From assembly GCF_007995085.1 (NCBI RefSeq), contig NZ_VOQS01000005.1, positions 2,232,001 through 2,296,000 of the forward strand: a DNA stretch of 64,000 nucleotides, read 5' to 3'. A program made the translations under genes and the position numbers. Shown piece after piece: positions 1 to 64,000 of the stretch. The stretch is from Paraburkholderia azotifigens (GTDB lineage Bacteria; Pseudomonadota; Gammaproteobacteria; Burkholderiales; Burkholderiaceae). Numbering within the stretch: position 1 is the first letter of the stretch; each line of letters starts with the position of its first letter. The notes below the pieces were generated by a model. That model searched no databases, was not told the origin of the DNA, and worked only from the letters and a program-made list of their open reading frames with translations.

Positions 1-2
1 TT

Positions 3-662
3 CGCGAAATCCTGCCGGGCATCAGCACGACCAGCCGAACGCTTCAGGCACGGCTCGAAATCGACAACGCTGCGCTGAAGCTGACGCCAGGCATGTTGAT
101 GCGCGTGCGCGTTGGCGGCGAGAAGTCGGTTTCGCGGCTGCTGGTGCCCTCGGAGGCGGTCATCACGACAGGCAAGCGCTCGGTGGTCATCGTGAAGAAC
201 GCGGATGGCCGCCTGCAACCCGTGGCGGTTACGGTCGGCAACGAAGTGGGCAATGAAACCGAGGCGCTCAGCGGCCTGAACGATGGCGAGACGGTCGTCG
301 CGTCCGGCCAGTTCCTCATCGATTCAGAAGCCAGTCTGAAATCGGTCCTGCCACGGCTCGAAGGCAGTACGGGCGCAGGGGCAGCTACTGAGGCAGCAGC
401 GTCCGCGCCCGCTGCCGCTGCCGCTGCGACTGCGAGCTACGAGACAACGGGCAAGGTCGAACACGTGACGGGCAAGGACATCACTTTCTCGCATCAGCCC
501 GTGCCGGCTCTGGGCTGGCCCGCGATGACGATGACGTTCAGCAAGCCTGCGTCCGATGCCTTTCCGGATGTAAAGCCTGGCCAGACCGTCCACTTCGTCT
601 TCAAGCAATCCGATGACGGTTACCAGGTGACGAAGGTTGAGCCGGCAGGAGGCCAGAAATGA
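3..662 (+). CDS. cusB: CusB-like efflux RND periplasmic adaptor with C-terminal CusF domain (partial, 5' end outside window)
   Basis: The frame is open from the first bases, so only the last 219 residues are visible. The first part is the membrane-proximal end of an HlyD/CusB-type membrane fusion protein, which links the inner-membrane RND pump to the outer-membrane channel. After an Ala-rich linker (about bases 370-435) comes a CusF-like copper-binding domain with the segment [15 protein letters not shown]. This keeps the His, Trp and two Met ligands known from E. coli CusF. The stop overlaps the start of the pump gene by four bases (ATGA), so the two are translationally coupled. The fusion points to Cu(I)/Ag(I) rather than Zn/Co as substrate. 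The N-terminus and signal peptide are outside the window. Confidence 0.9.
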
Positions 663-3600
663 TTGCGCGCCTCATTCGCTGGTCCATTCACAACCGGTTC
701 CTCGTGCTGCTTGCGACGGTACTTGTCACCGCGTGGGGTGTGTACTCGGTGACGCACACGCCACTTGACGCACTGCCGGACCTGTCCGATACCCAGGTCA
801 TCATCAAGGCGTCGTATCCGGGCAAAGCGCCACAGGTCATCGAGGATCAGGTGACCTATCCGCTCACGACCACGCTCCTGGGCGTCCCCGGGGCGAAGAC
901 CATCCGTGCGTACTCATCGTTCGGCGATGCGTTTGTCTACGTGCTTTTCGATGACAAGACTGACCCGTACTGGGCCCGTTCGCGCGTGCTCGAATACCTG
1001 AACCAGGTACAGAGCCGTCTACCCCAAGGGGCGACGGTTTCACTTGGCCCGGACGCGACAGGTGTCGGCTGGGTCTACGAATACGCGCTCGTCGACAAAA
1101 CGGGGAAGCACGACCTCGGGCAGTTGCGCGCGCTCAACGACTGGTTCCTGAAATTCGAACTCAAGGCCGTTCCTGACGTCTCCGAAGTGGCGAGCATTGG
1201 CGGGATGGTGCGCCAGTACCAGGTGGTGCTGGACCCGGACAAGCTTCGTGCATATGGCATCACACAGACGATGGTCGCCGACGCGCTCGGCAAGGCCAAC
1301 CAGGAGTCCGGCGGCTCGGTCCTCGAACTCGCCGAGTCGGAATATGTGGTTCGCTCGTCAGGCTATCTGCACTCGCTGGATGATTTCCGCAATGTCGTTC
1401 TTCGGACCAATGATGCGGGAACGCCGGTGCTGCTCGGCGATGTTGCGCGCATCCAGATCGGGCCCGAACCGCGTCGGGGCATTGCCGAATTCAACGGTGT
1501 AGGTGAAGTGGCTGGCGGTGTTGTCGTGATGCGTTCCGGCAAGAATGCGCTGACGACCATCGAGGCGGTGAAGGCCAAACTCGCTGACCTGAAGCGTTCG
1601 TTGCCGGCCGGCGTCGAAGTCGTGACGACCTACGACCGCTCACAGCTCATCGAAAACGCGGTGGACAACCTGAAGGACAAGCTCGTCGAGGAGTTCATCG
1701 TCGTCGGGATTGTCTGCGCCGTGTTCCTGTTCCATCTGCGTAGCGCGTTCGTGGCCGTCCTGTCGCTGCCGCTCGGTGTGCTGGCAGCGTTCATCGTGAT
1801 GCGCTATCAAGGCGTCAATGCGAACATCATGTCGCTGGGCGGGATTGCGATAGCCATCGGCGCGATGATTGACGCAGCCATCGTGATGATTGAAAACGCC
1901 CACAAGCATCTGGAGGCGTTCGAGCACCAGCATCCAAACACGCAGATAACGGCCGCTCAACGCTGGGCGCTGATTGCGACATCTGCCGCCGAGGTCGGAC
2001 CCGCGCTGTTCTTCTCGCTGCTCATCATCACGCTGTCATTCATTCCAGTGTTCTCGCTCGAGGGACAGGAAGGCAGACTCTTTTCACCTTTGGCCTTCAC
2101 GAAGACATACACGATTGCCGCAGCTGCCGGTCTGTCGGTGACCCTGGTGCCGGTGCTGATGGGATACCTGATTCGCGGGCGCATCCCGCATGAAACGTCC
2201 AATCCCATCAATCGCGTTCTGGTGCGCCTGTACCGGCCATTGCTCGAAGCCACGCTGCGGCGCCCGTGGTTCACCATCGGACTCGCGGTCGTCGCACTCG
2301 TGCTCACGGCGATTCCGGTGACGCGACTGGGGGGAGAGTTCCTGCCGCCGCTCGACGAGGGTGACCTGCTTTACATGCCGACGGCACTCCCCAGCATTTC
2401 GACCGGGAAAGCGGCCGAACTGTTGCAGCAGACCGACCGGCTCATCAAGACGGTGCCCGAAGTGGCCACGGTGTTCGGCAAGTCGGGCCGCGCCGAGACT
2501 GCGACGGACCCGGCACCGGGCCTCGAGATGTTCGAAACCACGATTCAGTTCAAGCCTCGCAGCCAGTGGCGCCCCGGCATGACGCCGGAGAAGCTCATGG
2601 ACGAACTCGACCGGACCGTGAAGGTACCAGGGCTGTCAAACCTCTGGGTTCCGCCGATTCGTAACCGTCTGGACATGCTGTCGACGGGTATCAAGTCGCC
2701 CGTTGGCGTGAAGATTTCCGGGCCGGACCTCAATCAGATCGACAGGGTGGCCGCGCAGGTCGAGGCCACAGTCAGGAACGTGCCAGGCGTCACGTCAGCC
2801 CTTGCCGAGCGGCTGAATGGCGGCAGGTATATCGACGTCGACATCAACCGACAGGCCGCCGCGCGTTACGGGCTTTCCGTCAGCGGTGTCCAGTCCGTCG
2901 TGTCGTCGGCCGTCGGGGGCGAAAACGTCGGCGAAGTGATTGCGGGACGGGAGCGCTTTCCAATCAACATCCGCTATCCGCGTGAGGTACGCGACTCGCT
3001 CGAGAAACTGCGCCAGTTACCGGTGGTCACCGACCGGGGCGCGCAAATCCAGCTCGGCGATGTGGCCGACATCGGGATTGCCGACGGGCCTCCGTCGATT
3101 CGCAGTGAAAACGCACGGCTTTCAGGCTATGTCTACGTCGATATCCGGAACGTGGACCTGCAGTCGGCGGTGAAAGCGATGCAGCAGGCCGTGGCGGAAA
3201 AGGTCGCGCTTCCGCCCGGGTACTCGGTTACCTGGTCGGGCCAGTTCGAGTACCTCGAGCGCGCGGAAGCAAAGTTGCGAACCGTCGTTCCCGTGACGCT
3301 CGTGGTCATCTTCGTGCTGCTGTTCCTGACGTTCAACTCGGCTGCCGACGCGCTCCTCCTGATGTCGACGGTGCCGTTTGCACTGGTCGGCGGATTCTGG
3401 TTCATCTGGATGCTGGGTCATGCGGTATCGGTCGCGACATCCGTGGGATTCATTGCGCTCGCCGGTGTCGCGGCGGAGTTCGGCGTTGTCATGCTGCTCT
3501 ATCTGAAGAGCGCGCTCAACCGGCGACTCGAACTCGGTGAGCCTCTTGACGAGGCCACGCTGCTTGACGCGATTCGCGAAGGCGCTGTGCTGCGCGTACG

Positions 3601-3865
3601 GCCGAAAGCGATGACGGTTGCCGTCGTACTGGCCGGCCTGATTCCCATCATGGTGGGCCACGGAGCCGGCTCCGAAGTGATGCAGCGCATTGCCGCGCCC
3701 ATGGTCGGCGGAATGGTGACTGCGCCCATCCTCTCGATGTTTGTCATTCCCGCAGCCTGGTTCCTGTTGCAGCGCCGTCGTGTTGCACGAAGCCAGGACA
3801 CGCGGCTTTCCCATGCAGTACTTTCGGGCACGAAAGTGCCATCCACCGAAACTGGAGAAATTTGA
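659..3865 (+). CDS. cusA: Heavy-metal efflux RND transporter CusA (CzcA family inner-membrane pump)
   Basis: This 1068-residue protein has the usual length of an HME-RND pump. An N-terminal transmembrane segment follows the start. The TM4 proton-relay signature [18 protein letters not shown] lies near residue 400, and the HME signature [19 protein letters not shown] near residue 560. A second block of hydrophobic segments follows from about residue 880. It should export metal from the periplasm and cytoplasm through a CusCBA-type complex, driven by protons. It overlaps the adaptor upstream and the CusF-like gene downstream by one base of its TGA, giving a tight cusB-cusA-cusF operon. Copper/silver specificity is inferred from the fused and adjacent CusF domains. 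No outer-membrane CusC is visible and it may lie upstream. Confidence 0.95.
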
Positions 3866-4215
3866 TGAAGAAGATGATTGTTGCGTTCTCAGCTATTGCC
3901 GCCGTTGTGACAGCCCCCGCATTTGCAGGTGACGACATGGCCGGCATGAGCATGTCTGGAAAACCTGCGGCGACGAAGACATCAGCCAGCTCTGCCCTGA
4001 CCGATGCTGAGGTCAAGAACGTCGATACGGCCTCGGGTATGGTCACGCTGAAACATGGCGCACTGGAGAACGTCGGCATGCCGCCGATGACCATGGCGTT
4101 CAAGGCGAAGGATGCAGCGATGGCCCGGCGGGTTCACGAAGGCGACAAGGTCAAGGTGCGCGTCGAAAACGTCAACGGCATGCTGACTATCATGAAGATG
4201 GAAAAGCAGTCCTGA
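3865..4215 (+). CDS. cusF: CusF-like periplasmic copper-binding protein
   Basis: This 116-residue secreted protein starts with a signal peptide ([15 protein letters not shown]..., cleavage near AFAG-D) and a Met-rich stretch (DDMAGMSMSG). A CusF-type beta-barrel follows, with the ligand loop ENVGMPPMTMAFKA. The Trp that stacks on Cu(I) in E. coli CusF is replaced here by Met, while the MTM pair and an upstream His (TLKHG) remain. It should hand periplasmic Cu/Ag to the pump. The ATG at 3865 overlaps the pump stop codon and has a GGAG at 3854-3857. A TTG three bases upstream is a less likely start. A terminator-like hairpin follows the gene. Confidence 0.9.
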   Translation: MKKMIVAFSAIAAVVTAPAFAGDDMAGMSMSGKPAATKTSASSALTDAEVKNVDTASGMVTLKHGALENVGMPPMTMAFKAKDAAMARRVHEGDKVKVRVENVNGMLTIMKMEKQS

Positions 4216-4239
4216 TGCTGGGATAAGCGCGAAGATGTG

Positions 4240-4274
4240 GGGCTTGCGGATTGTTCACCTCAAGCCCGCTTTTC
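4240..4274 (+). terminator. Probable intrinsic terminator after cusF
   Basis: A 7-bp inverted repeat, GGGCTTG (4240-4246) and CAAGCCC (4261-4267), with a 14-base loop is followed by GCTTTTC. It lies 24 bases after the cusF stop and is the likely end of the cus transcript. The T run is short. Confidence 0.5.
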
Positions 4275-4878
4275 ATCTCTGAAGTACGCCCTCTTGCTGG
4301 TGGTCCGGGAACAAGCGCAACGCCCCAGTCTCTTTGGAGCACGCCTGAGATTGAGATGATCAACGAGAAAAGTCCGCTTCGTGCGCATTTACGGACACTC
4401 ATGGGCAAACCGTGAAAGATCGCAACGGGTCGACTCTTGTCCGACGCGGCCGATCTGTGGCCGACCACGGCCGCCGGTCTACGTCGGGCCGTGGTCGGCC
4501 AAAAGGCGTCACTCATCCGCATGCGCTATGCGGGATGCACGGCCGTTCTGCGCAACATGACGGACCGCGAATAGGTGGCCCGGACATCTGCGCGCGTGTC
4601 GATTAGTCGTGCGATGTCGACCATGAATGCGATGTCTGTCCGATTGGACGGACCTCGCTTGACAATGAGCCATCGTCAAACTGTCGGTTCACACCGTAAC
4701 CGGCAGTCCAGCTATAGGGAATGTCAGTTTGTTCTACAAGCTGCACTCTACGGAGGTGGAAGCGCTGGGTGCAGGGGTGCCGACGTCCGTCGCCGTGCGC
4801 GCCGGCTTCGCACGCCACGGCCACCGTTCTTATGTTGATTGGAGGAGGGCCACGCCCACGCCTCGTCGTGCGAGAACG
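4275..4878. other. Non-coding stretch between cusF and the CBS-domain gene
   Basis: I see no gene I can support here. Short open frames exist on both strands but resemble no family and have no ribosome-binding sites. The notable element is a perfect 15-bp inverted repeat at 4458-4501. Confidence 0.5.
4458..4501. repeat. Perfect 15-bp inverted repeat with 14-base spacer
   Basis: TGGCCGACCACGGCC at 4458-4472 is matched exactly by its reverse complement at 4487-4501. There is no T tract on either side, so a simple intrinsic terminator is unlikely. It could be a remnant of a mobile element end, a protein-binding site or an mRNA hairpin. Confidence 0.7.
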
Positions 4879-5346
4879 CTAATAGGCGCCGCCGGTATCG
4901 ATGGTCAGATAGAGCATGTCACGCTCGAGAATACTGATGAACTGTTCGTCTTCCTGAATCAGTTCCTCAAGGACATCACTATTCGATAGCACGCCGATAA
5001 CCTGTCCAGAATCGATGACGGGCAGATGCCGGATCCGTTTCGTGTGCATCAATACCAGGCACTGTTCACAGGTATGCTCGGGCGGGACGTAGATCACCTG
5101 GGTCGTCATGATTTCGTCTACCTTCGTCTCGGCAGCGTTGCGGCCGGCCAATTCGACCTTGCGGGCGTAGTCGCGCTGGGACAGGATGCCGACAAGGCTC
5201 CCGTCATGCAACACCAGCACGGTGGTGACATCTTTGTCCGCCATCAAACGCAGGGCTGTCAATACTGCGTCGCCGGGACCGACCGAAATCACATCCCGAG
5301 GGTTCCCGGAAAGAATTTGTCGAGCCGTCTTTCTCTCCTTTTTCAT
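4879..5346 (-). CDS. Two-CBS-domain protein
   Basis: This 155-residue soluble protein consists almost entirely of two CBS motifs, about residues 14-70 (VISVGPGDAVLTALRLMADK...GILSQRDYAR) and 80-138 (VIYVPPEHTCEQCLVLMHTK...GVLSNSDVL). Bateman modules of this kind bind adenine nucleotides and usually regulate a partner. The Cys pair in TCEQC is unusual. No partner domain is fused and none is encoded next door, so its target is unknown. The start has GGAGG-like sequence a few bases upstream on the minus strand. The porin fragment begins immediately upstream, so the native promoter may have been disturbed. Confidence 0.9.
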   Translation of the reverse strand: MKKERKTARQILSGNPRDVISVGPGDAVLTALRLMADKDVTTVLVLHDGSLVGILSQRDYARKVELAGRNAAETKVDEIMTTQVIYVPPEHTCEQCLVLMHTKRIRHLPVIDSGQVIGVLSNSDVLEELIQEDEQFISILERDMLYLTIDTGGAY

Positions 5347-5351
5347 GGTCG

Positions 5352-5550
5352 CCTCCGTTCCAGATCAATGACTCGATAAAGTACGAGAGCTCAGAATATT
5401 ACGGATTCGAGATCTGCGGCGTCGCATATAGCGTGGGCATGTCGTACGTTCGGGGTTCGCTGAACTTTGGGGCGGGCTATCTTCATCTGAATAGTGCTGC
5501 GAGGACACCCGGACAGGTCAATTCCGGCGGCGCGGTGACAGATATGACCG
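5352..5550 (+). pseudogene. Fragment of a Gram-negative trimeric porin
   Basis: Reading from about 5352 in the frame containing 5433, the translation has INDSIKYESSEYYGFE followed by AYSVGMSYVRGSLNFGAGY. This matches the strand pattern of beta-proteobacterial general porins (…SVKYxSPxFxGF… then …YSVGxSYxxGPFxxGAAY…), with internal sequence missing between the two blocks. There is no start, signal peptide or C-terminal Phe, and similarity fades near 5550. I read it as a roughly 60-residue relic from a deletion or insertion event. The family assignment comes from pattern recognition only. Confidence 0.6.
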
Positions 5551-5842
5551 CCTCCTCGCAGAAGCGACCGTCGGTCCGCGTCACCGTTTCCAGGCGAGGC
5601 GCGAGAGGCCTGCGACCAGAAACGGGTCATGGGTACTCCCGCCGCACCTGAAAACCCTATCTCTCCGCCCTGACGACGTGGATGCTGAGGGATGGCGGCG
5701 CATCAATTTAAGGGACGGGTTGCGAAAAAATCGGAGGACGGAACGCCTATCGCGAATACGTTACAGGAACGACTGAGCGAACCGTGTGCAATCCATCCGG
5801 CCTGCTAGACTGGAAGTTCCCCTGCAAGCAATGGAGGGAGAC
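5551..5842. other. Non-coding stretch after the porin fragment
   Basis: No supported gene. The last bases hold the ribosome-binding site of the next small gene (GGAGGGAG at 5833-5840). Confidence 0.5.
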
Positions 5843-6031
5843 ATGACTACTGTCTACGTCGTGAAGACTGGCGAGAAGTTCCTCTGCACCGCAGAGGACG
5901 GCGATATCGGCATGGCACCAGAGATTAAGGAAGCTACGTCCTTTTTCTCGTATGAGGAAGCGAACAAAGTCGCGAACGAAAACGCCGACCCCGGATACGA
6001 AATTGTGACCGTCAACATCACGAGACGCTGA
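5843..6031 (+). CDS. Small uncharacterised protein (62 aa)
   Basis: The protein begins MTTVYVVKTGEKFLC and contains a YEEANKVANENADPGYEIV segment. It has no signal peptide or membrane segment. I do not recognise a family. It is likely real because a strong GGAGGGAG lies three bases before the ATG, its codon use resembles neighbouring genes, and it is not a shadow of another frame. An upstream in-frame start at 5786 exists but lacks a ribosome-binding site. A small hairpin without a T run (6034-6047) follows the stop. It sits between two gene relics, so it may be a passenger of the same rearranged segment. Confidence 0.6.
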   Translation: MTTVYVVKTGEKFLCTAEDGDIGMAPEIKEATSFFSYEEANKVANENADPGYEIVTVNITRR

Positions 6032-6240
6032 TAGGGAGTCCGCTCCCGGGCGCTCAGTGAACGAGGGCTAGCAATTCAATTGGCGCCATGCGAGCTGGTG
6101 CCACGGTCGGCTGCGTCCAGAATCATCTGAGGATGGGCTGTACCGTGCATCGAGATTCGCACGACGCGGTCGTTGCGCGCATTGAACTCCTGAGAGCGTT
6201 CCGTGCGGCTTCCGCACCGGGAACATTGGTTGTCAGAAGG

Positions 6241-6600
6241 ATGAGCTGCGTCAGGCGGTTTCTGTGCGGGGACGTGATGTTAGGGCGCGGTATCGATCAG
6301 ATACTGCCGCATCCGAACCGGCCCCATCTCTTCGAATCCTACATGCGTTCGGCGAGCGGCTACGTGCGCCTCGCGGAAGCGAAAACCGGCCCGTTACCGG
6401 AGTGTGTCCCGTTCAGCTACGTGTGGGGCGATGCGCCGCTCTAACTCGAACGCATGGATCCTGCCACGCGCATCGAACTGGCGGGAGGCGGCAGAGTGAT
6501 CATCTTCGCCTTTGCCACGGAATGCAGCGGCGTGCGCGCGGATTGGGCCGCCCATCAGAGTCGTCCCGGCGTGAACCGGCTCTCTGATCTTTCGGCCGAC
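6241..6600 (+). pseudogene. Broken CapA-family (poly-gamma-glutamate synthesis-like metallophosphatase) gene
   Basis: The translation from ATG 6241 has CGDVMLGRGIDQILPHP and then FSYVWGDA, the hallmark N-terminus of CapA-family enzymes. A TAA at 6442-6444 interrupts it. The same frame resumes as LERMDPATRI and then jumps to ELAGGGRVIIFAFATE and DWAAHQSRPGVNRLSDLS, which belong well downstream in intact homologues. About 100 or more residues are therefore missing between TRI and ELAGGG. Similarity ends near 6600, so the C-terminal half is also gone. Homology is from remembered family motifs. The in-frame stop and truncation are directly visible. Confidence 0.75.
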
Positions 6601-6679
6601 TCCGTGTGCGAATACGAACTTTTCGACCCGATGCCCAACGCCCTCGCCGTCGGCGGGCGCGCTGACGCTGAGCAGGACA

Positions 6680-7003
6680 CTAGATTTCCCGGCAGGCTTC
6701 CGCGCATCTCCGGCACGCATCGCTGCATGCGCCGCAGTGTTCGGGTGCGTGCCGCGCACATTCATCGGCGCACTCGTCACAGATCCGTGCGCAGAGTTCG
6801 CAAAACTCGGGGGCGAAATGGCTTTGTCGCGCCAGGGCCGCAGATGTGAGGCGGCATAGTGAAGCGCAATCGGCGTTGAGGCGAATACATTTGGCCATGT
6901 TCACCGGGCCCGGTTCATCGAGGCAAGCGGATGCGCAGCGATCGCAGGCAGCGGCACAAGCATCGCAGGCTTCAATAGACGGTTGATAGATTTCGGGGTT
7001 CAT
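6680..7003 (-). CDS. Four-helix-bundle copper-binding protein (Csp/DUF326 family)
   Basis: This 107-residue cytosolic protein (no signal peptide) is full of Cys placed along helices, for example EACDACAAACDRCASACLDE, FCELCARICDECADEC and HCGACSDACRRCAEACREI. That is the pattern of copper storage proteins (Csp), which hold many Cu(I) ions inside a four-helix bundle. The ATG at 7003 has GGAG about 10 bases upstream. A longer in-frame start at 7102 adds an unrelated Arg-rich leader and is unlikely. It complements the cus efflux genes: one exports copper, the other stores it in the cytosol. Confidence 0.92.
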   Translation of the reverse strand: MNPEIYQPSIEACDACAAACDRCASACLDEPGPVNMAKCIRLNADCASLCRLTSAALARQSHFAPEFCELCARICDECADECARHAPEHCGACSDACRRCAEACREI

Positions 7004-7152
7004 CGACGAAGCTCCAGACTTGAATAGAGTTGTTCGGCGTCCGCCGCGTGGTCTCTTCCAATGTTTGCGAATGAGTTCAGGGCCGACCAGCGCGGCTCTC
7101 ATAGCAGCGTAGTCGCTAGTGTCGGCGCCGTAAAGCGAAGCTCCTGATCAGT

Positions 7153-7970
7153 GGTTCTGTCGCAGTAAGGCGGTCCGCTATGATGTACGGAACGACATGA
7201 ACGACTGAGCCCTTGATGAAGACGCTAAATCCGGCCGTGGCCCGAGTGCTCAAACGCCTGCATGATCCGCTCGAGGTGATACTGACTTGCGTGCGCTGGT
7301 ACGTGGCCTATCCGCTGAGCCTGCGGCACCTCGAAGAAATGAGGGCTGAGCGTGACGTTTCGGTCGATCATTCGACTGTGCATCGCTGGGCCCTCAAGCT
7401 GTCGCCCGCGCTGGAGAAAGCGTTTCGCCGCCACAAATGCGCCGTCGGTCAGAGCTGGCGCGTCGACCAGACCTACATTAAGGTCAAAGGCCAATGGAAA
7501 TACCTGTATCGCGCCGTCGACAAGGCCGGCAACACCATCGATTTTCTGTTGCGTGCCCATCGGGACAAGGCTGCGGCGCGACAGTATTTCGAAAAATCGA
7601 TTGCTCAGAATGGCGAACCCGAGACGGTGACGATCGACAAAAGTGGCGCCAATCTGGCTGCGCTGGAATCCATCAACGTCGAGCGCGAAACGCCCATTAA
7701 GATCCGCCAGACGAAGTACTTGAACAACATCATCGAGCAGGATCACCGCGCGATCAAGCGGCGCACCCGACCCATGCTCGGGTTCAAGAATTTCAGGTGC
7801 GCCCGCATCCTGCTCGGTGGCATCGAGGTGGCGCACATGATTGCCAAGGGGCAGATGAAAGACAACGGTGCCCGACAAACTCCTGCCGGGCAATTCTATT
7901 CGTTGGCGGTATAAGTAGTCCTCTGCATATCAGAATTTCCTCGCCTTGGAATCGTTATCGCGACAGAACC
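7153..7970 (+). mobile_element. IS6-family insertion sequence (818 bp)
   Basis: The ends are GGTTCTGTCGC at 7153-7163 and its exact reverse complement at 7960-7970. Similarity continues to about 16 bp (14 matches). The size matches IS26-like elements. The 8 bases outside each end (TGATCAGT left, CTCGCGCG right) do not match, so no target duplication remains. This suggests an adjacent deletion, or recombination between two copies. Confidence 0.88.
7216..7914 (+). CDS. tnpA: IS6-family transposase
   Basis: This 232-residue DDE transposase fills almost the whole element. The catalytic acidic residues lie in WRVDQTYIKVKG (first D, near residue 91), TVTIDKSGAN (second D) and NNIIEQDHRAIKRRTRPMLG (the E). 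The IS6-typical YVAYPLSLRHLEEM helix-turn-helix region precedes them. It appears intact. ATG 7216 is preferred over an in-frame TTG at 7213. It catalyses replicative transposition and cointegrate formation. Confidence 0.95.
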   Translation: MKTLNPAVARVLKRLHDPLEVILTCVRWYVAYPLSLRHLEEMRAERDVSVDHSTVHRWALKLSPALEKAFRRHKCAVGQSWRVDQTYIKVKGQWKYLYRAVDKAGNTIDFLLRAHRDKAAARQYFEKSIAQNGEPETVTIDKSGANLAALESINVERETPIKIRQTKYLNNIIEQDHRAIKRRTRPMLGFKNFRCARILLGGIEVAHMIAKGQMKDNGARQTPAGQFYSLAV

Positions 7971-8165
7971 CTCGCGCGCGGACGCCGCGAAAAGGCTCGT
8001 ATGACGCTCGATGCCACTCTCGATGTATTCCAACGGGCGAGGGACGACGCTTGGCGCGAGCTTGCAGGTCGACGGGTACGATCCCTACATAACAAAGGCA
8101 ATGGCCGTGTACGGGAGCTCATTCGTTCTTTAATGGATCGTGGGCATGGTTTGACGTTTATGCCG
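7971..8165. other. Short flank between the IS and the MFS gene
   Basis: A plus-strand frame from ATG 8001 (LDVFQRARDDAWRELAGRR...) runs 66 codons and overlaps the 3' end of the MFS gene. It has no clear ribosome-binding site and I recognise no family. It may be the truncated remains of a gene cut by the IS. Confidence 0.35.
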
Positions 8166-9443
8166 TCACTTTTTGAGATGGCGCGCGCGCATCGGCTTTA
8201 GCACGAACAGCGCGAGCGCCGCGGTGCCGATGTCCAGCATGATCGCTACGCTGAACACGGGCACCCAACTTCCCGCATGCTGATGCAGGAGCGCCGCGAG
8301 TGGCCCGCCGAAGATCGAGCCGATGCCCTGCGAGATGTAAAGCCAGCCGTAATTCTCGGTGGCGTGGCGGGTGCCAAACGTATCGGTGAGCGTGGACGGG
8401 AACAGCGAGAAGATCTCGCCCCAGCCAAAGAACACCACACCCGAAAGCAGCACGAACAGCACAGCGTTGTCGCGCGTCAGGAGCCACAGCGCCATCGCAA
8501 CGCCTTCCAGCGCGAATGCGACGAACATCGTGTTTTCGCGGCCGAAGTGATCGGACACCCAGCCGAACAGCGGACGCGTAAGGCCATTCGTGAAGCGATC
8601 GATGGTCAGCGCGAGCGGCAACGCGGCCATGCCGAACACGATGACCTTCGTGATGCCGAAGTCTGCCGCGAAGGTTGCCATCTGCGAGGTGACCATGAGG
8701 CCCGAGGTGGACATCATCGTCATCATCGCGAACATCAGCCAGAAGAGTGGCGATTTGATCATCTGCGAAGGACGAAGGTTCGGCACACTTGAGGTCGCGT
8801 CAGCCGATACTTTCGCCGGCGCCACATCGCGCGGTACGCGCAGGCCCTGCGACGCGACGAAGCCCACGATCGCGAACGCAATGCCGTAAATCCATAGCGT
8901 GGCGTCGATGCCGTGCGCCGCCAGCGATGCCGAGATCGGAAACGTGGTCACGATCGCACCCATGCCGTAGCCCGCTGCCACCGCGCCGGCCGCGAAGCCG
9001 CGGCGGTCCGGGAACCAGCGCACCATCAGCCCGACCACACCGACATACACGATACCCGTGCCCAAGCCGCCGACGAGACCGTACGTGAGATAGAGCATCG
9101 TTGTGCTCGTGGCCATCGACGCGAGCACCCAGCTCAGACCGGACATCACCGTGCCGAGCGAGATCAGGATACGCGGACCGAAGCGGTCGATCAGCTTGCC
9201 CTGGAACGGCGAAAAGAACGTCTGCAAGATGATGAGCAGCGAGAAGGTCACCTGCAATTCCGGCAGCGGCACGCCGAGCTTTGCCGACAGCGGTTTGGTC
9301 AGCAGCGTCCACACGTATTGCGGGCTGGAGATGGCCATCATGCAGAGCAGGCCGAGGCCGAGCTGAAGCCAGCGATTATGTGTCGCGGCGGCGGGCGCGC
9401 TTGCCGCGGCATTGTCGTGCATCGTCTGGATGCGTGTGTTCAT
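8166..9443 (-). CDS. MFS transporter of the oxalate/formate antiporter (OxlT-like) family
   Basis: This 425-residue inner-membrane protein has about 12 hydrophobic segments and the MFS loop 2-3 motif GKLIDRFGPR. The stretches SSPQYVWTLLTKPL near the N-terminus and GWLYISQGIGSIFGGPLAALL near the C-terminus are typical of the OxlT group. Start ATG 9443 has GGGGAA upstream. It lies 109 bases downstream of the HpxW-like gene on the same strand and is probably cotranscribed. If that enzyme releases oxalate, this carrier would export it or exchange it. Substrate is inferred from family and context. Other monocarboxylates are possible. Confidence 0.88.
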   Translation of the reverse strand: MNTRIQTMHDNAAASAPAAATHNRWLQLGLGLLCMMAISSPQYVWTLLTKPLSAKLGVPLPELQVTFSLLIILQTFFSPFQGKLIDRFGPRILISLGTVMSGLSWVLASMATSTTMLYLTYGLVGGLGTGIVYVGVVGLMVRWFPDRRGFAAGAVAAGYGMGAIVTTFPISASLAAHGIDATLWIYGIAFAIVGFVASQGLRVPRDVAPAKVSADATSSVPNLRPSQMIKSPLFWLMFAMMTMMSTSGLMVTSQMATFAADFGITKVIVFGMAALPLALTIDRFTNGLTRPLFGWVSDHFGRENTMFVAFALEGVAMALWLLTRDNAVLFVLLSGVVFFGWGEIFSLFPSTLTDTFGTRHATENYGWLYISQGIGSIFGGPLAALLHQHAGSWVPVFSVAIMLDIGTAALALFVLKPMRARHLKK

Positions 9444-9552
9444 ATGCGTTCCCCGGTTACGTTGCGAATCAAGAATGAGAAATGCCCTGCAGTCCGACGA
9501 AACGCCGGACCGGACGTGAGACAACATTCCATAGTCGATGCAGCCTGAAGCG

Positions 9553-11184
9553 TTACCAGCCCGCGGCGGCGCCGTCGCTGCGCGGATCGCTTCCCGCTTC
9601 GAACAAGCCATCAGGATGGCGAACGATTGCGCCTGCATGGCCCATCGCTTCGTCGTAGGCGGCGAGCACTTCCACGTCGTGGCCGAGCGCGCGCAACGCG
9701 TCGATGGTCTGGGCCGGGAAGCGTGCTTCCAGCTTGAGCGAATCGGTGGACTGGCCCCAGGTGCGGCCAAGCAGCCAGCGCGGCGCATCGATCGCGGCCT
9801 GCGGATTCCAGCCGAAGCGCGCGATGCGCGAGAACACCGCGCTTTGCGACTGCGGCTGGCCATCGCCGCCCATGTTGCCGTAGACCATCGTGCGGCCATC
9901 GGCGAAATGGGCGAGCGCCGGATTGAGCGTGTGGAACGGGCGGCGGCCCGGCATCAGCGGATTGAGCGACGATGCATCGAGCGAGAAGCTGCAGCCGCGG
10001 TTCTGCCAGTTGATGCCCGACTGCGGCAGCACGATGCCGCTGCCGAACTCGTGATAGATGCTCTGGATGAAGCTGACCGCGATACCTTCGTTATCGATGA
10101 CACCCATCCAGACCGTGTCGCCAGGGCCACGGCCTTTGCCCCACGGCGCGGCGTGCGACATCGACAGCTCGCTCGCCATCGCGTCGAGTGCCGCGTGCTC
10201 GAGCTGCGTAACCGGATCGATTCGCATATGGTCCGGATCGGTCACGTGTTGGTCGCGCACCTTGAAAGCGAGCTTGGTCGCCTCGACGCACGCATGTACG
10301 AACTCGGGGCCGAGCGGGTCCATGTCGTCGGTGAGCACGCGATCCAGCACGCCGAGAATCAGCAGCGAGACGAGTCCTTGCGTCGGCGGCGGCATGTTGT
10401 AGACCGTGCCGAGCGTGTGCTTGAGGGTGAGCGGCGCGCGTTCGCGGGCGCTGTGCCGTTCGAGATCGTCGAGCGTGACGAGCGTTTCCAGCGACGCGAG
10501 ATCGCTCGCGATGCTGCGCGCGAGATCGCCGCGATAGAAGTCGTCGAGACCGGCATCGGCGAGTTGTTGGAGCGTGGCGGCGAGACGTGCGTTGACAAAG
10601 CGCTCGCCGCTGCGCGGTGCGCGTGAATCGGGCAAGAAGGTTTGCGCGAAGCCCGCCACGCTTTCCAGTTCACCGCGCTTGCTTGAGATGCACTCGGCCT
10701 GGCTGCGCGTGACGGGAATGCCGCTCTTCGCGTAATGGATGGCGTCTTCGAGTAGTCGCGCGACGGGCAAGCGGCCGCCGAGCGTGTCTTTCGAGAAGCG
10801 CTGCGCGAAGTCCCAGCCGGACACGGTGCCCGCGACCGTATTGGCCGCGAGCGGACCGCGTGCGGGAATCGCGCTCAGGCCAAGCGCGCGATACGTTTCG
10901 ATGTCGGCGCGCATCGCCGCCGCGCCGCACGCCTCGATGCCGATGGGCGCGTGACCGGGGCGCGAGATCAGCCAGAAGCCGTCTCCGCCGATGCTGTTCA
11001 TGTGCGGATAGACCACCGCGATGGTCGCTGCGGCGGCGATCATCGCCTCGACTGCGTTGCCGCCTTCACGCAGGACGGCAAGGGCGCTTTGTGATGCGAG
11101 CGAGTGCGGCGCGACCGCCATGCCGCGCGATCCGCGCGTGGGATTGAGTGTGTTGGCCGCGACGTGCGCGTGTTCCAGAGGCAT
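9553..11184 (-). CDS. Gamma-glutamyltransferase-family Ntn hydrolase, likely oxamate amidohydrolase (HpxW-like)
   Basis: This 543-residue protein has the two-part GGT architecture: an N-terminal large subunit (MAVAPHSLASQSAL...GGNAVEAMIAAA, IGGDGFWLI) and a small subunit. The small subunit would start at the autocatalytic Thr357 in GPGDTVWMGVIDNEG. It lacks an obvious signal peptide, unlike many periplasmic GGTs, which favours a cytosolic catabolic amidohydrolase. In Klebsiella, HpxW of this superfamily hydrolyses oxamate to oxalate and ammonia. The neighbouring OxlT-like carrier, HpxZ, amidase and DUF1116 genes make that role the best guess. An ordinary GGT or another amide substrate cannot be excluded. 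ATG 11184 has AAGGAA upstream, with a GntR-type palindrome just beyond it. Confidence 0.8.
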   Translation of the reverse strand: MPLEHAHVAANTLNPTRGSRGMAVAPHSLASQSALAVLREGGNAVEAMIAAAATIAVVYPHMNSIGGDGFWLISRPGHAPIGIEACGAAAMRADIETYRALGLSAIPARGPLAANTVAGTVSGWDFAQRFSKDTLGGRLPVARLLEDAIHYAKSGIPVTRSQAECISSKRGELESVAGFAQTFLPDSRAPRSGERFVNARLAATLQQLADAGLDDFYRGDLARSIASDLASLETLVTLDDLERHSARERAPLTLKHTLGTVYNMPPPTQGLVSLLILGVLDRVLTDDMDPLGPEFVHACVEATKLAFKVRDQHVTDPDHMRIDPVTQLEHAALDAMASELSMSHAAPWGKGRGPGDTVWMGVIDNEGIAVSFIQSIYHEFGSGIVLPQSGINWQNRGCSFSLDASSLNPLMPGRRPFHTLNPALAHFADGRTMVYGNMGGDGQPQSQSAVFSRIARFGWNPQAAIDAPRWLLGRTWGQSTDSLKLEARFPAQTIDALRALGHDVEVLAAYDEAMGHAGAIVRHPDGLFEAGSDPRSDGAAAGW

Positions 11185-11194
11185 TGACGTTTCC

Positions 11195-11204
11195 TTGTAT
11201 ACAA
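11195..11204. promoter_or_regulatory. Probable GntR/FCD operator
   Basis: TTGTATACAA is a perfect 10-bp palindrome of the form bound by many FCD-type GntR regulators. It lies 10 bases before the HpxW-like start codon and downstream of the gntR gene on the same strand, so it may block transcription or translation of the hpxW-MFS unit. Confidence 0.5.
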
Positions 11205-11319
11205 CGAAAGGAGTCAACGCGAGATCCGTGCCAAGGCTTGGTAAAAACCCTGATCAAGCTTGCCGGGTAAGGCTTTCAGCGCTGTTTCAGCGAACCCGGA
11301 GCGGAGGCAGGGGATGTCG

Positions 11320-12102
11320 TCAGATGGTGCGCCGAGGCCTCGCCGGTGCGCGCGCGGTGGCTTCACGCCCTGCTGCGGTGCGCGCGGCGAGCAGGCGCTG
11401 CATGGTGAGGCCGCGCACGCTGGCCTGGCTGCCGCCAATGTGACGCGACACGCGTTCGACGCTCAGGGCGCCGTCGCCGCGGCGAATGGCGTCGAGAATG
11501 GCGGCGTGCTCGTCATACGTTTCGGCGATGCCGTCGCCGCGTACGAGATCGAGTCGACGCACAACACGAATGCGATCGGTGACGCGCTGCATCGTCGAAG
11601 TCAGTTCGTCGTTGCCCGCGGCCGCGACCAGCGCATGGTGAAATGCTTCGTCCAGCTCGACGAGCTTGCGGCCATCGGCGATGCGCCGCGCGCGCCCGAC
11701 GTTCCAGACTCGGTCGAGCGCATCGAGCAGGAGATGCAGTCCAGGCGGCGGTGTTCCGCTGCTGCAAAGCTTCCGCACGGCGAAGGTTTCGATCATCTGA
11801 CGCATCTCGTAGAGATCGTCGAAGCGCTTGTTGTCGATCGGCACGACTTCCCAGCCGCCGCGCACATAACCTTGCATCAGGCCATCGCTTTGCAGGCGCT
11901 GCAGTGCTTCTCGCGCGGGCGTGCGCGAGACCGCAAAGCGTTCGGCGATGGCGCCTTCCGTGAGCCGGTCGCCCGGCAGAAGGTGCATGTCGAAGATTTC
12001 TTCGCGCAGGGCGTAGTAGACGCGATCCGCCCGTGTGAGCGTGGCGTGTCGCGCGATAGCGGGGCGCTCGTCGGGCGTCATGTTCAGCTTGATGTCTGGC
12101 AT
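11320..12102 (-). CDS. GntR-family transcriptional regulator (FCD domain)
   Basis: This 260-residue regulator has a winged helix at about residues 25-90 (YYALREEIFDMHLLPGDRL, then FAVSRTPAREALQRLQSDG). A helical FCD ligand/metal domain follows (residues about 100-225), with DEAFHHALVAAAGN and a C-terminal His segment. The start at 12102 (MPDIKLNM) was chosen over a start 18 bases upstream. It lies between marR and the HpxW-like gene on the same strand and probably controls the latter through the palindrome at 11195-11204. Ligand unknown, perhaps a pathway intermediate. Confidence 0.93.
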   Translation of the reverse strand: MPDIKLNMTPDERPAIARHATLTRADRVYYALREEIFDMHLLPGDRLTEGAIAERFAVSRTPAREALQRLQSDGLMQGYVRGGWEVVPIDNKRFDDLYEMRQMIETFAVRKLCSSGTPPPGLHLLLDALDRVWNVGRARRIADGRKLVELDEAFHHALVAAAGNDELTSTMQRVTDRIRVVRRLDLVRGDGIAETYDEHAAILDAIRRGDGALSVERVSRHIGGSQASVRGLTMQRLLAARTAAGREATARAPARPRRTI

Positions 12103-12167
12103 GACCGAAGAGCTTATCAAAGGAAGGCGCGTCGCAAAAAAGCGCAGACCGCCGGCAAGCGGGAAAA

Positions 12168-12734
12168 TCAGGGCGCGTCGGCTTCGCTTTCGTCCTGTGC
12201 GAGCAACTGGCTGTCGGGCAGCCGGAAGGGCACGAGGTCGTCCGAGTGGTTGGCTTCCACCAGCCGGATCATCTGGAGCATGAAGACATCCCGCTCGACG
12301 GGCGACAGATGCTCGATGGTGCGATCGTGCGCGCGCTGCACGGCGTCGGCCATCTTTCTGACCAGACGCTTGCCCGCGGGCGTGAGCCTGACGAGCCGCA
12401 GCCGCTTGTCATGGGCGGCTTGGGTGCGGGTCACGAGCCCGCGTGCGTTGAGTCGCGGAATGACTTCCGCGACGCTGGAGCGCTCAAGTCCGACTTCGAT
12501 GGCAAGCGAGTTCTGATCCATCTCGCCGAGCGATTCCAGCGCGGTGAGCAGACTGTATTGCACCGGCGTGATGTTGAATTCGCTCGTTTCCTGCACGAAC
12601 AGGAACGTGTGGATCTGATGCATACGGCGGATCAGAAAGCCCGGCCGCGAAAACAGCGGCGAGCGCGCTTGCCGTTCCGCAAGCTCTGCACGAATGCTTT
12701 TGATGTCGATGTGATCGGTGACAGTGGTTCGCAT
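12168..12734 (-). CDS. MarR-family transcriptional regulator (paralogue of the one at 26061)
   Basis: This 188-residue protein has a MarR winged helix at about residues 55-145 (ITPVQYSLLTALESLG, LERSSVAEVIPRLNARGLV, DKRLRLVRLTPAGK). It aligns along its length with the MarR protein at the far end of the locus, sharing RPGFLIRR(M/L)HQIH and ITPVQYS(L/I)LTALE. It is divergent from the amidohydrolase-hydroxylase run. A GGTACACC element occurs twice in the 330-base gap between them, so it likely represses that promoter until a substrate binds. Confidence 0.92.
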   Translation of the reverse strand: MRTTVTDHIDIKSIRAELAERQARSPLFSRPGFLIRRMHQIHTFLFVQETSEFNITPVQYSLLTALESLGEMDQNSLAIEVGLERSSVAEVIPRLNARGLVTRTQAAHDKRLRLVRLTPAGKRLVRKMADAVQRAHDRTIEHLSPVERDVFMLQMIRLVEANHSDDLVPFRLPDSQLLAQDESEADAP

Positions 12735-13064
12735 GTAAGCGACTCAGAAGAAAGAGGGGCGAGCGAAAGACGCTTCAATGCGCATTCTAGGCCCAATTCA
12801 TCGCCGGTCGCAAATATGAGGTACACCAACGAATCACCATAACAATGCATCGCGCGTGCACATGGTGCGGGCATGCTCCGGCTGTGTCCGAGTTGGTGCG
12901 AGGCGTGAATGGAGAATTCCGTGGTACGGCACGCATCTGCAATCGATGCCTCCCGCTAACTCCATGATTGAAAATAGAAAATTCGACCATTCATACAGCG
13001 CTGAAAAACCGGCACACAATTTGCGGTACACCACACATCTTCCAATTCGCCTATCGCACCGTAC
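12735..13064. promoter_or_regulatory. Divergent control region between marR and the catabolic gene run
   Basis: No gene is visible. GGTACACCA occurs at 12820-12828 and again at 13025-13033. The second sits in the near-palindrome TGCGGTACACCACA (13022-13035), 29 bases before the amidohydrolase start. The core resembles the perfect palindrome near the second marR gene (25837-25856), so both are candidate MarR operators. Confidence 0.5.
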
Positions 13065-14327
13065 ATGTCACAAGTTCTGCTCAAAGGGGGCCGCGTCGTC
13101 GACCCGGCCCAGAAGATCGACGCCACGCTCGACGTTCTGGTGGACAACGGCATCATCGCCGGGATCGGCTCCGATATTGCGGTTCACGCGCGCCAGGCGG
13201 AGGTGATCGACTGCAGCGGAAAGCTCGTGCTGCCGGGCCTTATCGATACGCACAGCCACATCTATCAGTACGTCACGGGCCGCTTCGGCCTCAACGCGGA
13301 TCAGTGCGGCGTGCAATCGGGCGTGACGACGATCATCGATCAGGGCGGACCAAGCTGCATCACGATTCCGGGCTTCCGGCATTACGTGGCGGAACGCTCG
13401 GCCACGCGCGTGCTGGCCTTCATTTCCGCTTACCTCGTTGGCGGGCTCGAAGGTCACTACTACCCGGACCTGTATCGCCCCGAATGTCTCGACGCCGATG
13501 CAACCATCAAGTCGATCCGCGCCAATGCCGATCTGGTCAAGGGCATCAAGGCCCACGCTGAAATCGGCGGCTTCGCGCGCTGGGGTCTCGACGTGATGAA
13601 GATCGCCGCGAAGATCGGCCGTGGCGCTGAACTGCCGCTGTATATCCACTTCGGCCAGCTGTGGCCGAAGCCTGAAAGCGGCGGGCTCCCGGTGCAAGCC
13701 GATTCCATCTTCAATCAGGTGGTCGAGACGCTCAAGCCCGGCGATATCCTCGCGCATCCGTTCAGCCGTCATCCGGGCGGCTTCGTCGAGGAGAACGGGC
13801 AACTGCATCCGCTCGTGCATGAAGCGGTCGCGCGCGGCCTGAAGATCGACGTCGGTCATGGTTCGCATTTCAGCTTCAAGACGGCGCGCATCGTGCTCGA
13901 TGCGGGCGTCGTGCCCGATACGCTCGGCGCCGACATGCACGGCTACAACACGCACGTACCCGCGCCCGCCGGCACGCCCGACAGCCATCCCGACGAGGAA
14001 CACTCGTTCCTCGGCCGCACGCAGTTCAGTCTCGTCAGCGCGATGACCAGCATGCTCGCGCTCGGTCTGCCGCTGCAGCACGTCGTCGCGATGGCGACCT
14101 GCAACGCAGCGAAGATGGTTGGCATGGAAGATCAGATCGGCTCGCTGCAAGTGGGGCGGGGCGCGGACATCAGCGTGCTAGACGACCGTCGTGGCCGCTG
14201 GATTCTGGAGGACAACGAGGGCACGCAGGTCATCGCCGACCGCATGCTGTCGCCGCTTTTCTGCCTGCGCGACGGCGTGCGTCACGACGCTGTCTCGCCG
14301 ACGCTGCCGCTCGCGCGCGCCGCCTGA
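13065..14327 (+). CDS. Amidohydrolase/deacetylase-family metallohydrolase (dihydroorotase-like fold)
   Basis: This 420-residue TIM-barrel metallohydrolase has the metal-binding LPGLIDTHSHIYQY near residue 60, conserved His residues in LYIHFGQLWP and ILAHPFSRHPG, and a late Asp in TLGADMHG. The composite end (IGSLQVGRGADISVLD) is typical of cyclic amidases and N-acyl deacetylases. It is first in the plus-strand run, immediately before a molybdenum hydroxylase. That favours opening of a hydroxylated cyclic amide or imide ring. Deacetylation of an N-acyl compound is an alternative. No close named orthologue is recognised. Confidence 0.88.
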   Translation: MSQVLLKGGRVVDPAQKIDATLDVLVDNGIIAGIGSDIAVHARQAEVIDCSGKLVLPGLIDTHSHIYQYVTGRFGLNADQCGVQSGVTTIIDQGGPSCITIPGFRHYVAERSATRVLAFISAYLVGGLEGHYYPDLYRPECLDADATIKSIRANADLVKGIKAHAEIGGFARWGLDVMKIAAKIGRGAELPLYIHFGQLWPKPESGGLPVQADSIFNQVVETLKPGDILAHPFSRHPGGFVEENGQLHPLVHEAVARGLKIDVGHGSHFSFKTARIVLDAGVVPDTLGADMHGYNTHVPAPAGTPDSHPDEEHSFLGRTQFSLVSAMTSMLALGLPLQHVVAMATCNAAKMVGMEDQIGSLQVGRGADISVLDDRRGRWILEDNEGTQVIADRMLSPLFCLRDGVRHDAVSPTLPLARAA

Positions 14328-14345
14328 GAACGCGAGGCGCACACG

Positions 14346-16754
14346 ATGATCAAACGTCCCCACACACGCAGCGACATCCATCGTCCGCAAGGCATCGGCG
14401 CCTCGCTGACCCGCAAGGAAGACGAACGCTTCATGCACGGGCGCGGTGAATACGTTCCCAACATTCGCATGGTCGGCATGGTTGACGTGGCATTCGTGCG
14501 CAGCCCGATTGCGCATGGCCATATCGTCGGGATCGAAAAGCCGCAAGCGCACGCGCACGCCGTCTATACGCTCGCCGATCTGGAGGGCGTGAAGCCCATC
14601 GTCGCGAACTCGGGTCTGGCGGGCTTCAAAAGCTCGCAGCAACCCGTGCTCGCGAGCGGCAAGGTGCGCCAGGTCGGCGAAACCATCGCGATGTGCGTGG
14701 CGGCGACGCGCGCCGCGGCCGAGGATATCGCCGCGCAGGTCTTCGTCGATTTCGAGGAACTGCCCGCCGTGGTCGACATGCTCGACGCGCGTCGCGAAGA
14801 TTCAGCGCTGGTGCACGAGCACTGGGGCGACAACGTGTTTCTCGAAACCTTCGTCGATGCGAATCCCGACGTCGATCTCGACGCCATTCGCCGCGATGCG
14901 CCGATCCGCGTGCATCGCAAGTTGCGCACCGCGCGCCAGAGCATGGCGCCGATGGAAGGGCGCGGCGTCGTCGCGCACTGGGACCGCCGCCTGTCGCAAC
15001 TGATCGTGCATACGTCCGCGCAAATGCCGCACATCACGCGCACGGGACTCGCGGAATGTCTCGGCCTCGACGAAGGACAGGTACGCGTGATCGCCCCCGA
15101 TGTCGGCGGCGGCTTCGGTTACAAGGGCATTCTGCTGCCCGAGGAAGTCTGCTGCGGCTGGCTCGCGATGCAACTGGAAAAGCCGGTGCGCTGGATCGAG
15201 GACCGCCGCGAGCAGCTCACCGCGAATGCGAATTGCCGCGAACACGATTACGACATCACCGGCTATGCGGACCGCGACGGCCGCTTGCTCGCGGTCGAAT
15301 GCAATGCGCACGTGGATTCGGGCGCGTACTCGTCGTATCCGTTTTCAGCGTGCCTGGAAGCGGCGCAGGTCGGCAGCATTCTGCCGGGACCGTACAAGAT
15401 GGATCGTTTCCGCTGTCGCACGTGGTCGGTCGCAACCAACAAGCCGCCGATTCTTCCCTATCGCGGCGTGGCGCGAACGGGAGTGTGCTATGCGATCGAA
15501 ACGATCATGGATGGAATTGCGCTCGAAGCGGGTCTCGAACCTTACGAGGTGCGTCTGCGCAATCTCGTGCAGCCGCACGAGATGCCCTACGACAACATCA
15601 CGAAGAAGCATTTCGACAGCGGCGACTATCCCGAGGCAGTGCGCCGTGCGATGGCCGCAATCGACCTGCCCGCAGTGCGCGCACGTCAGCGGCGCGGCGA
15701 GCCGGACGGCAGGCGCATCGGCTTCGGCATGTCGGTCTTCTGCGAGCAGGGCGCGCACGGGACGTCGGTGTATCACGGCTGGGGCATTCCGATGGTTCCG
15801 GGCTACGAGCCCGCTGTGATCCGCCTCACGCCAGACGGCGTGCTCGAAGTGCGCGCGGGCGTCCATTCGCATGGGCAGAGCATGGAGACCACGCTCGCGC
15901 AGATTGCCCACGAAGTGCTCGGCATCGACACGGACCGCGTGCGCATCGTGCTCGGCGACACGGGCGTCACGCCGTACTCCACCGGAACGTGGGGCTCGCG
16001 CTCGATCGTGATGGCGGGCGGGGCAGTCGGCCGCGCTTCGAAGGAACTCAAGGAGCGGTTGATGAAAATCGGCGCGCATCTGCTACAGGAACCCATCAGC
16101 GAAGTGCGCTGGGAAAGCGGCGCGGTGGTCGGTAAGGCGGGGCGGCGCACCTTGCGGGAGATCGCGCGCACGTGGTATCTCGCGCCGCAATTGCTGCCGC
16201 CCGACGTCGACCCGCGCGGCCTCGAAGTCTCGACGTCCTATCAGGCAAAACGCGATTCGGGCACCTTCAGCTATGCATGTCATGCCGTGGTCGTTGCGGT
16301 CGATCCGGCGCTCGGCCAGACCGAAATCCTCGATTACGCGATCGTGGAAGACGGCGGCGTGCTCATCAATCCGATGGTCGTCGAAGGACAGGTTTACGGC
16401 GGCGCGGCGCAAGGTATCGGCACGGCGCTCTATGAAGCGATGCCCTATAGCGAGGACGGCCAGCCGCTCGCCTCAACGCTCGCCGACTATATTCTGCCGG
16501 GCGCGACAGAGGTGCCCGCGATTCGCATCGAACACATGGAGACGCCGGCGCCTTATACGGAGTTCGGGCAGAAGGGCATCGGCGAAAGCGGGGCGATCGG
16601 TCCGCCCGCCGCGCTCGCCAATGCCGTCAACGATGCATTGCGCGAACTTGGCGTGCGTATCGACCAGTTGCCCATCACGCCGCGTCTGATCGTCGAAGCC
16701 CTCGCGACGCCGCGTGCGCAGCAAGCCGATACACGCAAAGGAATGCCCGCATGA
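14346..16754 (+). CDS. Xanthine dehydrogenase-family molybdopterin-binding subunit (form II CoxL-like)
   Basis: This 802-residue large subunit carries the molybdenum cofactor. An N-terminal aldehyde-oxidase a/b hammerhead domain covers about residues 20-130. The molybdopterin-binding domains follow, with DVGGGFGYKG (near residue 255), the active-site loop LPYRGVARTGVCY and the catalytic Glu in GQKGIGESGAIG (near residue 745). True CO dehydrogenases have an AYxCSFR loop and form II proteins AYRGAGR. Here it is PYRGVAR, so CO oxidation is unlikely and hydroxylation of a heterocycle or aldehyde is favoured. Its stop overlaps the FAD subunit start by four bases. Confidence 0.94.
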   Translation: MIKRPHTRSDIHRPQGIGASLTRKEDERFMHGRGEYVPNIRMVGMVDVAFVRSPIAHGHIVGIEKPQAHAHAVYTLADLEGVKPIVANSGLAGFKSSQQPVLASGKVRQVGETIAMCVAATRAAAEDIAAQVFVDFEELPAVVDMLDARREDSALVHEHWGDNVFLETFVDANPDVDLDAIRRDAPIRVHRKLRTARQSMAPMEGRGVVAHWDRRLSQLIVHTSAQMPHITRTGLAECLGLDEGQVRVIAPDVGGGFGYKGILLPEEVCCGWLAMQLEKPVRWIEDRREQLTANANCREHDYDITGYADRDGRLLAVECNAHVDSGAYSSYPFSACLEAAQVGSILPGPYKMDRFRCRTWSVATNKPPILPYRGVARTGVCYAIETIMDGIALEAGLEPYEVRLRNLVQPHEMPYDNITKKHFDSGDYPEAVRRAMAAIDLPAVRARQRRGEPDGRRIGFGMSVFCEQGAHGTSVYHGWGIPMVPGYEPAVIRLTPDGVLEVRAGVHSHGQSMETTLAQIAHEVLGIDTDRVRIVLGDTGVTPYSTGTWGSRSIVMAGGAVGRASKELKERLMKIGAHLLQEPISEVRWESGAVVGKAGRRTLREIARTWYLAPQLLPPDVDPRGLEVSTSYQAKRDSGTFSYACHAVVVAVDPALGQTEILDYAIVEDGGVLINPMVVEGQVYGGAAQGIGTALYEAMPYSEDGQPLASTLADYILPGATEVPAIRIEHMETPAPYTEFGQKGIGESGAIGPPAALANAVNDALRELGVRIDQLPITPRLIVEALATPRAQQADTRKGMPA

Positions 16755-17587
16755 AAGCCGCTATCTACGATTATGCAAAGCCGCTAGCCTGCGATGAGGC
16801 GATCGCGCTCATCAGTCCCACGGAAGGCATGGGCAAGTTCGTCGCAGGCAGCCAGTCGCTTGGACCGATGATGAACCTGCGGCTTGCGCAGCCGGAAATG
16901 CTTGTTGATCTGCGCGCCATCGCGGCGTTGCGCGCATGCTGCGTCGAAGGCGAAACCGTCACGCTTGGCGCGTGCGTCACGCATGCGGAGATCGAGGACG
17001 GCAAGGTCGAAACCGGTACGCGTGGGCTCATGGAATATGTCGCGGGCGGTATCGCCTATCGCGCGGTGCGCAATCGCGGCACGCTCGGCGGTAGTCTCGC
17101 GCATGCCGATCCCGCTGCCGACTGGATCAATACGATGTGCGCGCTCGATGCAACCTTTCTCGTCGCGGGGCCGGGCGGCGCGCGCACGATCGGCAATCGC
17201 GCGTGGATGGCGGGCGCATTCACGACTGCGCTAGAACCGGACGAGATCCTCACAGGCGTGCGCTTTGCGCGGCTCTCGCCGACGGCGCGCTGGAGCTACT
17301 ACAAGTTCAACCGAAAGCCGGGCGAATTCGCGGAGGCGATTGCCGTGTTCATCGACGACGCAGCACGCGGCGTGTGCCGTGCGGTAATCGGCGCTATCGA
17401 TGCGCCGCCTTACGCAATCGACGATGCCCGCGTGTTGCTGCGCGACGCCGATCCGGACACAACGTGTTTCGATGTACATCTCGAAGCGGCGGGCATCGAA
17501 GGGGATACCTACGAACATGAAGTGCATCGTGTCGCGCTCGTGCGCGCGGCGGCGGGCATTCGCAATCAGAACGGGAAAGCATCATGA
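16751..17587 (+). CDS. FAD-binding subunit of the molybdenum hydroxylase (CoxM-like)
   Basis: This 278-residue subunit carries FAD in the electron chain Mo-2Fe2S-FAD. The FAD-binding motifs AGSQSLGPMMNLRLAQP (residues about 33-50) and NRGTLGGSLAHADPAADW (near residue 115) are intact, and the C-terminal CO_deh_flav_C region follows. It overlaps both neighbouring subunit genes by four bases, so the three subunits are translationally coupled. Confidence 0.95.
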   Translation: MKAAIYDYAKPLACDEAIALISPTEGMGKFVAGSQSLGPMMNLRLAQPEMLVDLRAIAALRACCVEGETVTLGACVTHAEIEDGKVETGTRGLMEYVAGGIAYRAVRNRGTLGGSLAHADPAADWINTMCALDATFLVAGPGGARTIGNRAWMAGAFTTALEPDEILTGVRFARLSPTARWSYYKFNRKPGEFAEAIAVFIDDAARGVCRAVIGAIDAPPYAIDDARVLLRDADPDTTCFDVHLEAAGIEGDTYEHEVHRVALVRAAAGIRNQNGKAS

Positions 17588-18102
17588 ACGACGCATTCAT
17601 CAAGACGATTGAACTCGTCGTCAATCACGCTCCCGTCGCGGACCGCGTCGAGCCGCGCACCAGCCTCGCGGATTTTCTGCGCGAGCAGCGCATGCTGTGC
17701 GGCACCAACATCGGCTGCGAGCAGGGCGTGTGCGGCGCATGCACGATCGACGTGGACGGTGTGCCGACACGCTCCTGCATCACGCCGGCGATCAGCTGCG
17801 CGGGCAGTGCGGTGCGCACCATCGAAGGCTTCGACGACGACCAGACCATGAATGAGCTGCGCGCCGCGTTCACGGCCGAGCACGCGCTGCAATGCGGTTA
17901 CTGCACGCCGGGCATGCTGATGACCGCACGGGATATCGTCACCCGCCTGCCCGATGCCGATGACGCGCGCGTGCGTCTCGAACTATCGGGCAACCTGTGC
18001 CGCTGCACCGGATATGTGGGCATCGTGCGCGCAATTCGACGAGTGCTCGATGCGCGCCTTGCGCTCACGGCCGCCCCGGCGCCGCTCGCAGTGACTGCCT
18101 GA
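17584..18102 (+). CDS. [2Fe-2S] subunit of the molybdenum hydroxylase (CoxS-like)
   Basis: This 172-residue ferredoxin-like subunit has all eight cluster Cys. The plant-type cluster lies in CGTNIGCEQGVCGACTID with a later Cys in TRSC. The second cluster lies in LQCGYCTPGML and GNLCRCTGY. It passes electrons from the molybdenum centre to FAD. It completes an L-M-S type hydroxylase in the gene order L, M, S. Confidence 0.96.
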   Translation: MNDAFIKTIELVVNHAPVADRVEPRTSLADFLREQRMLCGTNIGCEQGVCGACTIDVDGVPTRSCITPAISCAGSAVRTIEGFDDDQTMNELRAAFTAEHALQCGYCTPGMLMTARDIVTRLPDADDARVRLELSGNLCRCTGYVGIVRAIRRVLDARLALTAAPAPLAVTA

Positions 18103-18127
18103 AACATCGAATACGGATCGACGCACT

Positions 18128-18805
18128 ATGGAAATCGAACAAAGCTTCACCGTGCCTTATCCTCGCGACGCCGTGTGGGCGCACTTTCACGATACGCCCG
18201 GCATCGTCGCATGCCTGCCGGGTGCATCGCTCGCGACGCCCGTCGACAATGGGATGCTCAAGCTCGCGATGACCGTCAAGCTCGGGCCGATCGTCGCTTC
18301 GTTCGCAGGCGACGGCGAAATGAAGCTCGATGACGCACAGCATTGCGGCAGCATCACCGGAACCGGCGTGGATCGCAAGAGCGCGTCTCGCGTCAAGGGC
18401 GTGGCGTCGTTCGCGCTCGGAGAGACGCAGGCGCGCGAAACGCGCGTCGACGTGAAGGTGGATTACGCGATCAGCGGCAGCCTCGCGCAGTTCTCGCGAG
18501 GCGGCATCGTGAAGGAACTGGCCACGCGCTTGACCGAGGCCTTCGCGGACAATCTCAAGGCGAAGCTGGAGGAAGCGGGCGCGGCGGCCAGCAGCGACGC
18601 TGTCCAAAGCGAGCTTGCGCCCGTCGTGCCGGAAGCCGCTGCAAAGGCGTTGCCCGATCCTGAAGCCGAAGTGCCCGCGCCGCGTGTGGAAGCGCGACCG
18701 GCTGTGCGCGCGCAGCCGGCCAACGCGCCGCTTGATGTCGGGAACCTGTTCTGGAGAATCCTGTGGTCGCGCCTGCGCGGACTCTTCAGCTTCGCAAGCC
18801 GCTAA
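18128..18805 (+). CDS. CoxG-like SRPBCC protein with C-terminal membrane anchor
   Basis: This 225-residue protein starts with a START/Bet v1-like CoxG domain (residues about 1-150, MEIEQSFTVPYPRDAVWAHF and LPGASL). A Pro/Ala-rich linker and a short hydrophobic C-terminus (DVGNLFWRILWSRLRGLF) follow. CoxG proteins are associated with maturation or membrane recruitment of molybdenum hydroxylases. It lies 25 bases after the Fe-S subunit. Molecular function is inferred. Confidence 0.88.
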   Translation: MEIEQSFTVPYPRDAVWAHFHDTPGIVACLPGASLATPVDNGMLKLAMTVKLGPIVASFAGDGEMKLDDAQHCGSITGTGVDRKSASRVKGVASFALGETQARETRVDVKVDYAISGSLAQFSRGGIVKELATRLTEAFADNLKAKLEEAGAAASSDAVQSELAPVVPEAAAKALPDPEAEVPAPRVEARPAVRAQPANAPLDVGNLFWRILWSRLRGLFSFASR

Positions 18806-18807
18806 CC

Positions 18808-20001
18808 ATGCGTGCCAACGATGCTAACGTGCTGGCACTGAGCCGCGTGCATGCGGTGCGTCCGCAATGGCGCGGCGTCGTGGCGGCGTGCGACGCGGTG
18901 CGTCTTCCGGACTTCACGCTGCTGCACGCGGGGCCTCCGTTCGACGACCCGCGCAAGCCCTCGGTGCCCGTGCGCTCGTCGGCGGTCCTGTGCTGCCTGT
19001 ACGAAGGCTGGGCGAAGGACGAAGCTCAGGCCGAACGCCTGATCGAGCAAGGCGACGTGCGCCTCGAATGTGCGCAGGCGTATGGCGTGGTGACGCCGCT
19101 CGCGGCTGTCGTTTCTCCGCGCACGATGCTCGTCGAAGTCGCGGATGCGAACGATCCCACGGCGCGCGCGTGGTCGTTGCTCGGAAGCGGCGCGGGTCCG
19201 CAGATCCGTTTCGGCAGCCGCGATGTACGCATACTCGAACGCATGAAGTGGCGCGATGCGGTGCTCGCGCCCGCGCTCGATGAAGCGCTCGCACGAGGTC
19301 CAGTCGATCTGCTCGCACTGGCGCGAGCCGGTCTCGATGACGGCGACGACCTCCATGCGCGCACCACGGGCGCGACCGCCGCGTTGCGCGCGCTGCTCGC
19401 CTCGCGTCTGGATCATGGGGAAGTCGACGCGATGCTGGCGCAGACGCCGCTCTTTTTTCTCACGCTCTGGATGGCCGGATGCGCGCTGATGCTGTCGGCG
19501 GCCGCGAGCGATGGACAATCCGCGTCGACGCTCGTCGTGGCACTGGCGGGCAACGGAGAACGCGTGGGTATCCGGCTCGCGGGCGCCCCGTCGCGCTGGG
19601 TTACCGCCGCTGCGCACGCGCCGGAGGGGCCGCGCAGCGATCCGCAACAGCAGACAGCCGCCGCGCTGCTCACGGGCGACAGCGGCGTCATCGACGCGGC
19701 GGGTTTCGGTGCGCAGGCGCTCGCGTTCGCGCCGGAATCCGCGCAAGCGTTCGAGACATACCTGCCGGCGGGGTGGCGCGATCGGCAAGCGCGCATCCAT
19801 ACAGGTCCACATCCTGCGTTCGACGGATTGCCCGGAGTGCTGGATGCGGCGCGTGTGGTTCGGGAAGGTATCGCGCCCCTCGCCGCGATTGCGATGATCG
19901 GCGCCGACGGACACGCGGGCTTGCTGGGCCGAGGCCTTTACGCGGCGCCGCCCGAACTCTTCGCGCGTGCACTGACCAGACTATCGGGTGATGCCGTATG
20001 A
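18808..20001 (+). CDS. DUF1116 protein (AllG-like, related to a subunit of oxamate carbamoyltransferase)
   Basis: This 397-residue protein has DUF1116 family features. The family includes E. coli AllG/YlbE, which acts with AllF/FdrA and AllH in carbamoyl transfer involving oxamate in anaerobic allantoin use. No fdrA, allH or carbamate kinase gene is visible anywhere in the window, so this copy stands alone. ATG 18808 follows the previous stop by two bases and the end overlaps hpxZ by four, placing it firmly in the operon. It may be a stand-alone carbamoyl or amide-processing enzyme for the pathway intermediate. The family call is from memory and moderately secure. Confidence 0.7.
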   Translation: MRANDANVLALSRVHAVRPQWRGVVAACDAVRLPDFTLLHAGPPFDDPRKPSVPVRSSAVLCCLYEGWAKDEAQAERLIEQGDVRLECAQAYGVVTPLAAVVSPRTMLVEVADANDPTARAWSLLGSGAGPQIRFGSRDVRILERMKWRDAVLAPALDEALARGPVDLLALARAGLDDGDDLHARTTGATAALRALLASRLDHGEVDAMLAQTPLFFLTLWMAGCALMLSAAASDGQSASTLVVALAGNGERVGIRLAGAPSRWVTAAAHAPEGPRSDPQQQTAAALLTGDSGVIDAAGFGAQALAFAPESAQAFETYLPAGWRDRQARIHTGPHPAFDGLPGVLDAARVVREGIAPLAAIAMIGADGHAGLLGRGLYAAPPELFARALTRLSGDAV

Positions 20002-20387
20002 GCGTAGAGCCGGTTAACGATCCCGAGACGCTCGCGGCCGTCGAAGCCGCATTCGATCAATACGAGCTCGCGCTCACGACCAACGATGTTGCCGTGCTCG
20101 ACACGCTCTTCTGGAACAGCACGCATACGCTGCGCTTCGGCGCGACGGAAAACCTGCATGGCTACGATGCGATCCGCGATTTTCGTGCGCAGCGCCCGGG
20201 CAAGGGACTGATGCGCACGATCGTGAGTCGTTCGGTGACGACCTTCGGGGCGGACTTCGCCGTCGCGAACATCGCGTTCACGCGCGAAGGCGAGGCGCGC
20301 ATCGGGCGGCAGTCGCAGACGTGGATACGGATCGACGGTCAATGGCGCGTGGTCGCGGCGCATGTCAGCTGGATGGACCCGTCGTGA
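19998..20387 (+). CDS. hpxZ: HpxZ-like SnoaL/NTF2-fold protein (oxalurate catabolism)
   Basis: This 129-residue NTF2-fold protein has the pattern of HpxZ/DUF3225: AAFDQYELALTTNDVAVLD, FWNSTHTLRFGATENLHG and the C-terminal RQSQTWIRIDGQWRVVAAHVSW. In Klebsiella, hpxZ sits beside the hpxWXY genes for oxalurate and oxamate breakdown. The exact role of the protein is not established. Here it overlaps both the DUF1116 gene and the amidase gene, a linkage that strongly suggests oxalurate-like chemistry. Confidence 0.85.
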   Translation: MSVEPVNDPETLAAVEAAFDQYELALTTNDVAVLDTLFWNSTHTLRFGATENLHGYDAIRDFRAQRPGKGLMRTIVSRSVTTFGADFAVANIAFTREGEARIGRQSQTWIRIDGQWRVVAAHVSWMDPS

Positions 20388-21589
20388 TGCAAAACGATCT
20401 GCTGCAACCGGGGCTGCACGGGGCCTTCGTTGCCGACGGCTTCGATGCGTTGCCTGCCGCCGCGCGTCCGCCGCGCTCGGGCGACAAACTCGCGGGCCTG
20501 CGCATCGCGGTGAAGGACGTGTTCGATATCTCCGGGCTTCGTACGGGCAGCGGCAATCTTGCGTGGCGCGACGAACAGCCGGTCGCCGCCAGGACGGCGC
20601 TGGCTGTTCGCGCGTTGCTCGAAGAAGGCGCGCAATGGATCGGTAAAACGGTCACCGATGAACTGACCTACAGCCTCGCCGGCGTGAACGCGCACTATGG
20701 CACGCCCGTCAATCCCGCCGATCCCGCACGCATTCCGGGCGGATCGTCGTCGGGATCGGTGGTGGCCGTGGCGGCGGAGCACGCGGACATCGCGCTCGGC
20801 ACCGATTGCGGCGGCTCGGTGCGGTTGCCGGCGAGCTATTGCGGCGTGTGGGGCATGCGGCCCACACACGGGCGCATCGCGGCGGACGGCTGTCTCACGC
20901 TTGCGCACAGCTTCGACACGGTCGGCTGGTTTGCGAGGGACGCTCGCAGGCTCGCCGATGTGTTCGAAGTGCTGGCGCGCAGCATCGTCATGGAGCGCGA
21001 CGAACCGTTCGGCCCGCACGTGCCGCGCAACCTGCTTGCCTGCGTCGATGCGCCGGTGTTGGCGCGCTTCGAAGCATCGCTGCCGGCACTCGGCGACGCG
21101 GTGACGTTCGTCGAGCCCAAGGCGTCGCTTGCCGATTGGGCTCAGGCGTTTCGCGTGCTGCAAGCGGCGGAAATCGCGCAACGCTATGGCGCATGGGCGC
21201 ACGAGCACGCCGCGAGCTTTGGGCCCGACGTCGGCGCGCGCTTTGCGATGAGCCGGACCATCACCCGCGAACAGGTCGCCGACGCGCAGCGCGTTCGCAT
21301 CGAAGCGATCCGCACGATGGCCGATGCGCTGCCGCAAGGCACGTACTGGCTCGTGCCGACCGTGCCGGGCATCGCGCCCCGCGCGGATGCTTCAGCGGAA
21401 GCAGTCGATCACGCGCGCACGCGCTCGCAGCAGATGCTGTGCGTCGCGGGCCTCGCAGGCCTGCCGCAAGTAAGCATGCCGTGGACGAGTTTCGAGGGCG
21501 CGCCCGTCGGCTTGTCGCTGATCGGCGCGCGCGGCTCGGACGAAGGTGTGCTGCGCGCCGCACGCGCGGTGCACGAAGCCATGCGGTAG
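20387..21589 (+). CDS. Amidase-signature hydrolase (AtzE/HpxY-like)
   Basis: This 400-residue amidase has the complete Ser-cisSer-Lys triad. Lys43 lies in RIAVKDVFD, the cis-Ser in IPGGSSSGS (about residue 121) and nucleophile Ser144 in GTDCGGSVRLPAS. It is shorter than most amidase-family members (450-500) because the C-terminal part is compact. It overlaps hpxZ by one base (TGATG), the arrangement seen for AtzE/HpxY-type amidases acting on carboxybiuret or oxalurate. No AtzG/HpxX small subunit gene is visible. Hydrolysis of an oxalurate- or ureido-like intermediate is inferred. Confidence 0.88.
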   Translation: MQNDLLQPGLHGAFVADGFDALPAAARPPRSGDKLAGLRIAVKDVFDISGLRTGSGNLAWRDEQPVAARTALAVRALLEEGAQWIGKTVTDELTYSLAGVNAHYGTPVNPADPARIPGGSSSGSVVAVAAEHADIALGTDCGGSVRLPASYCGVWGMRPTHGRIAADGCLTLAHSFDTVGWFARDARRLADVFEVLARSIVMERDEPFGPHVPRNLLACVDAPVLARFEASLPALGDAVTFVEPKASLADWAQAFRVLQAAEIAQRYGAWAHEHAASFGPDVGARFAMSRTITREQVADAQRVRIEAIRTMADALPQGTYWLVPTVPGIAPRADASAEAVDHARTRSQQMLCVAGLAGLPQVSMPWTSFEGAPVGLSLIGARGSDEGVLRAARAVHEAMR

Positions 21590-21662
21590 TCTCGCCGGGA
21601 CGTTGCCTGGCGATGGATGAGCAAAGCGGTTCTCCGATTGAAGCACACCAAAAGGAACGTCC

Positions 21663-22493
21663 ATGACGAAGCACTTGAGCGAAGCGCAGATCGCGCACTT
21701 CAAACAGCACGGCTATGTCTACCCGATGCGCGCGATCAGCGCGGAAGAGGCCGCGGAATATCGACGCATCGTCGAGCAATACGAGGCGTCTTCCGGCGAG
21801 GACGTCAACAAGACTCTGAAAATCAAGGGTCATCTGGCGCTGCCCGCTATCGTCGAGCTCGCGCGTCATCCCGTCATTCTCGATGCTGTCGAAGATCTCA
21901 TTGGGCCGGACATCATGTTGTTCGGCGCGTCCATCTTCGCAAAGAACGGACGCGATCCGCGTTATGTGTCGTGGCATCAGGACTCGACCTATTTTGGGCT
22001 CACGCCGCATGAGGAAGTGACGGTGTGGGTCGCGCTCACACCCGCGAATTCGATCAACGGTGTGCTGCGCGTGCTGCCCGGTTCACACAGCGGCCCTGAT
22101 CTGAAGCACGTCGAAACCTACGCAAAGGACAACATGCTCGCGAAAGGGCAGACGCTTGTCGGTATCGACGAGAACCTCGCCGTCGAAATGCCGCTGCAGC
22201 CGGGTGAATTTTCGATGCATCACGAACGCACCGCGCACAGCTCGCTGCCGAATCGTTCGGATGACAGGCGTATCGGCTTCGCATTCTTCTACGTGCCGGC
22301 GCATGTCCGCTCGGCCTCGGGCCGGCGTCGCGCGACGCTCGTGCGCGGCGTCGACCGCTTTGATCACTGGGACGCCGACACGCTGCCCGAATACGATTGC
22401 GATCCACGCTCGATGAGCGAACTCGCGCAAACGTGGGGCGAATATAAGGACGGTGAAGTGAAGCAGGCAGCGGACATGGCCGCGCCGCAATGA
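21663..22493 (+). CDS. Phytanoyl-CoA dioxygenase (PhyH)-family Fe(II)/2-oxoglutarate oxygenase
   Basis: This 276-residue protein has the PhyH double-stranded beta-helix. The metal-binding HxD is in YVSWHQDSTYFG (near residue 105), the distal His in HHERTAHSSLPN, and a following Arg (DDRRIGF) fits 2-oxoglutarate binding. It is the last gene of the plus-strand run, 73 bases after the amidase, and a strong hairpin follows it. It may hydroxylate or demethylate the growth substrate before the hydrolytic steps. Substrate not deducible. Confidence 0.9.
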   Translation: MTKHLSEAQIAHFKQHGYVYPMRAISAEEAAEYRRIVEQYEASSGEDVNKTLKIKGHLALPAIVELARHPVILDAVEDLIGPDIMLFGASIFAKNGRDPRYVSWHQDSTYFGLTPHEEVTVWVALTPANSINGVLRVLPGSHSGPDLKHVETYAKDNMLAKGQTLVGIDENLAVEMPLQPGEFSMHHERTAHSSLPNRSDDRRIGFAFFYVPAHVRSASGRRRATLVRGVDRFDHWDADTLPEYDCDPRSMSELAQTWGEYKDGEVKQAADMAAPQ

Positions 22494-22502
22494 ATGACGC
22501 CG

Positions 22503-22539
22503 CCCTGAATCGCAACGCTCGACACGCTGCGATTCAGGG
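22503..22539. terminator. Probable bidirectional terminator between PhyH and ABC genes
   Basis: A perfect 12-bp stem (CCCTGAATCGCA at 22503-22514 with TGCGATTCAGGG at 22528-22539) lies between two convergent genes. There is no long T run. Confidence 0.55.
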
Positions 22540-22545
22540 TTCGCC

Positions 22546-23445
22546 TCAGGCGAGCTTCGAGGTCTCGCTCCAGTCGTCGGCTGTGTGATGCGGCGCGCGA
22601 AAACGTGCAAGAAACTGCCGCGCGCGCGGCGTTTGCGGCGCGCTGAAGAACTGCTCGGGCGGCGCGCTCTCGACGATCTGGCCCGCATCCATGAACACGA
22701 CCCGGCTTGCCACCTGGCGCGCGAACTCCATCTCGTGCGTGACGATCACCATGGTCGCTCCTTCTTGCGCGAGCGAGCGCATCACGTGCAGCACTTCGCC
22801 GACGAGCATCGGGTCGAGCGCGCTGGTGGGTTCGTCGAACAGCAGGATGTCGGGCTTTATCGCGAGCGCGCGCGCGATGCCCACGCGCTGCTTCTGCCCG
22901 CCCGACAGCCGCGACGGAAACGCATCCATCTTGCCCGCGAGACCGACGCGCTCCAGCAGCCGTTCCGCTTCCGCACGCACTTCGTCGCGCGATCGACCGA
23001 GAACATGCAAGGGCGCTTCCATCACGTTCTGCAGTACCGTCAGATGCGGCCACAGCGCGAAGTGTTGAAACACCATGCCGATGCGCGCACGCGAACGCGC
23101 GAGTTCGGCGTCGCTCATCTTGATGGACGAACCTTCGCGCACACCCATGCGCCGGTTCGACACATGGACCGTGCCCGCGTCGGGAATTTCAAGCCAGTTC
23201 ACACAGCGCAGCAGCGTCGACTTGCCGCAACCCGACGGTCCGAGCAGGCACACGGTCTCGCCCTTGTGCACGGTGAGCGACACGTCGCGCAGCACTTTGT
23301 TCTCGCCGAACGACTTCGAGATGCCGTTGAGTTGCAGGACTGTTTCGGTGCCTGGCCGCGCCGCTTCGCCGGAAAGGCTGGACGATGGCCCGGCTGCATC
23401 GGCTGCGCGCATGATGGTGGGCGGGACGTCGTTCGAAATGTTCAT
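22546..23445 (-). CDS. Amino acid-type ABC transporter ATP-binding protein
   Basis: This 299-residue ATPase has Walker A LLGPSGCGKSTLL, Q-loop MVFQHFALWPH, signature SRLSGGQKQRV and Walker B ILLFDEPTSALDP followed by the switch His in VTHEME. It belongs to the HisP/GlnQ group for polar compounds. A roughly 35-residue N-terminal extension (from MNISNDVPP) is unusual. ATG 23445 overlaps the permease stop by four bases. It energises the importer encoded by the next three minus-strand genes. Confidence 0.95.
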   Translation of the reverse strand: MNISNDVPPTIMRAADAAGPSSSLSGEAARPGTETVLQLNGISKSFGENKVLRDVSLTVHKGETVCLLGPSGCGKSTLLRCVNWLEIPDAGTVHVSNRRMGVREGSSIKMSDAELARSRARIGMVFQHFALWPHLTVLQNVMEAPLHVLGRSRDEVRAEAERLLERVGLAGKMDAFPSRLSGGQKQRVGIARALAIKPDILLFDEPTSALDPMLVGEVLHVMRSLAQEGATMVIVTHEMEFARQVASRVVFMDAGQIVESAPPEQFFSAPQTPRARQFLARFRAPHHTADDWSETSKLA

Positions 23446-24101
23446 GCTCTGCGTTCCTCGGCAAATCTCGAGAGTAAGCCGCTGCCGCTTTCGATCACGA
23501 GGCAGATGGCCCAGTACAGCAGCACAGCCGTGACGAACGCGGCAAACGGAATGAAATAGGTTGCCTGAATGCCGTTCATCTGATGCGTGAGTTCGCCGAC
23601 TGCGATGACCGTGAGAAACGCGCTGTCCTTGACGATCTGCACGAGCTGATTGCCGATCATCGGCAAGGCGACGGTGAAGACCTGCGGCAGGATGATCCGG
23701 CGAACCAGACTGAAGCCATGAAAGCCATAGGCGCGCGCGGCTTCGATCATCGGCGTGGGCAGACCGGCCCACGCACCGCGTAATAGCTCGGCCATGTAGG
23801 CGGTGTTGTAGAGAATCAGCGCGATGGCGCCGGCCCACCAGTTCGACAGACGAATGCCCGCCGTGGGCAGGCCGAAATAGATCAGATAGACGAACAGCAG
23901 GAAGGGCGCGCAGCGCATCGCGTCGACATAGAGCGTCGCGAGCCGCGCGATTGCGGGGCGTTTCGACATCAACGCGGGCGTCAGCAGCGCGCCGAGCACG
24001 AGCGAGGCGACCGCCGCCACCGCAAGCAGACCGAGTGTGTCGAGCAGGCCGGACAGCACGTCCGCGCGCTGTTGCCAGACGATCAGGAAGTGCTCCGTCA
24101 T
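23442..24101 (-). CDS. ABC transporter permease (HisM/GlnP type), second subunit
   Basis: This 219-residue membrane protein has about five transmembrane segments and the EAA loop EAARAYGFHGFSLVRRIILPQ near residue 135. It pairs with the adjacent permease and overlaps it and the ATPase gene by four bases each. Polar amino acid-type import is expected. Confidence 0.94.
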   Translation of the reverse strand: MTEHFLIVWQQRADVLSGLLDTLGLLAVAAVASLVLGALLTPALMSKRPAIARLATLYVDAMRCAPFLLFVYLIYFGLPTAGIRLSNWWAGAIALILYNTAYMAELLRGAWAGLPTPMIEAARAYGFHGFSLVRRIILPQVFTVALPMIGNQLVQIVKDSAFLTVIAVGELTHQMNGIQATYFIPFAAFVTAVLLYWAICLVIESGSGLLSRFAEERRA

Positions 24102-24742
24102 GTGCGAGCCTCCACGGGTTGGCGGCGCTCGATTATGCGTTGAGCCTTGACGAGCACGAACACGATCAGCCCGTAAAGCACGAGCGCAAAAACGAAAGGC
24201 GGTAATGGATCATAGGTGCGGGCGCCGACGCGCAAAGCCGCGCGCGTGATCTCGACGATGCCGATCACGGCGACTGCGGGCGTCGACTTGATCTGCAAGG
24301 TCATTTCGTTGACGAGGCCCGGCAGGCTTGCGCGCCAGATCTGTGGCATCACGATGCGGCGAAAGCGCACTGTCCGCGGCATCGCGAAGGCGAGCGCCGC
24401 GTCGTATTGATCGCGCGGAAAGTTGATCAGGGCCGCGCGCCAGATCTCGCAGTTGAATGCGGCGGTGCTGATGGTGAGCGCGAGTATCGCGGCCGGTGTC
24501 GGATCGAGCGAGATGCCGAACTGCGGCAGCGCAAAAAAGATCAGTAGCGTGAGCGTCACGGCCGGACATGAGCGGATGAGGCTCACATAGCCGACGACGA
24601 TGCGGTTCAGGAACGGCACGCGTGCCCAGCGGATCAGTGCGAGGCCGAGCCCCAGCGGGACACCGAGCACGATGCTGACGACCGAAAGAACCACGGTCGC
24701 CAGCGCCCCCTGAGCGATGCTCCAATAGTCGAAGGCGTTCAT
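24098..24742 (-). CDS. ABC transporter permease (HisQ/GlnP type), first subunit
   Basis: This 214-residue membrane protein has several hydrophobic segments. The coupling loop has the form AALAFAMPRTVRFRRIVMPQ near residue 135. It overlaps the second permease gene and lies 21 bases after the binding protein. Together they form the transmembrane pore of the importer. Confidence 0.93.
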   Translation of the reverse strand: MNAFDYWSIAQGALATVVLSVVSIVLGVPLGLGLALIRWARVPFLNRIVVGYVSLIRSCPAVTLTLLIFFALPQFGISLDPTPAAILALTISTAAFNCEIWRAALINFPRDQYDAALAFAMPRTVRFRRIVMPQIWRASLPGLVNEMTLQIKSTPAVAVIGIVEITRAALRVGARTYDPLPPFVFALVLYGLIVFVLVKAQRIIERRQPVEART

Positions 24743-24763
24743 CGATGCGGGATCACGAAGACG

Positions 24764-25633
24764 TCAGTTGACCGACTGCGGCATGTCCTTGTAGCTCGCA
24801 CCGAGCCACTTCTGTTGAAGCTGGTACATCTCGCCGCTCTTGCGCAGTTCGAGCAGCGCGGCATCGACCATCTTCAACACGTCGGTGTTGCCCTTTTTCA
24901 CGGCCCACGCGATATAGGTCGGCTTGCCGATCGCCTGGCCGACGGTGAACACATCCGGCCGGGTCTTGGCCAGCGAGTTCAGACTGATCTGCGTGTTGGC
25001 GACAGCGTCGACCCGACCGACGCCGAGATCCTGATAGGCCTCCGGGTACGACTGGTATTCGATGATCTGCTTGATGCCATTTCCGCCATGCTTCTTCTTC
25101 AGTTGTTCGTCGAAGAGCTTCAGGTCCGCGAGCATGGCGCTGCCTGTTTCTGCGCCGACTACCTTGCCGACGAGATCGTCCGGGGTCTTGATCGGCGAAC
25201 CTTTTTTCGTTGCATAGAACGTGATGGCTTCGCAGGTCGGGGAGGCAAAGTCAAAGGTCTTCTTGCGTTCTTCGGTGACGAGCACGGCGGTGAGCGCCAT
25301 GTCGTACTTGCCGGTGGTCACGCCGGGCAAAATGCCGGACCACGGCATGATCTGCTGCTTCACGTCGATGCCGATCTTTTTGCGCACCAGCGCGAGGAGG
25401 TCGTTGTCATAGCCCGTGTTCTTGCCGTCAGCCACGAACTCGAACGGGTTGTAGTCGTCCTCGGTTGCGACGCTCAGATAGCCGCGTGCCTTGATTTCTT
25501 CGGTGCTGGCAGCGTGCGCCGCGTGAACGATGCCGAAGGTGGCGACGAGCGCAAATGCACATGTGCGCAGGAACGTGACGGCGGTGCGCTGTTTCGACTG
25601 AGCAGAATCGCGGCGAGTGAGACGGACTGACAT
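24764..25633 (-). CDS. ABC transporter substrate-binding protein (family 3, polar amino acid type)
   Basis: This 289-residue periplasmic protein has an Arg-rich leader plus a hydrophobic signal peptide ending near HAAHA-AS. A family 3 solute-binding fold follows (YLSVATEDDYNPFEFV near residue 50, GYDNDLLALVRKKIG, GKYDMALTAVLVTEERKKT, GVGRVDAVANTQISL). It should capture the substrate for the downstream permeases. Given the locus, the ligand may be an N-heterocycle or a ureido acid rather than an amino acid. ATG 25633 has AAAGGGG upstream. Confidence 0.93.
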   Translation of the reverse strand: MSVRLTRRDSAQSKQRTAVTFLRTCAFALVATFGIVHAAHAASTEEIKARGYLSVATEDDYNPFEFVADGKNTGYDNDLLALVRKKIGIDVKQQIMPWSGILPGVTTGKYDMALTAVLVTEERKKTFDFASPTCEAITFYATKKGSPIKTPDDLVGKVVGAETGSAMLADLKLFDEQLKKKHGGNGIKQIIEYQSYPEAYQDLGVGRVDAVANTQISLNSLAKTRPDVFTVGQAIGKPTYIAWAVKKGNTDVLKMVDAALLELRKSGEMYQLQQKWLGASYKDMPQSVN

Positions 25634-26060
25634 GAAGAGCCCCTTTGATAGTGGTAGCAACCGCGCGCGCAACGCTTCTTGCGCACGCGATCAGCGAAGA
25701 TGATCATCGAATCGCTAATTTGTTTGGATACTGACGATTCTGCTTTTGAATATGCAAGGGGTATGCCAACGATCTCTTTCTCCGCGAGCGACGGATGCAG
25801 CGGGGCATAAGGTCCGAAAAGGGTGTTGGCGCAAAAATGCGTGGTGCACCACGCATGTTTTAAAAGCCTTGTAATCGTGCATAGGCGCACCGAGTTGCGA
25901 CATACGATACGGGCAATCCGCGGATTGCTTGCCGAAAGGCAAATCCGCACGGAATTCAGCGGGTGGGATCTTCGTCCGGAGGAAAATGCGATGTATGCTG
26001 ACGAACATCGCGCGCAGCGCATCGACGATCAGCATGCAAGGCAAACGGAACTCTCAGCAC
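25634..26060. promoter_or_regulatory. Divergent control region between the ABC operon and the second marR
   Basis: AT-richer than its surroundings. It carries a perfect 20-bp palindrome at 25837-25856 and no gene I can support. Upstream in-frame starts of the marR reading frame (25929, 25986, 25995) fall inside it. Confidence 0.5.
25837..25856. promoter_or_regulatory. Perfect 20-bp palindrome, candidate MarR operator
   Basis: ATGCGTGGTGCACCACGCAT reads identically on both strands. Its core GGTGCACC matches the GGTACACC elements in front of the amidohydrolase gene. It lies about 200 bases from each flanking start, as expected for a site controlling both the ABC operon and marR. Confidence 0.65.
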
Positions 26061-26588
26061 ATGGACGCATTAACGACAACTGGCCTTGCCGACGACAACG
26101 ACACGGAGCCGGTACTCACATGGCGCGACACGGCGCTCAGTCAACGGCCCGGCTTTCTGATCCGGCGGCTGCATCAGATTCACGTGGCTCTCTTCATGGA
26201 AGAATGCGCGGCCGAAGGCATTACGCCGGTGCAATACAGCATTCTCACGGCGCTCGAGCAGCTGGGACCTTCGGAGCAGGTCGTGCTGTCGCGCGCCGTG
26301 GGGTTGGATCGCGCGAACACGGCGGATGTGATCGCGCGGCTGGCGCAGCGGCGCTTCGTGCAGAGCCGTGTGTCGCGCATGGATCGGAGGAAGAAGGTCG
26401 CGGAGTTGACTGGCGTGGGACATGCGCTGCTCGCGCGGCTGGAGTCACCCGTCGCGCGAGCGCACGAGAGGACCATTGCCGCGCTGCCAGTCGAGGAGCG
26501 TAAGACGTTTCTCAGGCAACTGCTGCTGCTAGTCGAAAAGAGCAACGAACTTAGCCGCACGCCCGTTGTGAGCCTGACCGATGCCTGA
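26061..26588 (+). CDS. MarR-family transcriptional regulator (second paralogue)
   Basis: This 175-residue MarR protein has SQRPGFLIRRLHQIH, GITPVQYSILTALEQLG, the recognition-helix region LDRANTADVIARLAQRRFV and the wing MDRRKKVAELTGVG. It matches the regulator at 12168 over its length, so the two ends of the locus carry paralogous repressors. The start is uncertain. ATG 26061 gives an N-terminus like the paralogue's. ATG 25986 or 25995 would follow a GGAGG at 25978-25982 but add an unusual leader. Confidence 0.88.
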   Translation: MDALTTTGLADDNDTEPVLTWRDTALSQRPGFLIRRLHQIHVALFMEECAAEGITPVQYSILTALEQLGPSEQVVLSRAVGLDRANTADVIARLAQRRFVQSRVSRMDRRKKVAELTGVGHALLARLESPVARAHERTIAALPVEERKTFLRQLLLLVEKSNELSRTPVVSLTDA

Positions 26589-26776
26589 TACCGATAGCCG
26601 GAGTTGTCACGTTGCCGAGCTGATCGCGTAACACGCGAGTAATGCGCAATTGCGAGCCGTTCTGTTGGCTGCACAACAGCTATTGATTTATCCGAGCCTC
26701 GCACCCGGTTGTTGCGTAGCCGGTTCGTGGCCGCATTCACGAGCGTCACTCTCCGCCCCTTTTCTGCCAGCATCCG
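26589..26776. other. Intergenic stretch
   Basis: I see no gene, repeat or convincing hairpin here. Confidence 0.4.
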
Positions 26777-27034
26777 TCATTCGATAGATGGCTGGAGCTT
26801 GATGTCGTCCTCCGTAATGTCGATCCGATAGATCGGAAACGTGCTGGGCACGTGGATGGTGGACGTGGAGAACACCAGGCCGAGGACGCCGACGTTGGCG
26901 CGCAAAAGGTGTTCGCCCGGTTCGAGGTACAGGTCGACGCCTTCGCTCGTGGTGATAGCCGCGGTCCGACGACCGTCAACCGGCAGATCGACCTTCACGC
27001 CCGCGGCGAACAGGGCGTCTGCATTGGTTTGCTA
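26777..27034 (-). pseudogene. Possible C-terminal fragment of a small lipoprotein-like gene
   Basis: An open minus-strand frame reads NADALFAAGVKVDLPVDGRR, then EGVDLYLEPGEHLLRANVG, and ends IYRIDITEDDIKLQPSIE. The 'DG...LEPGEH.L' pattern recalls DUF2846-type lipoproteins, in which a beta-sandwich domain follows a lipobox signal peptide. The frame meets a stop about 12 codons before its first usable GTG, and no lipobox or signal peptide is present. I read it as the truncated 3' part of such a gene. An intact 73-residue protein from GTG 26998 is possible but less likely. Confidence 0.4.
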
Positions 27035-27092
27035 CGGCCATTGGGATGCACCCTGCTAAACTCGTTCCGATCAGTCGTTCACTAAGTCAATC

Positions 27093-27455
27093 ATGAAGAG
27101 TAGTTCAAAAGGCGGCCTGGTCTATTCGACCGATGGCGGACGGATGTGTCCCGAGTGTAGACGCGCGCTCGCGGAGTGTGTGTGCAAAATGGTCGCCAAG
27201 GCGGAACCGGTAGGTGATGGCGCGGTAAGGGTAACCCGTGTGACCAAGGGCCGCGGCGGGAAAAGCGTGACGATCGTTAAAGGGCTGACGCTCGATCCTG
27301 TTGCCTTGGCGTTGCTCGGGAAGCAGTTGCGTACGGTCTGTGGTTCCGGGGGCACGATCAAGAATGGCGTGATTGAAGTACAGGGGGACCATTGCGAGCA
27401 GATCATCGAGGTGCTCAGAAAAGACGGCCACGCTGCGAAGCGGGCCGGAGGTTGA
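27093..27455 (+). CDS. yciH: SUI1/YciH-family translation initiation factor-like protein
   Basis: This 120-residue protein has an N-terminal Cys pair (MCPECRRALAECVC, a possible metal site) and a C-terminal SUI1 domain with GGKSVTIVKGL, GSGGTIKNGVIEVQGDH and the final HxxxV helix. It is related to eukaryotic eIF1. Bacterial YciH has been linked to start-site fidelity and stress. It stands alone, unconnected with neighbouring catabolic genes. Confidence 0.93.
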   Translation: MKSSSKGGLVYSTDGGRMCPECRRALAECVCKMVAKAEPVGDGAVRVTRVTKGRGGKSVTIVKGLTLDPVALALLGKQLRTVCGSGGTIKNGVIEVQGDHCEQIIEVLRKDGHAAKRAGG

Positions 27456-27637
27456 TCGCGCGAATGCGCGGTCACGCGAACAGGTGATGGACCGCGTGCG
27501 GCCAGTTGCCGCCATACGCCATCGACGTTACACGGTCATTCGAACGGCCATTCCCCATCACGCAGCGGACGTTCGGTCGGGCGAGCGAAATGCCTTCGCG
27601 GGGTCACGCGTCACTGCGCAAGTCGTCGCTGTGCCGC

Positions 27638-28555
27638 TTATGTATTTGAAGACATTAGCGGCACCGCGCCTGAATGTAGCAGCGTCTTGCGGAAATGCTC
27701 GACCAGTGGTCTCAGGTTGACCCGATGCCACGCCGCCCATAGCGCCGTCCGATAACTGAACCACGACAGTTCATGCAGCACCACGCCAGCGGGCGCATGG
27801 CGCCGCAGGCTTTGCTGGATCATCGTGACGCCGAGGCCCGCCGCGACGAGACCGAGTGCCGCCAGCGGCTCGGTGGCTTCCATCGCGATATCGGGTGTGA
27901 ACCCGGCTTTCGCGCATGCTGCAATGAAATTATCGTGGCGCAGCGCGCCTTCTTCGTACATCACAGCAATCCACTTCTGCGCCGCCAGATCGTCCGGTGT
28001 GAAGCGCGACGCGTTCGCCAGCGGATGGTCCTCGGGAATCGCGAGCAGCATGGGATCGTCGAGGACCAGCGCTGATTCGAGGTCCGGGTCGTCGGACGAT
28101 AGCGGCTCGCAAACGAGCGCGATATCGAGGCTGCGCTGACGCAAGCCGGTTAGCTGATCGGCCGACCGGTAGCTGTAAAGCGCGATGTGCACGTCGGGCT
28201 TCTGCGCGCGCAGTTGCCGCAGCGCGCGAGGCAGCACGCCGGAGTGCATCGCGTTCTCCAGATAGCCGATGCACAGCCCCCCTTCGTCGCCGCGCCCAAG
28301 ACGCCGCGCCAACGATTCCAGCCGTTTTGCGTGCGTGAGGAACGCCTGCGTTTCCGCGAGAAAGGTGCGCCCATCGGTAGTCAGCCGGATCCGCTGCTGC
28401 GAACGTTCGAATAGTGTAAGACCGAGATTTTCCTCGAGCTGCGCGATCTGGCGGCTCAACGGCGACTGCGAGATATGCAGCTTCTCGGCGGCGCGCCCGA
28501 CGTGCTCCTCTTCGGCGACCGCGACGAAATAATGCAGTTGACGGATATCTAGCAT
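27638..28555 (-). CDS. LysR-family transcriptional regulator
   Basis: This 305-residue LTTR has an N-terminal helix-turn-helix (HLDIRQLHYF-like start, HVGRAAEKLHISQSPLSRQIAQLE) and a periplasmic-binding-protein-like effector domain from about residue 90. The start at 28555 has GGAG upstream. An earlier in-frame start at 28585 lies inside the operator region. It is divergent from an aldo/keto reductase gene, with an 11-bp inverted repeat between them, so it likely controls that gene pair. Confidence 0.93.
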   Translation of the reverse strand: MLDIRQLHYFVAVAEEEHVGRAAEKLHISQSPLSRQIAQLEENLGLTLFERSQQRIRLTTDGRTFLAETQAFLTHAKRLESLARRLGRGDEGGLCIGYLENAMHSGVLPRALRQLRAQKPDVHIALYSYRSADQLTGLRQRSLDIALVCEPLSSDDPDLESALVLDDPMLLAIPEDHPLANASRFTPDDLAAQKWIAVMYEEGALRHDNFIAACAKAGFTPDIAMEATEPLAALGLVAAGLGVTMIQQSLRRHAPAGVVLHELSWFSYRTALWAAWHRVNLRPLVEHFRKTLLHSGAVPLMSSNT

Positions 28556-28572
28556 ATAAGACCTCTCCGGAC

Positions 28573-28607
28573 TTAAGTTTGTCAAATTATGTCTTAGACA
28601 GACTTAA
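28573..28607. promoter_or_regulatory. Inverted repeat between lysR and the aldo/keto reductase gene
   Basis: TTAAGTTTGTC (28573-28583) and GACAGACTTAA (28597-28607) match as an inverted repeat at 10 of 11 positions, with a 13-base AT-rich spacer. This is a plausible LysR binding site in the divergent promoter. Confidence 0.55.
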
Positions 28608-28655
28608 CTTGTCACCCTAGACTTTGCGCTACCGACTCAATCAAAGGAGCAAGTC

Positions 28656-29675
28656 ATGAGCATCAAGGACAAACTGCCGGCCGGCACGCAGCTGGGTTTT
28701 GGCGCTGCGCCACTGGGCAACATGTTTCGCAACATCCCCGAGGAAGAAGCGCTGGCAACCGTGAAGGCAGCGTGGGATCAAGGCGTGCGTTATTTCGACA
28801 CGGCCCCGCTGTACGGCGCCGGCCTCTCGGAAATCCGGCTTGGCGATGCGCTCTCCGACCGCAGGCGCGACGACTACGTGCTGAGCACGAAAGTAGGCCG
28901 CGTGATTCTCGACGAAATCGAGGACGTCAGCGCGCGCGATCTCGGCGAGAAAGGGGATGTGTTCGCCTTTGGCCGTCCGAACAAGATCGTCAACGACTAT
29001 TCGGCCGACGCGACGCTGCGCTCGATCGAAGACAGCCTGACGCGCCTGAAGACGGATCGTCTGGACATCGTCTGGGTACACGACGTCGCGCAGGACTTCT
29101 ACGGCGACGAATGGCTCGCCATGTTCGAATCGGCACGCAAGGGCGCGTTCCGTGTGCTGAATCGTCTGCGCGACGAAGGCGTGATCAAGGCGTGGGGGCT
29201 GGGTGTCAACCGCGTCGAGCCGTGCGAACTGCTGCTCGATCTCTCGGAAGTGAAACCGGATGGCTTCCTGCTCGCAGGCCGCTATTCGTTGCTCGATCAC
29301 GAGCGTGCATTGCAGCGGCTGCTGCCGGCCGCTGCCGCGAAAAATGTGGAGATTGTCGTCGGCGGTCCGTATAGCTCGGGCGTGCTCGCGGGCGGCGCAC
29401 ACTTCGAATACCAGAAGGCGTCGCCTGAGATTCTCGCGAAGGTCGAACGTATCAAGGCGATCGCCGCGCGTCACAACGTGAGCGTCAAGGCCGCCGCGCT
29501 GCAGTTCGTGCTGGCCAATCCGGTTGTCGCCGCAGTGATCCCCGGCGCGAGCAAGCCGGAGCGCATCGCGGAAGACCACGCTGCCGTCAAGGAAGTGATT
29601 CCCGCAGACTTCTGGCGCGAGTTGCGCGAGCAAGGTCTGGTCGCCGCCAATGCACCGCTGCCCGTCAAGGCTTAA
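28656..29675 (+). CDS. Aldo/keto reductase
   Basis: This 339-residue NAD(P)H-dependent oxidoreductase has the TIM-barrel AKR catalytic tetrad. Asp and Tyr lie in VRYFDTAPLYGAG (residues about 45-57), Lys in YVLSTKVG and His in DIVWVHDV. Sequence style resembles the fucose/D-threo-aldose dehydrogenase and pyridoxal dehydrogenase group. AAAGGAG lies upstream. It is followed by an SRPBCC gene 10 bases later, and both are probably induced through the divergent LysR. Confidence 0.92.
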   Translation: MSIKDKLPAGTQLGFGAAPLGNMFRNIPEEEALATVKAAWDQGVRYFDTAPLYGAGLSEIRLGDALSDRRRDDYVLSTKVGRVILDEIEDVSARDLGEKGDVFAFGRPNKIVNDYSADATLRSIEDSLTRLKTDRLDIVWVHDVAQDFYGDEWLAMFESARKGAFRVLNRLRDEGVIKAWGLGVNRVEPCELLLDLSEVKPDGFLLAGRYSLLDHERALQRLLPAAAAKNVEIVVGGPYSSGVLAGGAHFEYQKASPEILAKVERIKAIAARHNVSVKAAALQFVLANPVVAAVIPGASKPERIAEDHAAVKEVIPADFWRELREQGLVAANAPLPVKA

Positions 29676-29685
29676 GGAGACTGAC

Positions 29686-30114
29686 ATGGCCCAAGCCAAT
29701 GCGTCGATCCGCATTCCCGTTTCGCCCGACAAGGTGTGGCAACTGATCGGCGGCTTCGATTCGCTGCCGGACTGGCTGCCCTACATTCCGTCGAGCGAAT
29801 TGAGCGAAGGCGGACGTGTGCGGCGTCTTGCCACGCCGGCCGGGGATGTGATCGTCGAGCGTCTGGAAGCCTTCGACAACCGCGCGCGCAGCTATACCTA
29901 TTCGATTCTCGAAGCGCCGTTTCCCGTCACGGGCTATCGCTCGACGCTGCAGGTGCGTGAGAGCGAAGAGGCGGGTGCGTCGCTGGTCGACTGGAGCGGT
30001 GCGTTCACGCCGAACGGTGTGAGCGACGACGAAGCATCGAGGCTTTTCGAAGGTATCTATCGCGACGGTCTGCGCGCGCTGGCGGCATCGTTCGCGGACA
30101 ACGGCATCGCGTAA
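29686..30114 (+). CDS. SRPBCC-family (polyketide cyclase/START-like) protein
   Basis: This 142-residue protein has ASIRIPVSPDKVWQLIGGFD at the N-terminus and DWLPYIPSSELSEGG after it, the usual start of SRPBCC ligand-binding proteins. Such proteins bind hydrophobic molecules or act as cyclases. The ATG at 29686 was chosen because AAGGAG precedes it. A start at 29650 would lie within the reductase gene. Function unknown, tied to the reductase. Confidence 0.88.
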   Translation: MAQANASIRIPVSPDKVWQLIGGFDSLPDWLPYIPSSELSEGGRVRRLATPAGDVIVERLEAFDNRARSYTYSILEAPFPVTGYRSTLQVRESEEAGASLVDWSGAFTPNGVSDDEASRLFEGIYRDGLRALAASFADNGIA

Positions 30115-30126
30115 CTTGCGTGGATT

Positions 30127-30162
30127 CGGGCCCGATGACGCACTATCAGGCATCCGGGCCCG
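30127..30162. terminator. Possible hairpin between convergent genes
   Basis: CGGGCCCG occurs at 30127-30134 and 30155-30162. Each copy is self-complementary, so the two can pair. It lies between convergent SRPBCC and lysR genes. Confidence 0.35.
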
Positions 30163-30194
30163 TGATCACGCGGGACGCACGGCACCCGACGGCA

Positions 30195-31130
30195 TTACGC
30201 TTCGCCGCCATGTTTGGCGTTCAGCTCCTCGATCAGCTGTCGCGCGCCGGGCGAGAGCTGCGCGCCTTTTCGGGTGACGAGTTCATAAGGCTCGCTACGC
30301 GAAGCAAGATGCAGCGGAAGGATGCACGTCATCTCGTGACTGGCGAAAAACTGCGCGACGTCGATCGACACCAGCGCGACGAACGACGGATTGCTCTGCA
30401 GCAGCGCGAGCGTGGCGAATGCAGACGTCGTTTCGAGCAGATGCATGGGGAAGCGAAGATCGGCTTCGCGAAACTCGCGCTCCAGCAATAGCCGCATCGG
30501 CATGTTCGCGCGATACACCACCCAGCGGTATTCCGCGACGTCCTGAAGCCTGACCTTCTTCTCGCGCCGCAGCGGATGCTGCACATTGGCCACGACTGCG
30601 AGCGTTTCCTCCTGCAGCCGCGTGGTTTCGTAGTGCTGCGGCGTCTGACTGATCGTCGTCCGGCAGATCGCCAGATCCAGCCGGCCTTCGTCGATCTGGC
30701 TGAGCAATGTTGCGCTCGTGTCTTCGACGATTTCGACTGAGATTTCGGGGTTTCGCGCGATCAGCGAAGTAATCGCATCGGTGAGCAGCGGCACGGCGCC
30801 CATGATCACACCGACCGCCACACGGCCGCCTTGGCCGCGCATGATCCCGACGATCTCTTCACGCATGTGCGACAGATCGGTGTGGATCAGGCGTGCGTAG
30901 CGAATCACGCAGCGTCCCGCTTCGTTGGGCTCGAGTCCCCGGTTCGTGCGATTGAACAGCGGTGTCCCGAATGTCGTTTCGATTTCCTGCAAGGCCTTGC
31001 TGGCGCCCGGCTGCGTGAGCGCGACCTGCTGCGCCGCCTTCAGCAACGACCCGTGATCCCCGAGGGCGATCAGGAGCCGCAGTTGCTTCAGATGCAGGCG
31101 GGAAATGATGGAGTTGAGCGGCGGTGTCAT
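30195..31130 (-). CDS. LysR-family transcriptional regulator (PcaQ/GbpR-like group)
   Basis: This 311-residue LTTR has HLKQLRLLIALGDHGSLLKA and ALTQPGASKALQEIE forming the DNA-binding helices, then a substrate domain with GRVAVGVIMGAVPLL. It is divergent from the Fe-dependent alcohol dehydrogenase gene with a 180-base gap, and is the likely activator of the second catabolic locus. The ribosome-binding site is weak. Confidence 0.92.
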   Translation of the reverse strand: MTPPLNSIISRLHLKQLRLLIALGDHGSLLKAAQQVALTQPGASKALQEIETTFGTPLFNRTNRGLEPNEAGRCVIRYARLIHTDLSHMREEIVGIMRGQGGRVAVGVIMGAVPLLTDAITSLIARNPEISVEIVEDTSATLLSQIDEGRLDLAICRTTISQTPQHYETTRLQEETLAVVANVQHPLRREKKVRLQDVAEYRWVVYRANMPMRLLLEREFREADLRFPMHLLETTSAFATLALLQSNPSFVALVSIDVAQFFASHEMTCILPLHLASRSEPYELVTRKGAQLSPGARQLIEELNAKHGGEA

Positions 31131-31310
31131 GAGGGTTGAGGGAAAGTTATATCTGTATCAAATCTTCTCAATTACTGAGAAATGGGTGCCTCCTTATACT
31201 GGCCCACACACGGCGTCTAAAAAGCGCCAGCATCAACGCGACGGCCCGGTTATGGGCCGTTGGAGTCCGGCGCCGAGGCGCTACAGCCACTATAACTGAC
31301 GCTCATTCCT

Positions 31311-32450
31311 ATGTCTCTCATCAACTACATCACGCAGATTCAGTTCGACTACGGTGCGATCCGTTTGCTTGGCAGCGAATGCGAGCGATTGGGTATCAGG
31401 CGGCCGTTGATCGTCACGGACAGAGGTATCCGGGCAGCAGGCATCATCGATACCGTGCTCGACGCGCTCGCTGGCACGGCGCCCGTCCCGATCTATGACG
31501 GCACGCCGCCGAACCCCAACGAGGCTGCGGTGCGCGACGCGGTGGCGGCCTATCGCGCGGGCGACTGCGACGGCATCGTCGCCGTGGGCGGCGGTTCGGC
31601 GATCGATCTGGCCAAGGGCGTTGCCGTTTGCGCGACTCACGAAGGGCCGCTGCAACGATTCGCCGTGATCGAAGGCGGCGCGACGAACATCACCACGAAA
31701 ACCGCGCCCGTGATTGCCGTGCCCACGACAGCGGGCACCGGCAGCGAAGTGGGGCGTGGCGCCATTCTGATTCTCGACGACGGTCGCAAGGTCGGCGTGA
31801 TCTCGCCGTTCGTGGTACCGCGCGTGGCGATCTGCGATCCGGATCTGACGCTGGGCTTGCCGCCCGCGTTGACGGCGGCGACCGGCATGGACGCGATCGC
31901 ACATTGCATCGAGACCTTCCTCGCGAGCGCGTTCAATCCACCCGCCGACGGCATCGCGCTGGACGGACTGTGGCGCGCATGGCGTCACATCGAGCGCGCG
32001 ACGCGTGAACCGGGCGACCGTGTGGCGCGACTGAACATGATGAGCGCATCGATGCAAGGCGCGCTCGCATTCCAGAAAGGCCTTGGCTGCGTGCACAGCT
32101 TGAGTCATTCGCTTGGCGGCATCAATCCGCGCCTGCATCACGGCACGCTCAACGCGATCTTTCTGCCCGCGGTGCTCGAATTCAATCAGCACGCGCCATC
32201 CGTGCGCGACGAGGACAAGCTCAACCGCATGGCAACCGCTATGGGGCTTGGCAACGGTGTGGAGGTGGCGCCGTCAGTGCGGACCATGACGCAGCGGCTC
32301 GGCTTGCCGACCGGCCTCGCGCAACTGGGCGTCACGCCCGCGATGTTCCCCGACATCATCAGGGGCGCACTCAAGGACCACAGCCACAAGACCAATCCCC
32401 GCGAAGCGTCCGATGGCGATTACCGCGCCATGCTGGAAGCATCGCTCTGA
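31311..32450 (+). CDS. Iron-containing alcohol dehydrogenase
   Basis: This 379-residue group III dehydrogenase has the NAD-binding IVAVGGGSAIDLAKG (near residue 95), PTTAGTGSEVGRGAIL and the metal-binding GMDAIAHCIETFLA, with further His in GCVHSLSHSLGG and LHHGTLNAI. It oxidises a hydroxy group or reduces an aldehyde using Fe(II) and NAD(P). It starts the plus-strand operon that includes a carrier, an FMN oxidase and an SDR. The related maleylacetate reductases are an alternative. Confidence 0.92.
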   Translation: MSLINYITQIQFDYGAIRLLGSECERLGIRRPLIVTDRGIRAAGIIDTVLDALAGTAPVPIYDGTPPNPNEAAVRDAVAAYRAGDCDGIVAVGGGSAIDLAKGVAVCATHEGPLQRFAVIEGGATNITTKTAPVIAVPTTAGTGSEVGRGAILILDDGRKVGVISPFVVPRVAICDPDLTLGLPPALTAATGMDAIAHCIETFLASAFNPPADGIALDGLWRAWRHIERATREPGDRVARLNMMSASMQGALAFQKGLGCVHSLSHSLGGINPRLHHGTLNAIFLPAVLEFNQHAPSVRDEDKLNRMATAMGLGNGVEVAPSVRTMTQRLGLPTGLAQLGVTPAMFPDIIRGALKDHSHKTNPREASDGDYRAMLEASL

Positions 32451-32518
32451 TGCATCGCATCTGACTGACTCAGTGCCGCGCAGACGGCACTCCAACAAAT
32501 CAACCGGAGACACTCAAC

Positions 32519-33835
32519 ATGCAGGCGAGCAAAAAGCTGCGTCGTATCCAGCGCATTTCCATTTTCTTTTTGACGCTGGCAGGCTGCGTCAACTATCTCG
32601 ACCGTAGCGCGCTATCGGTAGCCAACAGCACCATCAGCGGCGAAATGGGGCTTAGCGCGTCGCAAATGGGTCTGTTGCTTTCCGCGTTTTCGATGTCCTA
32701 TGCATTCGCGCAGTTGCCGGTCGGCGTCCTGCTGGATCGTCTGGGCGCACGGCTGATGCTCGGCGCAGGCATGTTGCTCTGGTCGGTCGCGCAGCTGTGC
32801 ACTGGCTTCGTACATGGCATCCAGCAGTTTTTCCTCGCACGGGTGTGCCTTGGCATCGGCGAAGCGCCGCAGTTTCCTGCCGGCGCGAAGGTGATCGGCG
32901 AATGGTTCGCGCTGCGTGATCGCGGCGCTCCAACGGGGATTTTCGTGGCCTCTTCGACGATCGGCCCCGCGATTGCGCCGCCGATCCTCACTGCGCTCAT
33001 GCTGAGCCTCAGCTGGCGCGAGATGTTCATCGTCACGGGTGTGTTCGGCATATTGGTGGCGCTAGGCTGGTACGCGGTGTATCGCAACCGCAGTGAAGTG
33101 GAACTGACACCCGACGAGCAGGCCCATCTCGCCGAAGGTGCGCAGGAAGAACCCAACGCAGCACCGCTGAACGGCGCGCAGTGGCGCAATCTTTTCGCGC
33201 AACGCACGACGTGGGGCATGCTGTTCGGCTTCATGGGCGTCATCTACATGGTGTGGCTGTATCTGACCTGGCTGCCCGCGTATCTGGAGCACGAACGCGG
33301 CATGAGCATCGCGCGCGCGGGTTGGGTCGTGGCGATTCCGTACCTGGTCGGCACGCTCGGCATGGTGGGAAGCGGCTATATCGCCGACTGGCTCTACAGC
33401 AGAGGCATGGCTCCGATCACGAGTCGCAAGTGGCCGATCTGCGTGGGGCTCGTCGGCGCGGCGGCGGCCACCGTCCCAGCTGCATTGACGCCTTCCGCCT
33501 CGATGGCCATCGTGTACATCTCGGTGGCGATGTTCTTCCTCAACATGGCATCCGGCGGCGCATGGTCGCTCGTGAGTGTCGCCGCGCCCCGTCACGCCGT
33601 GGCGTCGCTCGGCGGCATCCAGAACTTCGGCGGCTTCCTGGCGGGATCGGCTGCGCCGATCGTCACCGGCCTTGTGGTGGACCGCACGCATTCGTTCGTG
33701 AACGCGCTGATCGTGAGCGCCGCCGTCGCGCTGCTTTCCGCCGTTGCTTACATGGTCATGGTGCGCAGGCCCGTCAGCGTCACGCAAGAGCACGAAGAGG
33801 GTTCCGTGCTTGCAACCGTGCAGGCGGCCGACTGA
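32519..33835 (+). CDS. MFS transporter, anion:cation symporter (ACS)-like
   Basis: This 438-residue membrane protein has about 12 transmembrane segments. The signature NYLDRSALSVANSTIS lies near residue 22 and the loop 2-3 motif GVLLDRLGARLMLG near residue 75, typical of the family that imports organic anions such as hexuronates, tartrate or galactarate. GGAGA lies before the ATG. It lies 68 bases after the dehydrogenase and should bring in the substrate of this operon, probably a hydroxy acid. Confidence 0.92.
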   Translation: MQASKKLRRIQRISIFFLTLAGCVNYLDRSALSVANSTISGEMGLSASQMGLLLSAFSMSYAFAQLPVGVLLDRLGARLMLGAGMLLWSVAQLCTGFVHGIQQFFLARVCLGIGEAPQFPAGAKVIGEWFALRDRGAPTGIFVASSTIGPAIAPPILTALMLSLSWREMFIVTGVFGILVALGWYAVYRNRSEVELTPDEQAHLAEGAQEEPNAAPLNGAQWRNLFAQRTTWGMLFGFMGVIYMVWLYLTWLPAYLEHERGMSIARAGWVVAIPYLVGTLGMVGSGYIADWLYSRGMAPITSRKWPICVGLVGAAAATVPAALTPSASMAIVYISVAMFFLNMASGGAWSLVSVAAPRHAVASLGGIQNFGGFLAGSAAPIVTGLVVDRTHSFVNALIVSAAVALLSAVAYMVMVRRPVSVTQEHEEGSVLATVQAAD

Positions 33836-33904
33836 ACGGCAGCGAGCGCGGCAGCCACATCACGGCAGTTTCAAACCGATAGACAGTCAAGGTGCAGGGA
33901 TCGA

Positions 33905-35107
33905 ATGTCAGTCATTACGTGTGTTGAGGATTTGCGTCTGATGGCGAAGAAGCGCGTGCCGAAGGCGTTTTACGATTATGTCGATAGCGGCTCCTATTCG
34001 GAATCGACGTACCGCGAGAACAGCCGCGCGTTCGACGACCTGAAGCTGCAGCAGCGAGTGGCCGTGAATGTCGAAGGTCGGAGCACAGCCAGCACGATGA
34101 TCGGTCAGCCAGTGACCATGCCCGTTGCCATCGCGCCAACCGGCCTCGCCGGCATGCAGTGGGCGAACGGCGAGATGCTCGGCGCGCTTGCCGCAAAGCG
34201 CTTCGGCGTGCCGTTCACCTTGTCGACGGTCAGCATCTGCTCGATCGAAGATGTCGCGCGGCATACCGCCGCACCGTTCTGGTTTCAGCTCTACGTGATG
34301 CGCGACCGCGGCTTCAATGCGTCGCTGATCGAGCGCGCGAAGCTGGCTGGCTGTTCGGCGCTCGTCGTCACGCTGGATCTGCAGATCAACGGCCAGCGGC
34401 ACAAGGACCTGAAGAACGGCATGACTGTTCCGCCGCGTCTCACGGCTTCCAACCTGCTCGATTTCGCGTCGAAGCCAGGCTGGATGATGCGTGCGCTGCG
34501 CGGCGCCAAAACGTTCGGCAATCTGGCGGGCTACATCAAGGGCGGCGACGACGTCATCGCGATCAGCAAGTGGGTGGCGCAACAATTCGACCCGACGCTC
34601 GGCTGGGACGATCTCGTCGCCATCCGGCGCGGCTGGGATCGCAAGCTCGTGCTGAAGGGCATCCTGAGCGTCGAGGACGCGCGCATGGCCGCATCGATCG
34701 GCGCCGATGCCATCGTCGTGAGCAATCACGGCGGGCGGCAACTGGATGGCGCGCCGCCCAGCATCGAAGCGTTGCCGGCGATCGTCGAGGCTGTCGGCGA
34801 CAAGATCGAAATATGGGTGGATGGCGGCATTCGCAGCGGGCAGGACGTAATGAAGGCGCTCGCGCTGGGCGCGAAAGGCACCATGGTCGGACGTGCATTC
34901 ATGTACGCACTCGGCGCAATGGGCGAGGCCGGTGTCACGCGAATGCTGCAGATACTGCAAAGCGAACTCGACGTCAGCATGGCCTTGTCGGGCGTGCGAA
35001 CGATCGGCGAAATCGGCCGGCACAATCTTTTTCAGCGTCGTCATGATCTGCTGTCGCGCGGCAGCCTGGGCGAGTCGCAGGATCGCGCAGAGACGGCAAT
35101 CGTTTAA
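33905..35107 (+). CDS. FMN-dependent alpha-hydroxy acid oxidase/dehydrogenase (L-lactate dehydrogenase family)
   Basis: This 400-residue TIM-barrel flavoenzyme has PKAFYDYVDSGSYSEST at the start, PVAIAPTGLAGM for FMN, and the catalytic His and Arg in VVSNHGGRQLDGAPPSIEALP (near residue 280). IEIWVDGGIRSGQDVMKA follows near residue 305. It oxidises a 2-hydroxy acid to the 2-oxo acid. It is cytosolic or membrane-peripheral. The operon context supports use of an uncommon hydroxy acid. Confidence 0.93.
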   Translation: MSVITCVEDLRLMAKKRVPKAFYDYVDSGSYSESTYRENSRAFDDLKLQQRVAVNVEGRSTASTMIGQPVTMPVAIAPTGLAGMQWANGEMLGALAAKRFGVPFTLSTVSICSIEDVARHTAAPFWFQLYVMRDRGFNASLIERAKLAGCSALVVTLDLQINGQRHKDLKNGMTVPPRLTASNLLDFASKPGWMMRALRGAKTFGNLAGYIKGGDDVIAISKWVAQQFDPTLGWDDLVAIRRGWDRKLVLKGILSVEDARMAASIGADAIVVSNHGGRQLDGAPPSIEALPAIVEAVGDKIEIWVDGGIRSGQDVMKALALGAKGTMVGRAFMYALGAMGEAGVTRMLQILQSELDVSMALSGVRTIGEIGRHNLFQRRHDLLSRGSLGESQDRAETAIV

Positions 35108-35124
35108 ATCAAGGAGCAAGCTGG

Positions 35125-35913
35125 ATGGATCTGAACATCAAAGGTCGGTGGGCGCTGGTGTGCGCGGCAAGCAAGGGTCTGGGAAAAGGTTGCGCACAAG
35201 CGCTGGTCGCGGAGGGTGTAAACGTTGTCATCACGGCACGCGGCAGTGACGCGCTCGAGGCGACCGCACACGCGCTGCGTATGCTCAATCCCGCGGTCAC
35301 GGTCAAGACCGTGCCCGGTGACATCACGACGAGCGAAGGGCGCGCCGCTGCAGTGGCGGCGGCCCCTCACATCGACATTCTCGTGAACAACGCGGGCGGC
35401 CCGCCGCCGGGCGATTTTCGCAACTGGTCGCGAGAGGACTGGATCGCCGCAGTCGATGCGAACATGCTGACGCCGATCGAGTTGATCAAGGCAACCGTGG
35501 ACGGGATGGCCGAGCGGGGCTTCGGCCGCATCATCAATATCACTTCGGGCGCGGTGAAGGCGCCGATCGACGTGCTGGGACTATCGAACGGTGCGCGTTC
35601 GGGGCTGACGGGTTTTGTCGCGGGACTGGCGCGGCAAAAGCGTATTGCGCAGGCCAATGTGACCATCAACAATCTGCTGCCGGGGCTGTTCGAAACCGAC
35701 CGTTTGCGTCAGTCGACGCGAGCAGCGGCCGATGCGCATGGTCAGAGCTACGACACGACGCTGGAAGCGAAGCGCCAGATCGTTCCGGCTGGGCGCTTCG
35801 GAACGCCTGAGGAGTTCGGGGCGCTCTGCGCCTTCTTGTGCAGCGAGCAGGCCGGATATCTGACAGGTCAGAATGTGCTGCTGGACGGCGGCGCCTATCC
35901 GGGCACCTTCTGA
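35125..35913 (+). CDS. SDR-family oxidoreductase with atypical active site
   Basis: This 262-residue Rossmann protein has a nucleotide loop (CAASKGLGKG), NNAGGPPPG and the Ser of ITSGAV. Where classical SDRs carry YxxxK the sequence reads LGLSNGARSGLTG, so both catalytic Tyr and Lys are absent. The C-terminal glycine-rich dimer edge (YLTGQNVLLDGGAYPG) is intact. AAGGAG precedes the start. It may have altered chemistry or a non-catalytic role. A group of FabG-like SDRs shares this 'LSN.AR' pattern, so it is not a simple mutation. Confidence 0.9.
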   Translation: MDLNIKGRWALVCAASKGLGKGCAQALVAEGVNVVITARGSDALEATAHALRMLNPAVTVKTVPGDITTSEGRAAAVAAAPHIDILVNNAGGPPPGDFRNWSREDWIAAVDANMLTPIELIKATVDGMAERGFGRIINITSGAVKAPIDVLGLSNGARSGLTGFVAGLARQKRIAQANVTINNLLPGLFETDRLRQSTRAAADAHGQSYDTTLEAKRQIVPAGRFGTPEEFGALCAFLCSEQAGYLTGQNVLLDGGAYPGTF

Positions 35914-35932
35914 CGCACGGACTGCGGCTGAC

Positions 35933-35970
35933 GTAGCGTGCATGCCCGACAACCGAGGCATGCGCGCTAC
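35933..35970. terminator. Hairpin between convergent SDR and cyclase genes
   Basis: GTAGCGTGCATGCC (35933-35946) pairs with GGCATGCGCGCTAC (35957-35970) at 13 of 14 positions, with a 10-base loop. It probably ends transcription from both sides. Confidence 0.55.
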
Positions 35971-35976
35971 GCGTGC

Positions 35977-36945
35977 TTATTTGATGACGAGAGGATTGAC
36001 GGGAGCACCCGTGCCGCCAACGATCTTCAGCGGTGCAGCCGTATAGAGGAATTGCCATTGACCGTCGCGTTCGCAGTCGCCTGCGAGTTCGTCGAGCAGC
36101 ACGACCTCGGTAAATACGACGCCCAGGTTGCGCATCAGCGCGTTATGCAGCGGAATCATAACGCCCGACAGGGGATCGACAGTGACTTCGTTGCCCATCG
36201 TATCCGTCACGAGACAAGGAATTTCCATCTCCCGAAACCACTCGACGAGTTCACGGCTGAACGTCAAGCCCGGCTCCATATAGTCCTGATAGAACTCATC
36301 CGCGTCGCGCTCGTAGAACGAGCCGATCCAGCCGGTGCGGATCAGCAGGATGTCCCGCGGCTCGATGGTCACGCCCTGCGCGCGCGCGGCATCGAGCAGA
36401 TCCCGATGGTCGAACGTTTCGCCCTTGTCGAGCACGGGCTTGTTGCGGTGACGCGCCATATCGATCAGCACGGCGCGACCGGCAATGCCGCGCTCGGCGA
36501 TCGGCAGAATGCTGGCGCGCGCCAGGCCACCGACGGTACTCATCGCGTCATAGCCGTTCCAGAGGGTGTCGTCGTACCAGACGTGGCCGAGTGCGTCGCA
36601 TTGCGTCGATCCTTGAACATGCATGAAGATCACATCGTCGGCATATTCGACGTTACCGTCGAAGTGTGCCTTGCCTGCCAGAAAATGGCCTTTATCGAGC
36701 ACGTTCATGCGCATCGAAGGGCGCCGGCCGGGAAATAGCGGCTCGCCTTTCGCATGACCGATATCGACTTGCAGCGTGAATGTCTTGCCCTGTCGCACCG
36801 CGGCGATGCCGCGCAGAATCTCCGCCGATTGAAGATAGTTCAGCGCGCCGACTTCGTCGTCGGGTCCCCACTTGCCCCAGTTTCTGGGCAAGCCTTCGAG
36901 CAGTTGCTTGACGTCTGGATTGCCTTTGGGATTCGGCACACACAT
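35977..36945 (-). CDS. Cyclase-family metal-dependent hydrolase (kynurenine formamidase-like fold)
   Basis: This 322-residue PF04199-type protein carries the metal site region MHVQGSTQCDALGHVWYDD (near residue 115). Here the usual first HxGTHxD pattern is replaced by QGSTQCD. The segments LIRTGWIGSFYE and IPLHNALMRNLG are typical of the family. These enzymes hydrolyse amides, lactones or imine rings, for example isatin hydrolase. AAGGAG precedes ATG 36945. It is cotranscribed with the NIPSNAP gene upstream on the same strand. Confidence 0.88.
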   Translation of the reverse strand: MCVPNPKGNPDVKQLLEGLPRNWGKWGPDDEVGALNYLQSAEILRGIAAVRQGKTFTLQVDIGHAKGEPLFPGRRPSMRMNVLDKGHFLAGKAHFDGNVEYADDVIFMHVQGSTQCDALGHVWYDDTLWNGYDAMSTVGGLARASILPIAERGIAGRAVLIDMARHRNKPVLDKGETFDHRDLLDAARAQGVTIEPRDILLIRTGWIGSFYERDADEFYQDYMEPGLTFSRELVEWFREMEIPCLVTDTMGNEVTVDPLSGVMIPLHNALMRNLGVVFTEVVLLDELAGDCERDGQWQFLYTAAPLKIVGGTGAPVNPLVIK

Positions 36946-37016
36946 GATTGTCTCCTTGGTTGTTGAAGCAAGCACGAAGTGGCTTGCCTTTGAGTTGTTG
37001 CCTGACGGATGCTTGC

Positions 37017-37331
37017 CTAGCGGATCGGCGAGAAGGAGGCGGCCAGCATGATGCGGGATTCCTGATCGATGAGCAGCGGCGTGGCCTTTGCGATGAACCT
37101 GTTCATCCAGTTCGGATCTTCGAGCAGCGCAGCACGGCGCTTAACGCGCTCGTCGAGGCTTTCCCATGCCCAGATATGCACGACCTGATTCAATGTGCCG
37201 ACTTCCGTGTACCACCAGCCGATCAGCTTCGCGTGACGCGAAATGATAGGCAAGCCTTCCGCTTCGAAGTTCTGAAGATATTCCTTCAGCTTTCCTGGTT
37301 GAACCGTATAGGTTCGCATTTCATAAAACAT
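37017..37331 (-). CDS. NIPSNAP-family small protein
   Basis: This 104-residue ferredoxin-like alpha/beta-barrel protein has MFYEMRTYTVQPGKLKEYL at the start and LNQVVHIWAWESLDER in the middle, the family hallmarks. NIPSNAP proteins of bacteria occur in catabolic operons with unknown function. It is first in the minus-strand pair with the cyclase-family gene. The promoter is shared with the divergent aldehyde dehydrogenase. Confidence 0.92.
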   Translation of the reverse strand: MFYEMRTYTVQPGKLKEYLQNFEAEGLPIISRHAKLIGWWYTEVGTLNQVVHIWAWESLDERVKRRAALLEDPNWMNRFIAKATPLLIDQESRIMLAASFSPIR

Positions 37332-37403
37332 GAACGAGTACTTTCCAAATCAAGCAGAAAGTCAGTATAGAAATCATCCAATAGCCTTTAAATTGAGAGC
37401 TTC

Positions 37404-37417
37404 TTATAGCGCTATAA
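37404..37417. promoter_or_regulatory. 14-bp perfect palindrome in the NIPSNAP/aldehyde dehydrogenase divergent promoter
   Basis: TTATAGCGCTATAA is fully palindromic, in an AT-rich stretch 73 bases from the NIPSNAP start and 155 from the dehydrogenase. A partly similar CTACAGCCACTATAAC occurs at 31281-31296, just before the Fe-dependent dehydrogenase gene. The same regulator may bind both. Confidence 0.4.
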
Positions 37418-37571
37418 CGAGCTGTCATGTCCAAAGCGTTGACGCTTGCCAGCCGGTTTGAAATCATTCCGTGAAGGTGCTGCGAGGTCGAAATTGCAGC
37501 GACGCGAGCACAGTCGAGTGAATAACGACGCCCGGGACAGGGCGTCGACTTATCCCATCAAGGAAATGAAA

Positions 37572-39161
37572 ATGAACATCGCAGGGAACTTGTTGATTGG
37601 CCAGAGCGTGCGACGCGGAACGAACGGCGTGTCGTATGCCATCGACGCGGCGAGCGGCGAACGATTGGAACCGGGCTTCGGTGGCGCGACGCTCGAAGAC
37701 GTCGATGCAGCGTGTGCATTGGCATGGGCCGCTTTCGATATCTTCCGCGAAACCACGCTCGAAGCCCGCGCGGATTTTCTGGAGACGATCGCAGCCAACA
37801 TCCTCGCAGCAGGCGATGCGTTGATCGAGCGCTGCGTCGCGGAGTCGGGCTTGCCGCGCGCGCGAATCGAGGGTGAACGCGCGCGAACGGTGGGCCAGTT
37901 GCGGATGTTCGCGGGTGTCGTGCGAGCAGGCGACTTTCTCGAAGCGCGCATCGATCCGGCTCAGCCCGAGCGCAAACCGGCACCGCGCGTCGATCTGCGT
38001 TTGCGGCACATCGGGCTCGGCCCCATCGCGGTGTTCGGTGCCAGCAATTTTCCGCTGGCGTTCTCGGTGGCAGGGGGCGACACCGCTTCCGCACTGGCCG
38101 CTGGGTGCCCGGTGATCGTCAAGGCCCATGCCGCGCATCCCGGCACGTCGGAACTGGTCGGCATGGCCGTGCAGAAGGCGGTGAAGGACTGCGAAATGCC
38201 AGAGGGGACCTTCTCGCTGCTGTTCGGAAGCGGCCGTGAAATCGGCCAGGGGCTGGTTCGCGATCCCCGCATCAAGGCGGTCGGATTCACCGGCTCGCGC
38301 CATGCGGGAACGGAGTTGATGGCAGTCGCCGCCGCGCGTACCGAGCCGGTGCCGGTCTATGCGGAAATGAGTAGCATCAATCCGGTGTTGCTGTTTCCGC
38401 ATGCGCTTGAGCAGCGCGGCGAAGCGATCGCTCAGGCCTTCGTGCAATCGTTGACGCTCGGTGCCGGGCAGTTCTGCACGAACCCGAGTTTGATTCTCGC
38501 GGTGGAAGGTCCCGCACTCGATCGCTTCGTGGCTGCGGCTTCGGAGGCGTTGAGACGGGCGCCGGCCGCAACGATGCTCACGCCCGGCATTCATCGGGCG
38601 TTTGAAACGGCGGTGTCGAAGTTCGCCGAACATCCGCAGGTGCAGACGGTGGCGCGCGCGCAGCCTGCGACCGGCGCGAACAAGGGACAAGGCGCGCTCT
38701 TTGTGACCAGCGCCGCCGCGTTTCGTGAGCAAACGGAATTACAGGAAGAGATTTTCGGCGCGGCGTCATTGATCGTGCGTTGCCCAGATCTGCACACGAT
38801 GCGTGAACTGATCGAATCGCTGGAAGGACAGCTGACGGCGGCGTTGCAGATCGATGAAGCCGATTACGCAGCGGCGCGTTCGTTCCTTCCGTCACTGGAG
38901 CGACGCGTGGGCCGCGTGCTCGTCAATGGCTTTGGTACGGGCGTTGAAGTCGCGCATGCGATGGTCCACGGCGGTCCTTATCCGTCCACCGCCGACGGTC
39001 GTTCGACTTCGGTCGGCAGCCTCGCGATCCGCCGCTTTCTGCGGCCGGTGAGCTATCAGGACATGCCGGAGGCGCTGCTGCCCGAGTCGTTGAAAACGGG
39101 CAACCCGTGGCGAATCAATCGTCTCGTCGACGGGAAGATCGCATTGGCGCAGCGCGCTTGA
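37572..39161 (+). CDS. Aldehyde dehydrogenase (NADP+), alpha-ketoglutarate semialdehyde dehydrogenase type
   Basis: This 529-residue ALDH has the cofactor motif [21 protein letters not shown], general base Glu in [10 protein letters not shown] and catalytic Cys302 in [10 protein letters not shown]. The length and the N-terminal segment (IGQSVRRG...[16 protein letters not shown]) match KGSADH-type enzymes, which convert 2-oxoglutarate semialdehyde to 2-oxoglutarate in pentose, hexarate or hydroxyproline pathways. ATG 37572 has AAGGA seven bases away. It would finish a non-phosphorylative route fed by the dehydrogenase/oxidase operon. This role is inferred. Confidence 0.9.
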
Positions 39162-39952
39162 TCGTCGTTGCCCAGGTCGGCGCGATTACGCCGCTGCCTT
39201 TGCGGCGGCGAGGTCATGAGAAGGGCAAGACGTACTGGTTTAAAGGAACACGCTCGACGGTCGTTCGGTCGGGGTTAGCGACTGCCTGATGGATGCCAGC
39301 CTAGGCGAACTGTTCTGATCTAGCCGCAAGGACAACGACAATGCATCAAGCCTGTCGCGCCAGCCCTAGATACAAAACGCCTTCTGTCATTCGCAGCATC
39401 GGATCGAACACAGAGCCGAACGGTCGCTTCGTGACACTACTGCTATCGGTCACAGCAGCCCGCACGCTAGCGTTCTTCGCCTGCGCCGTCGATCGGGCGT
39501 TCAGGCGTTGATTGTGCCCGGCAACACAGGCTATTCACTCGCCAGGGTCCGGGCCGCCGCTGGTCGATCGCCAAGCCAATCAACGACCTTGGCCCGTAAG
39601 AATTCGATCAATGCGCATGATGCGATTCGCATGTAGGCGCAGTGTGGTCTTGCTCCAAACGCCTTAAGCAAATCTTCCATACATCCGACAACCTGTGCGG
39701 TCAGAAAATGGTAATGAAAAGCAGGCTTCATTTCATATCACCGTAACTTGTGAAGTATTTATATTTCAAACTAATATGCCCGAGAGGATGTGATCTTGTC
39801 GATGCGAGGAAAAATGCTATGCCGTTTTCAACGTGAGGTTTTCGCGCGACAGAACGTGAGTTAATAGACGGGTACCGGGAGGCGGGACGCCTCGCGCCTT
39901 GGCATGGCACTACCCCGGCAGTATCGTTGCTCATAGGCAGAAGGAGGACGCG
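39162..39952. other. Low-coding stretch upstream of the orphan gene
   Basis: I support no gene here. A weak 66-codon minus-strand frame (39531-39731) has no recognisable homology. The part from about 39715 is AT-rich, as expected of a promoter for the gene at 39953. A short stem, GAGGCG with CGCCTC, lies near 39880-39895. Confidence 0.4.
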
Positions 39953-41002
39953 ATGCCGAACACCCTATTCAGGACAGCGGGCGAAGCGCTGGATAGCCTC
40001 AAAGCTAATAAGTTCACGTACACCAAGTGGAACAAGGAGGAACATAAAGCGGTCACGGCAAAGGCGCCGGCTGCAAACAGCACCTACCTGGAAGACTTCG
40101 GCAAGATCGCTCGCTTTCTGTGCGATACCACGGCGTTCAATATTCAGTTAAGCGCGGTATCGGCCGACATGTGGAACGCCTACCGCGCCTTCGACCCAAA
40201 GCTGCGCAATAAATTTACGCGGGCAATGGGCGTGGTTGCCCGCAGCCTGAACTTCGATTTCCAGAATCGCTTCACCGCGAACACTACGCCAAATGCGCCG
40301 ATCGGCATCATGCTCATCGGCGGCGACCCGCAACTCGGCTACATGCTGCGCAACAAGCTGTTCTGGAAGGACAGTATGGATCTGCGTCACGGCGAGCACA
40401 CCCACAGTCTGCAGTGGCTGGCAATCGCCAAATGGGGCGGTACCGCGACACCCGCTGCGACGCTGTACTCGCTGACAGCCGATTACCGTGCCCAGTCCAA
40501 GGATGATCGTCCCGGCAATCGCTCGATGATCCTTTGGCAATGGCTGACCGACTGCTTCCCGACCGACATGAAAAGGCTCGCTACCGCTACCTTCCTTAAC
40601 GGCGAGACACTGGAATCGCAGTCAAATCGTGCGCCGCAGTTCGTCATGGATCATCTGATGAGTACCACCGGACCGATCGCAGATCACTTCGTTTCCAACT
40701 ATCTTTACTACCGCTACAAGAACCGCAACTGGCTGACGACGGAAGAAACCACCACGTGGACGCCTGACGGACCGAAAACGAAATCGGAAATCACCAAGCT
40801 GCACACCGGCGATCCGAAGACGCATCGCGCCGACACACGCGGTGCCCGGGCGTGGAATCCGAGCCCGTCGGTGCCGGACGCGCGTTTTATCCGGGATGCG
40901 ACGACCTACAATGCGCGCCCAGCACGCACCGACGACGGGAAACAAATTGCGATGACATTCCATGGTCAGCCTGGCAACCTCACCTTTTACTACTCCGACT
41001 AG
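39953..41002 (+). CDS. Uncharacterised 349-aa protein
   Basis: The start ATG 39953 is well supported by AAGGAGG six bases upstream. The protein has no signal peptide or membrane segment. It contains PIGIMLIGGDPQLGYMLRN and the His/Glu/His-rich DLRHGEHTHSLQWLAIAK (near residue 140), followed by a Trp- and Tyr-rich C-terminal half. I recall vaguely similar 'HGE.THR.QW' motifs in large families of bacterial effector or toxin-like proteins, including the LirA/MavJ group, but cannot confirm this. It stands alone in a long gene-poor stretch and is less Arg/Ala-rich than its neighbours, which suggests horizontal acquisition. Function unknown. Confidence 0.75.
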   Translation: MPNTLFRTAGEALDSLKANKFTYTKWNKEEHKAVTAKAPAANSTYLEDFGKIARFLCDTTAFNIQLSAVSADMWNAYRAFDPKLRNKFTRAMGVVARSLNFDFQNRFTANTTPNAPIGIMLIGGDPQLGYMLRNKLFWKDSMDLRHGEHTHSLQWLAIAKWGGTATPAATLYSLTADYRAQSKDDRPGNRSMILWQWLTDCFPTDMKRLATATFLNGETLESQSNRAPQFVMDHLMSTTGPIADHFVSNYLYYRYKNRNWLTTEETTTWTPDGPKTKSEITKLHTGDPKTHRADTRGARAWNPSPSVPDARFIRDATTYNARPARTDDGKQIAMTFHGQPGNLTFYYSD

Positions 41003-42170
41003 GGACGGCTTCGGCGCAACCTGCTCGTCTCGCGCATGATGCATTTGCTCTGGATTGACCCGCTCACTTTGATGCAGTCATGAAAGAGAACGTCTCGTTG
41101 CGCCTATTCGCCCCACGTCGAACTGGTCGCTCGTGGCGCATATTCGACAGCGGCACGACGGCCGCAAAGGCCGGCACTGGCGCTGGCCAGTTGGCATCTC
41201 CGCGGATCTGCCCGTTGCGCCTCCGGAAGCGCCATTTAGAATGCCTGGTCCCGAACGGCAGAAGAGGGATTTGGCGCGTGCTTGACGCTGGAAGCAGTCA
41301 TTGATCGACCGTTATCGACACGGCAGCGCCGATGATCGGAATGGTCGATTATTTGTCCGCGAGTGGCTCTATCGCGCGACCGCTCGACGATACCCGCCCC
41401 TGCAACTCTGACGGTTCGACCGACAGCAACGGGTCGTGGAGACCCATTCATTGACGGTGGGAAGCGTCATCCGCCGGTGCCAGTTTGCGAATGGCAGCAA
41501 CCCGACCTGAAGCAGACTCACGACTCGTATCGCCGAGCGTCAGCTATGGCCGATAAGCAACACTTCACCGTCGGGAGTGGAATGGCCGGTTCCTGAGCGC
41601 AGCCGATTTTCTGAAGATCCGAACGACGATGCTAGTAAAGTGCGCTCCATCGCTGAGCCGTAACGACGTGCGTCGTCCGCCGAACCTGGAGGTGCGTCTT
41701 CGTGATTGGCTGGGACCAAGGCGCTGCGGCGCGACTCTCACTAAAAGTGAGTTCTGCCTCCATAGGCACTTCGAAACCAGAATTGTTTGTTCAAACTTGC
41801 ATCTGGATCAAATCTATTTGTTCGATCGTGCCTGTGAGGCCGTACTGACGGCGCGCCAAGGAGACGGCGATTTCGTTCATCTGATTACGATACTTTTGGC
41901 TTGTCTTGGATCAATTTCTTTGAGCGCGGATGTGCCTGGAAAGTTGCATTGAAACAATGATCTGTTTCCATGTCAGATTTAATTGTCGCTGTCTTTTCGC
42001 GTGTGGCCGGGCGTCAGATCAGGTTTGTTTGTCTAAATTCGGCATGTCAGGTTTGTTTGTCGCGGAACAGGTTTCGTTTGTACGTCACCACCGCCCGCCG
42101 ACACCCTTGCCACCCCACCCATCTCTCATGATATATTACATATCAACGCATCCGAATTCGGAAGCACCGA
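41003..42170. other. Gene-poor stretch after the orphan gene
   Basis: Over 1.1 kb without a gene I can support. It holds a short hairpin (CTCACT at 41737-41742 with AGTGAG at 41746-41751), three direct repeats (42020-42082) and an AT-rich element TGATATATTACATATCA near 42128, with 6-bp inverted ends. The first half looks like decayed coding DNA, but no family is recognised. Confidence 0.5.
42020..42082. repeat. Three direct repeats CAGGTTTGTTTGTC
   Basis: Exact 14-bp copies lie at 42020-42033 and 42048-42061. A degenerate copy, CAGGTTTCGTTTGTA, lies at 42068-42082. Spacing is 28 then 20 bases. They precede the esterase gene by about 90 bases and could be iteron-like regulator sites. Confidence 0.6.
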
Positions 42171-42920
42171 ATGACGACGCAACCGGTCTCAGGCAGAAAG
42201 ATTCGTTCATGCGCGCACACCGCGCCCAATCCGGACTTCACAATGTTCGATCCGTCGCTGCTTGGCCGTCTGTCCTTCACACACGCCGATGCCGTCAAGG
42301 GTGCATTGCCGCCCGGCCGCAACCGGCTTGGCATCGCTGGTGATCGCGATGCGATCCTGTACGTGCCGCGCGGCCTCGAACCGAATGAGCCCGTGCCGCT
42401 TTTCGTGATGTTCCATGGCGCGGGCGGCTTCCCGGAAAAGGTTCTGCCCTACATCGAAGAGCACGCGGAGCGCGACAGATTCCTCGTGCTCGCGCCGCAT
42501 TCGCTGTATCCGACGTGGGACATCGTGATCGGCGGCAGCGGCCCGGATCTGGAGCGGCTCGACCGCGCACTCGTCGAAGTGACCTCGCGTTATACGATCG
42601 ATCGCGCTCGTCTCGCCTTCGCGGGCTTCTCGGACGGCGCGAGTTACGCGCTGTCGATGGGCATCACGAACGGCGACATCGCGAGCCACGTGATCGCATT
42701 CTCGGGCGGCTTCATGTCGGTGTTCACACAGGAAGGCGCACCGAAGGTTTTTATCGCGCACGGCATGCGCGACGAACAGCTGCCTGTCGAAACCAGCGGG
42801 CGCGCGAACGCCTCGAAGCTGAAAGCAGCAGGCTACGACGTGCAATACATCGAATTCAACGGACTGCATGCCATTCAGCCTGCCGTCGTCGGCATGGCCG
42901 TGCAGTTCTTTCTCGGTTAG
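42171..42920 (+). CDS. Alpha/beta hydrolase (phospholipase/carboxylesterase or PHB depolymerase-like)
   Basis: This 249-residue protein has an oxyanion-hole region LFVMFHGAGGFPE (near residue 78), the nucleophile elbow AFAGFSDGASYAL (Ser near residue 152) and the late His in FNGLHAIQPAVV. The serine-esterase triad is therefore complete. No clear signal peptide is seen. The start at 42171 has only a weak ribosome-binding site, and ATG 42243 (MFDPSLLGRL) is an alternative. The AAA ATPase gene follows 42 bases later on the same strand. Confidence 0.85.
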   Translation: MTTQPVSGRKIRSCAHTAPNPDFTMFDPSLLGRLSFTHADAVKGALPPGRNRLGIAGDRDAILYVPRGLEPNEPVPLFVMFHGAGGFPEKVLPYIEEHAERDRFLVLAPHSLYPTWDIVIGGSGPDLERLDRALVEVTSRYTIDRARLAFAGFSDGASYALSMGITNGDIASHVIAFSGGFMSVFTQEGAPKVFIAHGMRDEQLPVETSGRANASKLKAAGYDVQYIEFNGLHAIQPAVVGMAVQFFLG

Positions 42921-42962
42921 CGGGCGGCGCGTTGCTGCCGTGAAGCCGCGTCATCATCAGAT

Positions 42963-44597
42963 ATGAGTGCGTCTATGGACTTTGAAATACCGGAATCGCT
43001 GGTGCATCCGCTGCTCGCGATGATCGAATCGGGATCGCCGCTCGCAAGACAACTCAATCAGCACGGCGCGTGTCACGGCAGCATGGTCGTGTCGAGCAAG
43101 CTGTTCGATTCCAGGTCGTTGAATACGCTCTATTCGCTCAGCAAAGCAAACGACGAGCGCGCGCTGATGTTCCAGATGCTCGCGCTCGACAACATCTACA
43201 ACGCGCCGCAAGCGCGCACGATCCCGAGCCTCGAACAACTGGTGGCTGGCCTGATCGCGTATCTGACGCGCGATGCGATCGACGGCTGGCTATATGGCCG
43301 CGCGAAGGACGGCACGCTGCTGCCGTGGCTCGTGCGCCGCATGCGCCTCGTCGAACCCGATCAGGGCACACCGTACGTCGTGATCGATATGCTCGCGAAC
43401 ACGATGCAATCCGCGAATTCGGAACGTACCGAGCATCATTTGCGGCTCTCGGGCATGACCACGTCGCTCGTGATCAACCGGCACGATATCGTCGACCGCA
43501 CGATTCCCGAGCTGCTGGCCGAGTTCGGTTTCTACAAGGAATGCTCCGAGTTCAAGCTCGAATACGAGCGGCATGCGGAGCGTTTTCTGCAGTTCCAGCC
43601 GCGTTTCGGCGCGCAGTTCGTGGTATCGAAGGCCGCTTATACAGTCGATGCAAAAAGCGGCGCCGAGCTGATCCGCATTCCTGACGGCGTGAGCGCGAAA
43701 TGCGTGAACGATGAAGAGACGCTGGAAAGGCGCTTTCAGGCGACGGCCGACGCCGGCTTCTGGCGCGGCGCGAGCATCGACAGCGGGTTCGACAAGGTGC
43801 CGCTGCATTGCTACGTGTGCCTGTTTCATCTGGAATGGCACCGCGATATCTGGGTGCATGTGCAGCACATCGACGAATATCGCTATCAACCCGAACTGCG
43901 CGACAAGCTGGTGTTGCCGGATCATCATCGCGATCTGATCGACATTCTGACGTCGAAGACCAATGTGTTCGTGCAGGATTTCGTGCCGGGCAAATCGGGC
44001 GGCACGACGATTCTTTGCCAGGGCGCGCCTGGGCTCGGCAAGACGTTGACGGCCGAAGTCTATTCGGAAGTCGTCGGCAAGCCGCTGTATCGCGTGCATT
44101 CGGGGCAACTCGGAACGACGGCGGCGTCGGTGGGCGCGGCGCTGTCAGGCATCCTGCAACGCGCGACGCGCTGGGGCGCGATCCTGCTGCTCGATGAAGC
44201 CGACGTCTACATCCGGCGCCGCGATAACGACCTCGAGCACAACGCGATTGTCGCGGAGTTCCTGCGCACGCTCGAGTACTTCAACGGCCTGCTGTTCATG
44301 ACGACCAACCGCATCGACGATGTCGACGATGCGATCCTGTCGCGCTGCATCGCGAAGATTCACTACGAAACGCCGCCGCGCGCGGACGCGATGCGCTTGT
44401 GGAAGCTCCTCGCCGAACAGCTGGGCGCCGATCTCGGCGACGACCTGATCGAAACCTTGACGAACACCTGGCCGCATTCGAGCGGGCGAGACATCAAGGA
44501 ACTGCTGAAGCTGACCACGCGCTACTGCCGCGCCAAGGAGATTCCGCTGTCGTTGGACGCGTTCAGAATCTGTGCATCGTTTCGCGGTCACGCATGA
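42963..44597 (+). CDS. AAA-family ATPase with uncharacterised N-terminal region
   Basis: This 544-residue protein has roughly 330 N-terminal residues without a recognised domain. A AAA module follows, with Walker A CQGAPGLGKTLTAE (near residue 355), Walker B AILLLDEADVYI, sensor 1 MTTNRIDD and the arginine-finger area DAILSRCIAKIHY. It resembles single-ring ATPases that remodel proteins, such as Bcs1 or CbbX-like groups. Its partner is unknown. It is convergent with phaC, only 10 bases from it. Confidence 0.88.
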   Translation: MSASMDFEIPESLVHPLLAMIESGSPLARQLNQHGACHGSMVVSSKLFDSRSLNTLYSLSKANDERALMFQMLALDNIYNAPQARTIPSLEQLVAGLIAYLTRDAIDGWLYGRAKDGTLLPWLVRRMRLVEPDQGTPYVVIDMLANTMQSANSERTEHHLRLSGMTTSLVINRHDIVDRTIPELLAEFGFYKECSEFKLEYERHAERFLQFQPRFGAQFVVSKAAYTVDAKSGAELIRIPDGVSAKCVNDEETLERRFQATADAGFWRGASIDSGFDKVPLHCYVCLFHLEWHRDIWVHVQHIDEYRYQPELRDKLVLPDHHRDLIDILTSKTNVFVQDFVPGKSGGTTILCQGAPGLGKTLTAEVYSEVVGKPLYRVHSGQLGTTAASVGAALSGILQRATRWGAILLLDEADVYIRRRDNDLEHNAIVAEFLRTLEYFNGLLFMTTNRIDDVDDAILSRCIAKIHYETPPRADAMRLWKLLAEQLGADLGDDLIETLTNTWPHSSGRDIKELLKLTTRYCRAKEIPLSLDAFRICASFRGHA

Positions 44598-44607
44598 GGC
44601 TGCGAAA

Positions 44608-46302
44608 TCAGCCGGCGCGCACCTTCACGTAACGGCCAGGCGCGGGTTCGATGGGCTTGTGCTTCGCGCTGCCGGGCGCGGTGCGTGCCTTCACTTCGTC
44701 GCCCGCATGCTGCGTGACCCAGCGGATCCAGTGATTCCACCAGCTGCCCGATTGCCGCGTTGCGCCCGTCAGCCATTGCCCCGCGTCGCTGCCTGGCGTG
44801 CCGCCCGTCCAGTAGCTGCGCCTGTTTTTCGACGCGGGATTGATGACACCGGCGATATGACCGCTCGCACCGAGCACGAACTCCGTTTCACCGCCGAGCA
44901 GTTGCGTCGACTGATACGCGGAGCGCCACGGAACGATGTGATCTTCCTCGGTTGCAAGCAGATAGGCAGGCATGTCGATGCGCCCGAGATCCACGGGCGT
45001 GCCGCACATCGTCAGCCGGTTCGGCACACGCAGGCTGTTCTCCAGATACATGTTGCGCAGATACCAGCTGTACATCGGGCCGGGCAGATTGGTCGTGTCC
45101 GCGTTCCAGTAAAGCAGATCGAATGCGGCGGGCGCCTTGCCCTTCAGATAGTTGTTCACGACGTACGGCCAGATCAGATCGTTGGCGCGCAGCGTCTGAA
45201 AGACGAAGCCAAGCTCGCGTCCGGGGTAGAGTCCGCCGCGACCAATCGTATGTTCGCGCATCGACACACCCGCTTCGTCGATGAAGACACCCAGATCGCC
45301 GGGATCGCTGAAGTCGAGCAGCGCCGTCAGCAGCGTCGCGCTCGCGACGGTGTCGTCGCCATTCGCGCGCATCACGGCGAGCGCCGATGACAACAACGTG
45401 CCGCCGACGCACCAGCCCAACGCATTGACCTTGTCCGCGCGGGCGATCGTGCGCGCGACTTCGAGCGCCTTCATCACGCCGCTCTCGAGATACGCGTCCC
45501 ATTGCGTATCCGCCATCGTTTCATCGGGATTGCGCCACGACACCAGAAACACCGTCAGCCCCTGTTCGCATGCGAAGCGTACGAACGAGTTGTCCGGTTG
45601 CAGATCCAGAATGTAGAACTTGTTGATGCAGGGCGGAACGATCACGAGCGGCCGTCGCGCGACGGTCGGTGTGAGGGGCGCATACTGGATCAGCTGGAAC
45701 AGCTCGTTCTCGAATACGACCGAGCCTTCCGACGCGGCCACGCTGCGCCCCACTTCGAATGCGCTGCGATCGGTGATCGAAATGCAACCGTCCTTCATGT
45801 CTTCCAGCAAGCGGGTCGCGCCCGACACGAGACTGCTGCCGTGGGATTCGAGTGCGTGCTGGATGACTTCGGGATTGGTCGCGGCATAGTTCGTCGGACT
45901 GGCGAGGTCGATGAACTGGCGCGTGTAAAAGCGCAGCTTGTGCTTTTCCTTGTCGTCCAGCGTGCTCGCCTCGACCATGTCTTCGAGCATGCGCGCGTTG
46001 ATCAGGTAGTTCTGCTTGAGCAGGCTGTACCAGCCATTGCTGGACCAGTCTTCCGCATGAAATCTCCGATCCCCATGCTCCGGCTGAACCACGGGCTGCG
46101 ATGCGGATTTGCCGCCCGCCATGCCCGTCACCATGCTCGTGAACAGGGCGGTCTGCTGGCGCCAGTAATCGGCGCTTGCCTGCGTGAGCGTTTTACGCGT
46201 GCCGCCCGGTTCGTTCGATAGCGGCATCGCGCGCCAGAAGTTGAACCCGGCTTTGAACCAGCCCGACGCGAATTCGTCCGGCATGCTAAATGGCATTTTC
46301 AT
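44608..46302 (-). CDS. phaC: Class I poly(3-hydroxyalkanoate) synthase
   Basis: This 564-residue enzyme polymerises (R)-3-hydroxyacyl-CoA to PHA on granules. Catalytic Cys298 lies in the lipase-like box LGWCVGGTLL. The conserved Asp (DFSDPGDLG) and His (GASGHIAGVINP) of the triad and the class I motif IVPPCINKFYILDL are present. ATG 46302 has GCAGGA upstream. A longer frame exists without support. It follows the hydratase gene by 14 bases, which supplies the monomer. Confidence 0.96.
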   Translation of the reverse strand: MKMPFSMPDEFASGWFKAGFNFWRAMPLSNEPGGTRKTLTQASADYWRQQTALFTSMVTGMAGGKSASQPVVQPEHGDRRFHAEDWSSNGWYSLLKQNYLINARMLEDMVEASTLDDKEKHKLRFYTRQFIDLASPTNYAATNPEVIQHALESHGSSLVSGATRLLEDMKDGCISITDRSAFEVGRSVAASEGSVVFENELFQLIQYAPLTPTVARRPLVIVPPCINKFYILDLQPDNSFVRFACEQGLTVFLVSWRNPDETMADTQWDAYLESGVMKALEVARTIARADKVNALGWCVGGTLLSSALAVMRANGDDTVASATLLTALLDFSDPGDLGVFIDEAGVSMREHTIGRGGLYPGRELGFVFQTLRANDLIWPYVVNNYLKGKAPAAFDLLYWNADTTNLPGPMYSWYLRNMYLENSLRVPNRLTMCGTPVDLGRIDMPAYLLATEEDHIVPWRSAYQSTQLLGGETEFVLGASGHIAGVINPASKNRRSYWTGGTPGSDAGQWLTGATRQSGSWWNHWIRWVTQHAGDEVKARTAPGSAKHKPIEPAPGRYVKVRAG

Positions 46303-46316
46303 GTTGCATCCTGCTG

Positions 46317-46787
46317 TTACGCATTTACTGCTGCAAGCCCGGCGCTTGCCTTGATTTGCGCCTCGCGCGAAGTCGGCATGACGAGCGCATCGCCGTCGAT
46401 CACCACCTTGCCGTCGACTTTGCACACGGTCGACAGGACCACGCGGCGTTTGTCGTGGATCAGTTCCTTGATCGTGACTTCGGCCTGTACCGTTTCGCCA
46501 GGACGAACGGGCGCCTTGAAGCGCAGGTTTTGTCCCAGATAGATGGTGCCGGGACCTGGCAGGCGCCCGGCGATCGTCGCGGAGATGATGCTCGCCGTCA
46601 GCATGCCGTGCGCAATGCGGCCCTTGAAGGGCGTGGTTTGTGCGAACTGCTCATTGATGTGGACCGCGTTGATGTCGCCCGAAGCGCCCGCGAACAACAG
46701 GATGTCCGCTTCCGTAATGGTCTTGGCGAACGTGGCAGTCATGCCGGGTTGCAGGTCTTCGAAGTCGTATCCGTTCAGCTCGTTCAT
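46317..46787 (-). CDS. phaJ: MaoC-family (R)-specific enoyl-CoA hydratase
   Basis: This 156-residue hot-dog protein has the hydratase 2 motif with Asp and His in GDINAVHINEQFA, followed by GRIAHGMLTASIISA. Such enzymes convert trans-2-enoyl-CoA from beta-oxidation to (R)-3-hydroxyacyl-CoA for PHA synthesis. AAGGAA lies before ATG 46787. It is cotranscribed with phaC, giving a self-contained monomer-supply and polymerisation pair. Confidence 0.93.
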   Translation of the reverse strand: MNELNGYDFEDLQPGMTATFAKTITEADILLFAGASGDINAVHINEQFAQTTPFKGRIAHGMLTASIISATIAGRLPGPGTIYLGQNLRFKAPVRPGETVQAEVTIKELIHDKRRVVLSTVCKVDGKVVIDGDALVMPTSREAQIKASAGLAAVNA

Positions 46788-46890
46788 GGTTGTTCCTTGC
46801 GGCAGGCGCGCGTTTGCACGCGTGATGTGCCGCTGTCGAGCGGCTTTCCGATGTGAGAAAGCAAGGTAGCACGGCAAAAACGGCTTGCTC

Positions 46891-46908
46891 CCCCCCGGGC
46901 GCGGGGGG
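46891..46908 (-). terminator. Probable terminator of the helicase-pdeM unit
   Basis: CCCCCC and GGGGGG flank a 6-base loop, and on the minus strand a TTTTT run follows within 15 bases (46876-46880). It lies directly after the pdeM stop. Confidence 0.5.
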
Positions 46909-46923
46909 TATGCGCATCACGCT

Positions 46924-47592
46924 CTAACGGCGATCGCGCACCGCAATCACGCGATGCTGTGCGACGGCATAGATCGCCGCGTCGTCGTCGGACTGGTTGA
47001 CGACGTAACCGCCCGTGAACGCACCGAACGCAGGCAGCACGCCGCAGCGCGCGGCAAACCGGAAGCAGGGCACGCGCACGGCATCCGCGCGGCTCGCGAT
47101 CACGTAGACGGGATGCTGGTGGCCCGCCACCACGTACGCGCCGTCGATGGCCTGCGGATAGTGACATAGCGCCCACGGACCGACTATCCAGGGCTCGAAT
47201 ACCGTTTCGACACCGAGCGACGGCGGCAGCAATCCGGCGTTGCGATCGTGATTTCCTTCGACCATCACGACGCGAAGCGACGCGTGCCGCGCGCGCCATT
47301 CGGAGAGCGCGTCCATCGTCTCGCTGCCGAGCGATTCGCGACCGTGCAGCAGATCGCCGAGAAATACGATCGATTCAGGCCGATGCGCGGCGATCAGCGC
47401 GTCGAGCCGCGCGAGATCGTCCGTCGTCGCGCCCGCAGGCACGGGCACGCCATGCGCGCGGAACACCGCGTCCTTGCCGAAATGCGCATCTGCGATCAAC
47501 AGGCATTTCAGTTGCGGATCGAACGCGGCGCGTTGCGCGGACAACAGCAACGGATGACCGCCCGCATCGACGGTGACGGTTTCGAATCTCAT
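46924..47592 (-). CDS. pdeM: Ligase-associated DNA damage response endonuclease PdeM
   Basis: This 222-residue calcineurin-like metallophosphatase has all five metal blocks: [40 protein letters not shown] and the first LLLSA region. PdeM family members occur beside an ATP-dependent ligase, an exonuclease and a Lhr-like helicase in a repair operon. Here it overlaps the helicase gene stop by four bases and is last in the unit. No ligase or exonuclease gene is adjacent. Confidence 0.92.
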
Positions 47593-50258
47593 CGGCGCGC
47601 GGCCTTGTCGAGTTCGGCCAGCATCCGTTCGATGCGGTCCGCGAGCTTTTCCGTGCTGACCTTTTCGCGGATGCGTCCGACAATCAGCGGAAACGCGAAC
47701 GGCGTCGGCTTTTTCGGGTGCGTCAACGCGAGGCGGCTCGTGCTCATCGCATCGAGCGCACGTTTCATGCGATCGAGTTCCAGTTCCTGCAGCATCACTT
47801 CCGTATCGGCCTGCGCGAGCAGCAGGTTGCCGCTGTCGTGCTTGCGAAAGACCTCGTAAAACAGGCCGCTCGACGCCTGCAACTGCCGCGCGCTTTTTTG
47901 CTGTCCCGGATGCCCCTGATAGACGAGACCGGCAACGCGCGCGATTTCCCGAAAGCGCCGCATCGCGAGTTCGGATGCGTTGAGGCTGGCCATGATGTCG
48001 CCGGCAAGACGCGTCGAGGAAAAGAGGCCTTCTTCGATCAGCGTCGACCAGTCGAAGGGCTGCGACGACAGGAGTTCGAAACCATAGTCGTTGGCGGAGA
48101 TCGAGAACGTGCCGGGCCGCTCGCGTGCGGCGCGCCAGCCGAGCAGCGACGCGAGACCGATATGCGCGACGCGCCCCGCAAACGGATAGCAGAAGAAGTG
48201 ATGGCCCTCGCGCGTACGCAACATCTCGGCGACCAGCACGCCTGCTTCCGGCAATGCCGACCAGCCTGCCTGCAACTCCAGCAGCGGCCGGACCGCGATC
48301 ATTTCCGGTTCGACGTACTCGCCGCGCCCGGCCTCGGCGAGTATCGCAAGCGCCGCGTCCGCCAGTTCCGACGACAACGGCATCTTGCTGCCCGCCCATT
48401 GCGGCATCGCGCCTCGCGACGAACTCGCGCGACGCACATAGGCCGTCATGTCGCGCACACGCACCAGTTCGAGCGCGCGTCCGCCGAACGTGAACACGTC
48501 GCCGGGTTTGAGCCGCGAGATGAACGATTCTTCCATCGAGCCGATCCTGCCGCCCGTGAGCCACGCGACGTGCAGCGTCGCGTTAGCCACGATGGTGCCG
48601 ACGTTGTTGCGGTGTCGGCGGATCAGATCGTCGCGCCGCACGCGAAACACGCTGTCTGCGTCGCGCACGACGCGGTGAAAATCCGGATACGCGCCCAACG
48701 ACGGACCGCCGCGCTCGACGAACGCGAGCGCCCAGTCGAATTCCTGTTGCGTCAGGTCGCGGTACGCGAAGGTCGTGCGCACTTCGTCGAACAGTTCGGG
48801 CGCCGTGAAGCCGCCGCCGACCGCGACCGTGACGAGATGCTGGACGAGCACGTCGAACGGTTTGCGCGGCGTCTCGCGGCCTTCGATACGCCGCGCTTCC
48901 ACCGCACGGCGCGCCGCTGCCGCTTCGACGAGTTCGAGCGCATGCGTCGGCACGATCGTGATGCGCGACGCGCGGCCTGGCGCGTGCCCCGAGCGTCCCG
49001 CGCGCTGCATCAGGCGCGCGACGCCTTTCGGCGAGCCGATCTGGAACACGCGCTCCACCGGCAAAAAGTCGACGCCGAGATCGAGACTCGACGTGCAGAC
49101 GACGGCCTTCAGCTTGCCGTTCTTCAGGCCGTCCTCGACCCACTCGCGCACTTCCTGCGCGAGCGAGCCGTGATGGAGCGCAATCAGTCCCGCCCAGTCG
49201 GGACGCAACGCGAGCAGTGCCTGATACCAGATTTCGGCCTGCGAGCGTGTGTTGGTGAACACGAGCGACGTGCGCGCCTGATCGATGCCTTCGGCGACCG
49301 GGTCGACCTGACGCGTGCCGAGATGGCCGCCCCACGGAAAGCGTTCGATCGTCGCGGGGATGAGCGTGTCGATAATCAGCGTCTTCGGCTGCATGCCGCT
49401 TACCGACACGCGCGGCGTGCGCACGGGCGCGAGCAGCACGTCGGCGGCGAACGCGAGGTTGCCGAGCGTCGCCGACAGTCCCCATACCTGCAGATCGGCA
49501 CGCCAGCGCGCGAGATGCGCGAGCGCCAGTTGCGTCTGCGTGCCGCGCTTGTTGCCGAGCAGTTCGTGCCATTCGTCGACCACGACGAGGCGCACATGCT
49601 TCAGCGCGTCGCGTGCATCGCTGCGCGTGAGCATCAGCGAGAGGCTTTCGGGCGTCGTGACGAGCGCGCTCGGCATGCGGCGGCTTTGACGGGCGCGCTC
49701 GGAGGAACTCGTGTCGCCCGTGCGCAGGCCGATCGTCCAGGGCACACCGAGTTCGCGCGCCGAGCTTTGCAAGGCGCGAGCGGTGTCGGCGGCGAGCGCG
49801 CGCATCGGCGTGATCCAGAGCACGGTCAACGGATCGGCGAGCGCGCGCGGCGCATGATCGCCGTATGCCGCCATCGCGCCGAACCAGACGGCCCATGTCT
49901 TGCCCGCGCCCGTCGTCGCGTGCAGCAGGCCGCTCGAACCCGCCGCAATGGCGCGCCAGACTTCGCGCTGGAACTCGAACGGTTGCCAATGGCGCGCATC
50001 GAACCATTGCTGCACGCGCGTGGCAAATGGAACGTCGGTCTTGTCGGGCTCGGGCGCATAGGCCGCCGATGTGAACGCTTCGGGAGGTTGCGTGGCGCGC
50101 GCCTTCGGTATCGGACGAGGACGTGGCGCGCGGCGGCGCATTGTGCCGCTGGATGTATCGTCGATGCGCGATGCATCGGACGGATCGCGATCTGTCTCCG
50201 TGCCGGCGGAAGCTCCGGCTCGCGCCGTGTTGCGCTCGGGATCGATCGGCTCGGTCAT
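47589..50258 (-). CDS. Ligase-associated DNA damage response DEXH-box helicase (Lhr-like)
   Basis: This 889-residue SF2 helicase has Walker [20 protein letters not shown] box [12 protein letters not shown], motif [13 protein letters not shown] and motif [16 protein letters not shown]. The Lhr winged-helix and C-terminal domains follow. About 90 N-terminal residues are low-complexity (Arg/Pro/Thr). The start is uncertain. ATG 50258 was chosen, but no clear ribosome-binding site precedes it. It belongs with PdeM in DNA repair. Confidence 0.9.
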
Positions 50259-50477
50259 GGGGGCTACATGTGGCGAGGCGTGACAGGCGCCCGGTTGCGC
50301 GCGCTTTTTCCAGGCAATTTCGGGCAATCTGCATCGTGCAGCATGGCGCATGCCCGCATCGTCGCTGGCGCGCACGGCGTGAAGCAAGCGGAATGAAGCG
50401 ACTACTGACCGGCATTATTTTCAGCGTAAAATGCGATGGCCGCCGCGATGTACCGGCGTAGTGCCCTTACGTCAGCG

Positions 50478-51653
50478 ATGCATGTCGATCTTATTACGCT
50501 TTATCTCCTTGCGATTGGGACGCTTCTTGCCAGCTCAGCGATGACGCTCTGGGAGTGCCGCGTTCATCCCAAGCGCAGCAAGGAATTGAGAATACTGGCC
50601 ACTGCCTACGCCACGCTCGCAGTCGGCTGCGCAGTGGCGTCCTGGCGTCGCGAGCTGCCCGGTGTGCTCGGCTCCGCGCTGAGCAATCTCATCATCGTTA
50701 GCGGTTATCTGCTGATCCTGCACGGCGTCGCTGTGCTGAACGGCCGCAAATATGTGCGTGCATCGGCGGCTGTGCTCGTCCTGCTTGCGCTCGCGTGGGC
50801 GATAGCGGGCGTGCGCGGCGAGGACTTGATGTGGATGTACCTGAGCGCGATTCCGATTGCAGTTGCTTGCGGTCTGACGGCGCGCGAACTGGCGCGATCC
50901 GATGGGATGAAACGGCTGCACTCGCTGCGTATCGCGATGCTGGTGTCCGGCTTCCATGCCGTCTTCTACGCATTCAGGGCATGCATGCTGCCATGGCTGA
51001 CGACGCTGTTCGGTCAGGTCTTCCTGATGACCGTCAGCAAGATCACGATGTATGAAGGCGTGCTGTATTCCGTCGTTCTGCCGATGACCTTGCTGCGGCT
51101 GATTCGCGAGGAAACGCATGGGCAGCTCCTGCAGGAATCGCAGACGGACTATCTGACCGGTCTCGGCAATCGCCGATGGTTCTTCGAAGAGGGCGCACGC
51201 ATGATCGGCAGCGGCGGCGCATCGAAGCCCGTTTCTCTGCTCGCCATCGACCTCGATCACTTCAAGAAGATCAACGACCGGTACGGTCACGAGACGGGCG
51301 ACCGGGTCCTCAAGTCATTCGCCGATATCGCGCGCAGCGTGCTGGGGCGGGACGCCATTTTTGCCCGCATCGGTGGAGAAGAGTTTGCCGTCCTGCTGCC
51401 GGAGTACGACAGTCTCCGTGCGAAAGAAGCGGGCGAAGCCGTCGTGCAGAGTTTTGGCGAGACGGTCACGCTCGGCGGCAACGGCGCGGGCGTTCAGGCG
51501 ACGGTCAGCATCGGCCTCGCGCAGTCCGCAAGTGAGGCTTCGTCGCTGTCGGATCTGCTGGCGGCCGCCGATCAGGCGCTCTATCGCGCGAAGTCGCTGG
51601 GCGGCAACCGGCTCGAACTGGCACACGCCGACGCGCGCTCTGCGGCCGCGTGA
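50478..51653 (+). CDS. Membrane-bound diguanylate cyclase (GGDEF domain)
   Basis: This 391-residue protein has about six N-terminal transmembrane segments (residues 1-200), then a GGDEF domain with QTDYLTGLGNRRWF, IDLDHFKKINDRYGHE and active-site RIGGEEFAVLLPEY. It makes cyclic di-GMP. The residues before GGEEF do not form the RxxD inhibitory site, so product inhibition is unlikely. Upstream ATGs in the same frame (50436, 50448) lack ribosome-binding sites. The membrane part has the MHYT/7TM-like character of many Burkholderia DGCs, ligand unknown. Confidence 0.92.
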   Translation: MHVDLITLYLLAIGTLLASSAMTLWECRVHPKRSKELRILATAYATLAVGCAVASWRRELPGVLGSALSNLIIVSGYLLILHGVAVLNGRKYVRASAAVLVLLALAWAIAGVRGEDLMWMYLSAIPIAVACGLTARELARSDGMKRLHSLRIAMLVSGFHAVFYAFRACMLPWLTTLFGQVFLMTVSKITMYEGVLYSVVLPMTLLRLIREETHGQLLQESQTDYLTGLGNRRWFFEEGARMIGSGGASKPVSLLAIDLDHFKKINDRYGHETGDRVLKSFADIARSVLGRDAIFARIGGEEFAVLLPEYDSLRAKEAGEAVVQSFGETVTLGGNGAGVQATVSIGLAQSASEASSLSDLLAAADQALYRAKSLGGNRLELAHADARSAAA

Positions 51654-51667
51654 TACCCAATGCGAAA

Positions 51668-51709
51668 GCGGCCGGTCCGGCATTCGCTATCGAATGCCGG
51701 ACCGGCCGT
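51668..51709. terminator. Strong bidirectional terminator between DGC and atoE
   Basis: A perfect 17-bp stem (GGCCGGTCCGGCATTCG at 51670-51686 with its complement at 51691-51707), extended by flanking pairs, has a 4-base loop. It is flanked by AAA and TTC-GTTT. It separates convergent genes. Confidence 0.8.
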
Positions 51710-51745
51710 CTTCGTTTCGGATGAGTTGGCGGATCGCGGCGGGAC

Positions 51746-53140
51746 TCAGCCCACGAACCACAGCGCCGCCGCATAGATCACGAGCGACACCGCGAACGTG
51801 ACAGCCGTGTAGCCCATCACGCGCTGGATCCGGATGCCCGCAATCGCGACGATCGGCACGGCCCAGAAGGGCTGCAGCATGTTCGACACGTTCTCAGCCA
51901 TCGCCACGCCCATCGCGGTGCGCGGCACCGATGCGTGCAGGCTGAGCGCAGCAGGCAGCACGAACGGCCCCTGGACGGCCCAGTGACCGCCCGCGCTCGG
52001 CACCAGCAACGTGATGATCAGCGAACTCAGATAGCTCCAGAGCGGCAGCGAGAGGGGTGAGGCGATCGTCACGAAGGCCTTCGCGATCATCGACGCGAGT
52101 CCCGTGCCCTTCATGATCCCCATGATCCCGCCATAAACCGGGTATTGCAGAAGCATCGAACCCGTCTGACGCGCGGCGCGGCGGATCGCGTTCGCATACG
52201 CGATCGGCGTGCGCTGCAGCGCGAGGCCGATCAGCAGGAAGATCAGGATCGTCGTGTTGATGTCGAGAGCGAACTTGTTCTCGCGCCATTCCATCGCGAG
52301 ATAGCCGACGCCGAGCGCGAGCAGAAGCAGCGTGCCGAGCATCGACTGTTCGAGACGCGAGGCGAACGATGCAGGCGCGTCGCTGGGGCGTGCGTGCGGA
52401 TCGGCGCTCGATGCGTCGCTGGCGTCGTCGCCGGTATCGCAGAACGCGACCACGTTCTCCGACTTCGGATGCATCCTGATGAAGATCGCCGTCATCACGA
52501 CCACCACCAGCACCGTGGGAATGAAGACGAACGGCGCGAAGATCGTGTCGCTGAGCGGCACGACGTGGCCCGTCGCCTTCTCGACGAGATTGAGCGCATT
52601 GCCGTGCGGGGCCTGCGACAGCGCGATCGAACTCGACAGTCCGCTATTGCAGATCGACCACGCCGAGTAACTGCCCGCGACGAGCCACGCGAAATCGACA
52701 TGCACGCGGCGAGCAATTTCGCGCGACAGCAGCGCGCCGACGATCAGCCCGAGACCCCAGTTGAGCCACGCGGCAATCGCGACCACGGGGAACACCAGCA
52801 GCGCCGCGCGGGCGGGCGTTTGCGCGCTGGCCGCGAGCGCGCGCAAGCCGCGCTGGACGATAGGCGCTTCCGCGATCGCGTAACCCGTCGCGAGAATCAG
52901 GATCATCTGCAGCGCAAAAGCCAGGATGCCGAACGTGCCCGTGTACCAGGAATCGAGCAGCGTCGGCAGGTTGCCCGTCGGCGCGATCAGCAGCGCGAGC
53001 ACGGCCACGAAAAAGGTCAGGCAGATGGACAGCATGAACGGGTCAGGCATGACCCGCTCGAAAACGTAGACAAGGCCTTCGACGATTCCGCGTGGAGCGG
53101 CGGGCTGGAAGGCAGTGGTAGGGGATGTGTCTCGCTTCAT
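51746..53140 (-). CDS. atoE: Short-chain fatty acid transporter AtoE
   Basis: This 464-residue inner-membrane protein has about 12 hydrophobic segments. The AtoE signatures YVFERVMPDPFMLSICLTF near the N-terminus, SAWSICNSGLSSSIALSQAPHG in the middle and PSAGGHWAVQGPF near the C-terminus are present. It imports short-chain fatty acids such as butyrate. It stands alone, without ato genes, and is preceded by two palindromic operator candidates about 220-250 bases upstream. Confidence 0.95.
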   Translation of the reverse strand: MKRDTSPTTAFQPAAPRGIVEGLVYVFERVMPDPFMLSICLTFFVAVLALLIAPTGNLPTLLDSWYTGTFGILAFALQMILILATGYAIAEAPIVQRGLRALAASAQTPARAALLVFPVVAIAAWLNWGLGLIVGALLSREIARRVHVDFAWLVAGSYSAWSICNSGLSSSIALSQAPHGNALNLVEKATGHVVPLSDTIFAPFVFIPTVLVVVVMTAIFIRMHPKSENVVAFCDTGDDASDASSADPHARPSDAPASFASRLEQSMLGTLLLLALGVGYLAMEWRENKFALDINTTILIFLLIGLALQRTPIAYANAIRRAARQTGSMLLQYPVYGGIMGIMKGTGLASMIAKAFVTIASPLSLPLWSYLSSLIITLLVPSAGGHWAVQGPFVLPAALSLHASVPRTAMGVAMAENVSNMLQPFWAVPIVAIAGIRIQRVMGYTAVTFAVSLVIYAAALWFVG

Positions 53141-53529
53141 GGTTCTCGCTCGATGTGGCGTCCGCCCGCGTAGGGCGGCGTGAACAGAACCGGCGCGCGG
53201 CGTGTCCGTGCACGAGGGATGCACCGCCGGCAAGCTTGATGTCACCCGGCTGTCAGGCGACTGTAGGGGCAGGAATTCCGGGGTGAAGCTCAGGCTCGAG
53301 CGCGCCAGGTCCTTGTTGCGCAAAGGATTTGTGCGCGGTCCGTGTTCTGTTGCTGAAGTTCGTTATACGAACATGGTTTCGTTAAACGAACGCTTCATTA
53401 TTCGTCTTATGCGCATTGGCTGTCAAGGCAGCGCGCGTTCGTGTGACGCGCGACACGCCGCGAGTGCGGCGCGTGCGATTTGGAGAAGACTAAGAGACCG
53501 TCGTGGGTGACGCCCCGAAAGAAATGAGC
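53141..53529. promoter_or_regulatory. Control region upstream of atoE
   Basis: No gene supported. It contains two adjacent palindromes (53358-53390) and separates atoE from the end of the chemoreceptor gene, both on the minus strand. Confidence 0.5.
53358..53390. promoter_or_regulatory. Pair of palindromic operators, IclR-type
   Basis: GTTCGTTATACGAAC (53358-53372) has perfect 6-bp arms around TAT. TTCGTTAAACGAA (53378-53390) has perfect 6-bp arms around A. Centre-to-centre distance is about 19 bases, two helical turns. TTCGTT...AACGAA arms resemble IclR-family sites. No iclR gene is next door, so the regulator would act in trans. Confidence 0.55.
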
Positions 53530-55098
53530 TTACGCGTGTGCGAGCGCGCGATCGACGCGGAACACCGACACCGCGCCCTTCAGCGCGACGGTCTGTTCTT
53601 CGAGCGCGAGGGCCGCTGCCGAAGCCTGCTCGACGAGCGCGGCATTCTGCTGCGTGACCTGATCCATTTGCGTGATCGCGCGGTTCACCTGCTCGATGCC
53701 TTCCGACTGCTCTTCCGAAGCGGCTGCGATCTCGCCCATCAGATCGCTGACGCGATTCACGGAAGTCAGAATCTCGCCCATCACCTGGCTGGCTTTACCG
53801 ACCTGTTCCGCACCTGCTTCCACGCGGCAGAGCGAATCGGTGATGCGCTCCTTGATTTCCTTCGCAGCGCTCGCGCTGCGCTGCGCGAGCGAGCGCACTT
53901 CGCTCGCCACCACCGCGAAGCCGCGGCCTTCATCGCCGGCGCGCGCGGCTTCGACGGCTGCGTTCAGCGACAGAATGTTGGTCTGGAACGCGATGCCTTC
54001 GATCACGTTCGTGATGTCGGCGATCTTGCCCGACAGATCGGACAGCCCTTGCATCGTCAACACGACTTCCTGCGCGGCGCGGTTGCCCTGTTCCGTGATG
54101 GCCGCCGTGCTCATCACGAGCTGCGTCGCCTGTTTCGCGTTGTCGGCGTTCTGGCGCACGGTGCTGGTCAGCTGCTCCATCGACGACGCCGTTTCCTGCA
54201 ATGCCGCTGCCTGCTCTTCGGTGCGCTGGGACAGGTCAGTGTTGCCGCTCGCCATCTGATGCACGCCCGTCGCGATGGTGTCCGTGCCGCCGTACACGGT
54301 GTGCACGATGCCCGCGAGGCTGCGCTTCATTTCCTTCATCGAGTCGAACAGCTTGCCGATTTCGTTCGTCGATTCGTGCTGGATCCGGACCGTCAGATCG
54401 CCGCGCGCGACGTGATCGAGCACGCTCATCGCTTCCTTCAGCGGACGCACGACGTTCTGGTCCAGCGTGTAGTAGACGAGCAGAATCAGCGCGCACGACA
54501 GCGCGATCAAGCCGACCGCGACGCCCGTCAGCACCGATTTCGCTTGCGCCTTCTGGTCCTTCAGCTGGTCCGTTTCATCGGACGCCACTGCGAAGAACGC
54601 GTCCGCCGACTTGCCGAAGGCGGCGCTCGTCTGCGTCATCGGACCTTCGTTCGTCGCGGCATACGCGGTGACGTCGCCCGAACCGATTGCAGTGAACAGC
54701 AGGTCGATCGCGTCGGTGTGCGCATGGAACGTTTCGCCGACGCGGTTTGCCGTTTCCTGTTGCGCCGCCGTTTCCTTGGGGATGCCGTCGAATGCTGCGA
54801 AGGCCTTCTTTGCCTGGTTGTAGTAGCTCCTTGCTGCGGCGACGGCGGAGTCCTTGTCGGCGGGTTTCGAGGACAGCGCGATGAAGGCGCGGCTCAATGC
54901 GCTGCGGGCTTTCAGGTTGTTGATGTAGACATCCTTGAGATCGACGGTTTGCGCATTGAGCGTGCTGATCCGCTCTGACAACCCGTTGTTCTTCGAGAGC
55001 GAGTAGAGCCCGAGCAAGGCGCTGACGAGGACGAGCATTCCAAACAGTGCGAGAACCGCGATAAAGCCCGTGCGCACGGGCAGATTCTTCAGTTTCAT
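53530..55098 (-). CDS. Methyl-accepting chemotaxis protein (4HB sensor, Tar-like)
   Basis: This 522-residue receptor has one membrane helix near residue 10-30, a periplasmic four-helix-bundle sensor (about 32-190) and a second membrane helix (about 192-214). A HAMP domain and the signalling domain follow, with the hairpin tip GIAFQTNILSLNAAVEAARAG (near residue 370). It detects an unknown attractant and controls CheA. The C-terminus (FRVDRALAHA) lacks the NWETF-like pentapeptide. The gene is monocistronic, as usual for MCPs. Confidence 0.95.
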   Translation of the reverse strand: MKLKNLPVRTGFIAVLALFGMLVLVSALLGLYSLSKNNGLSERISTLNAQTVDLKDVYINNLKARSALSRAFIALSSKPADKDSAVAAARSYYNQAKKAFAAFDGIPKETAAQQETANRVGETFHAHTDAIDLLFTAIGSGDVTAYAATNEGPMTQTSAAFGKSADAFFAVASDETDQLKDQKAQAKSVLTGVAVGLIALSCALILLVYYTLDQNVVRPLKEAMSVLDHVARGDLTVRIQHESTNEIGKLFDSMKEMKRSLAGIVHTVYGGTDTIATGVHQMASGNTDLSQRTEEQAAALQETASSMEQLTSTVRQNADNAKQATQLVMSTAAITEQGNRAAQEVVLTMQGLSDLSGKIADITNVIEGIAFQTNILSLNAAVEAARAGDEGRGFAVVASEVRSLAQRSASAAKEIKERITDSLCRVEAGAEQVGKASQVMGEILTSVNRVSDLMGEIAAASEEQSEGIEQVNRAITQMDQVTQQNAALVEQASAAALALEEQTVALKGAVSVFRVDRALAHA

Positions 55099-55322
55099 AG
55101 TTTTCGTTTGCTAAATGAGCCGCGATGTTGTCCCCGGCAACCGGGGGCGAGAGCTAAGGCCACAGGACGATGCTGCGGCTGTGTTAACGGTCACTTAATT
55201 GAGAACTTGACGGTCGCGGAGAGCGAACGAGCGTGCGCGTCACGCGATGCCGGTCGAGAAACCGGCGTGCGGAAGGGGAGGATGCGTGTGTGGCGGCCGC
55301 GCATGGAGCGGCCGTAAGCGGA

Positions 55323-56051
55323 CTAGGCGTGCTGCGGGGCGCTCGCGTCAGCATGTCCGACCCGCGAGAGGACGAACGCGCGGCGCAACGCGAAGCCAAG
55401 GCGCTCATATAGACGGATCGCCGTCGTGTTGTGGCTGAACACGTGAAGAAAGGGTGTTTCGCCGCGCTGCCCGATCTCGTTGCGAAGAATGTCGATCAAA
55501 CGGCCTGCCAGGCCTTTGCCGCGCCACGCATCGTCGACGCAGACGGCGCTTATCTCGACATATCCGTCGATGCACATCCGTTCGCCCGCCATCGCGATCA
55601 GACGTCCGTGATCGCGAACGCCGATGTAGCGGCCCATCTCGTGCGTCCGCCCGGCGAACGGCCCCGGTTTGGTTCGCTGCGCGAGATCGAGCATCTCCGC
55701 CGAATCGGCGCTATTCAGACGGATCACATCGAGATCGTCCGGCGTTGCGGCAGCCGCGCGCGTCGCAACCATTTGATGGATCGTGCCGACGTTTTCCACC
55801 CGCAGCCTTTCGGCTCCGCCGAGGGGTTCCAGCGACAGCAAGGCCGCCTGCTCGTCTGGCTGCAGAAGCCGGCGCAGCGCTTCATACGCGGCGGGCGTTT
55901 CGGCTGCCAGCGCGGCAAATGGCGCGATATCGGCATGATATCGACGCGCCAGCGCATCGCCTTGCCCGAGGTGCGCTTGCCTCGTCGTGAGCGCTGTCCA
56001 GATCGGGCGATCGAGGTCGGCGTGAGTCGAACTGGCCGCGATGACGTTCAT
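55323..56051 (-). CDS. GNAT-family N-acetyltransferase
   Basis: This 242-residue protein has a divergent N-terminal half and a C-terminal GNAT fold with VEISAVCVDDAWRGKGLAGRL (acetyl-CoA loop near residue 165-185) and TTAIRLYERLGFALRR near the end. It acetylates an amine of unknown identity. The N-terminal half may be a degenerate second GNAT domain. Confidence 0.88.
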   Translation of the reverse strand: MNVIAASSTHADLDRPIWTALTTRQAHLGQGDALARRYHADIAPFAALAAETPAAYEALRRLLQPDEQAALLSLEPLGGAERLRVENVGTIHQMVATRAAAATPDDLDVIRLNSADSAEMLDLAQRTKPGPFAGRTHEMGRYIGVRDHGRLIAMAGERMCIDGYVEISAVCVDDAWRGKGLAGRLIDILRNEIGQRGETPFLHVFSHNTTAIRLYERLGFALRRAFVLSRVGHADASAPQHA

Positions 56052-56093
56052 GCTGGCTCCAGCTGGGAAGTTGATCGGGAACGGTCAATGTAG

Positions 56094-56261
56094 ATGGAAA
56101 CCGGCGTCCGGGCTATTGCCGTAAATGCCATTTTTGGCATCGTTTACGCCAGTCTCGCTCGAACAGCCATCGGCGAAGGCGTGCGCCAGTACGCGCCCGG
56201 CACGGACAATGCCGACGCGCTCTGGCGCAAGACGGAAGACATGGTCGGCGAAACCTTCTGA
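56094..56261 (+). CDS. Possible small protein (55 aa)
   Basis: The frame reads METGVRAIAVNAIFGIVYASL followed by TDNADALWRKTEDMVGETF and ends in TGA. It has no recognised family, and a weak hydrophobic stretch lies at residues 6-21. Codon pattern (GC-rich third positions) is compatible with coding, but no ribosome-binding site is evident. The gene may be a 3' remnant of something longer. Confidence 0.35.
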   Translation: METGVRAIAVNAIFGIVYASLARTAIGEGVRQYAPGTDNADALWRKTEDMVGETF

Positions 56262-56342
56262 AGTCGGGCGCAGTTTCTTTGCGCGTGCAACCAGTTTTGC
56301 CCGACACACGAGGCTGGCGGGAACGCCGGACAGCAAGCTTCG

Positions 56343-56672
56343 CTATTCGCCCAGCAATGGAATGCCGGCTCTCGCAGCCGGTGTTTCGCTTTTAGGCGTC
56401 AGACGATAGCCGCGTCCAGGTATGTTCTGGATCAGCCGCCGGTCTTCGCCGAGTGCCTTGCGTAACGCACAGACCTGCACGCGTATGTTCGATTCCTCGA
56501 CGACGGTGTCGGGCCAGACCTTGCGAAGAATATCCTCGATCGACACGACCTGGCCGTGAGCTGCCATCAGCACGGCGAGGATGTCGAATGCACGGCTGCC
56601 GACGGGGACGGAGGTTCCACGCACCTGGATTTCCCGGGTCGACAGATTGACGTCGAAGCTACTGACCTTCAT
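56343..56672 (-). CDS. Stand-alone OmpR/ToxR-type winged-helix protein
   Basis: This 109-residue protein is only a trans_reg_C winged helix: GSRAFDILAVLMAAHG, VVEESNIRVQVCALRKALGED and LIQNIPGRGYRLTP. No receiver or effector domain is attached. In LysM/ATPase-type regulators of Burkholderia this domain sits at the N-terminus of a much larger protein, so this could be a truncated regulator. However, the ORF has its own stop and a C-terminal tail (AARAGIPLLGE), so an intact small DNA-binding protein is possible. Confidence 0.82.
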   Translation of the reverse strand: MKVSSFDVNLSTREIQVRGTSVPVGSRAFDILAVLMAAHGQVVSIEDILRKVWPDTVVEESNIRVQVCALRKALGEDRRLIQNIPGRGYRLTPKSETPAARAGIPLLGE

Positions 56673-56891
56673 GTTCGATTCTCACGAATGGGCAAGCACC
56701 AGGGTTGATGAAACCGCAAGTGGTCCGGTGAGTCGATAGCACATATGTATCGGTCACTATACTTTGGTATTAACGTATGGCTCTTCGTTTGTCGACGCTA
56801 TGGGCAGCGACTATAGTGCTCTTGCCACTTTACCTGGCTCGTCCGATCAGATCGGCGGGTACATCGTCCTTTCATCATGCGAGTGCGACAA
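56673..56891. other. Intergenic region upstream of the DJ-1/PfpI gene
   Basis: AT-rich promoter-like DNA between divergent genes. No hairpin or repeat is convincing. Confidence 0.4.
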
Positions 56892-57584
56892 ATGAAGATC
56901 CTGATGGTGTTGACGTCTCACGACCAACTTGGCAATACCGGTAAGAAGACAGGTTTCTGGTTAGAGGAATTCGCGGCGCCGTACTTCACGTTTCTCGATG
57001 CCGGCGTGACCATAACGGTCAGCTCACCTAAGGGTGGGCAGCCGCCGCTCGATCCGAAAAGCGACACGCCGGAAGGGAAAACGGAGTTGACGGAGCGCTT
57101 CAAGAGCGACTCCGCTGCGCAGAAGGTGCTGGCCAATACGGTCAAGCTCGATACGGTCAAAGCCGACGACTACGACGCCGTCTTCTATCCCGGCGGGCAC
57201 GGTCCGATGTGGGACCTGGCAGAAGACCCGCGTTCCATTGCGCTGATCGAAAACTTCTACGACGCCGGCAAGCCGGTAGCATTTGTTTGCCATGCACCAG
57301 GCGTTTTGCGTCACGTGAAGGTGAACGGCGAGCCGCTCGTCAAAGGCAAGCGTGTGACAGGCTTCACGAATTCGGAAGAAGAAGCCGTTCAACTCACGAA
57401 GGTCGTGCCGTTTCTCGTCGAAGACGAATTGACGCGGTTAGGCGGGCGCTTCGAGAAAGTCGACGACTGGCAGGTTCTGTCGATCATCGATGGACGCCTC
57501 GTCACCGGGCAGAATCCCGCTTCGTCCACGGCGGGCGCGCGCGATCTGCTGAAGGTGCTCGAGCAGTTGCATTCGAATCGCTAA
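56892..57584 (+). CDS. DJ-1/PfpI-family (type 1 glutamine amidotransferase-like) protein
   Basis: This 230-residue cytosolic protein has the glutamine amidotransferase fold. The nucleophile Cys lies in AFVCHAPGVLRHV (near residue 136), an upstream Glu in GFWLEEFAAPY and YPGGHGPMWDLA before it. It resembles Hsp31-like glyoxalase III enzymes that detoxify methylglyoxal. ATG 56892 was preferred over 56877. The crotonase gene follows 31 bases later. Confidence 0.93.
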   Translation: MKILMVLTSHDQLGNTGKKTGFWLEEFAAPYFTFLDAGVTITVSSPKGGQPPLDPKSDTPEGKTELTERFKSDSAAQKVLANTVKLDTVKADDYDAVFYPGGHGPMWDLAEDPRSIALIENFYDAGKPVAFVCHAPGVLRHVKVNGEPLVKGKRVTGFTNSEEEAVQLTKVVPFLVEDELTRLGGRFEKVDDWQVLSIIDGRLVTGQNPASSTAGARDLLKVLEQLHSNR

Positions 57585-57615
57585 GCGGCTTCGCCCGTCA
57601 CGGATGGAGATTGAT

Positions 57616-58455
57616 ATGAGCAACGGCAGTGCGAATCAGCAGTTCCGGATCGAAAAACGCAGCCCGGCATACTGGCGCGTGATCATCGATAACCCGCCCT
57701 TCAATATCTTCGGGCCGGACTCGATCCCGCAGATGAACGCCGCCGTGTCGGCCCTCGAAACCGATCCCGACGTCAAGGTGGTCGTGTTCGAAAGCGCGGT
57801 GCCGGGATTCTTCCTCACGCACTACGACTTCATTCCGCCTTTGCAGGAGACCACGCGCATGCCGCCGGGGCCGACGGGCATGCCGCCGCTGCCGGATATG
57901 CTCGCGCGGCTGGGACGCGCTCCCGTCGTGTCGATCGCGTCGATCCGCGGCCGCGCGACGGGCGTCGGCAGCGAACTGGCGCTCGCGAGCGACATGCGTT
58001 TCGCGAGCCGCGAGAAGGCGCTGCTGTCGCAATGGGAGATCGGTGCGTCGCTGGTGCCGGGCGGCGGGCCGATGAATCGCCTGTCGCGTTTGATCGGACG
58101 TGGCCGTGCGCTCGAAGTGCTGCTGAGCGGCGACGATATCGGCGGCGAACTGGCGGAGCGCTATGGCTATGTCAACCGGTCGTTCGCGGACAGCGAGCTC
58201 GACGCTTTCGTGGATGGGCTTGCATTGCGTATCGCGTCGTTCGACAAGGAATCGATCGTCGCGATCAAGCGCCACGTGAACATCGCAACCTTGCCATCCG
58301 ACGACGAAGTCGCGCCCGAATGGGACGCGTTCATCGCCTCCGTCGGCCGGCCGCAGGCGCAGGAGAGAATCGCGCAACTGATGCAGCTCGGGCTGCAGAA
58401 GAATCACGATGTGGAAGCACGTCTCGCTCATTACACGGGCACGCTGGGACGCTAG
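57616..58455 (+). CDS. Enoyl-CoA hydratase/isomerase (crotonase) family protein
   Basis: This 279-residue protein has a crotonase fold. The oxyanion-hole regions are SAVPGFFLTHYDF (near residue 62) and SIRGRATGVGSELALASDMRFAS (near residue 118). The usual catalytic Glu pair is only partly kept, since the region near GASLVPGGGPMNRLSR supplies an acidic-poor site. It may act on a CoA or non-CoA substrate. GGAG at 57607 supports ATG 57616. It is likely cotranscribed with the DJ-1 gene. Confidence 0.88.
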   Translation: MSNGSANQQFRIEKRSPAYWRVIIDNPPFNIFGPDSIPQMNAAVSALETDPDVKVVVFESAVPGFFLTHYDFIPPLQETTRMPPGPTGMPPLPDMLARLGRAPVVSIASIRGRATGVGSELALASDMRFASREKALLSQWEIGASLVPGGGPMNRLSRLIGRGRALEVLLSGDDIGGELAERYGYVNRSFADSELDAFVDGLALRIASFDKESIVAIKRHVNIATLPSDDEVAPEWDAFIASVGRPQAQERIAQLMQLGLQKNHDVEARLAHYTGTLGR

Positions 58456-58463
58456 CTCGCACA

Positions 58464-58502
58464 GCGGCGGTTGCGTCCCGTCGTTGTGGCTGCAACCGTC
58501 GC
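58464..58502 (+). terminator. Hairpin after the crotonase gene
   Basis: GCGGCGGTTGC (58464-58474) and GCAACCGTCGC (58492-58502) pair at 10 of 11 positions with a 17-base loop. There is no strong T run, only GTTCGTTGG. Confidence 0.4.
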
Positions 58503-58607
58503 GTTCGTTGGTCGGCCCCGCTGTCGGCACTTATGGGGCGCGATTCCGTCGTTGCATGATAGCCTGTTCCCGATTCGTTACCTGAAGACGAAACGGGGAG
58601 CTTCGTC

Positions 58608-61600
58608 ATGGACTTCACTGGATTTCATCTGGAGCTGCTCCACGACGACGGCGATCTGTCGTTGTGTCGCGCCACGCGGCCCGACACGACCGTTTCCCTG
58701 CTCGCGCTGATCGCCACACGCCCCGCGGCGCAGAGCATCGCGCGCCTCGAACGTGAATACGAACTGGCGTCGCTGCTCGATCCGCGCTGGGCCGCGCAGC
58801 CCATCGCGCTCGATCTGGGCCGCGTACCGCCGATGCTCGTGCTCGACGACGACGGTGGCGAGCCGCTCGTCCGCCAGCTCGGTCAGCCGCTCGATCTCGG
58901 GCGATGCCTGCGCATTGCAGCAAATCTGGCGCGCGCAATCGGCCACGTGCATGGACGCGGCCTCATCCACAAGGACATCAAACCGGCGAACGTGCTCGTC
59001 GACGACAACGACGACGTCCGGCTTACCGGCTTCGGCATCGCGTCGCAACTGCCGCTCGAGCATCAGTCGCCGGCGCCGCCCGAAATCATCGCGGGCACGT
59101 TTGCCTACATGGCGCCCGAGCAGACAGGCCGCATGAACCGTTCGATCGACGCGCGCAGCGATCTGTATTCGTTCGGCGTCACGCTGTACGAAATGCTCAC
59201 GGGCGTGCTGCCTTTCGCGGCGGCGGACGCAATGGAATGGATTCATTGCCATATCGCGCGCAGGCCGACGCCGCCCGAAGAGCGTAACGAGCACATTCCG
59301 GCCGTCGTTGGACAGATCGTGCTCAAGCTGCTTGCGAAAACGGCCGAGAGCCGCTATCAGACGGCAGCGGGCGTCGAGGCCGATCTGCGCGCGTGCCAGT
59401 CGGCATGGGAAGCGAAGCGCGAGGTCGCACCGTTCGCACTGGGCGAGCGCGATGCGTCGGACCGGCTGCTGATTCCCGAAAAGCTGTACGGGCGCGATGC
59501 GCAGATCGACGAGATCGTGGCCGCGTTCAACCGCATCGTCGGCGGGGAGCCGAGCGAACTCGTGCTGATTTCGGGCTACGCGGGCATCGGCAAATCGTCG
59601 GTCGTGAACGAACTGCACAAGGTGCTGGTGCCGCCGCGCGGCCTGTTCGCGTCGGGCAAGTTCGATCAGTACAAACGGGACATTCCGTATGTGCCGCTGG
59701 CGCAGGCCTTTCAGTCGCTGGTGCGCGACCTGCTGAGCAGGAGCGACGCGGAGATCGAGCCTTGGCGCCGTGCGCTGCAGGACGCGCTCGCGCCGAACGG
59801 GCAGGTGATCGTCAACCTGATTCCGGAGCTTGCGCTGATCATCGGCGAGCAGCCGCCCGTGCCGGCGCTGCCGCCGCAGGAGTCGCAGAACCGTTTCCAG
59901 ATCGTGTTCCGCCGTTTTCTCGGCGTGTTCGCGCGGCACGAGCATCCCCTCGCGCTCTTTATCGACGATCTGCAATGGCTCGATGCCGCGACGCTCGATC
60001 TGCTCCAGCATCTCGTCACGCATCCCGATGTGCAGCACGTCCTGCTGGTCGGCGCGTATCGCAGCAACGAAGTCGACGACGCGCATCCGCTCGCGCGCAC
60101 GCTCGCCGCGATCGCGCGGACGGAAGCAACGGTTCATCAGATCGAGCTTGCGCCGCTCACGGCAGACAGCGTGGCGCAACTGGTCGCCGATGCGCTGCAC
60201 TGTCCCGTCGCGATGGCCATCCCGCTCGCGCAACTGGTGCACGAGAAGACGGGCGGTAATCCGTTCTTCGCGATCCAGTTCCTGACCACGCTCGCCGACG
60301 AAGCGCTGCTGGTCTTCGATCGAGACAGGTCGCGCTGGACGTGGGATCTGCCCCTCATCTGCGCGAAGGGGTTCACCGAGAACGTCGCGGATCTGATGGC
60401 GGCCAGGCTGACGCGTCTGCCCGACGCGACGCGCGAGGCGCTCGGCCAGCTCGCGAGTCTTGGCAACGTCGCCGACTTCGCGACGCTCACGCTCGTGCAC
60501 GGCGAAGCGGAAGCGTCGATCCACGCGAAGCTTTGGCTCGCCGTGAGAGCGGGTCTCGTGTTGCGTATGGAAGCAGCCTACGGCTTCGCGCACGACCGCG
60601 TGCAGGAAGCCGCCTACGCGCTGATTCCGGCGGACCGTCGCGCCGCGACACACGTGCGCATCGGCAGGGCGCTCGCGTCGCGGACATCGGCCGACGCGCT
60701 CGAAGAGTCGATCTTCGACATCGTCAATCATCTGAATCGCGGCGCGGAATTGATCGATACGGACGAAGAGCGCGAACGGACGGTCGCGTTGAACCTGATC
60801 GCGGGCCGGCGCGCGATGCGTTCGACGGCGTACGCGGCGGCGCGCAGCTATCTGGCGCAAGGTGTGGCGCTGCTGTCGCCCGATGCGTGGACGCAACGCT
60901 ACGAGAGCACGTTCGATCTGTATCTTGCCTATTCCGAATGCGAATATCTGGCCGGCGACTTCACGGATGCGGACGCATTGTTCGACATGCTGCTCGAGCG
61001 GGCGCGCTCCAGTCTGGACCGCGCTAAGGTGTTCGGCTTGCGCATCTCGCTTTATCAGGTGGCAGGCCGGTTCGACGAAAGCTTCGCGGCCGCGCGGCTC
61101 GCGTTGCGCGATTTCGGTCTGTTACTGCCCGACACCGACCGCGAGGTCGAGTCCGCTGTCGCAACCGGGTTGCAGGAGATTCCATATCGTCTTGCGGGAC
61201 GCGTGATCGGCGAACTGGTCGATGCACCCGTCGCGCAAGACCCGGCGATACGCGCGCTGATCGATCTGCTGGTCGAAGCGATGCCTTGCGCGTTTATCGC
61301 GCGGCCTGCGTACTATCCGCTCATCACGCTGAAGGCCGTCCTTTTGTCGCTGCAGCACGGCAATACGGACAACTCGAGTTTTGCGTACGGCAATTACGCG
61401 CTGATGCTGGTGTCGAGCGTCGGCGACATTCCTTCCGCCGTGCAGTTCTCCGAGATGTCGCTGCGCCTGAACGAGAAGTTCGACAACCGTCGCTTCTACG
61501 GAAAGCTGCTGCATCTGCACGGCAATCACATCAACTTCTGGCGCAGGCATATCGTGACCGATCTGCCGATACTGGAGCGCGCGAGCGCCGCGTGTCTCGA

Positions 61601-64000
61601 AGCGGGTGACCTCGTGTTCGCCGGATATCTCGCCTTCACGACGGTCTGGCAGGCGATCGAGAAAGGCGCGCCGCTCGACGACGTGCAGGGCGTATCGGAG
61701 AAGCACGCCGCGTTTGCGCGGCAGAGTCATAACGATGCCGTCTTCGAAACGATCCGCCTCGAACAGCAGTTCATCGCCAGTCTGCGCGGCATGACCACGG
61801 AGCCGCTCAAGCTCGGCGATGCCCTGTTCGACGATGCGGCCTGTTTCAACGCCATCAAGACGGCGAACTTCGGTTGCGGCATCGTCTTTCATCACATCAT
61901 GCAGATGATGCTCGCGTACTTCGATGGCCGGTACGCCGACGCATCGAAGGCAGCGAGCGATGCCGCGCCGATGCTCGGCGCCGCGATGGCGCTGCCGATC
62001 GAGCCGACCTATCACTTCTTCCACGCATTGACGCTGGCGGCGCGTTATCCCGCCGCCGGAATCGAAGAGCAGCAGGCATGTCACGCGCTGCTCGCGCAAA
62101 CGCTCGCCAGATTCGAATCGTGGAGCACGCACTGCCCGGAAAACTTCCATCACCGCCATGCGTTGCTCGCCGCGGAAATCGCGCGCATCGAAGGGCGCGA
62201 CTCCGACGCGATGCATTTCTACGAGGAAGCGATACGCGCAGCGCGCGAACACGGCTTCATCCAGTATCAGGGGCTGGCGCACGAACTCGCCGCGCAGTTT
62301 CATGCCGCGCGCGGACTTGAAACCATCGCCGATACTTATCTGTTCAACGCGCGTTCCTGCTACGAACGTTGGGGAGCGACAGGCAAGGTCCGGCAACTGG
62401 CACGAACGTACGCTCAATTGCGGCACGATCCGGCGAGCCTCGACGGCACCATCGCCACGTCGAACGAGCAACTGGATCTCGCGACCGTCGTCCAGGTGTC
62501 GCGCGCGATCTTCAGCGGCATCGACCTGAACGAACTGATTCATACGCTGATGGTGCTCGCGCTCGAACATGCGGGTGCGAACCGTGGCTTGCTGATTTTC
62601 AGGCGCGGCAATGACCTGCGAGTGGAAGCGGAGGCGTCGACGGTGCGGGACGGCGTGGATGTTCGCTTGCCGAAGGTCCGCGCGACGGGCAGCGAGCTTC
62701 CCGAATCGGTGCTGCGCTACGTGATCCGCACGGGCGACAGCCTGCTGCTCGACGACGCATCGGCGCGCAGCCCCTTTTCGTCGGACGAGTACATTCGACG
62801 TCACGACTGCCGGTCGATCTTGTGCCTGCCGCTTGTCAAGCAGACCCGGCTGATCGGCGTGCTTTACCTTGAGAACAATCTGACCACCGACGCGTTCACG
62901 CCCGCCCGCACAGCCGTGCTGCGGCTGCTTGCATCGCAGGCGGCGCTGTCGCTCGAAACGGCGCGGCTCTACGCCGACCTGCAGGACGCGGAAGCGTTGC
63001 TGGCCGACGCGCAGCGCCTGAGCCATACGGGCAGCTTCGACTGGCATGTGTCGAGCGGCGAACTGATCTGGTCGAAAGAGAGTTTCCGCATCTTCGGCTA
63101 TGACGCCGATATGACGCCGACGGTCGACATGATGTTCGGTCGCGTGCATCCCGACGACGTAACCTTCGTGCGGCTCGCATTCGACCGCGCCACGCACGAC
63201 CGCCAGCCGTTCGATATCGAACACCGGTTGTGGATGCCTGATGGATCGATTCGGTATCTGCAGGTACTGGCGCATGTCGTGGTCGATGAAGAGCGCCGGA
63301 TGCGGGTGCTCGGCGCGCTAAAAGACATCACCGTGCGCAAGCAGGCGCACGCCGCGCTCGAACGCAGCGAACACCGCTATCGCAGCCTGTTCTTCGACAT
63401 GCCCGTGGGTCTCTGGCAGATCGAGGCGCAGCCGTTGATGACCTTGCTCGCGGAGTTGCGCGCGCAAGGCGTCGACGATCTGTCCGCCTATATCGACGAT
63501 CATCCGGGCTGGCTAAACCGGGCGATGGAGATGCTCGTGGTCGAGGAGATCAATCACCACGCGGCGCAGATGTTCGGCGCGCCGGACCGCAGCGCGCTGC
63601 TCGGCCCGCTGCCGTGGGTCTGGCGGGAAAGCCCGGGCACGTTTCGGCGCGCGCTGGAAAGCCGCTATAGTGGCGAAGCGATTTTTCAGGAAACCACCCG
63701 GCTGCCTACGCTGGATGGGCGGATTATCGACGTTCTCTTTACGATCGCGCGCCCGAGTTCGACGGAGGATCTGGGCATCGCACTGATCAGCCTCGTCGAC
63801 CTGACGGAACGCGTGCGTGCGCAGGACATGCTGCATCGGCTCCAGGCCGACTTCGCCCACGCGGCGCGCATTTCGATGCTGGGCGAGCTGACGGCGTCCG
63901 TCGCGCACGAACTGAATCAGCCGCTTTCGGCAATTGCGATGAACAGCGCGATCAGCAACCGCTGGCTCGATCGTGCCGTGCCCGACGTCGCCGAAGCGCG
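58608..64000 (+). CDS. Giant hybrid sensor histidine kinase: pseudokinase, AAA ATPase, GAF, PAS, PAS, HisKA (partial, 3' end outside window)
   Basis: An open frame of at least 1797 codons runs to the window edge. Residues about 1-270 resemble a Ser/Thr kinase (LIHKDIKPANVLVDD, IIAGTFAYMAPEQTGRMN, DLYSFGVTLYEML). The DFG motif reads TGFGIAS and the N-terminal VAIK Lys is not seen, suggesting a pseudokinase. An AAA-16 ATPase follows (Walker A ISGYAGIGKSSVV near residue 325, FIDDLQWLDAATLD near residue 455). A long helical region comes next, then GAF (near 1295-1450), two PAS domains (near 1467-1740) and a HisKA box (LGELTASVAHELNQPLSA) at the edge. It senses signals at the membrane or cytosol and phosphorylates a response regulator. 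Confidence 0.93.
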   Translation, partial: MDFTGFHLELLHDDGDLSLCRATRPDTTVSLLALIATRPAAQSIARLEREYELASLLDPRWAAQPIALDLGRVPPMLVLDDDGGEPLVRQLGQPLDLGRCLRIAANLARAIGHVHGRGLIHKDIKPANVLVDDNDDVRLTGFGIASQLPLEHQSPAPPEIIAGTFAYMAPEQTGRMNRSIDARSDLYSFGVTLYEMLTGVLPFAAADAMEWIHCHIARRPTPPEERNEHIPAVVGQIVLKLLAKTAESRYQTAAGVEADLRACQSAWEAKREVAPFALGERDASDRLLIPEKLYGRDAQIDEIVAAFNRIVGGEPSELVLISGYAGIGKSSVVNELHKVLVPPRGLFASGKFDQYKRDIPYVPLAQAFQSLVRDLLSRSDAEIEPWRRALQDALAPNGQVIVNLIPELALIIGEQPPVPALPPQESQNRFQIVFRRFLGVFARHEHPLALFIDDLQWLDAATLDLLQHLVTHPDVQHVLLVGAYRSNEVDDAHPLARTLAAIARTEATVHQIELAPLTADSVAQLVADALHCPVAMAIPLAQLVHEKTGGNPFFAIQFLTTLADEALLVFDRDRSRWTWDLPLICAKGFTENVADLMAARLTRLPDATREALGQLASLGNVADFATLTLVHGEAEASIHAKLWLAVRAGLVLRMEAAYGFAHDRVQEAAYALIPADRRAATHVRIGRALASRTSADALEESIFDIVNHLNRGAELIDTDEERERTVALNLIAGRRAMRSTAYAAARSYLAQGVALLSPDAWTQRYESTFDLYLAYSECEYLAGDFTDADALFDMLLERARSSLDRAKVFGLRISLYQVAGRFDESFAAARLALRDFGLLLPDTDREVESAVATGLQEIPYRLAGRVIGELVDAPVAQDPAIRALIDLLVEAMPCAFIARPAYYPLITLKAVLLSLQHGNTDNSSFAYGNYALMLVSSVGDIPSAVQFSEMSLRLNEKFDNRRFYGKLLHLHGNHINFWRRHIVTDLPILERASAACLEAGDLVFAGYLAFTTVWQAIEKGAPLDDVQGVSEKHAAFARQSHNDAVFETIRLEQQFIASLRGMTTEPLKLGDALFDDAACFNAIKTANFGCGIVFHHIMQMMLAYFDGRYADASKAASDAAPMLGAAMALPIEPTYHFFHALTLAARYPAAGIEEQQACHALLAQTLARFESWSTHCPENFHHRHALLAAEIARIEGRDSDAMHFYEEAIRAAREHGFIQYQGLAHELAAQFHAARGLETIADTYLFNARSCYERWGATGKVRQLARTYAQLRHDPASLDGTIATSNEQLDLATVVQVSRAIFSGIDLNELIHTLMVLALEHAGANRGLLIFRRGNDLRVEAEASTVRDGVDVRLPKVRATGSELPESVLRYVIRTGDSLLLDDASARSPFSSDEYIRRHDCRSILCLPLVKQTRLIGVLYLENNLTTDAFTPARTAVLRLLASQAALSLETARLYADLQDAEALLADAQRLSHTGSFDWHVSSGELIWSKESFRIFGYDADMTPTVDMMFGRVHPDDVTFVRLAFDRATHDRQPFDIEHRLWMPDGSIRYLQVLAHVVVDEERRMRVLGALKDITVRKQAHAALERSEHRYRSLFFDMPVGLWQIEAQPLMTLLAELRAQGVDDLSAYIDDHPGWLNRAMEMLVVEEINHHAAQMFGAPDRSALLGPLPWVWRESPGTFRRALESRYSGEAIFQETTRLPTLDGRIIDVLFTIARPSSTEDLGIALISLVDLTERVRAQDMLHRLQADFAHAARISMLGELTASVAHELNQPLSAIAMNSAISNRWLDRAVPDVAEA

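Follow-up and report, generated by a model that had tools for sequence, protein, structure and literature searches.

What does the gene run in this stretch of Paraburkholderia DNA (64,000 nucleotides, the whole of which is called the window here) do, and do its genes belong together? The initial annotation had presented it as an undescribed locus for the degradation of N-heterocycles, ending in oxamate and oxalate. We assigned the gene types of the run by matches to Pfam and NCBIfam profiles (Table 1), and all of the types named in that annotation were present. The oxalate-type carrier was among them, but it lies outside the range of 9553..26588 given for the locus. An open reading frame on the plus strand (11260-12516), overlapping the GntR and MarR regulators, matched no Pfam or NCBIfam family. 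No description of the cluster was found in the literature searched, in agreement with the earlier claim. The gene set is conserved in soil bacteria related to Paraburkholderia and apparently undescribed so far. Its probable role is the uptake of a ureide or of a compound with a nitrogen-containing ring, followed by ring opening and degradation by way of oxamate to oxalate and ammonia.

Table 1. Features of the locus; positions are those of the window.
Feature	Position	Strand	Profile or structure match
Oxalate/formate-type MFS carrier (OxlT-like)	8166..9374, start between 9374 and 9552	-	TIGR04259, 410 bits (cut-off 335)
HpxW-like Ntn hydrolase, GGT superfamily, predicted oxamate amidohydrolase	9553..11217	-	best PDB match 5hft
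GntR-family regulator with FCD domain	11320..12120	-	PF00392, PF07729
MarR regulator 1, divergent from main run	12168..12734	-	PF01047
Amidohydrolase-superfamily metal enzyme, PRK09237 family, predicted ring opening	13065..14327	+	NF006689, 428.9 bits (371)
Molybdenum hydroxylase large subunit	14346..16754	+	best PDB match quinoline 2-oxidoreductase
Molybdenum hydroxylase FAD subunit	16751..17587	+	PF00941
Molybdenum hydroxylase 2Fe-2S subunit	17584..18102	+	PF01799, PF00111
CoxG-like protein	18128..18805	+	PF06240
Solo AllG (DUF1116)	18808..20001; open frame from 18763, likely ATG 18808	+	PF06545, 199 bits (27)
HpxZ/AtzH-like protein	19998..20387	+	NF033625, 184.5 bits (cut-off 135)
Amidase-signature (AS) hydrolase, PRK08310 family	20387..21589; open frame from 20321, likely ATG 20387	+	NF006169, 537 bits (391)
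PhyH-family oxygenase	21663..22493	+	PF05721
ABC importer ATPase	22546..23355, start approximate	-	PF00005
ABC importer permease 1	23442..24101	-	PF00528
ABC importer permease 2	24098..24742	-	PF00528
Family-3 solute-binding protein	24764..25672	-	PF00497
Perfect 20-base palindrome ATGCGTGGTGCACCACGCAT, predicted importer operator	25837..25856	none	
MarR regulator 2, paralog of MarR 1	25929..26588	+	PF01047

Loci with the DUF1116 protein, a solo-type AllG, were collected by a single pattern scan with two conserved peptides. The scan gave 61 loci, and distant solo AllG loci are therefore under-counted. At least 19 kb was available for 52 of them, and some were cut by contig ends. Gene presence was scored with an identity threshold for each gene and 30% length coverage. 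In a separate survey of 118 genomes (amidohydrolase threshold E 1e-60 or better) the same 14 genomes had both the amidohydrolase and solo-type AllG; the chance of this is 1/C(118,14)=1.9e-18, a figure that ignores kinship among the genomes. The two genes were on different contigs in one genome. Because the cluster genes also recurred together in many of the 61 loci, we concluded that the cluster is more than a chance assembly; as the initial annotation had claimed, it is a conserved catabolic unit. Its constant core is, at the thresholds used, the amidohydrolase and the solo AllG, accompanied in many loci by HpxZ, the AS amidase and the HpxW-like hydrolase. Two loci, which count against the explanation preferred below, had a solo-type AllG but none of the remaining cluster genes. 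The amidohydrolase residues H63, H65, K162, H195, H231 and D290, the putative metal ligands typical of the superfamily, were kept in 44 of 44 orthologs (at least 50% identity and 70% coverage, as also for Thr368 below). No substrate of the PRK09237 family was found in the literature searched, and an assignment as allantoinase was rejected (55.8 bits against a cut-off of 357.9).

By its sequence the DUF1116 protein belongs to AllG, a subunit of the three-part enzyme AllFGH, and it stands alone here. AllFGH is the oxamic transcarbamylase of E. coli, which acts on oxalurate and oxamate; it was assigned in 2024, and the consulted parts of the report give no separate role per subunit (PMC11326118). 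We found no match to AllH (PF11392) in the own genome at E 0.001, with a positive E. coli control. Full-length AllF was not found in this genome either, which gave only partial matches covering 142-179 of the 555 residues at 25-29% identity (the best with 29% over residues 117-295), and AllK had no match in the window. Relatives of AllF, AllH, AllK and the Yah proteins were detected in none of the 61 solo loci at the thresholds set. On the canonical side AllF or YahF adjoined AllG in 7 of 7 loci of one set and 14 of 15 of another; for this count one locus in the tree (L023) was left out and another (L136) gave no match. Since neither AllH nor full-length AllF was found, the transcarbamylase reaction as known from E. 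coli is an unlikely role for the solo AllG. Solo and canonical AllG were split by a single branch with support of 100 in a tree of 93 sequences, a quick tree whose branches are long and whose deep forks are weak, and in which the rows were labelled by best BLAST match. In 27 columns the two groups (68 solo and 25 canonical rows) share a residue that at least 94% of the rows of each group carry, among them H55, R149, R160, D195, H198, N264, W279, D306 and S307, and these columns look like a conserved active site. That the DUF1116 protein is an AllG without AllF and AllH, and forms a constant pair with the amidohydrolase, had been missed in the initial annotation.

AllG and HpxZ formed one open frame in 10 of the 27 loci holding both, and both Pfam domains were present in 40 of the best 120 of 667 matches to the fused query. 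A fusion of AllG to the amidohydrolase was found in none of the loci tested. The HpxZ residues Y22, R46, R63, R66, R73 and R96 were kept in 27 of 27 orthologs. AtzH, the first HpxZ/DUF3225 member with a demonstrated catabolic function, has a pocket of Tyr22, Arg46, Arg63, Arg66, Arg73, Phe94, Arg96, Gln106 and Gln108 and 1,3-dicarboxyurea as its proposed substrate, according to the consulted part of PMC6219798. Compared by number, with no alignment to AtzH, HpxZ has Y22, R46, R63, R66, R73, F94 and R96 at the pocket positions; its glutamines Q105 and Q107 lie one position below, with S106 and T108 at the numbers of Gln106 and Gln108. HpxZ appears, on this numbering, to possess an AtzH-like pocket. 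The HpxZ and amidase genes overlap, leaving no room in between for a GatC-like HpxY/AtzG. The amidase was rejected as AtzE/HpxX (TIGR02715, 192 bits against 426; NF006631, 203 against 461).

The molybdenum hydroxylase was present in 37 of the 61 loci; 10 others had a Rieske oxygenase, and no locus had the two together. Neither was detected at the thresholds set in 14 loci, some of which are cut by contig ends and three of which carry distant molybdenum hydroxylases with 31-36% identity. Two loci had a molybdenum large subunit that was cut by a contig end and fell under the coverage limit. Thus the oxidation step is exchangeable. Hydroxylation of a heterocycle, a step of the route put forward in the initial annotation, is not the defining one, because the Rieske oxygenase replaces the molybdenum enzyme in 10 loci. 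PhyH was found in 21 loci. The large subunit carries PYRGVAR and lacks AYxCSFR, the active-site motif of CO dehydrogenase; both this and the score against NF040766 (551 bits against 950) led us to reject an aerobic CO dehydrogenase. Xanthine dehydrogenase was rejected as well (at best 382 bits against a cut-off of 780).

The HpxW-like protein matched 5hft, which we take to be HpxW, with 651 bits as the sum of its two chains (E 2.7e-108, 9.8e-84), while the next match reached 252, and is a probable HpxW-type oxamate amidohydrolase. Its predicted nucleophile Thr368 was kept in 15 of 15 orthologs. The gene (E 1e-140 or better) occurred in 8 of the 14 core genomes and in 18 of the 104 without the core; in seven loci it lies directly 3' of the amidase on the same strand. 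In relatives the carrier (6 of 61 loci) adjoins it, at one flank of the core or the other, and GntR was found in 5 of 61. These three genes are accessory to the core. Oxalyl-CoA decarboxylase is encoded in the own genome (1015 bits against 739). The proposed end in oxamate and oxalate was supported in its direction, since three separate families, AllG, HpxZ and the HpxW-like hydrolase, point to it; it is not obligate, because at the thresholds set 34 of the 61 loci lack HpxZ and 46 lack the HpxW-like gene.

The ABC importer (22546-25672, minus strand) is of the polar amino-acid type. In its solute-binding protein Arg136 was kept in 33 of 33 orthologs and Thr227 in 32; we take Arg136 to be a carboxylate-type residue and Thr227 to stand where an amine-type Asp would. 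Position 228, beside it, is Asp in 10 of the 33, which counts against reading the ligand as an acid without an amine. The two MarR regulators are paralogous, as noted earlier (45% identity over 145 residues), and a relative of MarR 1 was present in 38 of the 61 loci. A palindrome core, GTGGTRYACCAC, recurs in relatives. In 12 closely related loci it precedes the binding-protein match by 144-203 bases; in 4 other loci it precedes the amidohydrolase match by 51-151 bases.

From the genes observed, their conservation and co-occurrence, their fusions and the residues kept in them we infer the pathway steps, the starting compound and the chemistry of the solo AllG as follows. The importer would bring in an acid without a free alpha-amine. 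Its oxidation would fall to PhyH and the molybdenum hydroxylase or, where a genome has the Rieske oxygenase instead, to that enzyme with its reductase. The metal amidohydrolase would then open the putative ring to an oxalurate-like product, on which the solo AllG and the amidase would act; in the simplest reading the terminal ureido nitrogen is removed, giving N-carboxyoxamate. HpxZ, working like AtzH, may decarboxylate this to oxamate, from which the HpxW-like enzyme would release oxalate and ammonia. The oxalate could be moved by the carrier or used by the oxalyl-CoA decarboxylase encoded elsewhere. A modular catabolic unit of this kind, which takes up an N-heterocycle or cyclic ureide bearing a carboxylate and degrades it to oxamate, oxalate and ammonia, has in our judgement about an even chance of being correct. 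More tentatively, the solo AllG may be a new type of enzyme: having lost its two partners, this member of the transcarbamylase family would act by itself or in fusion with an AtzH-like domain and convert the oxalurate-like product into an N-carboxy acid for decarboxylation by HpxZ. The route from carboxylated N-heterocycles to oxamate would then be widespread, with molybdenum hydroxylase and Rieske oxygenase freely swapped; we regard this extension as possible but somewhat doubtful.

The core of amidohydrolase, solo AllG, HpxZ and amidase might instead degrade a ureide or N-acyl compound to a dicarboxyurea- or carbamate-like acid rather than oxalurate, next to a separate oxamate/oxalate module of HpxW-like enzyme, carrier and GntR that merely adjoins it. 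The patchy occurrence of this module and its position on either side of the core fit such an arrangement, as does an HpxW-like gene that is at least 29 kb away or on another contig in four of the eight core genomes having it, and the substrate proposed for AtzH is a dicarboxyurea (PMC6219798, consulted part). In seven gammaproteobacterial loci, however, the genes for amidohydrolase, AllG, HpxZ and amidase are followed on their own strand by the HpxW-like gene, and the characterised AllG-containing enzyme acts on oxalurate and oxamate (PMC11326118); we consider this alternative rather unlikely. Also unlikely, in our view, is that the solo AllG is no enzyme itself but supports the amidohydrolase structurally or activates it, with the other hydrolases doing the chemistry. 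AtzG, the partner of AtzE, would be the model for such a role. The pairing of AllG with the amidohydrolase across the 118 genomes agrees with it, and an E. coli allFGH deletion did not regain oxamate formation when given only allG (PMC11326118), whereas the 27 kept columns resemble a retained active site and AllG is fused to HpxZ, in no tested locus to the amidohydrolase.

A variant purine or allantoin pathway, in which a xanthine-dehydrogenase-like molybdenum enzyme and an allantoinase-like amidohydrolase feed oxalurate to an hpx-like end, has in its favour that the products of allantoin include oxalurate and oxamate (PMC11326118) and that the hpx operon is known to hold HpxW and HpxZ (PMC3560190). 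We consider it very improbable: the large subunit scored far under all listed xanthine dehydrogenase cut-offs and the amidohydrolase under that of allantoinase, Pfam/NCBIfam matches in the run revealed no enzyme for allantoate, urate or ureidoglycolate, and a Rieske oxygenase takes the place of the molybdenum enzyme in 10 loci.

On the preferred reading, a route to oxamate and oxalate, the cluster predicts that Burkholderiaceae and pseudomonads of soil and plants are a source of both, and it offers another testable context for HpxZ/DUF3225. AllG was known until now only as one of three E. coli subunits. A lineage that has it without the other two, and joined to a domain related to AtzH, whose active site is mapped, may open a way to AllG's own role. 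Compared with E. coli AllFGH and AllK, the locus shares the AllG family and the 27 conserved columns, but its AllG belongs to a separate clade and stands beside a metal amidohydrolase, with no AllH or full-length AllF found in the genome and no AllK in the window. With the purine end hpxWXYZ of Klebsiella (ggt-atzG-atzE-atzH clusters) it has in common an HpxW-like hydrolase, an HpxZ/AtzH-like protein and an amidase-signature hydrolase together. The amidase, however, is of another subfamily and no AtzG/HpxY was seen; upstream purine enzymes were not recognised in the run by Pfam/NCBIfam, and the amidohydrolase, solo AllG, exchangeable oxidation enzyme, PhyH and own importer are added. Section 14 of PMC6219798 describes atzG-atzE-atzH contexts and names none with DUF1116 or a molybdenum hydroxylase. 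The cyanuric acid operon atzDGEHF, described there, is similar in the AtzH pocket residues, by number, and probably in the order of ring opening, amidase and decarboxylation. It differs in that no cyanuric acid hydrolase or allophanate hydrolase was recognised in our run and in that HpxZ is here tied or fused to AllG. The oxidative pyrimidine route consists of uracil dehydrogenase, barbiturase and ureidomalonase. To this route the proposed pathway would be analogous only, in oxidation beside nitrogen, ring opening and cleavage of a ureido acid, with a different product and presumably different enzyme families.

The initial annotation had described a candidate N-heterocycle degradation locus ending in oxamate or oxalate, and family searches of the window (G000:C5:2232001-2296000, in a genome of 9.7 Mb) confirmed all the gene types that it listed. 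The genes from the amidohydrolase through PhyH are all on the plus strand, and we read this run as operon-like because its genes are separated by short gaps or overlap: the gaps from the amidohydrolase to CoxG are 18, -4, -4 and 25 bases, the joins from CoxG to the amidase are tight or overlapping, and PhyH is preceded by a gap of 73 bases. Leftward of the run MarR1, GntR, the HpxW-like gene and the carrier are oriented in the opposite direction, as is the importer to its right, which is divergent from MarR2.

Positions of features in the window
Feature	Position	Strand	Remark
CusA/CzcA-type heavy-metal RND transporter	659-3865		
IS240-type transposase gene	7213-7914		left of cluster
HpxW-like Ntn hydrolase	9553-11217	-	
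Amidohydrolase	13065	+	start of run
DUF1116 protein (AllG)	about 18808-20001	+	
PhyH	22493	+	end of run
Class I polyhydroxyalkanoate synthase	44608-46425		

Of 118 related genomes surveyed, 14 have the amidohydrolase at E 1e-60 or better, and the same 14 carry solo-type AllG, i.e. the DUF1116 protein without AllF and AllH; 7 further genomes had canonical AllG only. The probability computed for this overlap includes no correction for kinship. A scan of named genomes for solo AllG gave 61 loci, in which gene presence was judged by thresholds set in this analysis, and all counts are inflated by close relatives. The amidohydrolase was present in 52 loci and missing from L053, L078, L080, L094, L096, L099, L100, L104 and L105, several of which are cut by contig ends. 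The MarR1-type regulator (38/61), amidase (29/61), HpxZ (27/61), PhyH (21/61) and the HpxW-like protein (15/61) were less frequent. A family-3 binding protein occurred in 33 loci and a branched-chain-type one in 13, never together; likewise, the large subunit of the Mo hydroxylase (37/61) and a vanillate-demethylase-type Rieske oxygenase accompanied by a reductase of its own (10/61) were never combined. The Mo hydroxylases of L102, L106 and L108 were present only as distant relatives. At the same thresholds AllF, AllH, AllK and Yah partners were detected in none of the 61 loci. From the co-occurrence and the locus counts we concluded that the unit is the amidohydrolase with solo AllG, and that import and oxidation modules vary by lineage. 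Five loci (L059, L060, L064, L068, L104) encode a DUF1989 protein, of the carboxyguanidine deiminase family, and four of these show no amidase, for which it may stand in. In two loci, L094 and L096, AllG of the solo type is the sole member of the cluster, and even the amidohydrolase is missing; AllG of L094 is adjoined by ahcY and metF, and the same gene families are found in L096, possibly a second use of solo AllG.

The DUF1116 family is now called AllG in Pfam, a subunit of oxamate carbamoyltransferase. According to PMC11326118, AllF, AllG and AllH jointly form the oxamic transcarbamylase of E. coli, and oxamate formation in an allFGH triple deletion was unrestored by single genes. AllG of the window is 32% identical to that of E. 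coli. AllH (PF11392) was not found in the window's genome, with a positive control, and AllF gave partial, low-identity matches only. The predicted structure of the window AllG (pLDDT 78.5) matched 3clq, an uncharacterised relative from Enterococcus faecalis, and the structure search gave no other clear match. Between solo and canonical AllG 27 columns were residue-identical (at least 94%), and 6 were conserved within each group yet differed between them. The best BLAST match was used to label each of 93 AllG sequences as solo or canonical, and in their tree a single branch (support 100) split the 68 of solo type from the 25 of canonical type; the rows nearest to the window AllG were Burkholderia sp. 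E7m39, Burkholderia sp. Ac-20365 and Caballeronia cordobensis, so that the source is probably a member of the Burkholderiaceae from around Paraburkholderia/Caballeronia. Among 20 AllG neighbourhoods AllF was present in the seven canonical-type loci (L036-L040, L042, L043) and absent from the other 13 (L024-L035, L041). A PF06545 match was found in 16 of 398 sampled genomes of the phylum, our own counted. Nineteen further loci comprised 15 on the canonical side, three of solo type (L133-L135) and L136 without a match. AllF or YahF lay within the 1.5 kb flank in 14 of the 15 and in none of the three, whose flanks held CoxG and MarR, amidohydrolase, or amidase and HpxZ relatives. The exception, L132 (genome G440), has an AllG closer to the canonical clade and an adjoining amidase-like match, but its 1.5 kb flank lacks AllF.

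AllG and HpxZ formed a single uninterrupted reading frame in 10 of the 27 loci having both (495-531 residues over the matched parts), in Pseudomonas, Amphritea, Stutzerimonas and Halopseudomonas. When a fused sequence was used to search proteins, 667 matches were returned, and 40 of the best 120 contained both Pfam domains. Several sources annotate the fused proteins as 'oxalurate catabolism protein HpxZ', whereas relatives with a single domain are named 'DUF1116' or 'oxamate carbamoyltransferase subunit AllG family protein'. In L105 CoxG and AllG share one open frame (583 residues over the matched parts).

All 44 orthologs of the amidohydrolase keep its putative metal ligands. In the family-3 binding protein the carboxylate-type arginine was kept in 33/33; where the aligned amino-acid binder has an Asp it has Thr (32/33) or Asn (1/33), followed by Asp in 10/33, and where the binder has a Thr it has Leu or Met. 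Since the arginine is kept and the other two positions are changed, the sequence suggests that the ligand is an acid lacking a free alpha-amine. Between the importer and MarR2 lies a perfect palindrome, ATGCGTGGTGCACCACGCAT. Twelve of the 61 loci, all of them closely related to the window, have its core, GTGGTRYACCAC, 144-203 bases ahead of the match to the binding protein. In four more distant ones (L082, L086, L098, L101) the core stands 51-151 bases ahead of the match to the amidohydrolase, and L065, L071, L082 and L086 have additional copies elsewhere. Because the core precedes one or the other gene in different lineages, it suggests one regulator controlling the importer or the ring-opening enzyme depending on lineage; MarR or GntR may be the binder.

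HpxW-like genes (E 1e-140 or better) were found in 8 of the 14 core genomes, 4 of which have them at a distance from the core, and also occur in 18 of the 104 genomes that lack it; owing to this patchy presence the oxamate module is an optional part. The HpxW-like protein matched 5hft best, and its Thr368 was kept in 15/15. HpxW carries out the conversion of oxamate to oxalate and ammonia, as mentioned in PMC5270733 citing Hicks and Ealick 2016, and the HpxW-like enzyme would do the same here. As the genome encodes an oxalyl-CoA decarboxylase above the cut-off, it can probably use oxalate. A family profile search rejected the amidase as an AtzE/HpxX equivalog.

HpxZ was compared with AtzH, for which PMC6219798 gives 1,3-dicarboxyurea decarboxylation as most likely, with Tyr22 and Arg46 required. 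By analogy, removal of the terminal nitrogen of oxalurate, by the amidase or AllG, would yield N-carboxyoxamate, a diacid shaped like the substrate proposed for AtzH, from which HpxZ would form oxamate by decarboxylation. Y22, R46, R63, R66, R73 and R96 were kept in 27/27 HpxZ orthologs. Compared by residue number, the window HpxZ shares Tyr22, Arg46, Arg63, Arg66, Arg73, Phe94 and Arg96 with AtzH, and has two glutamines one position lower.
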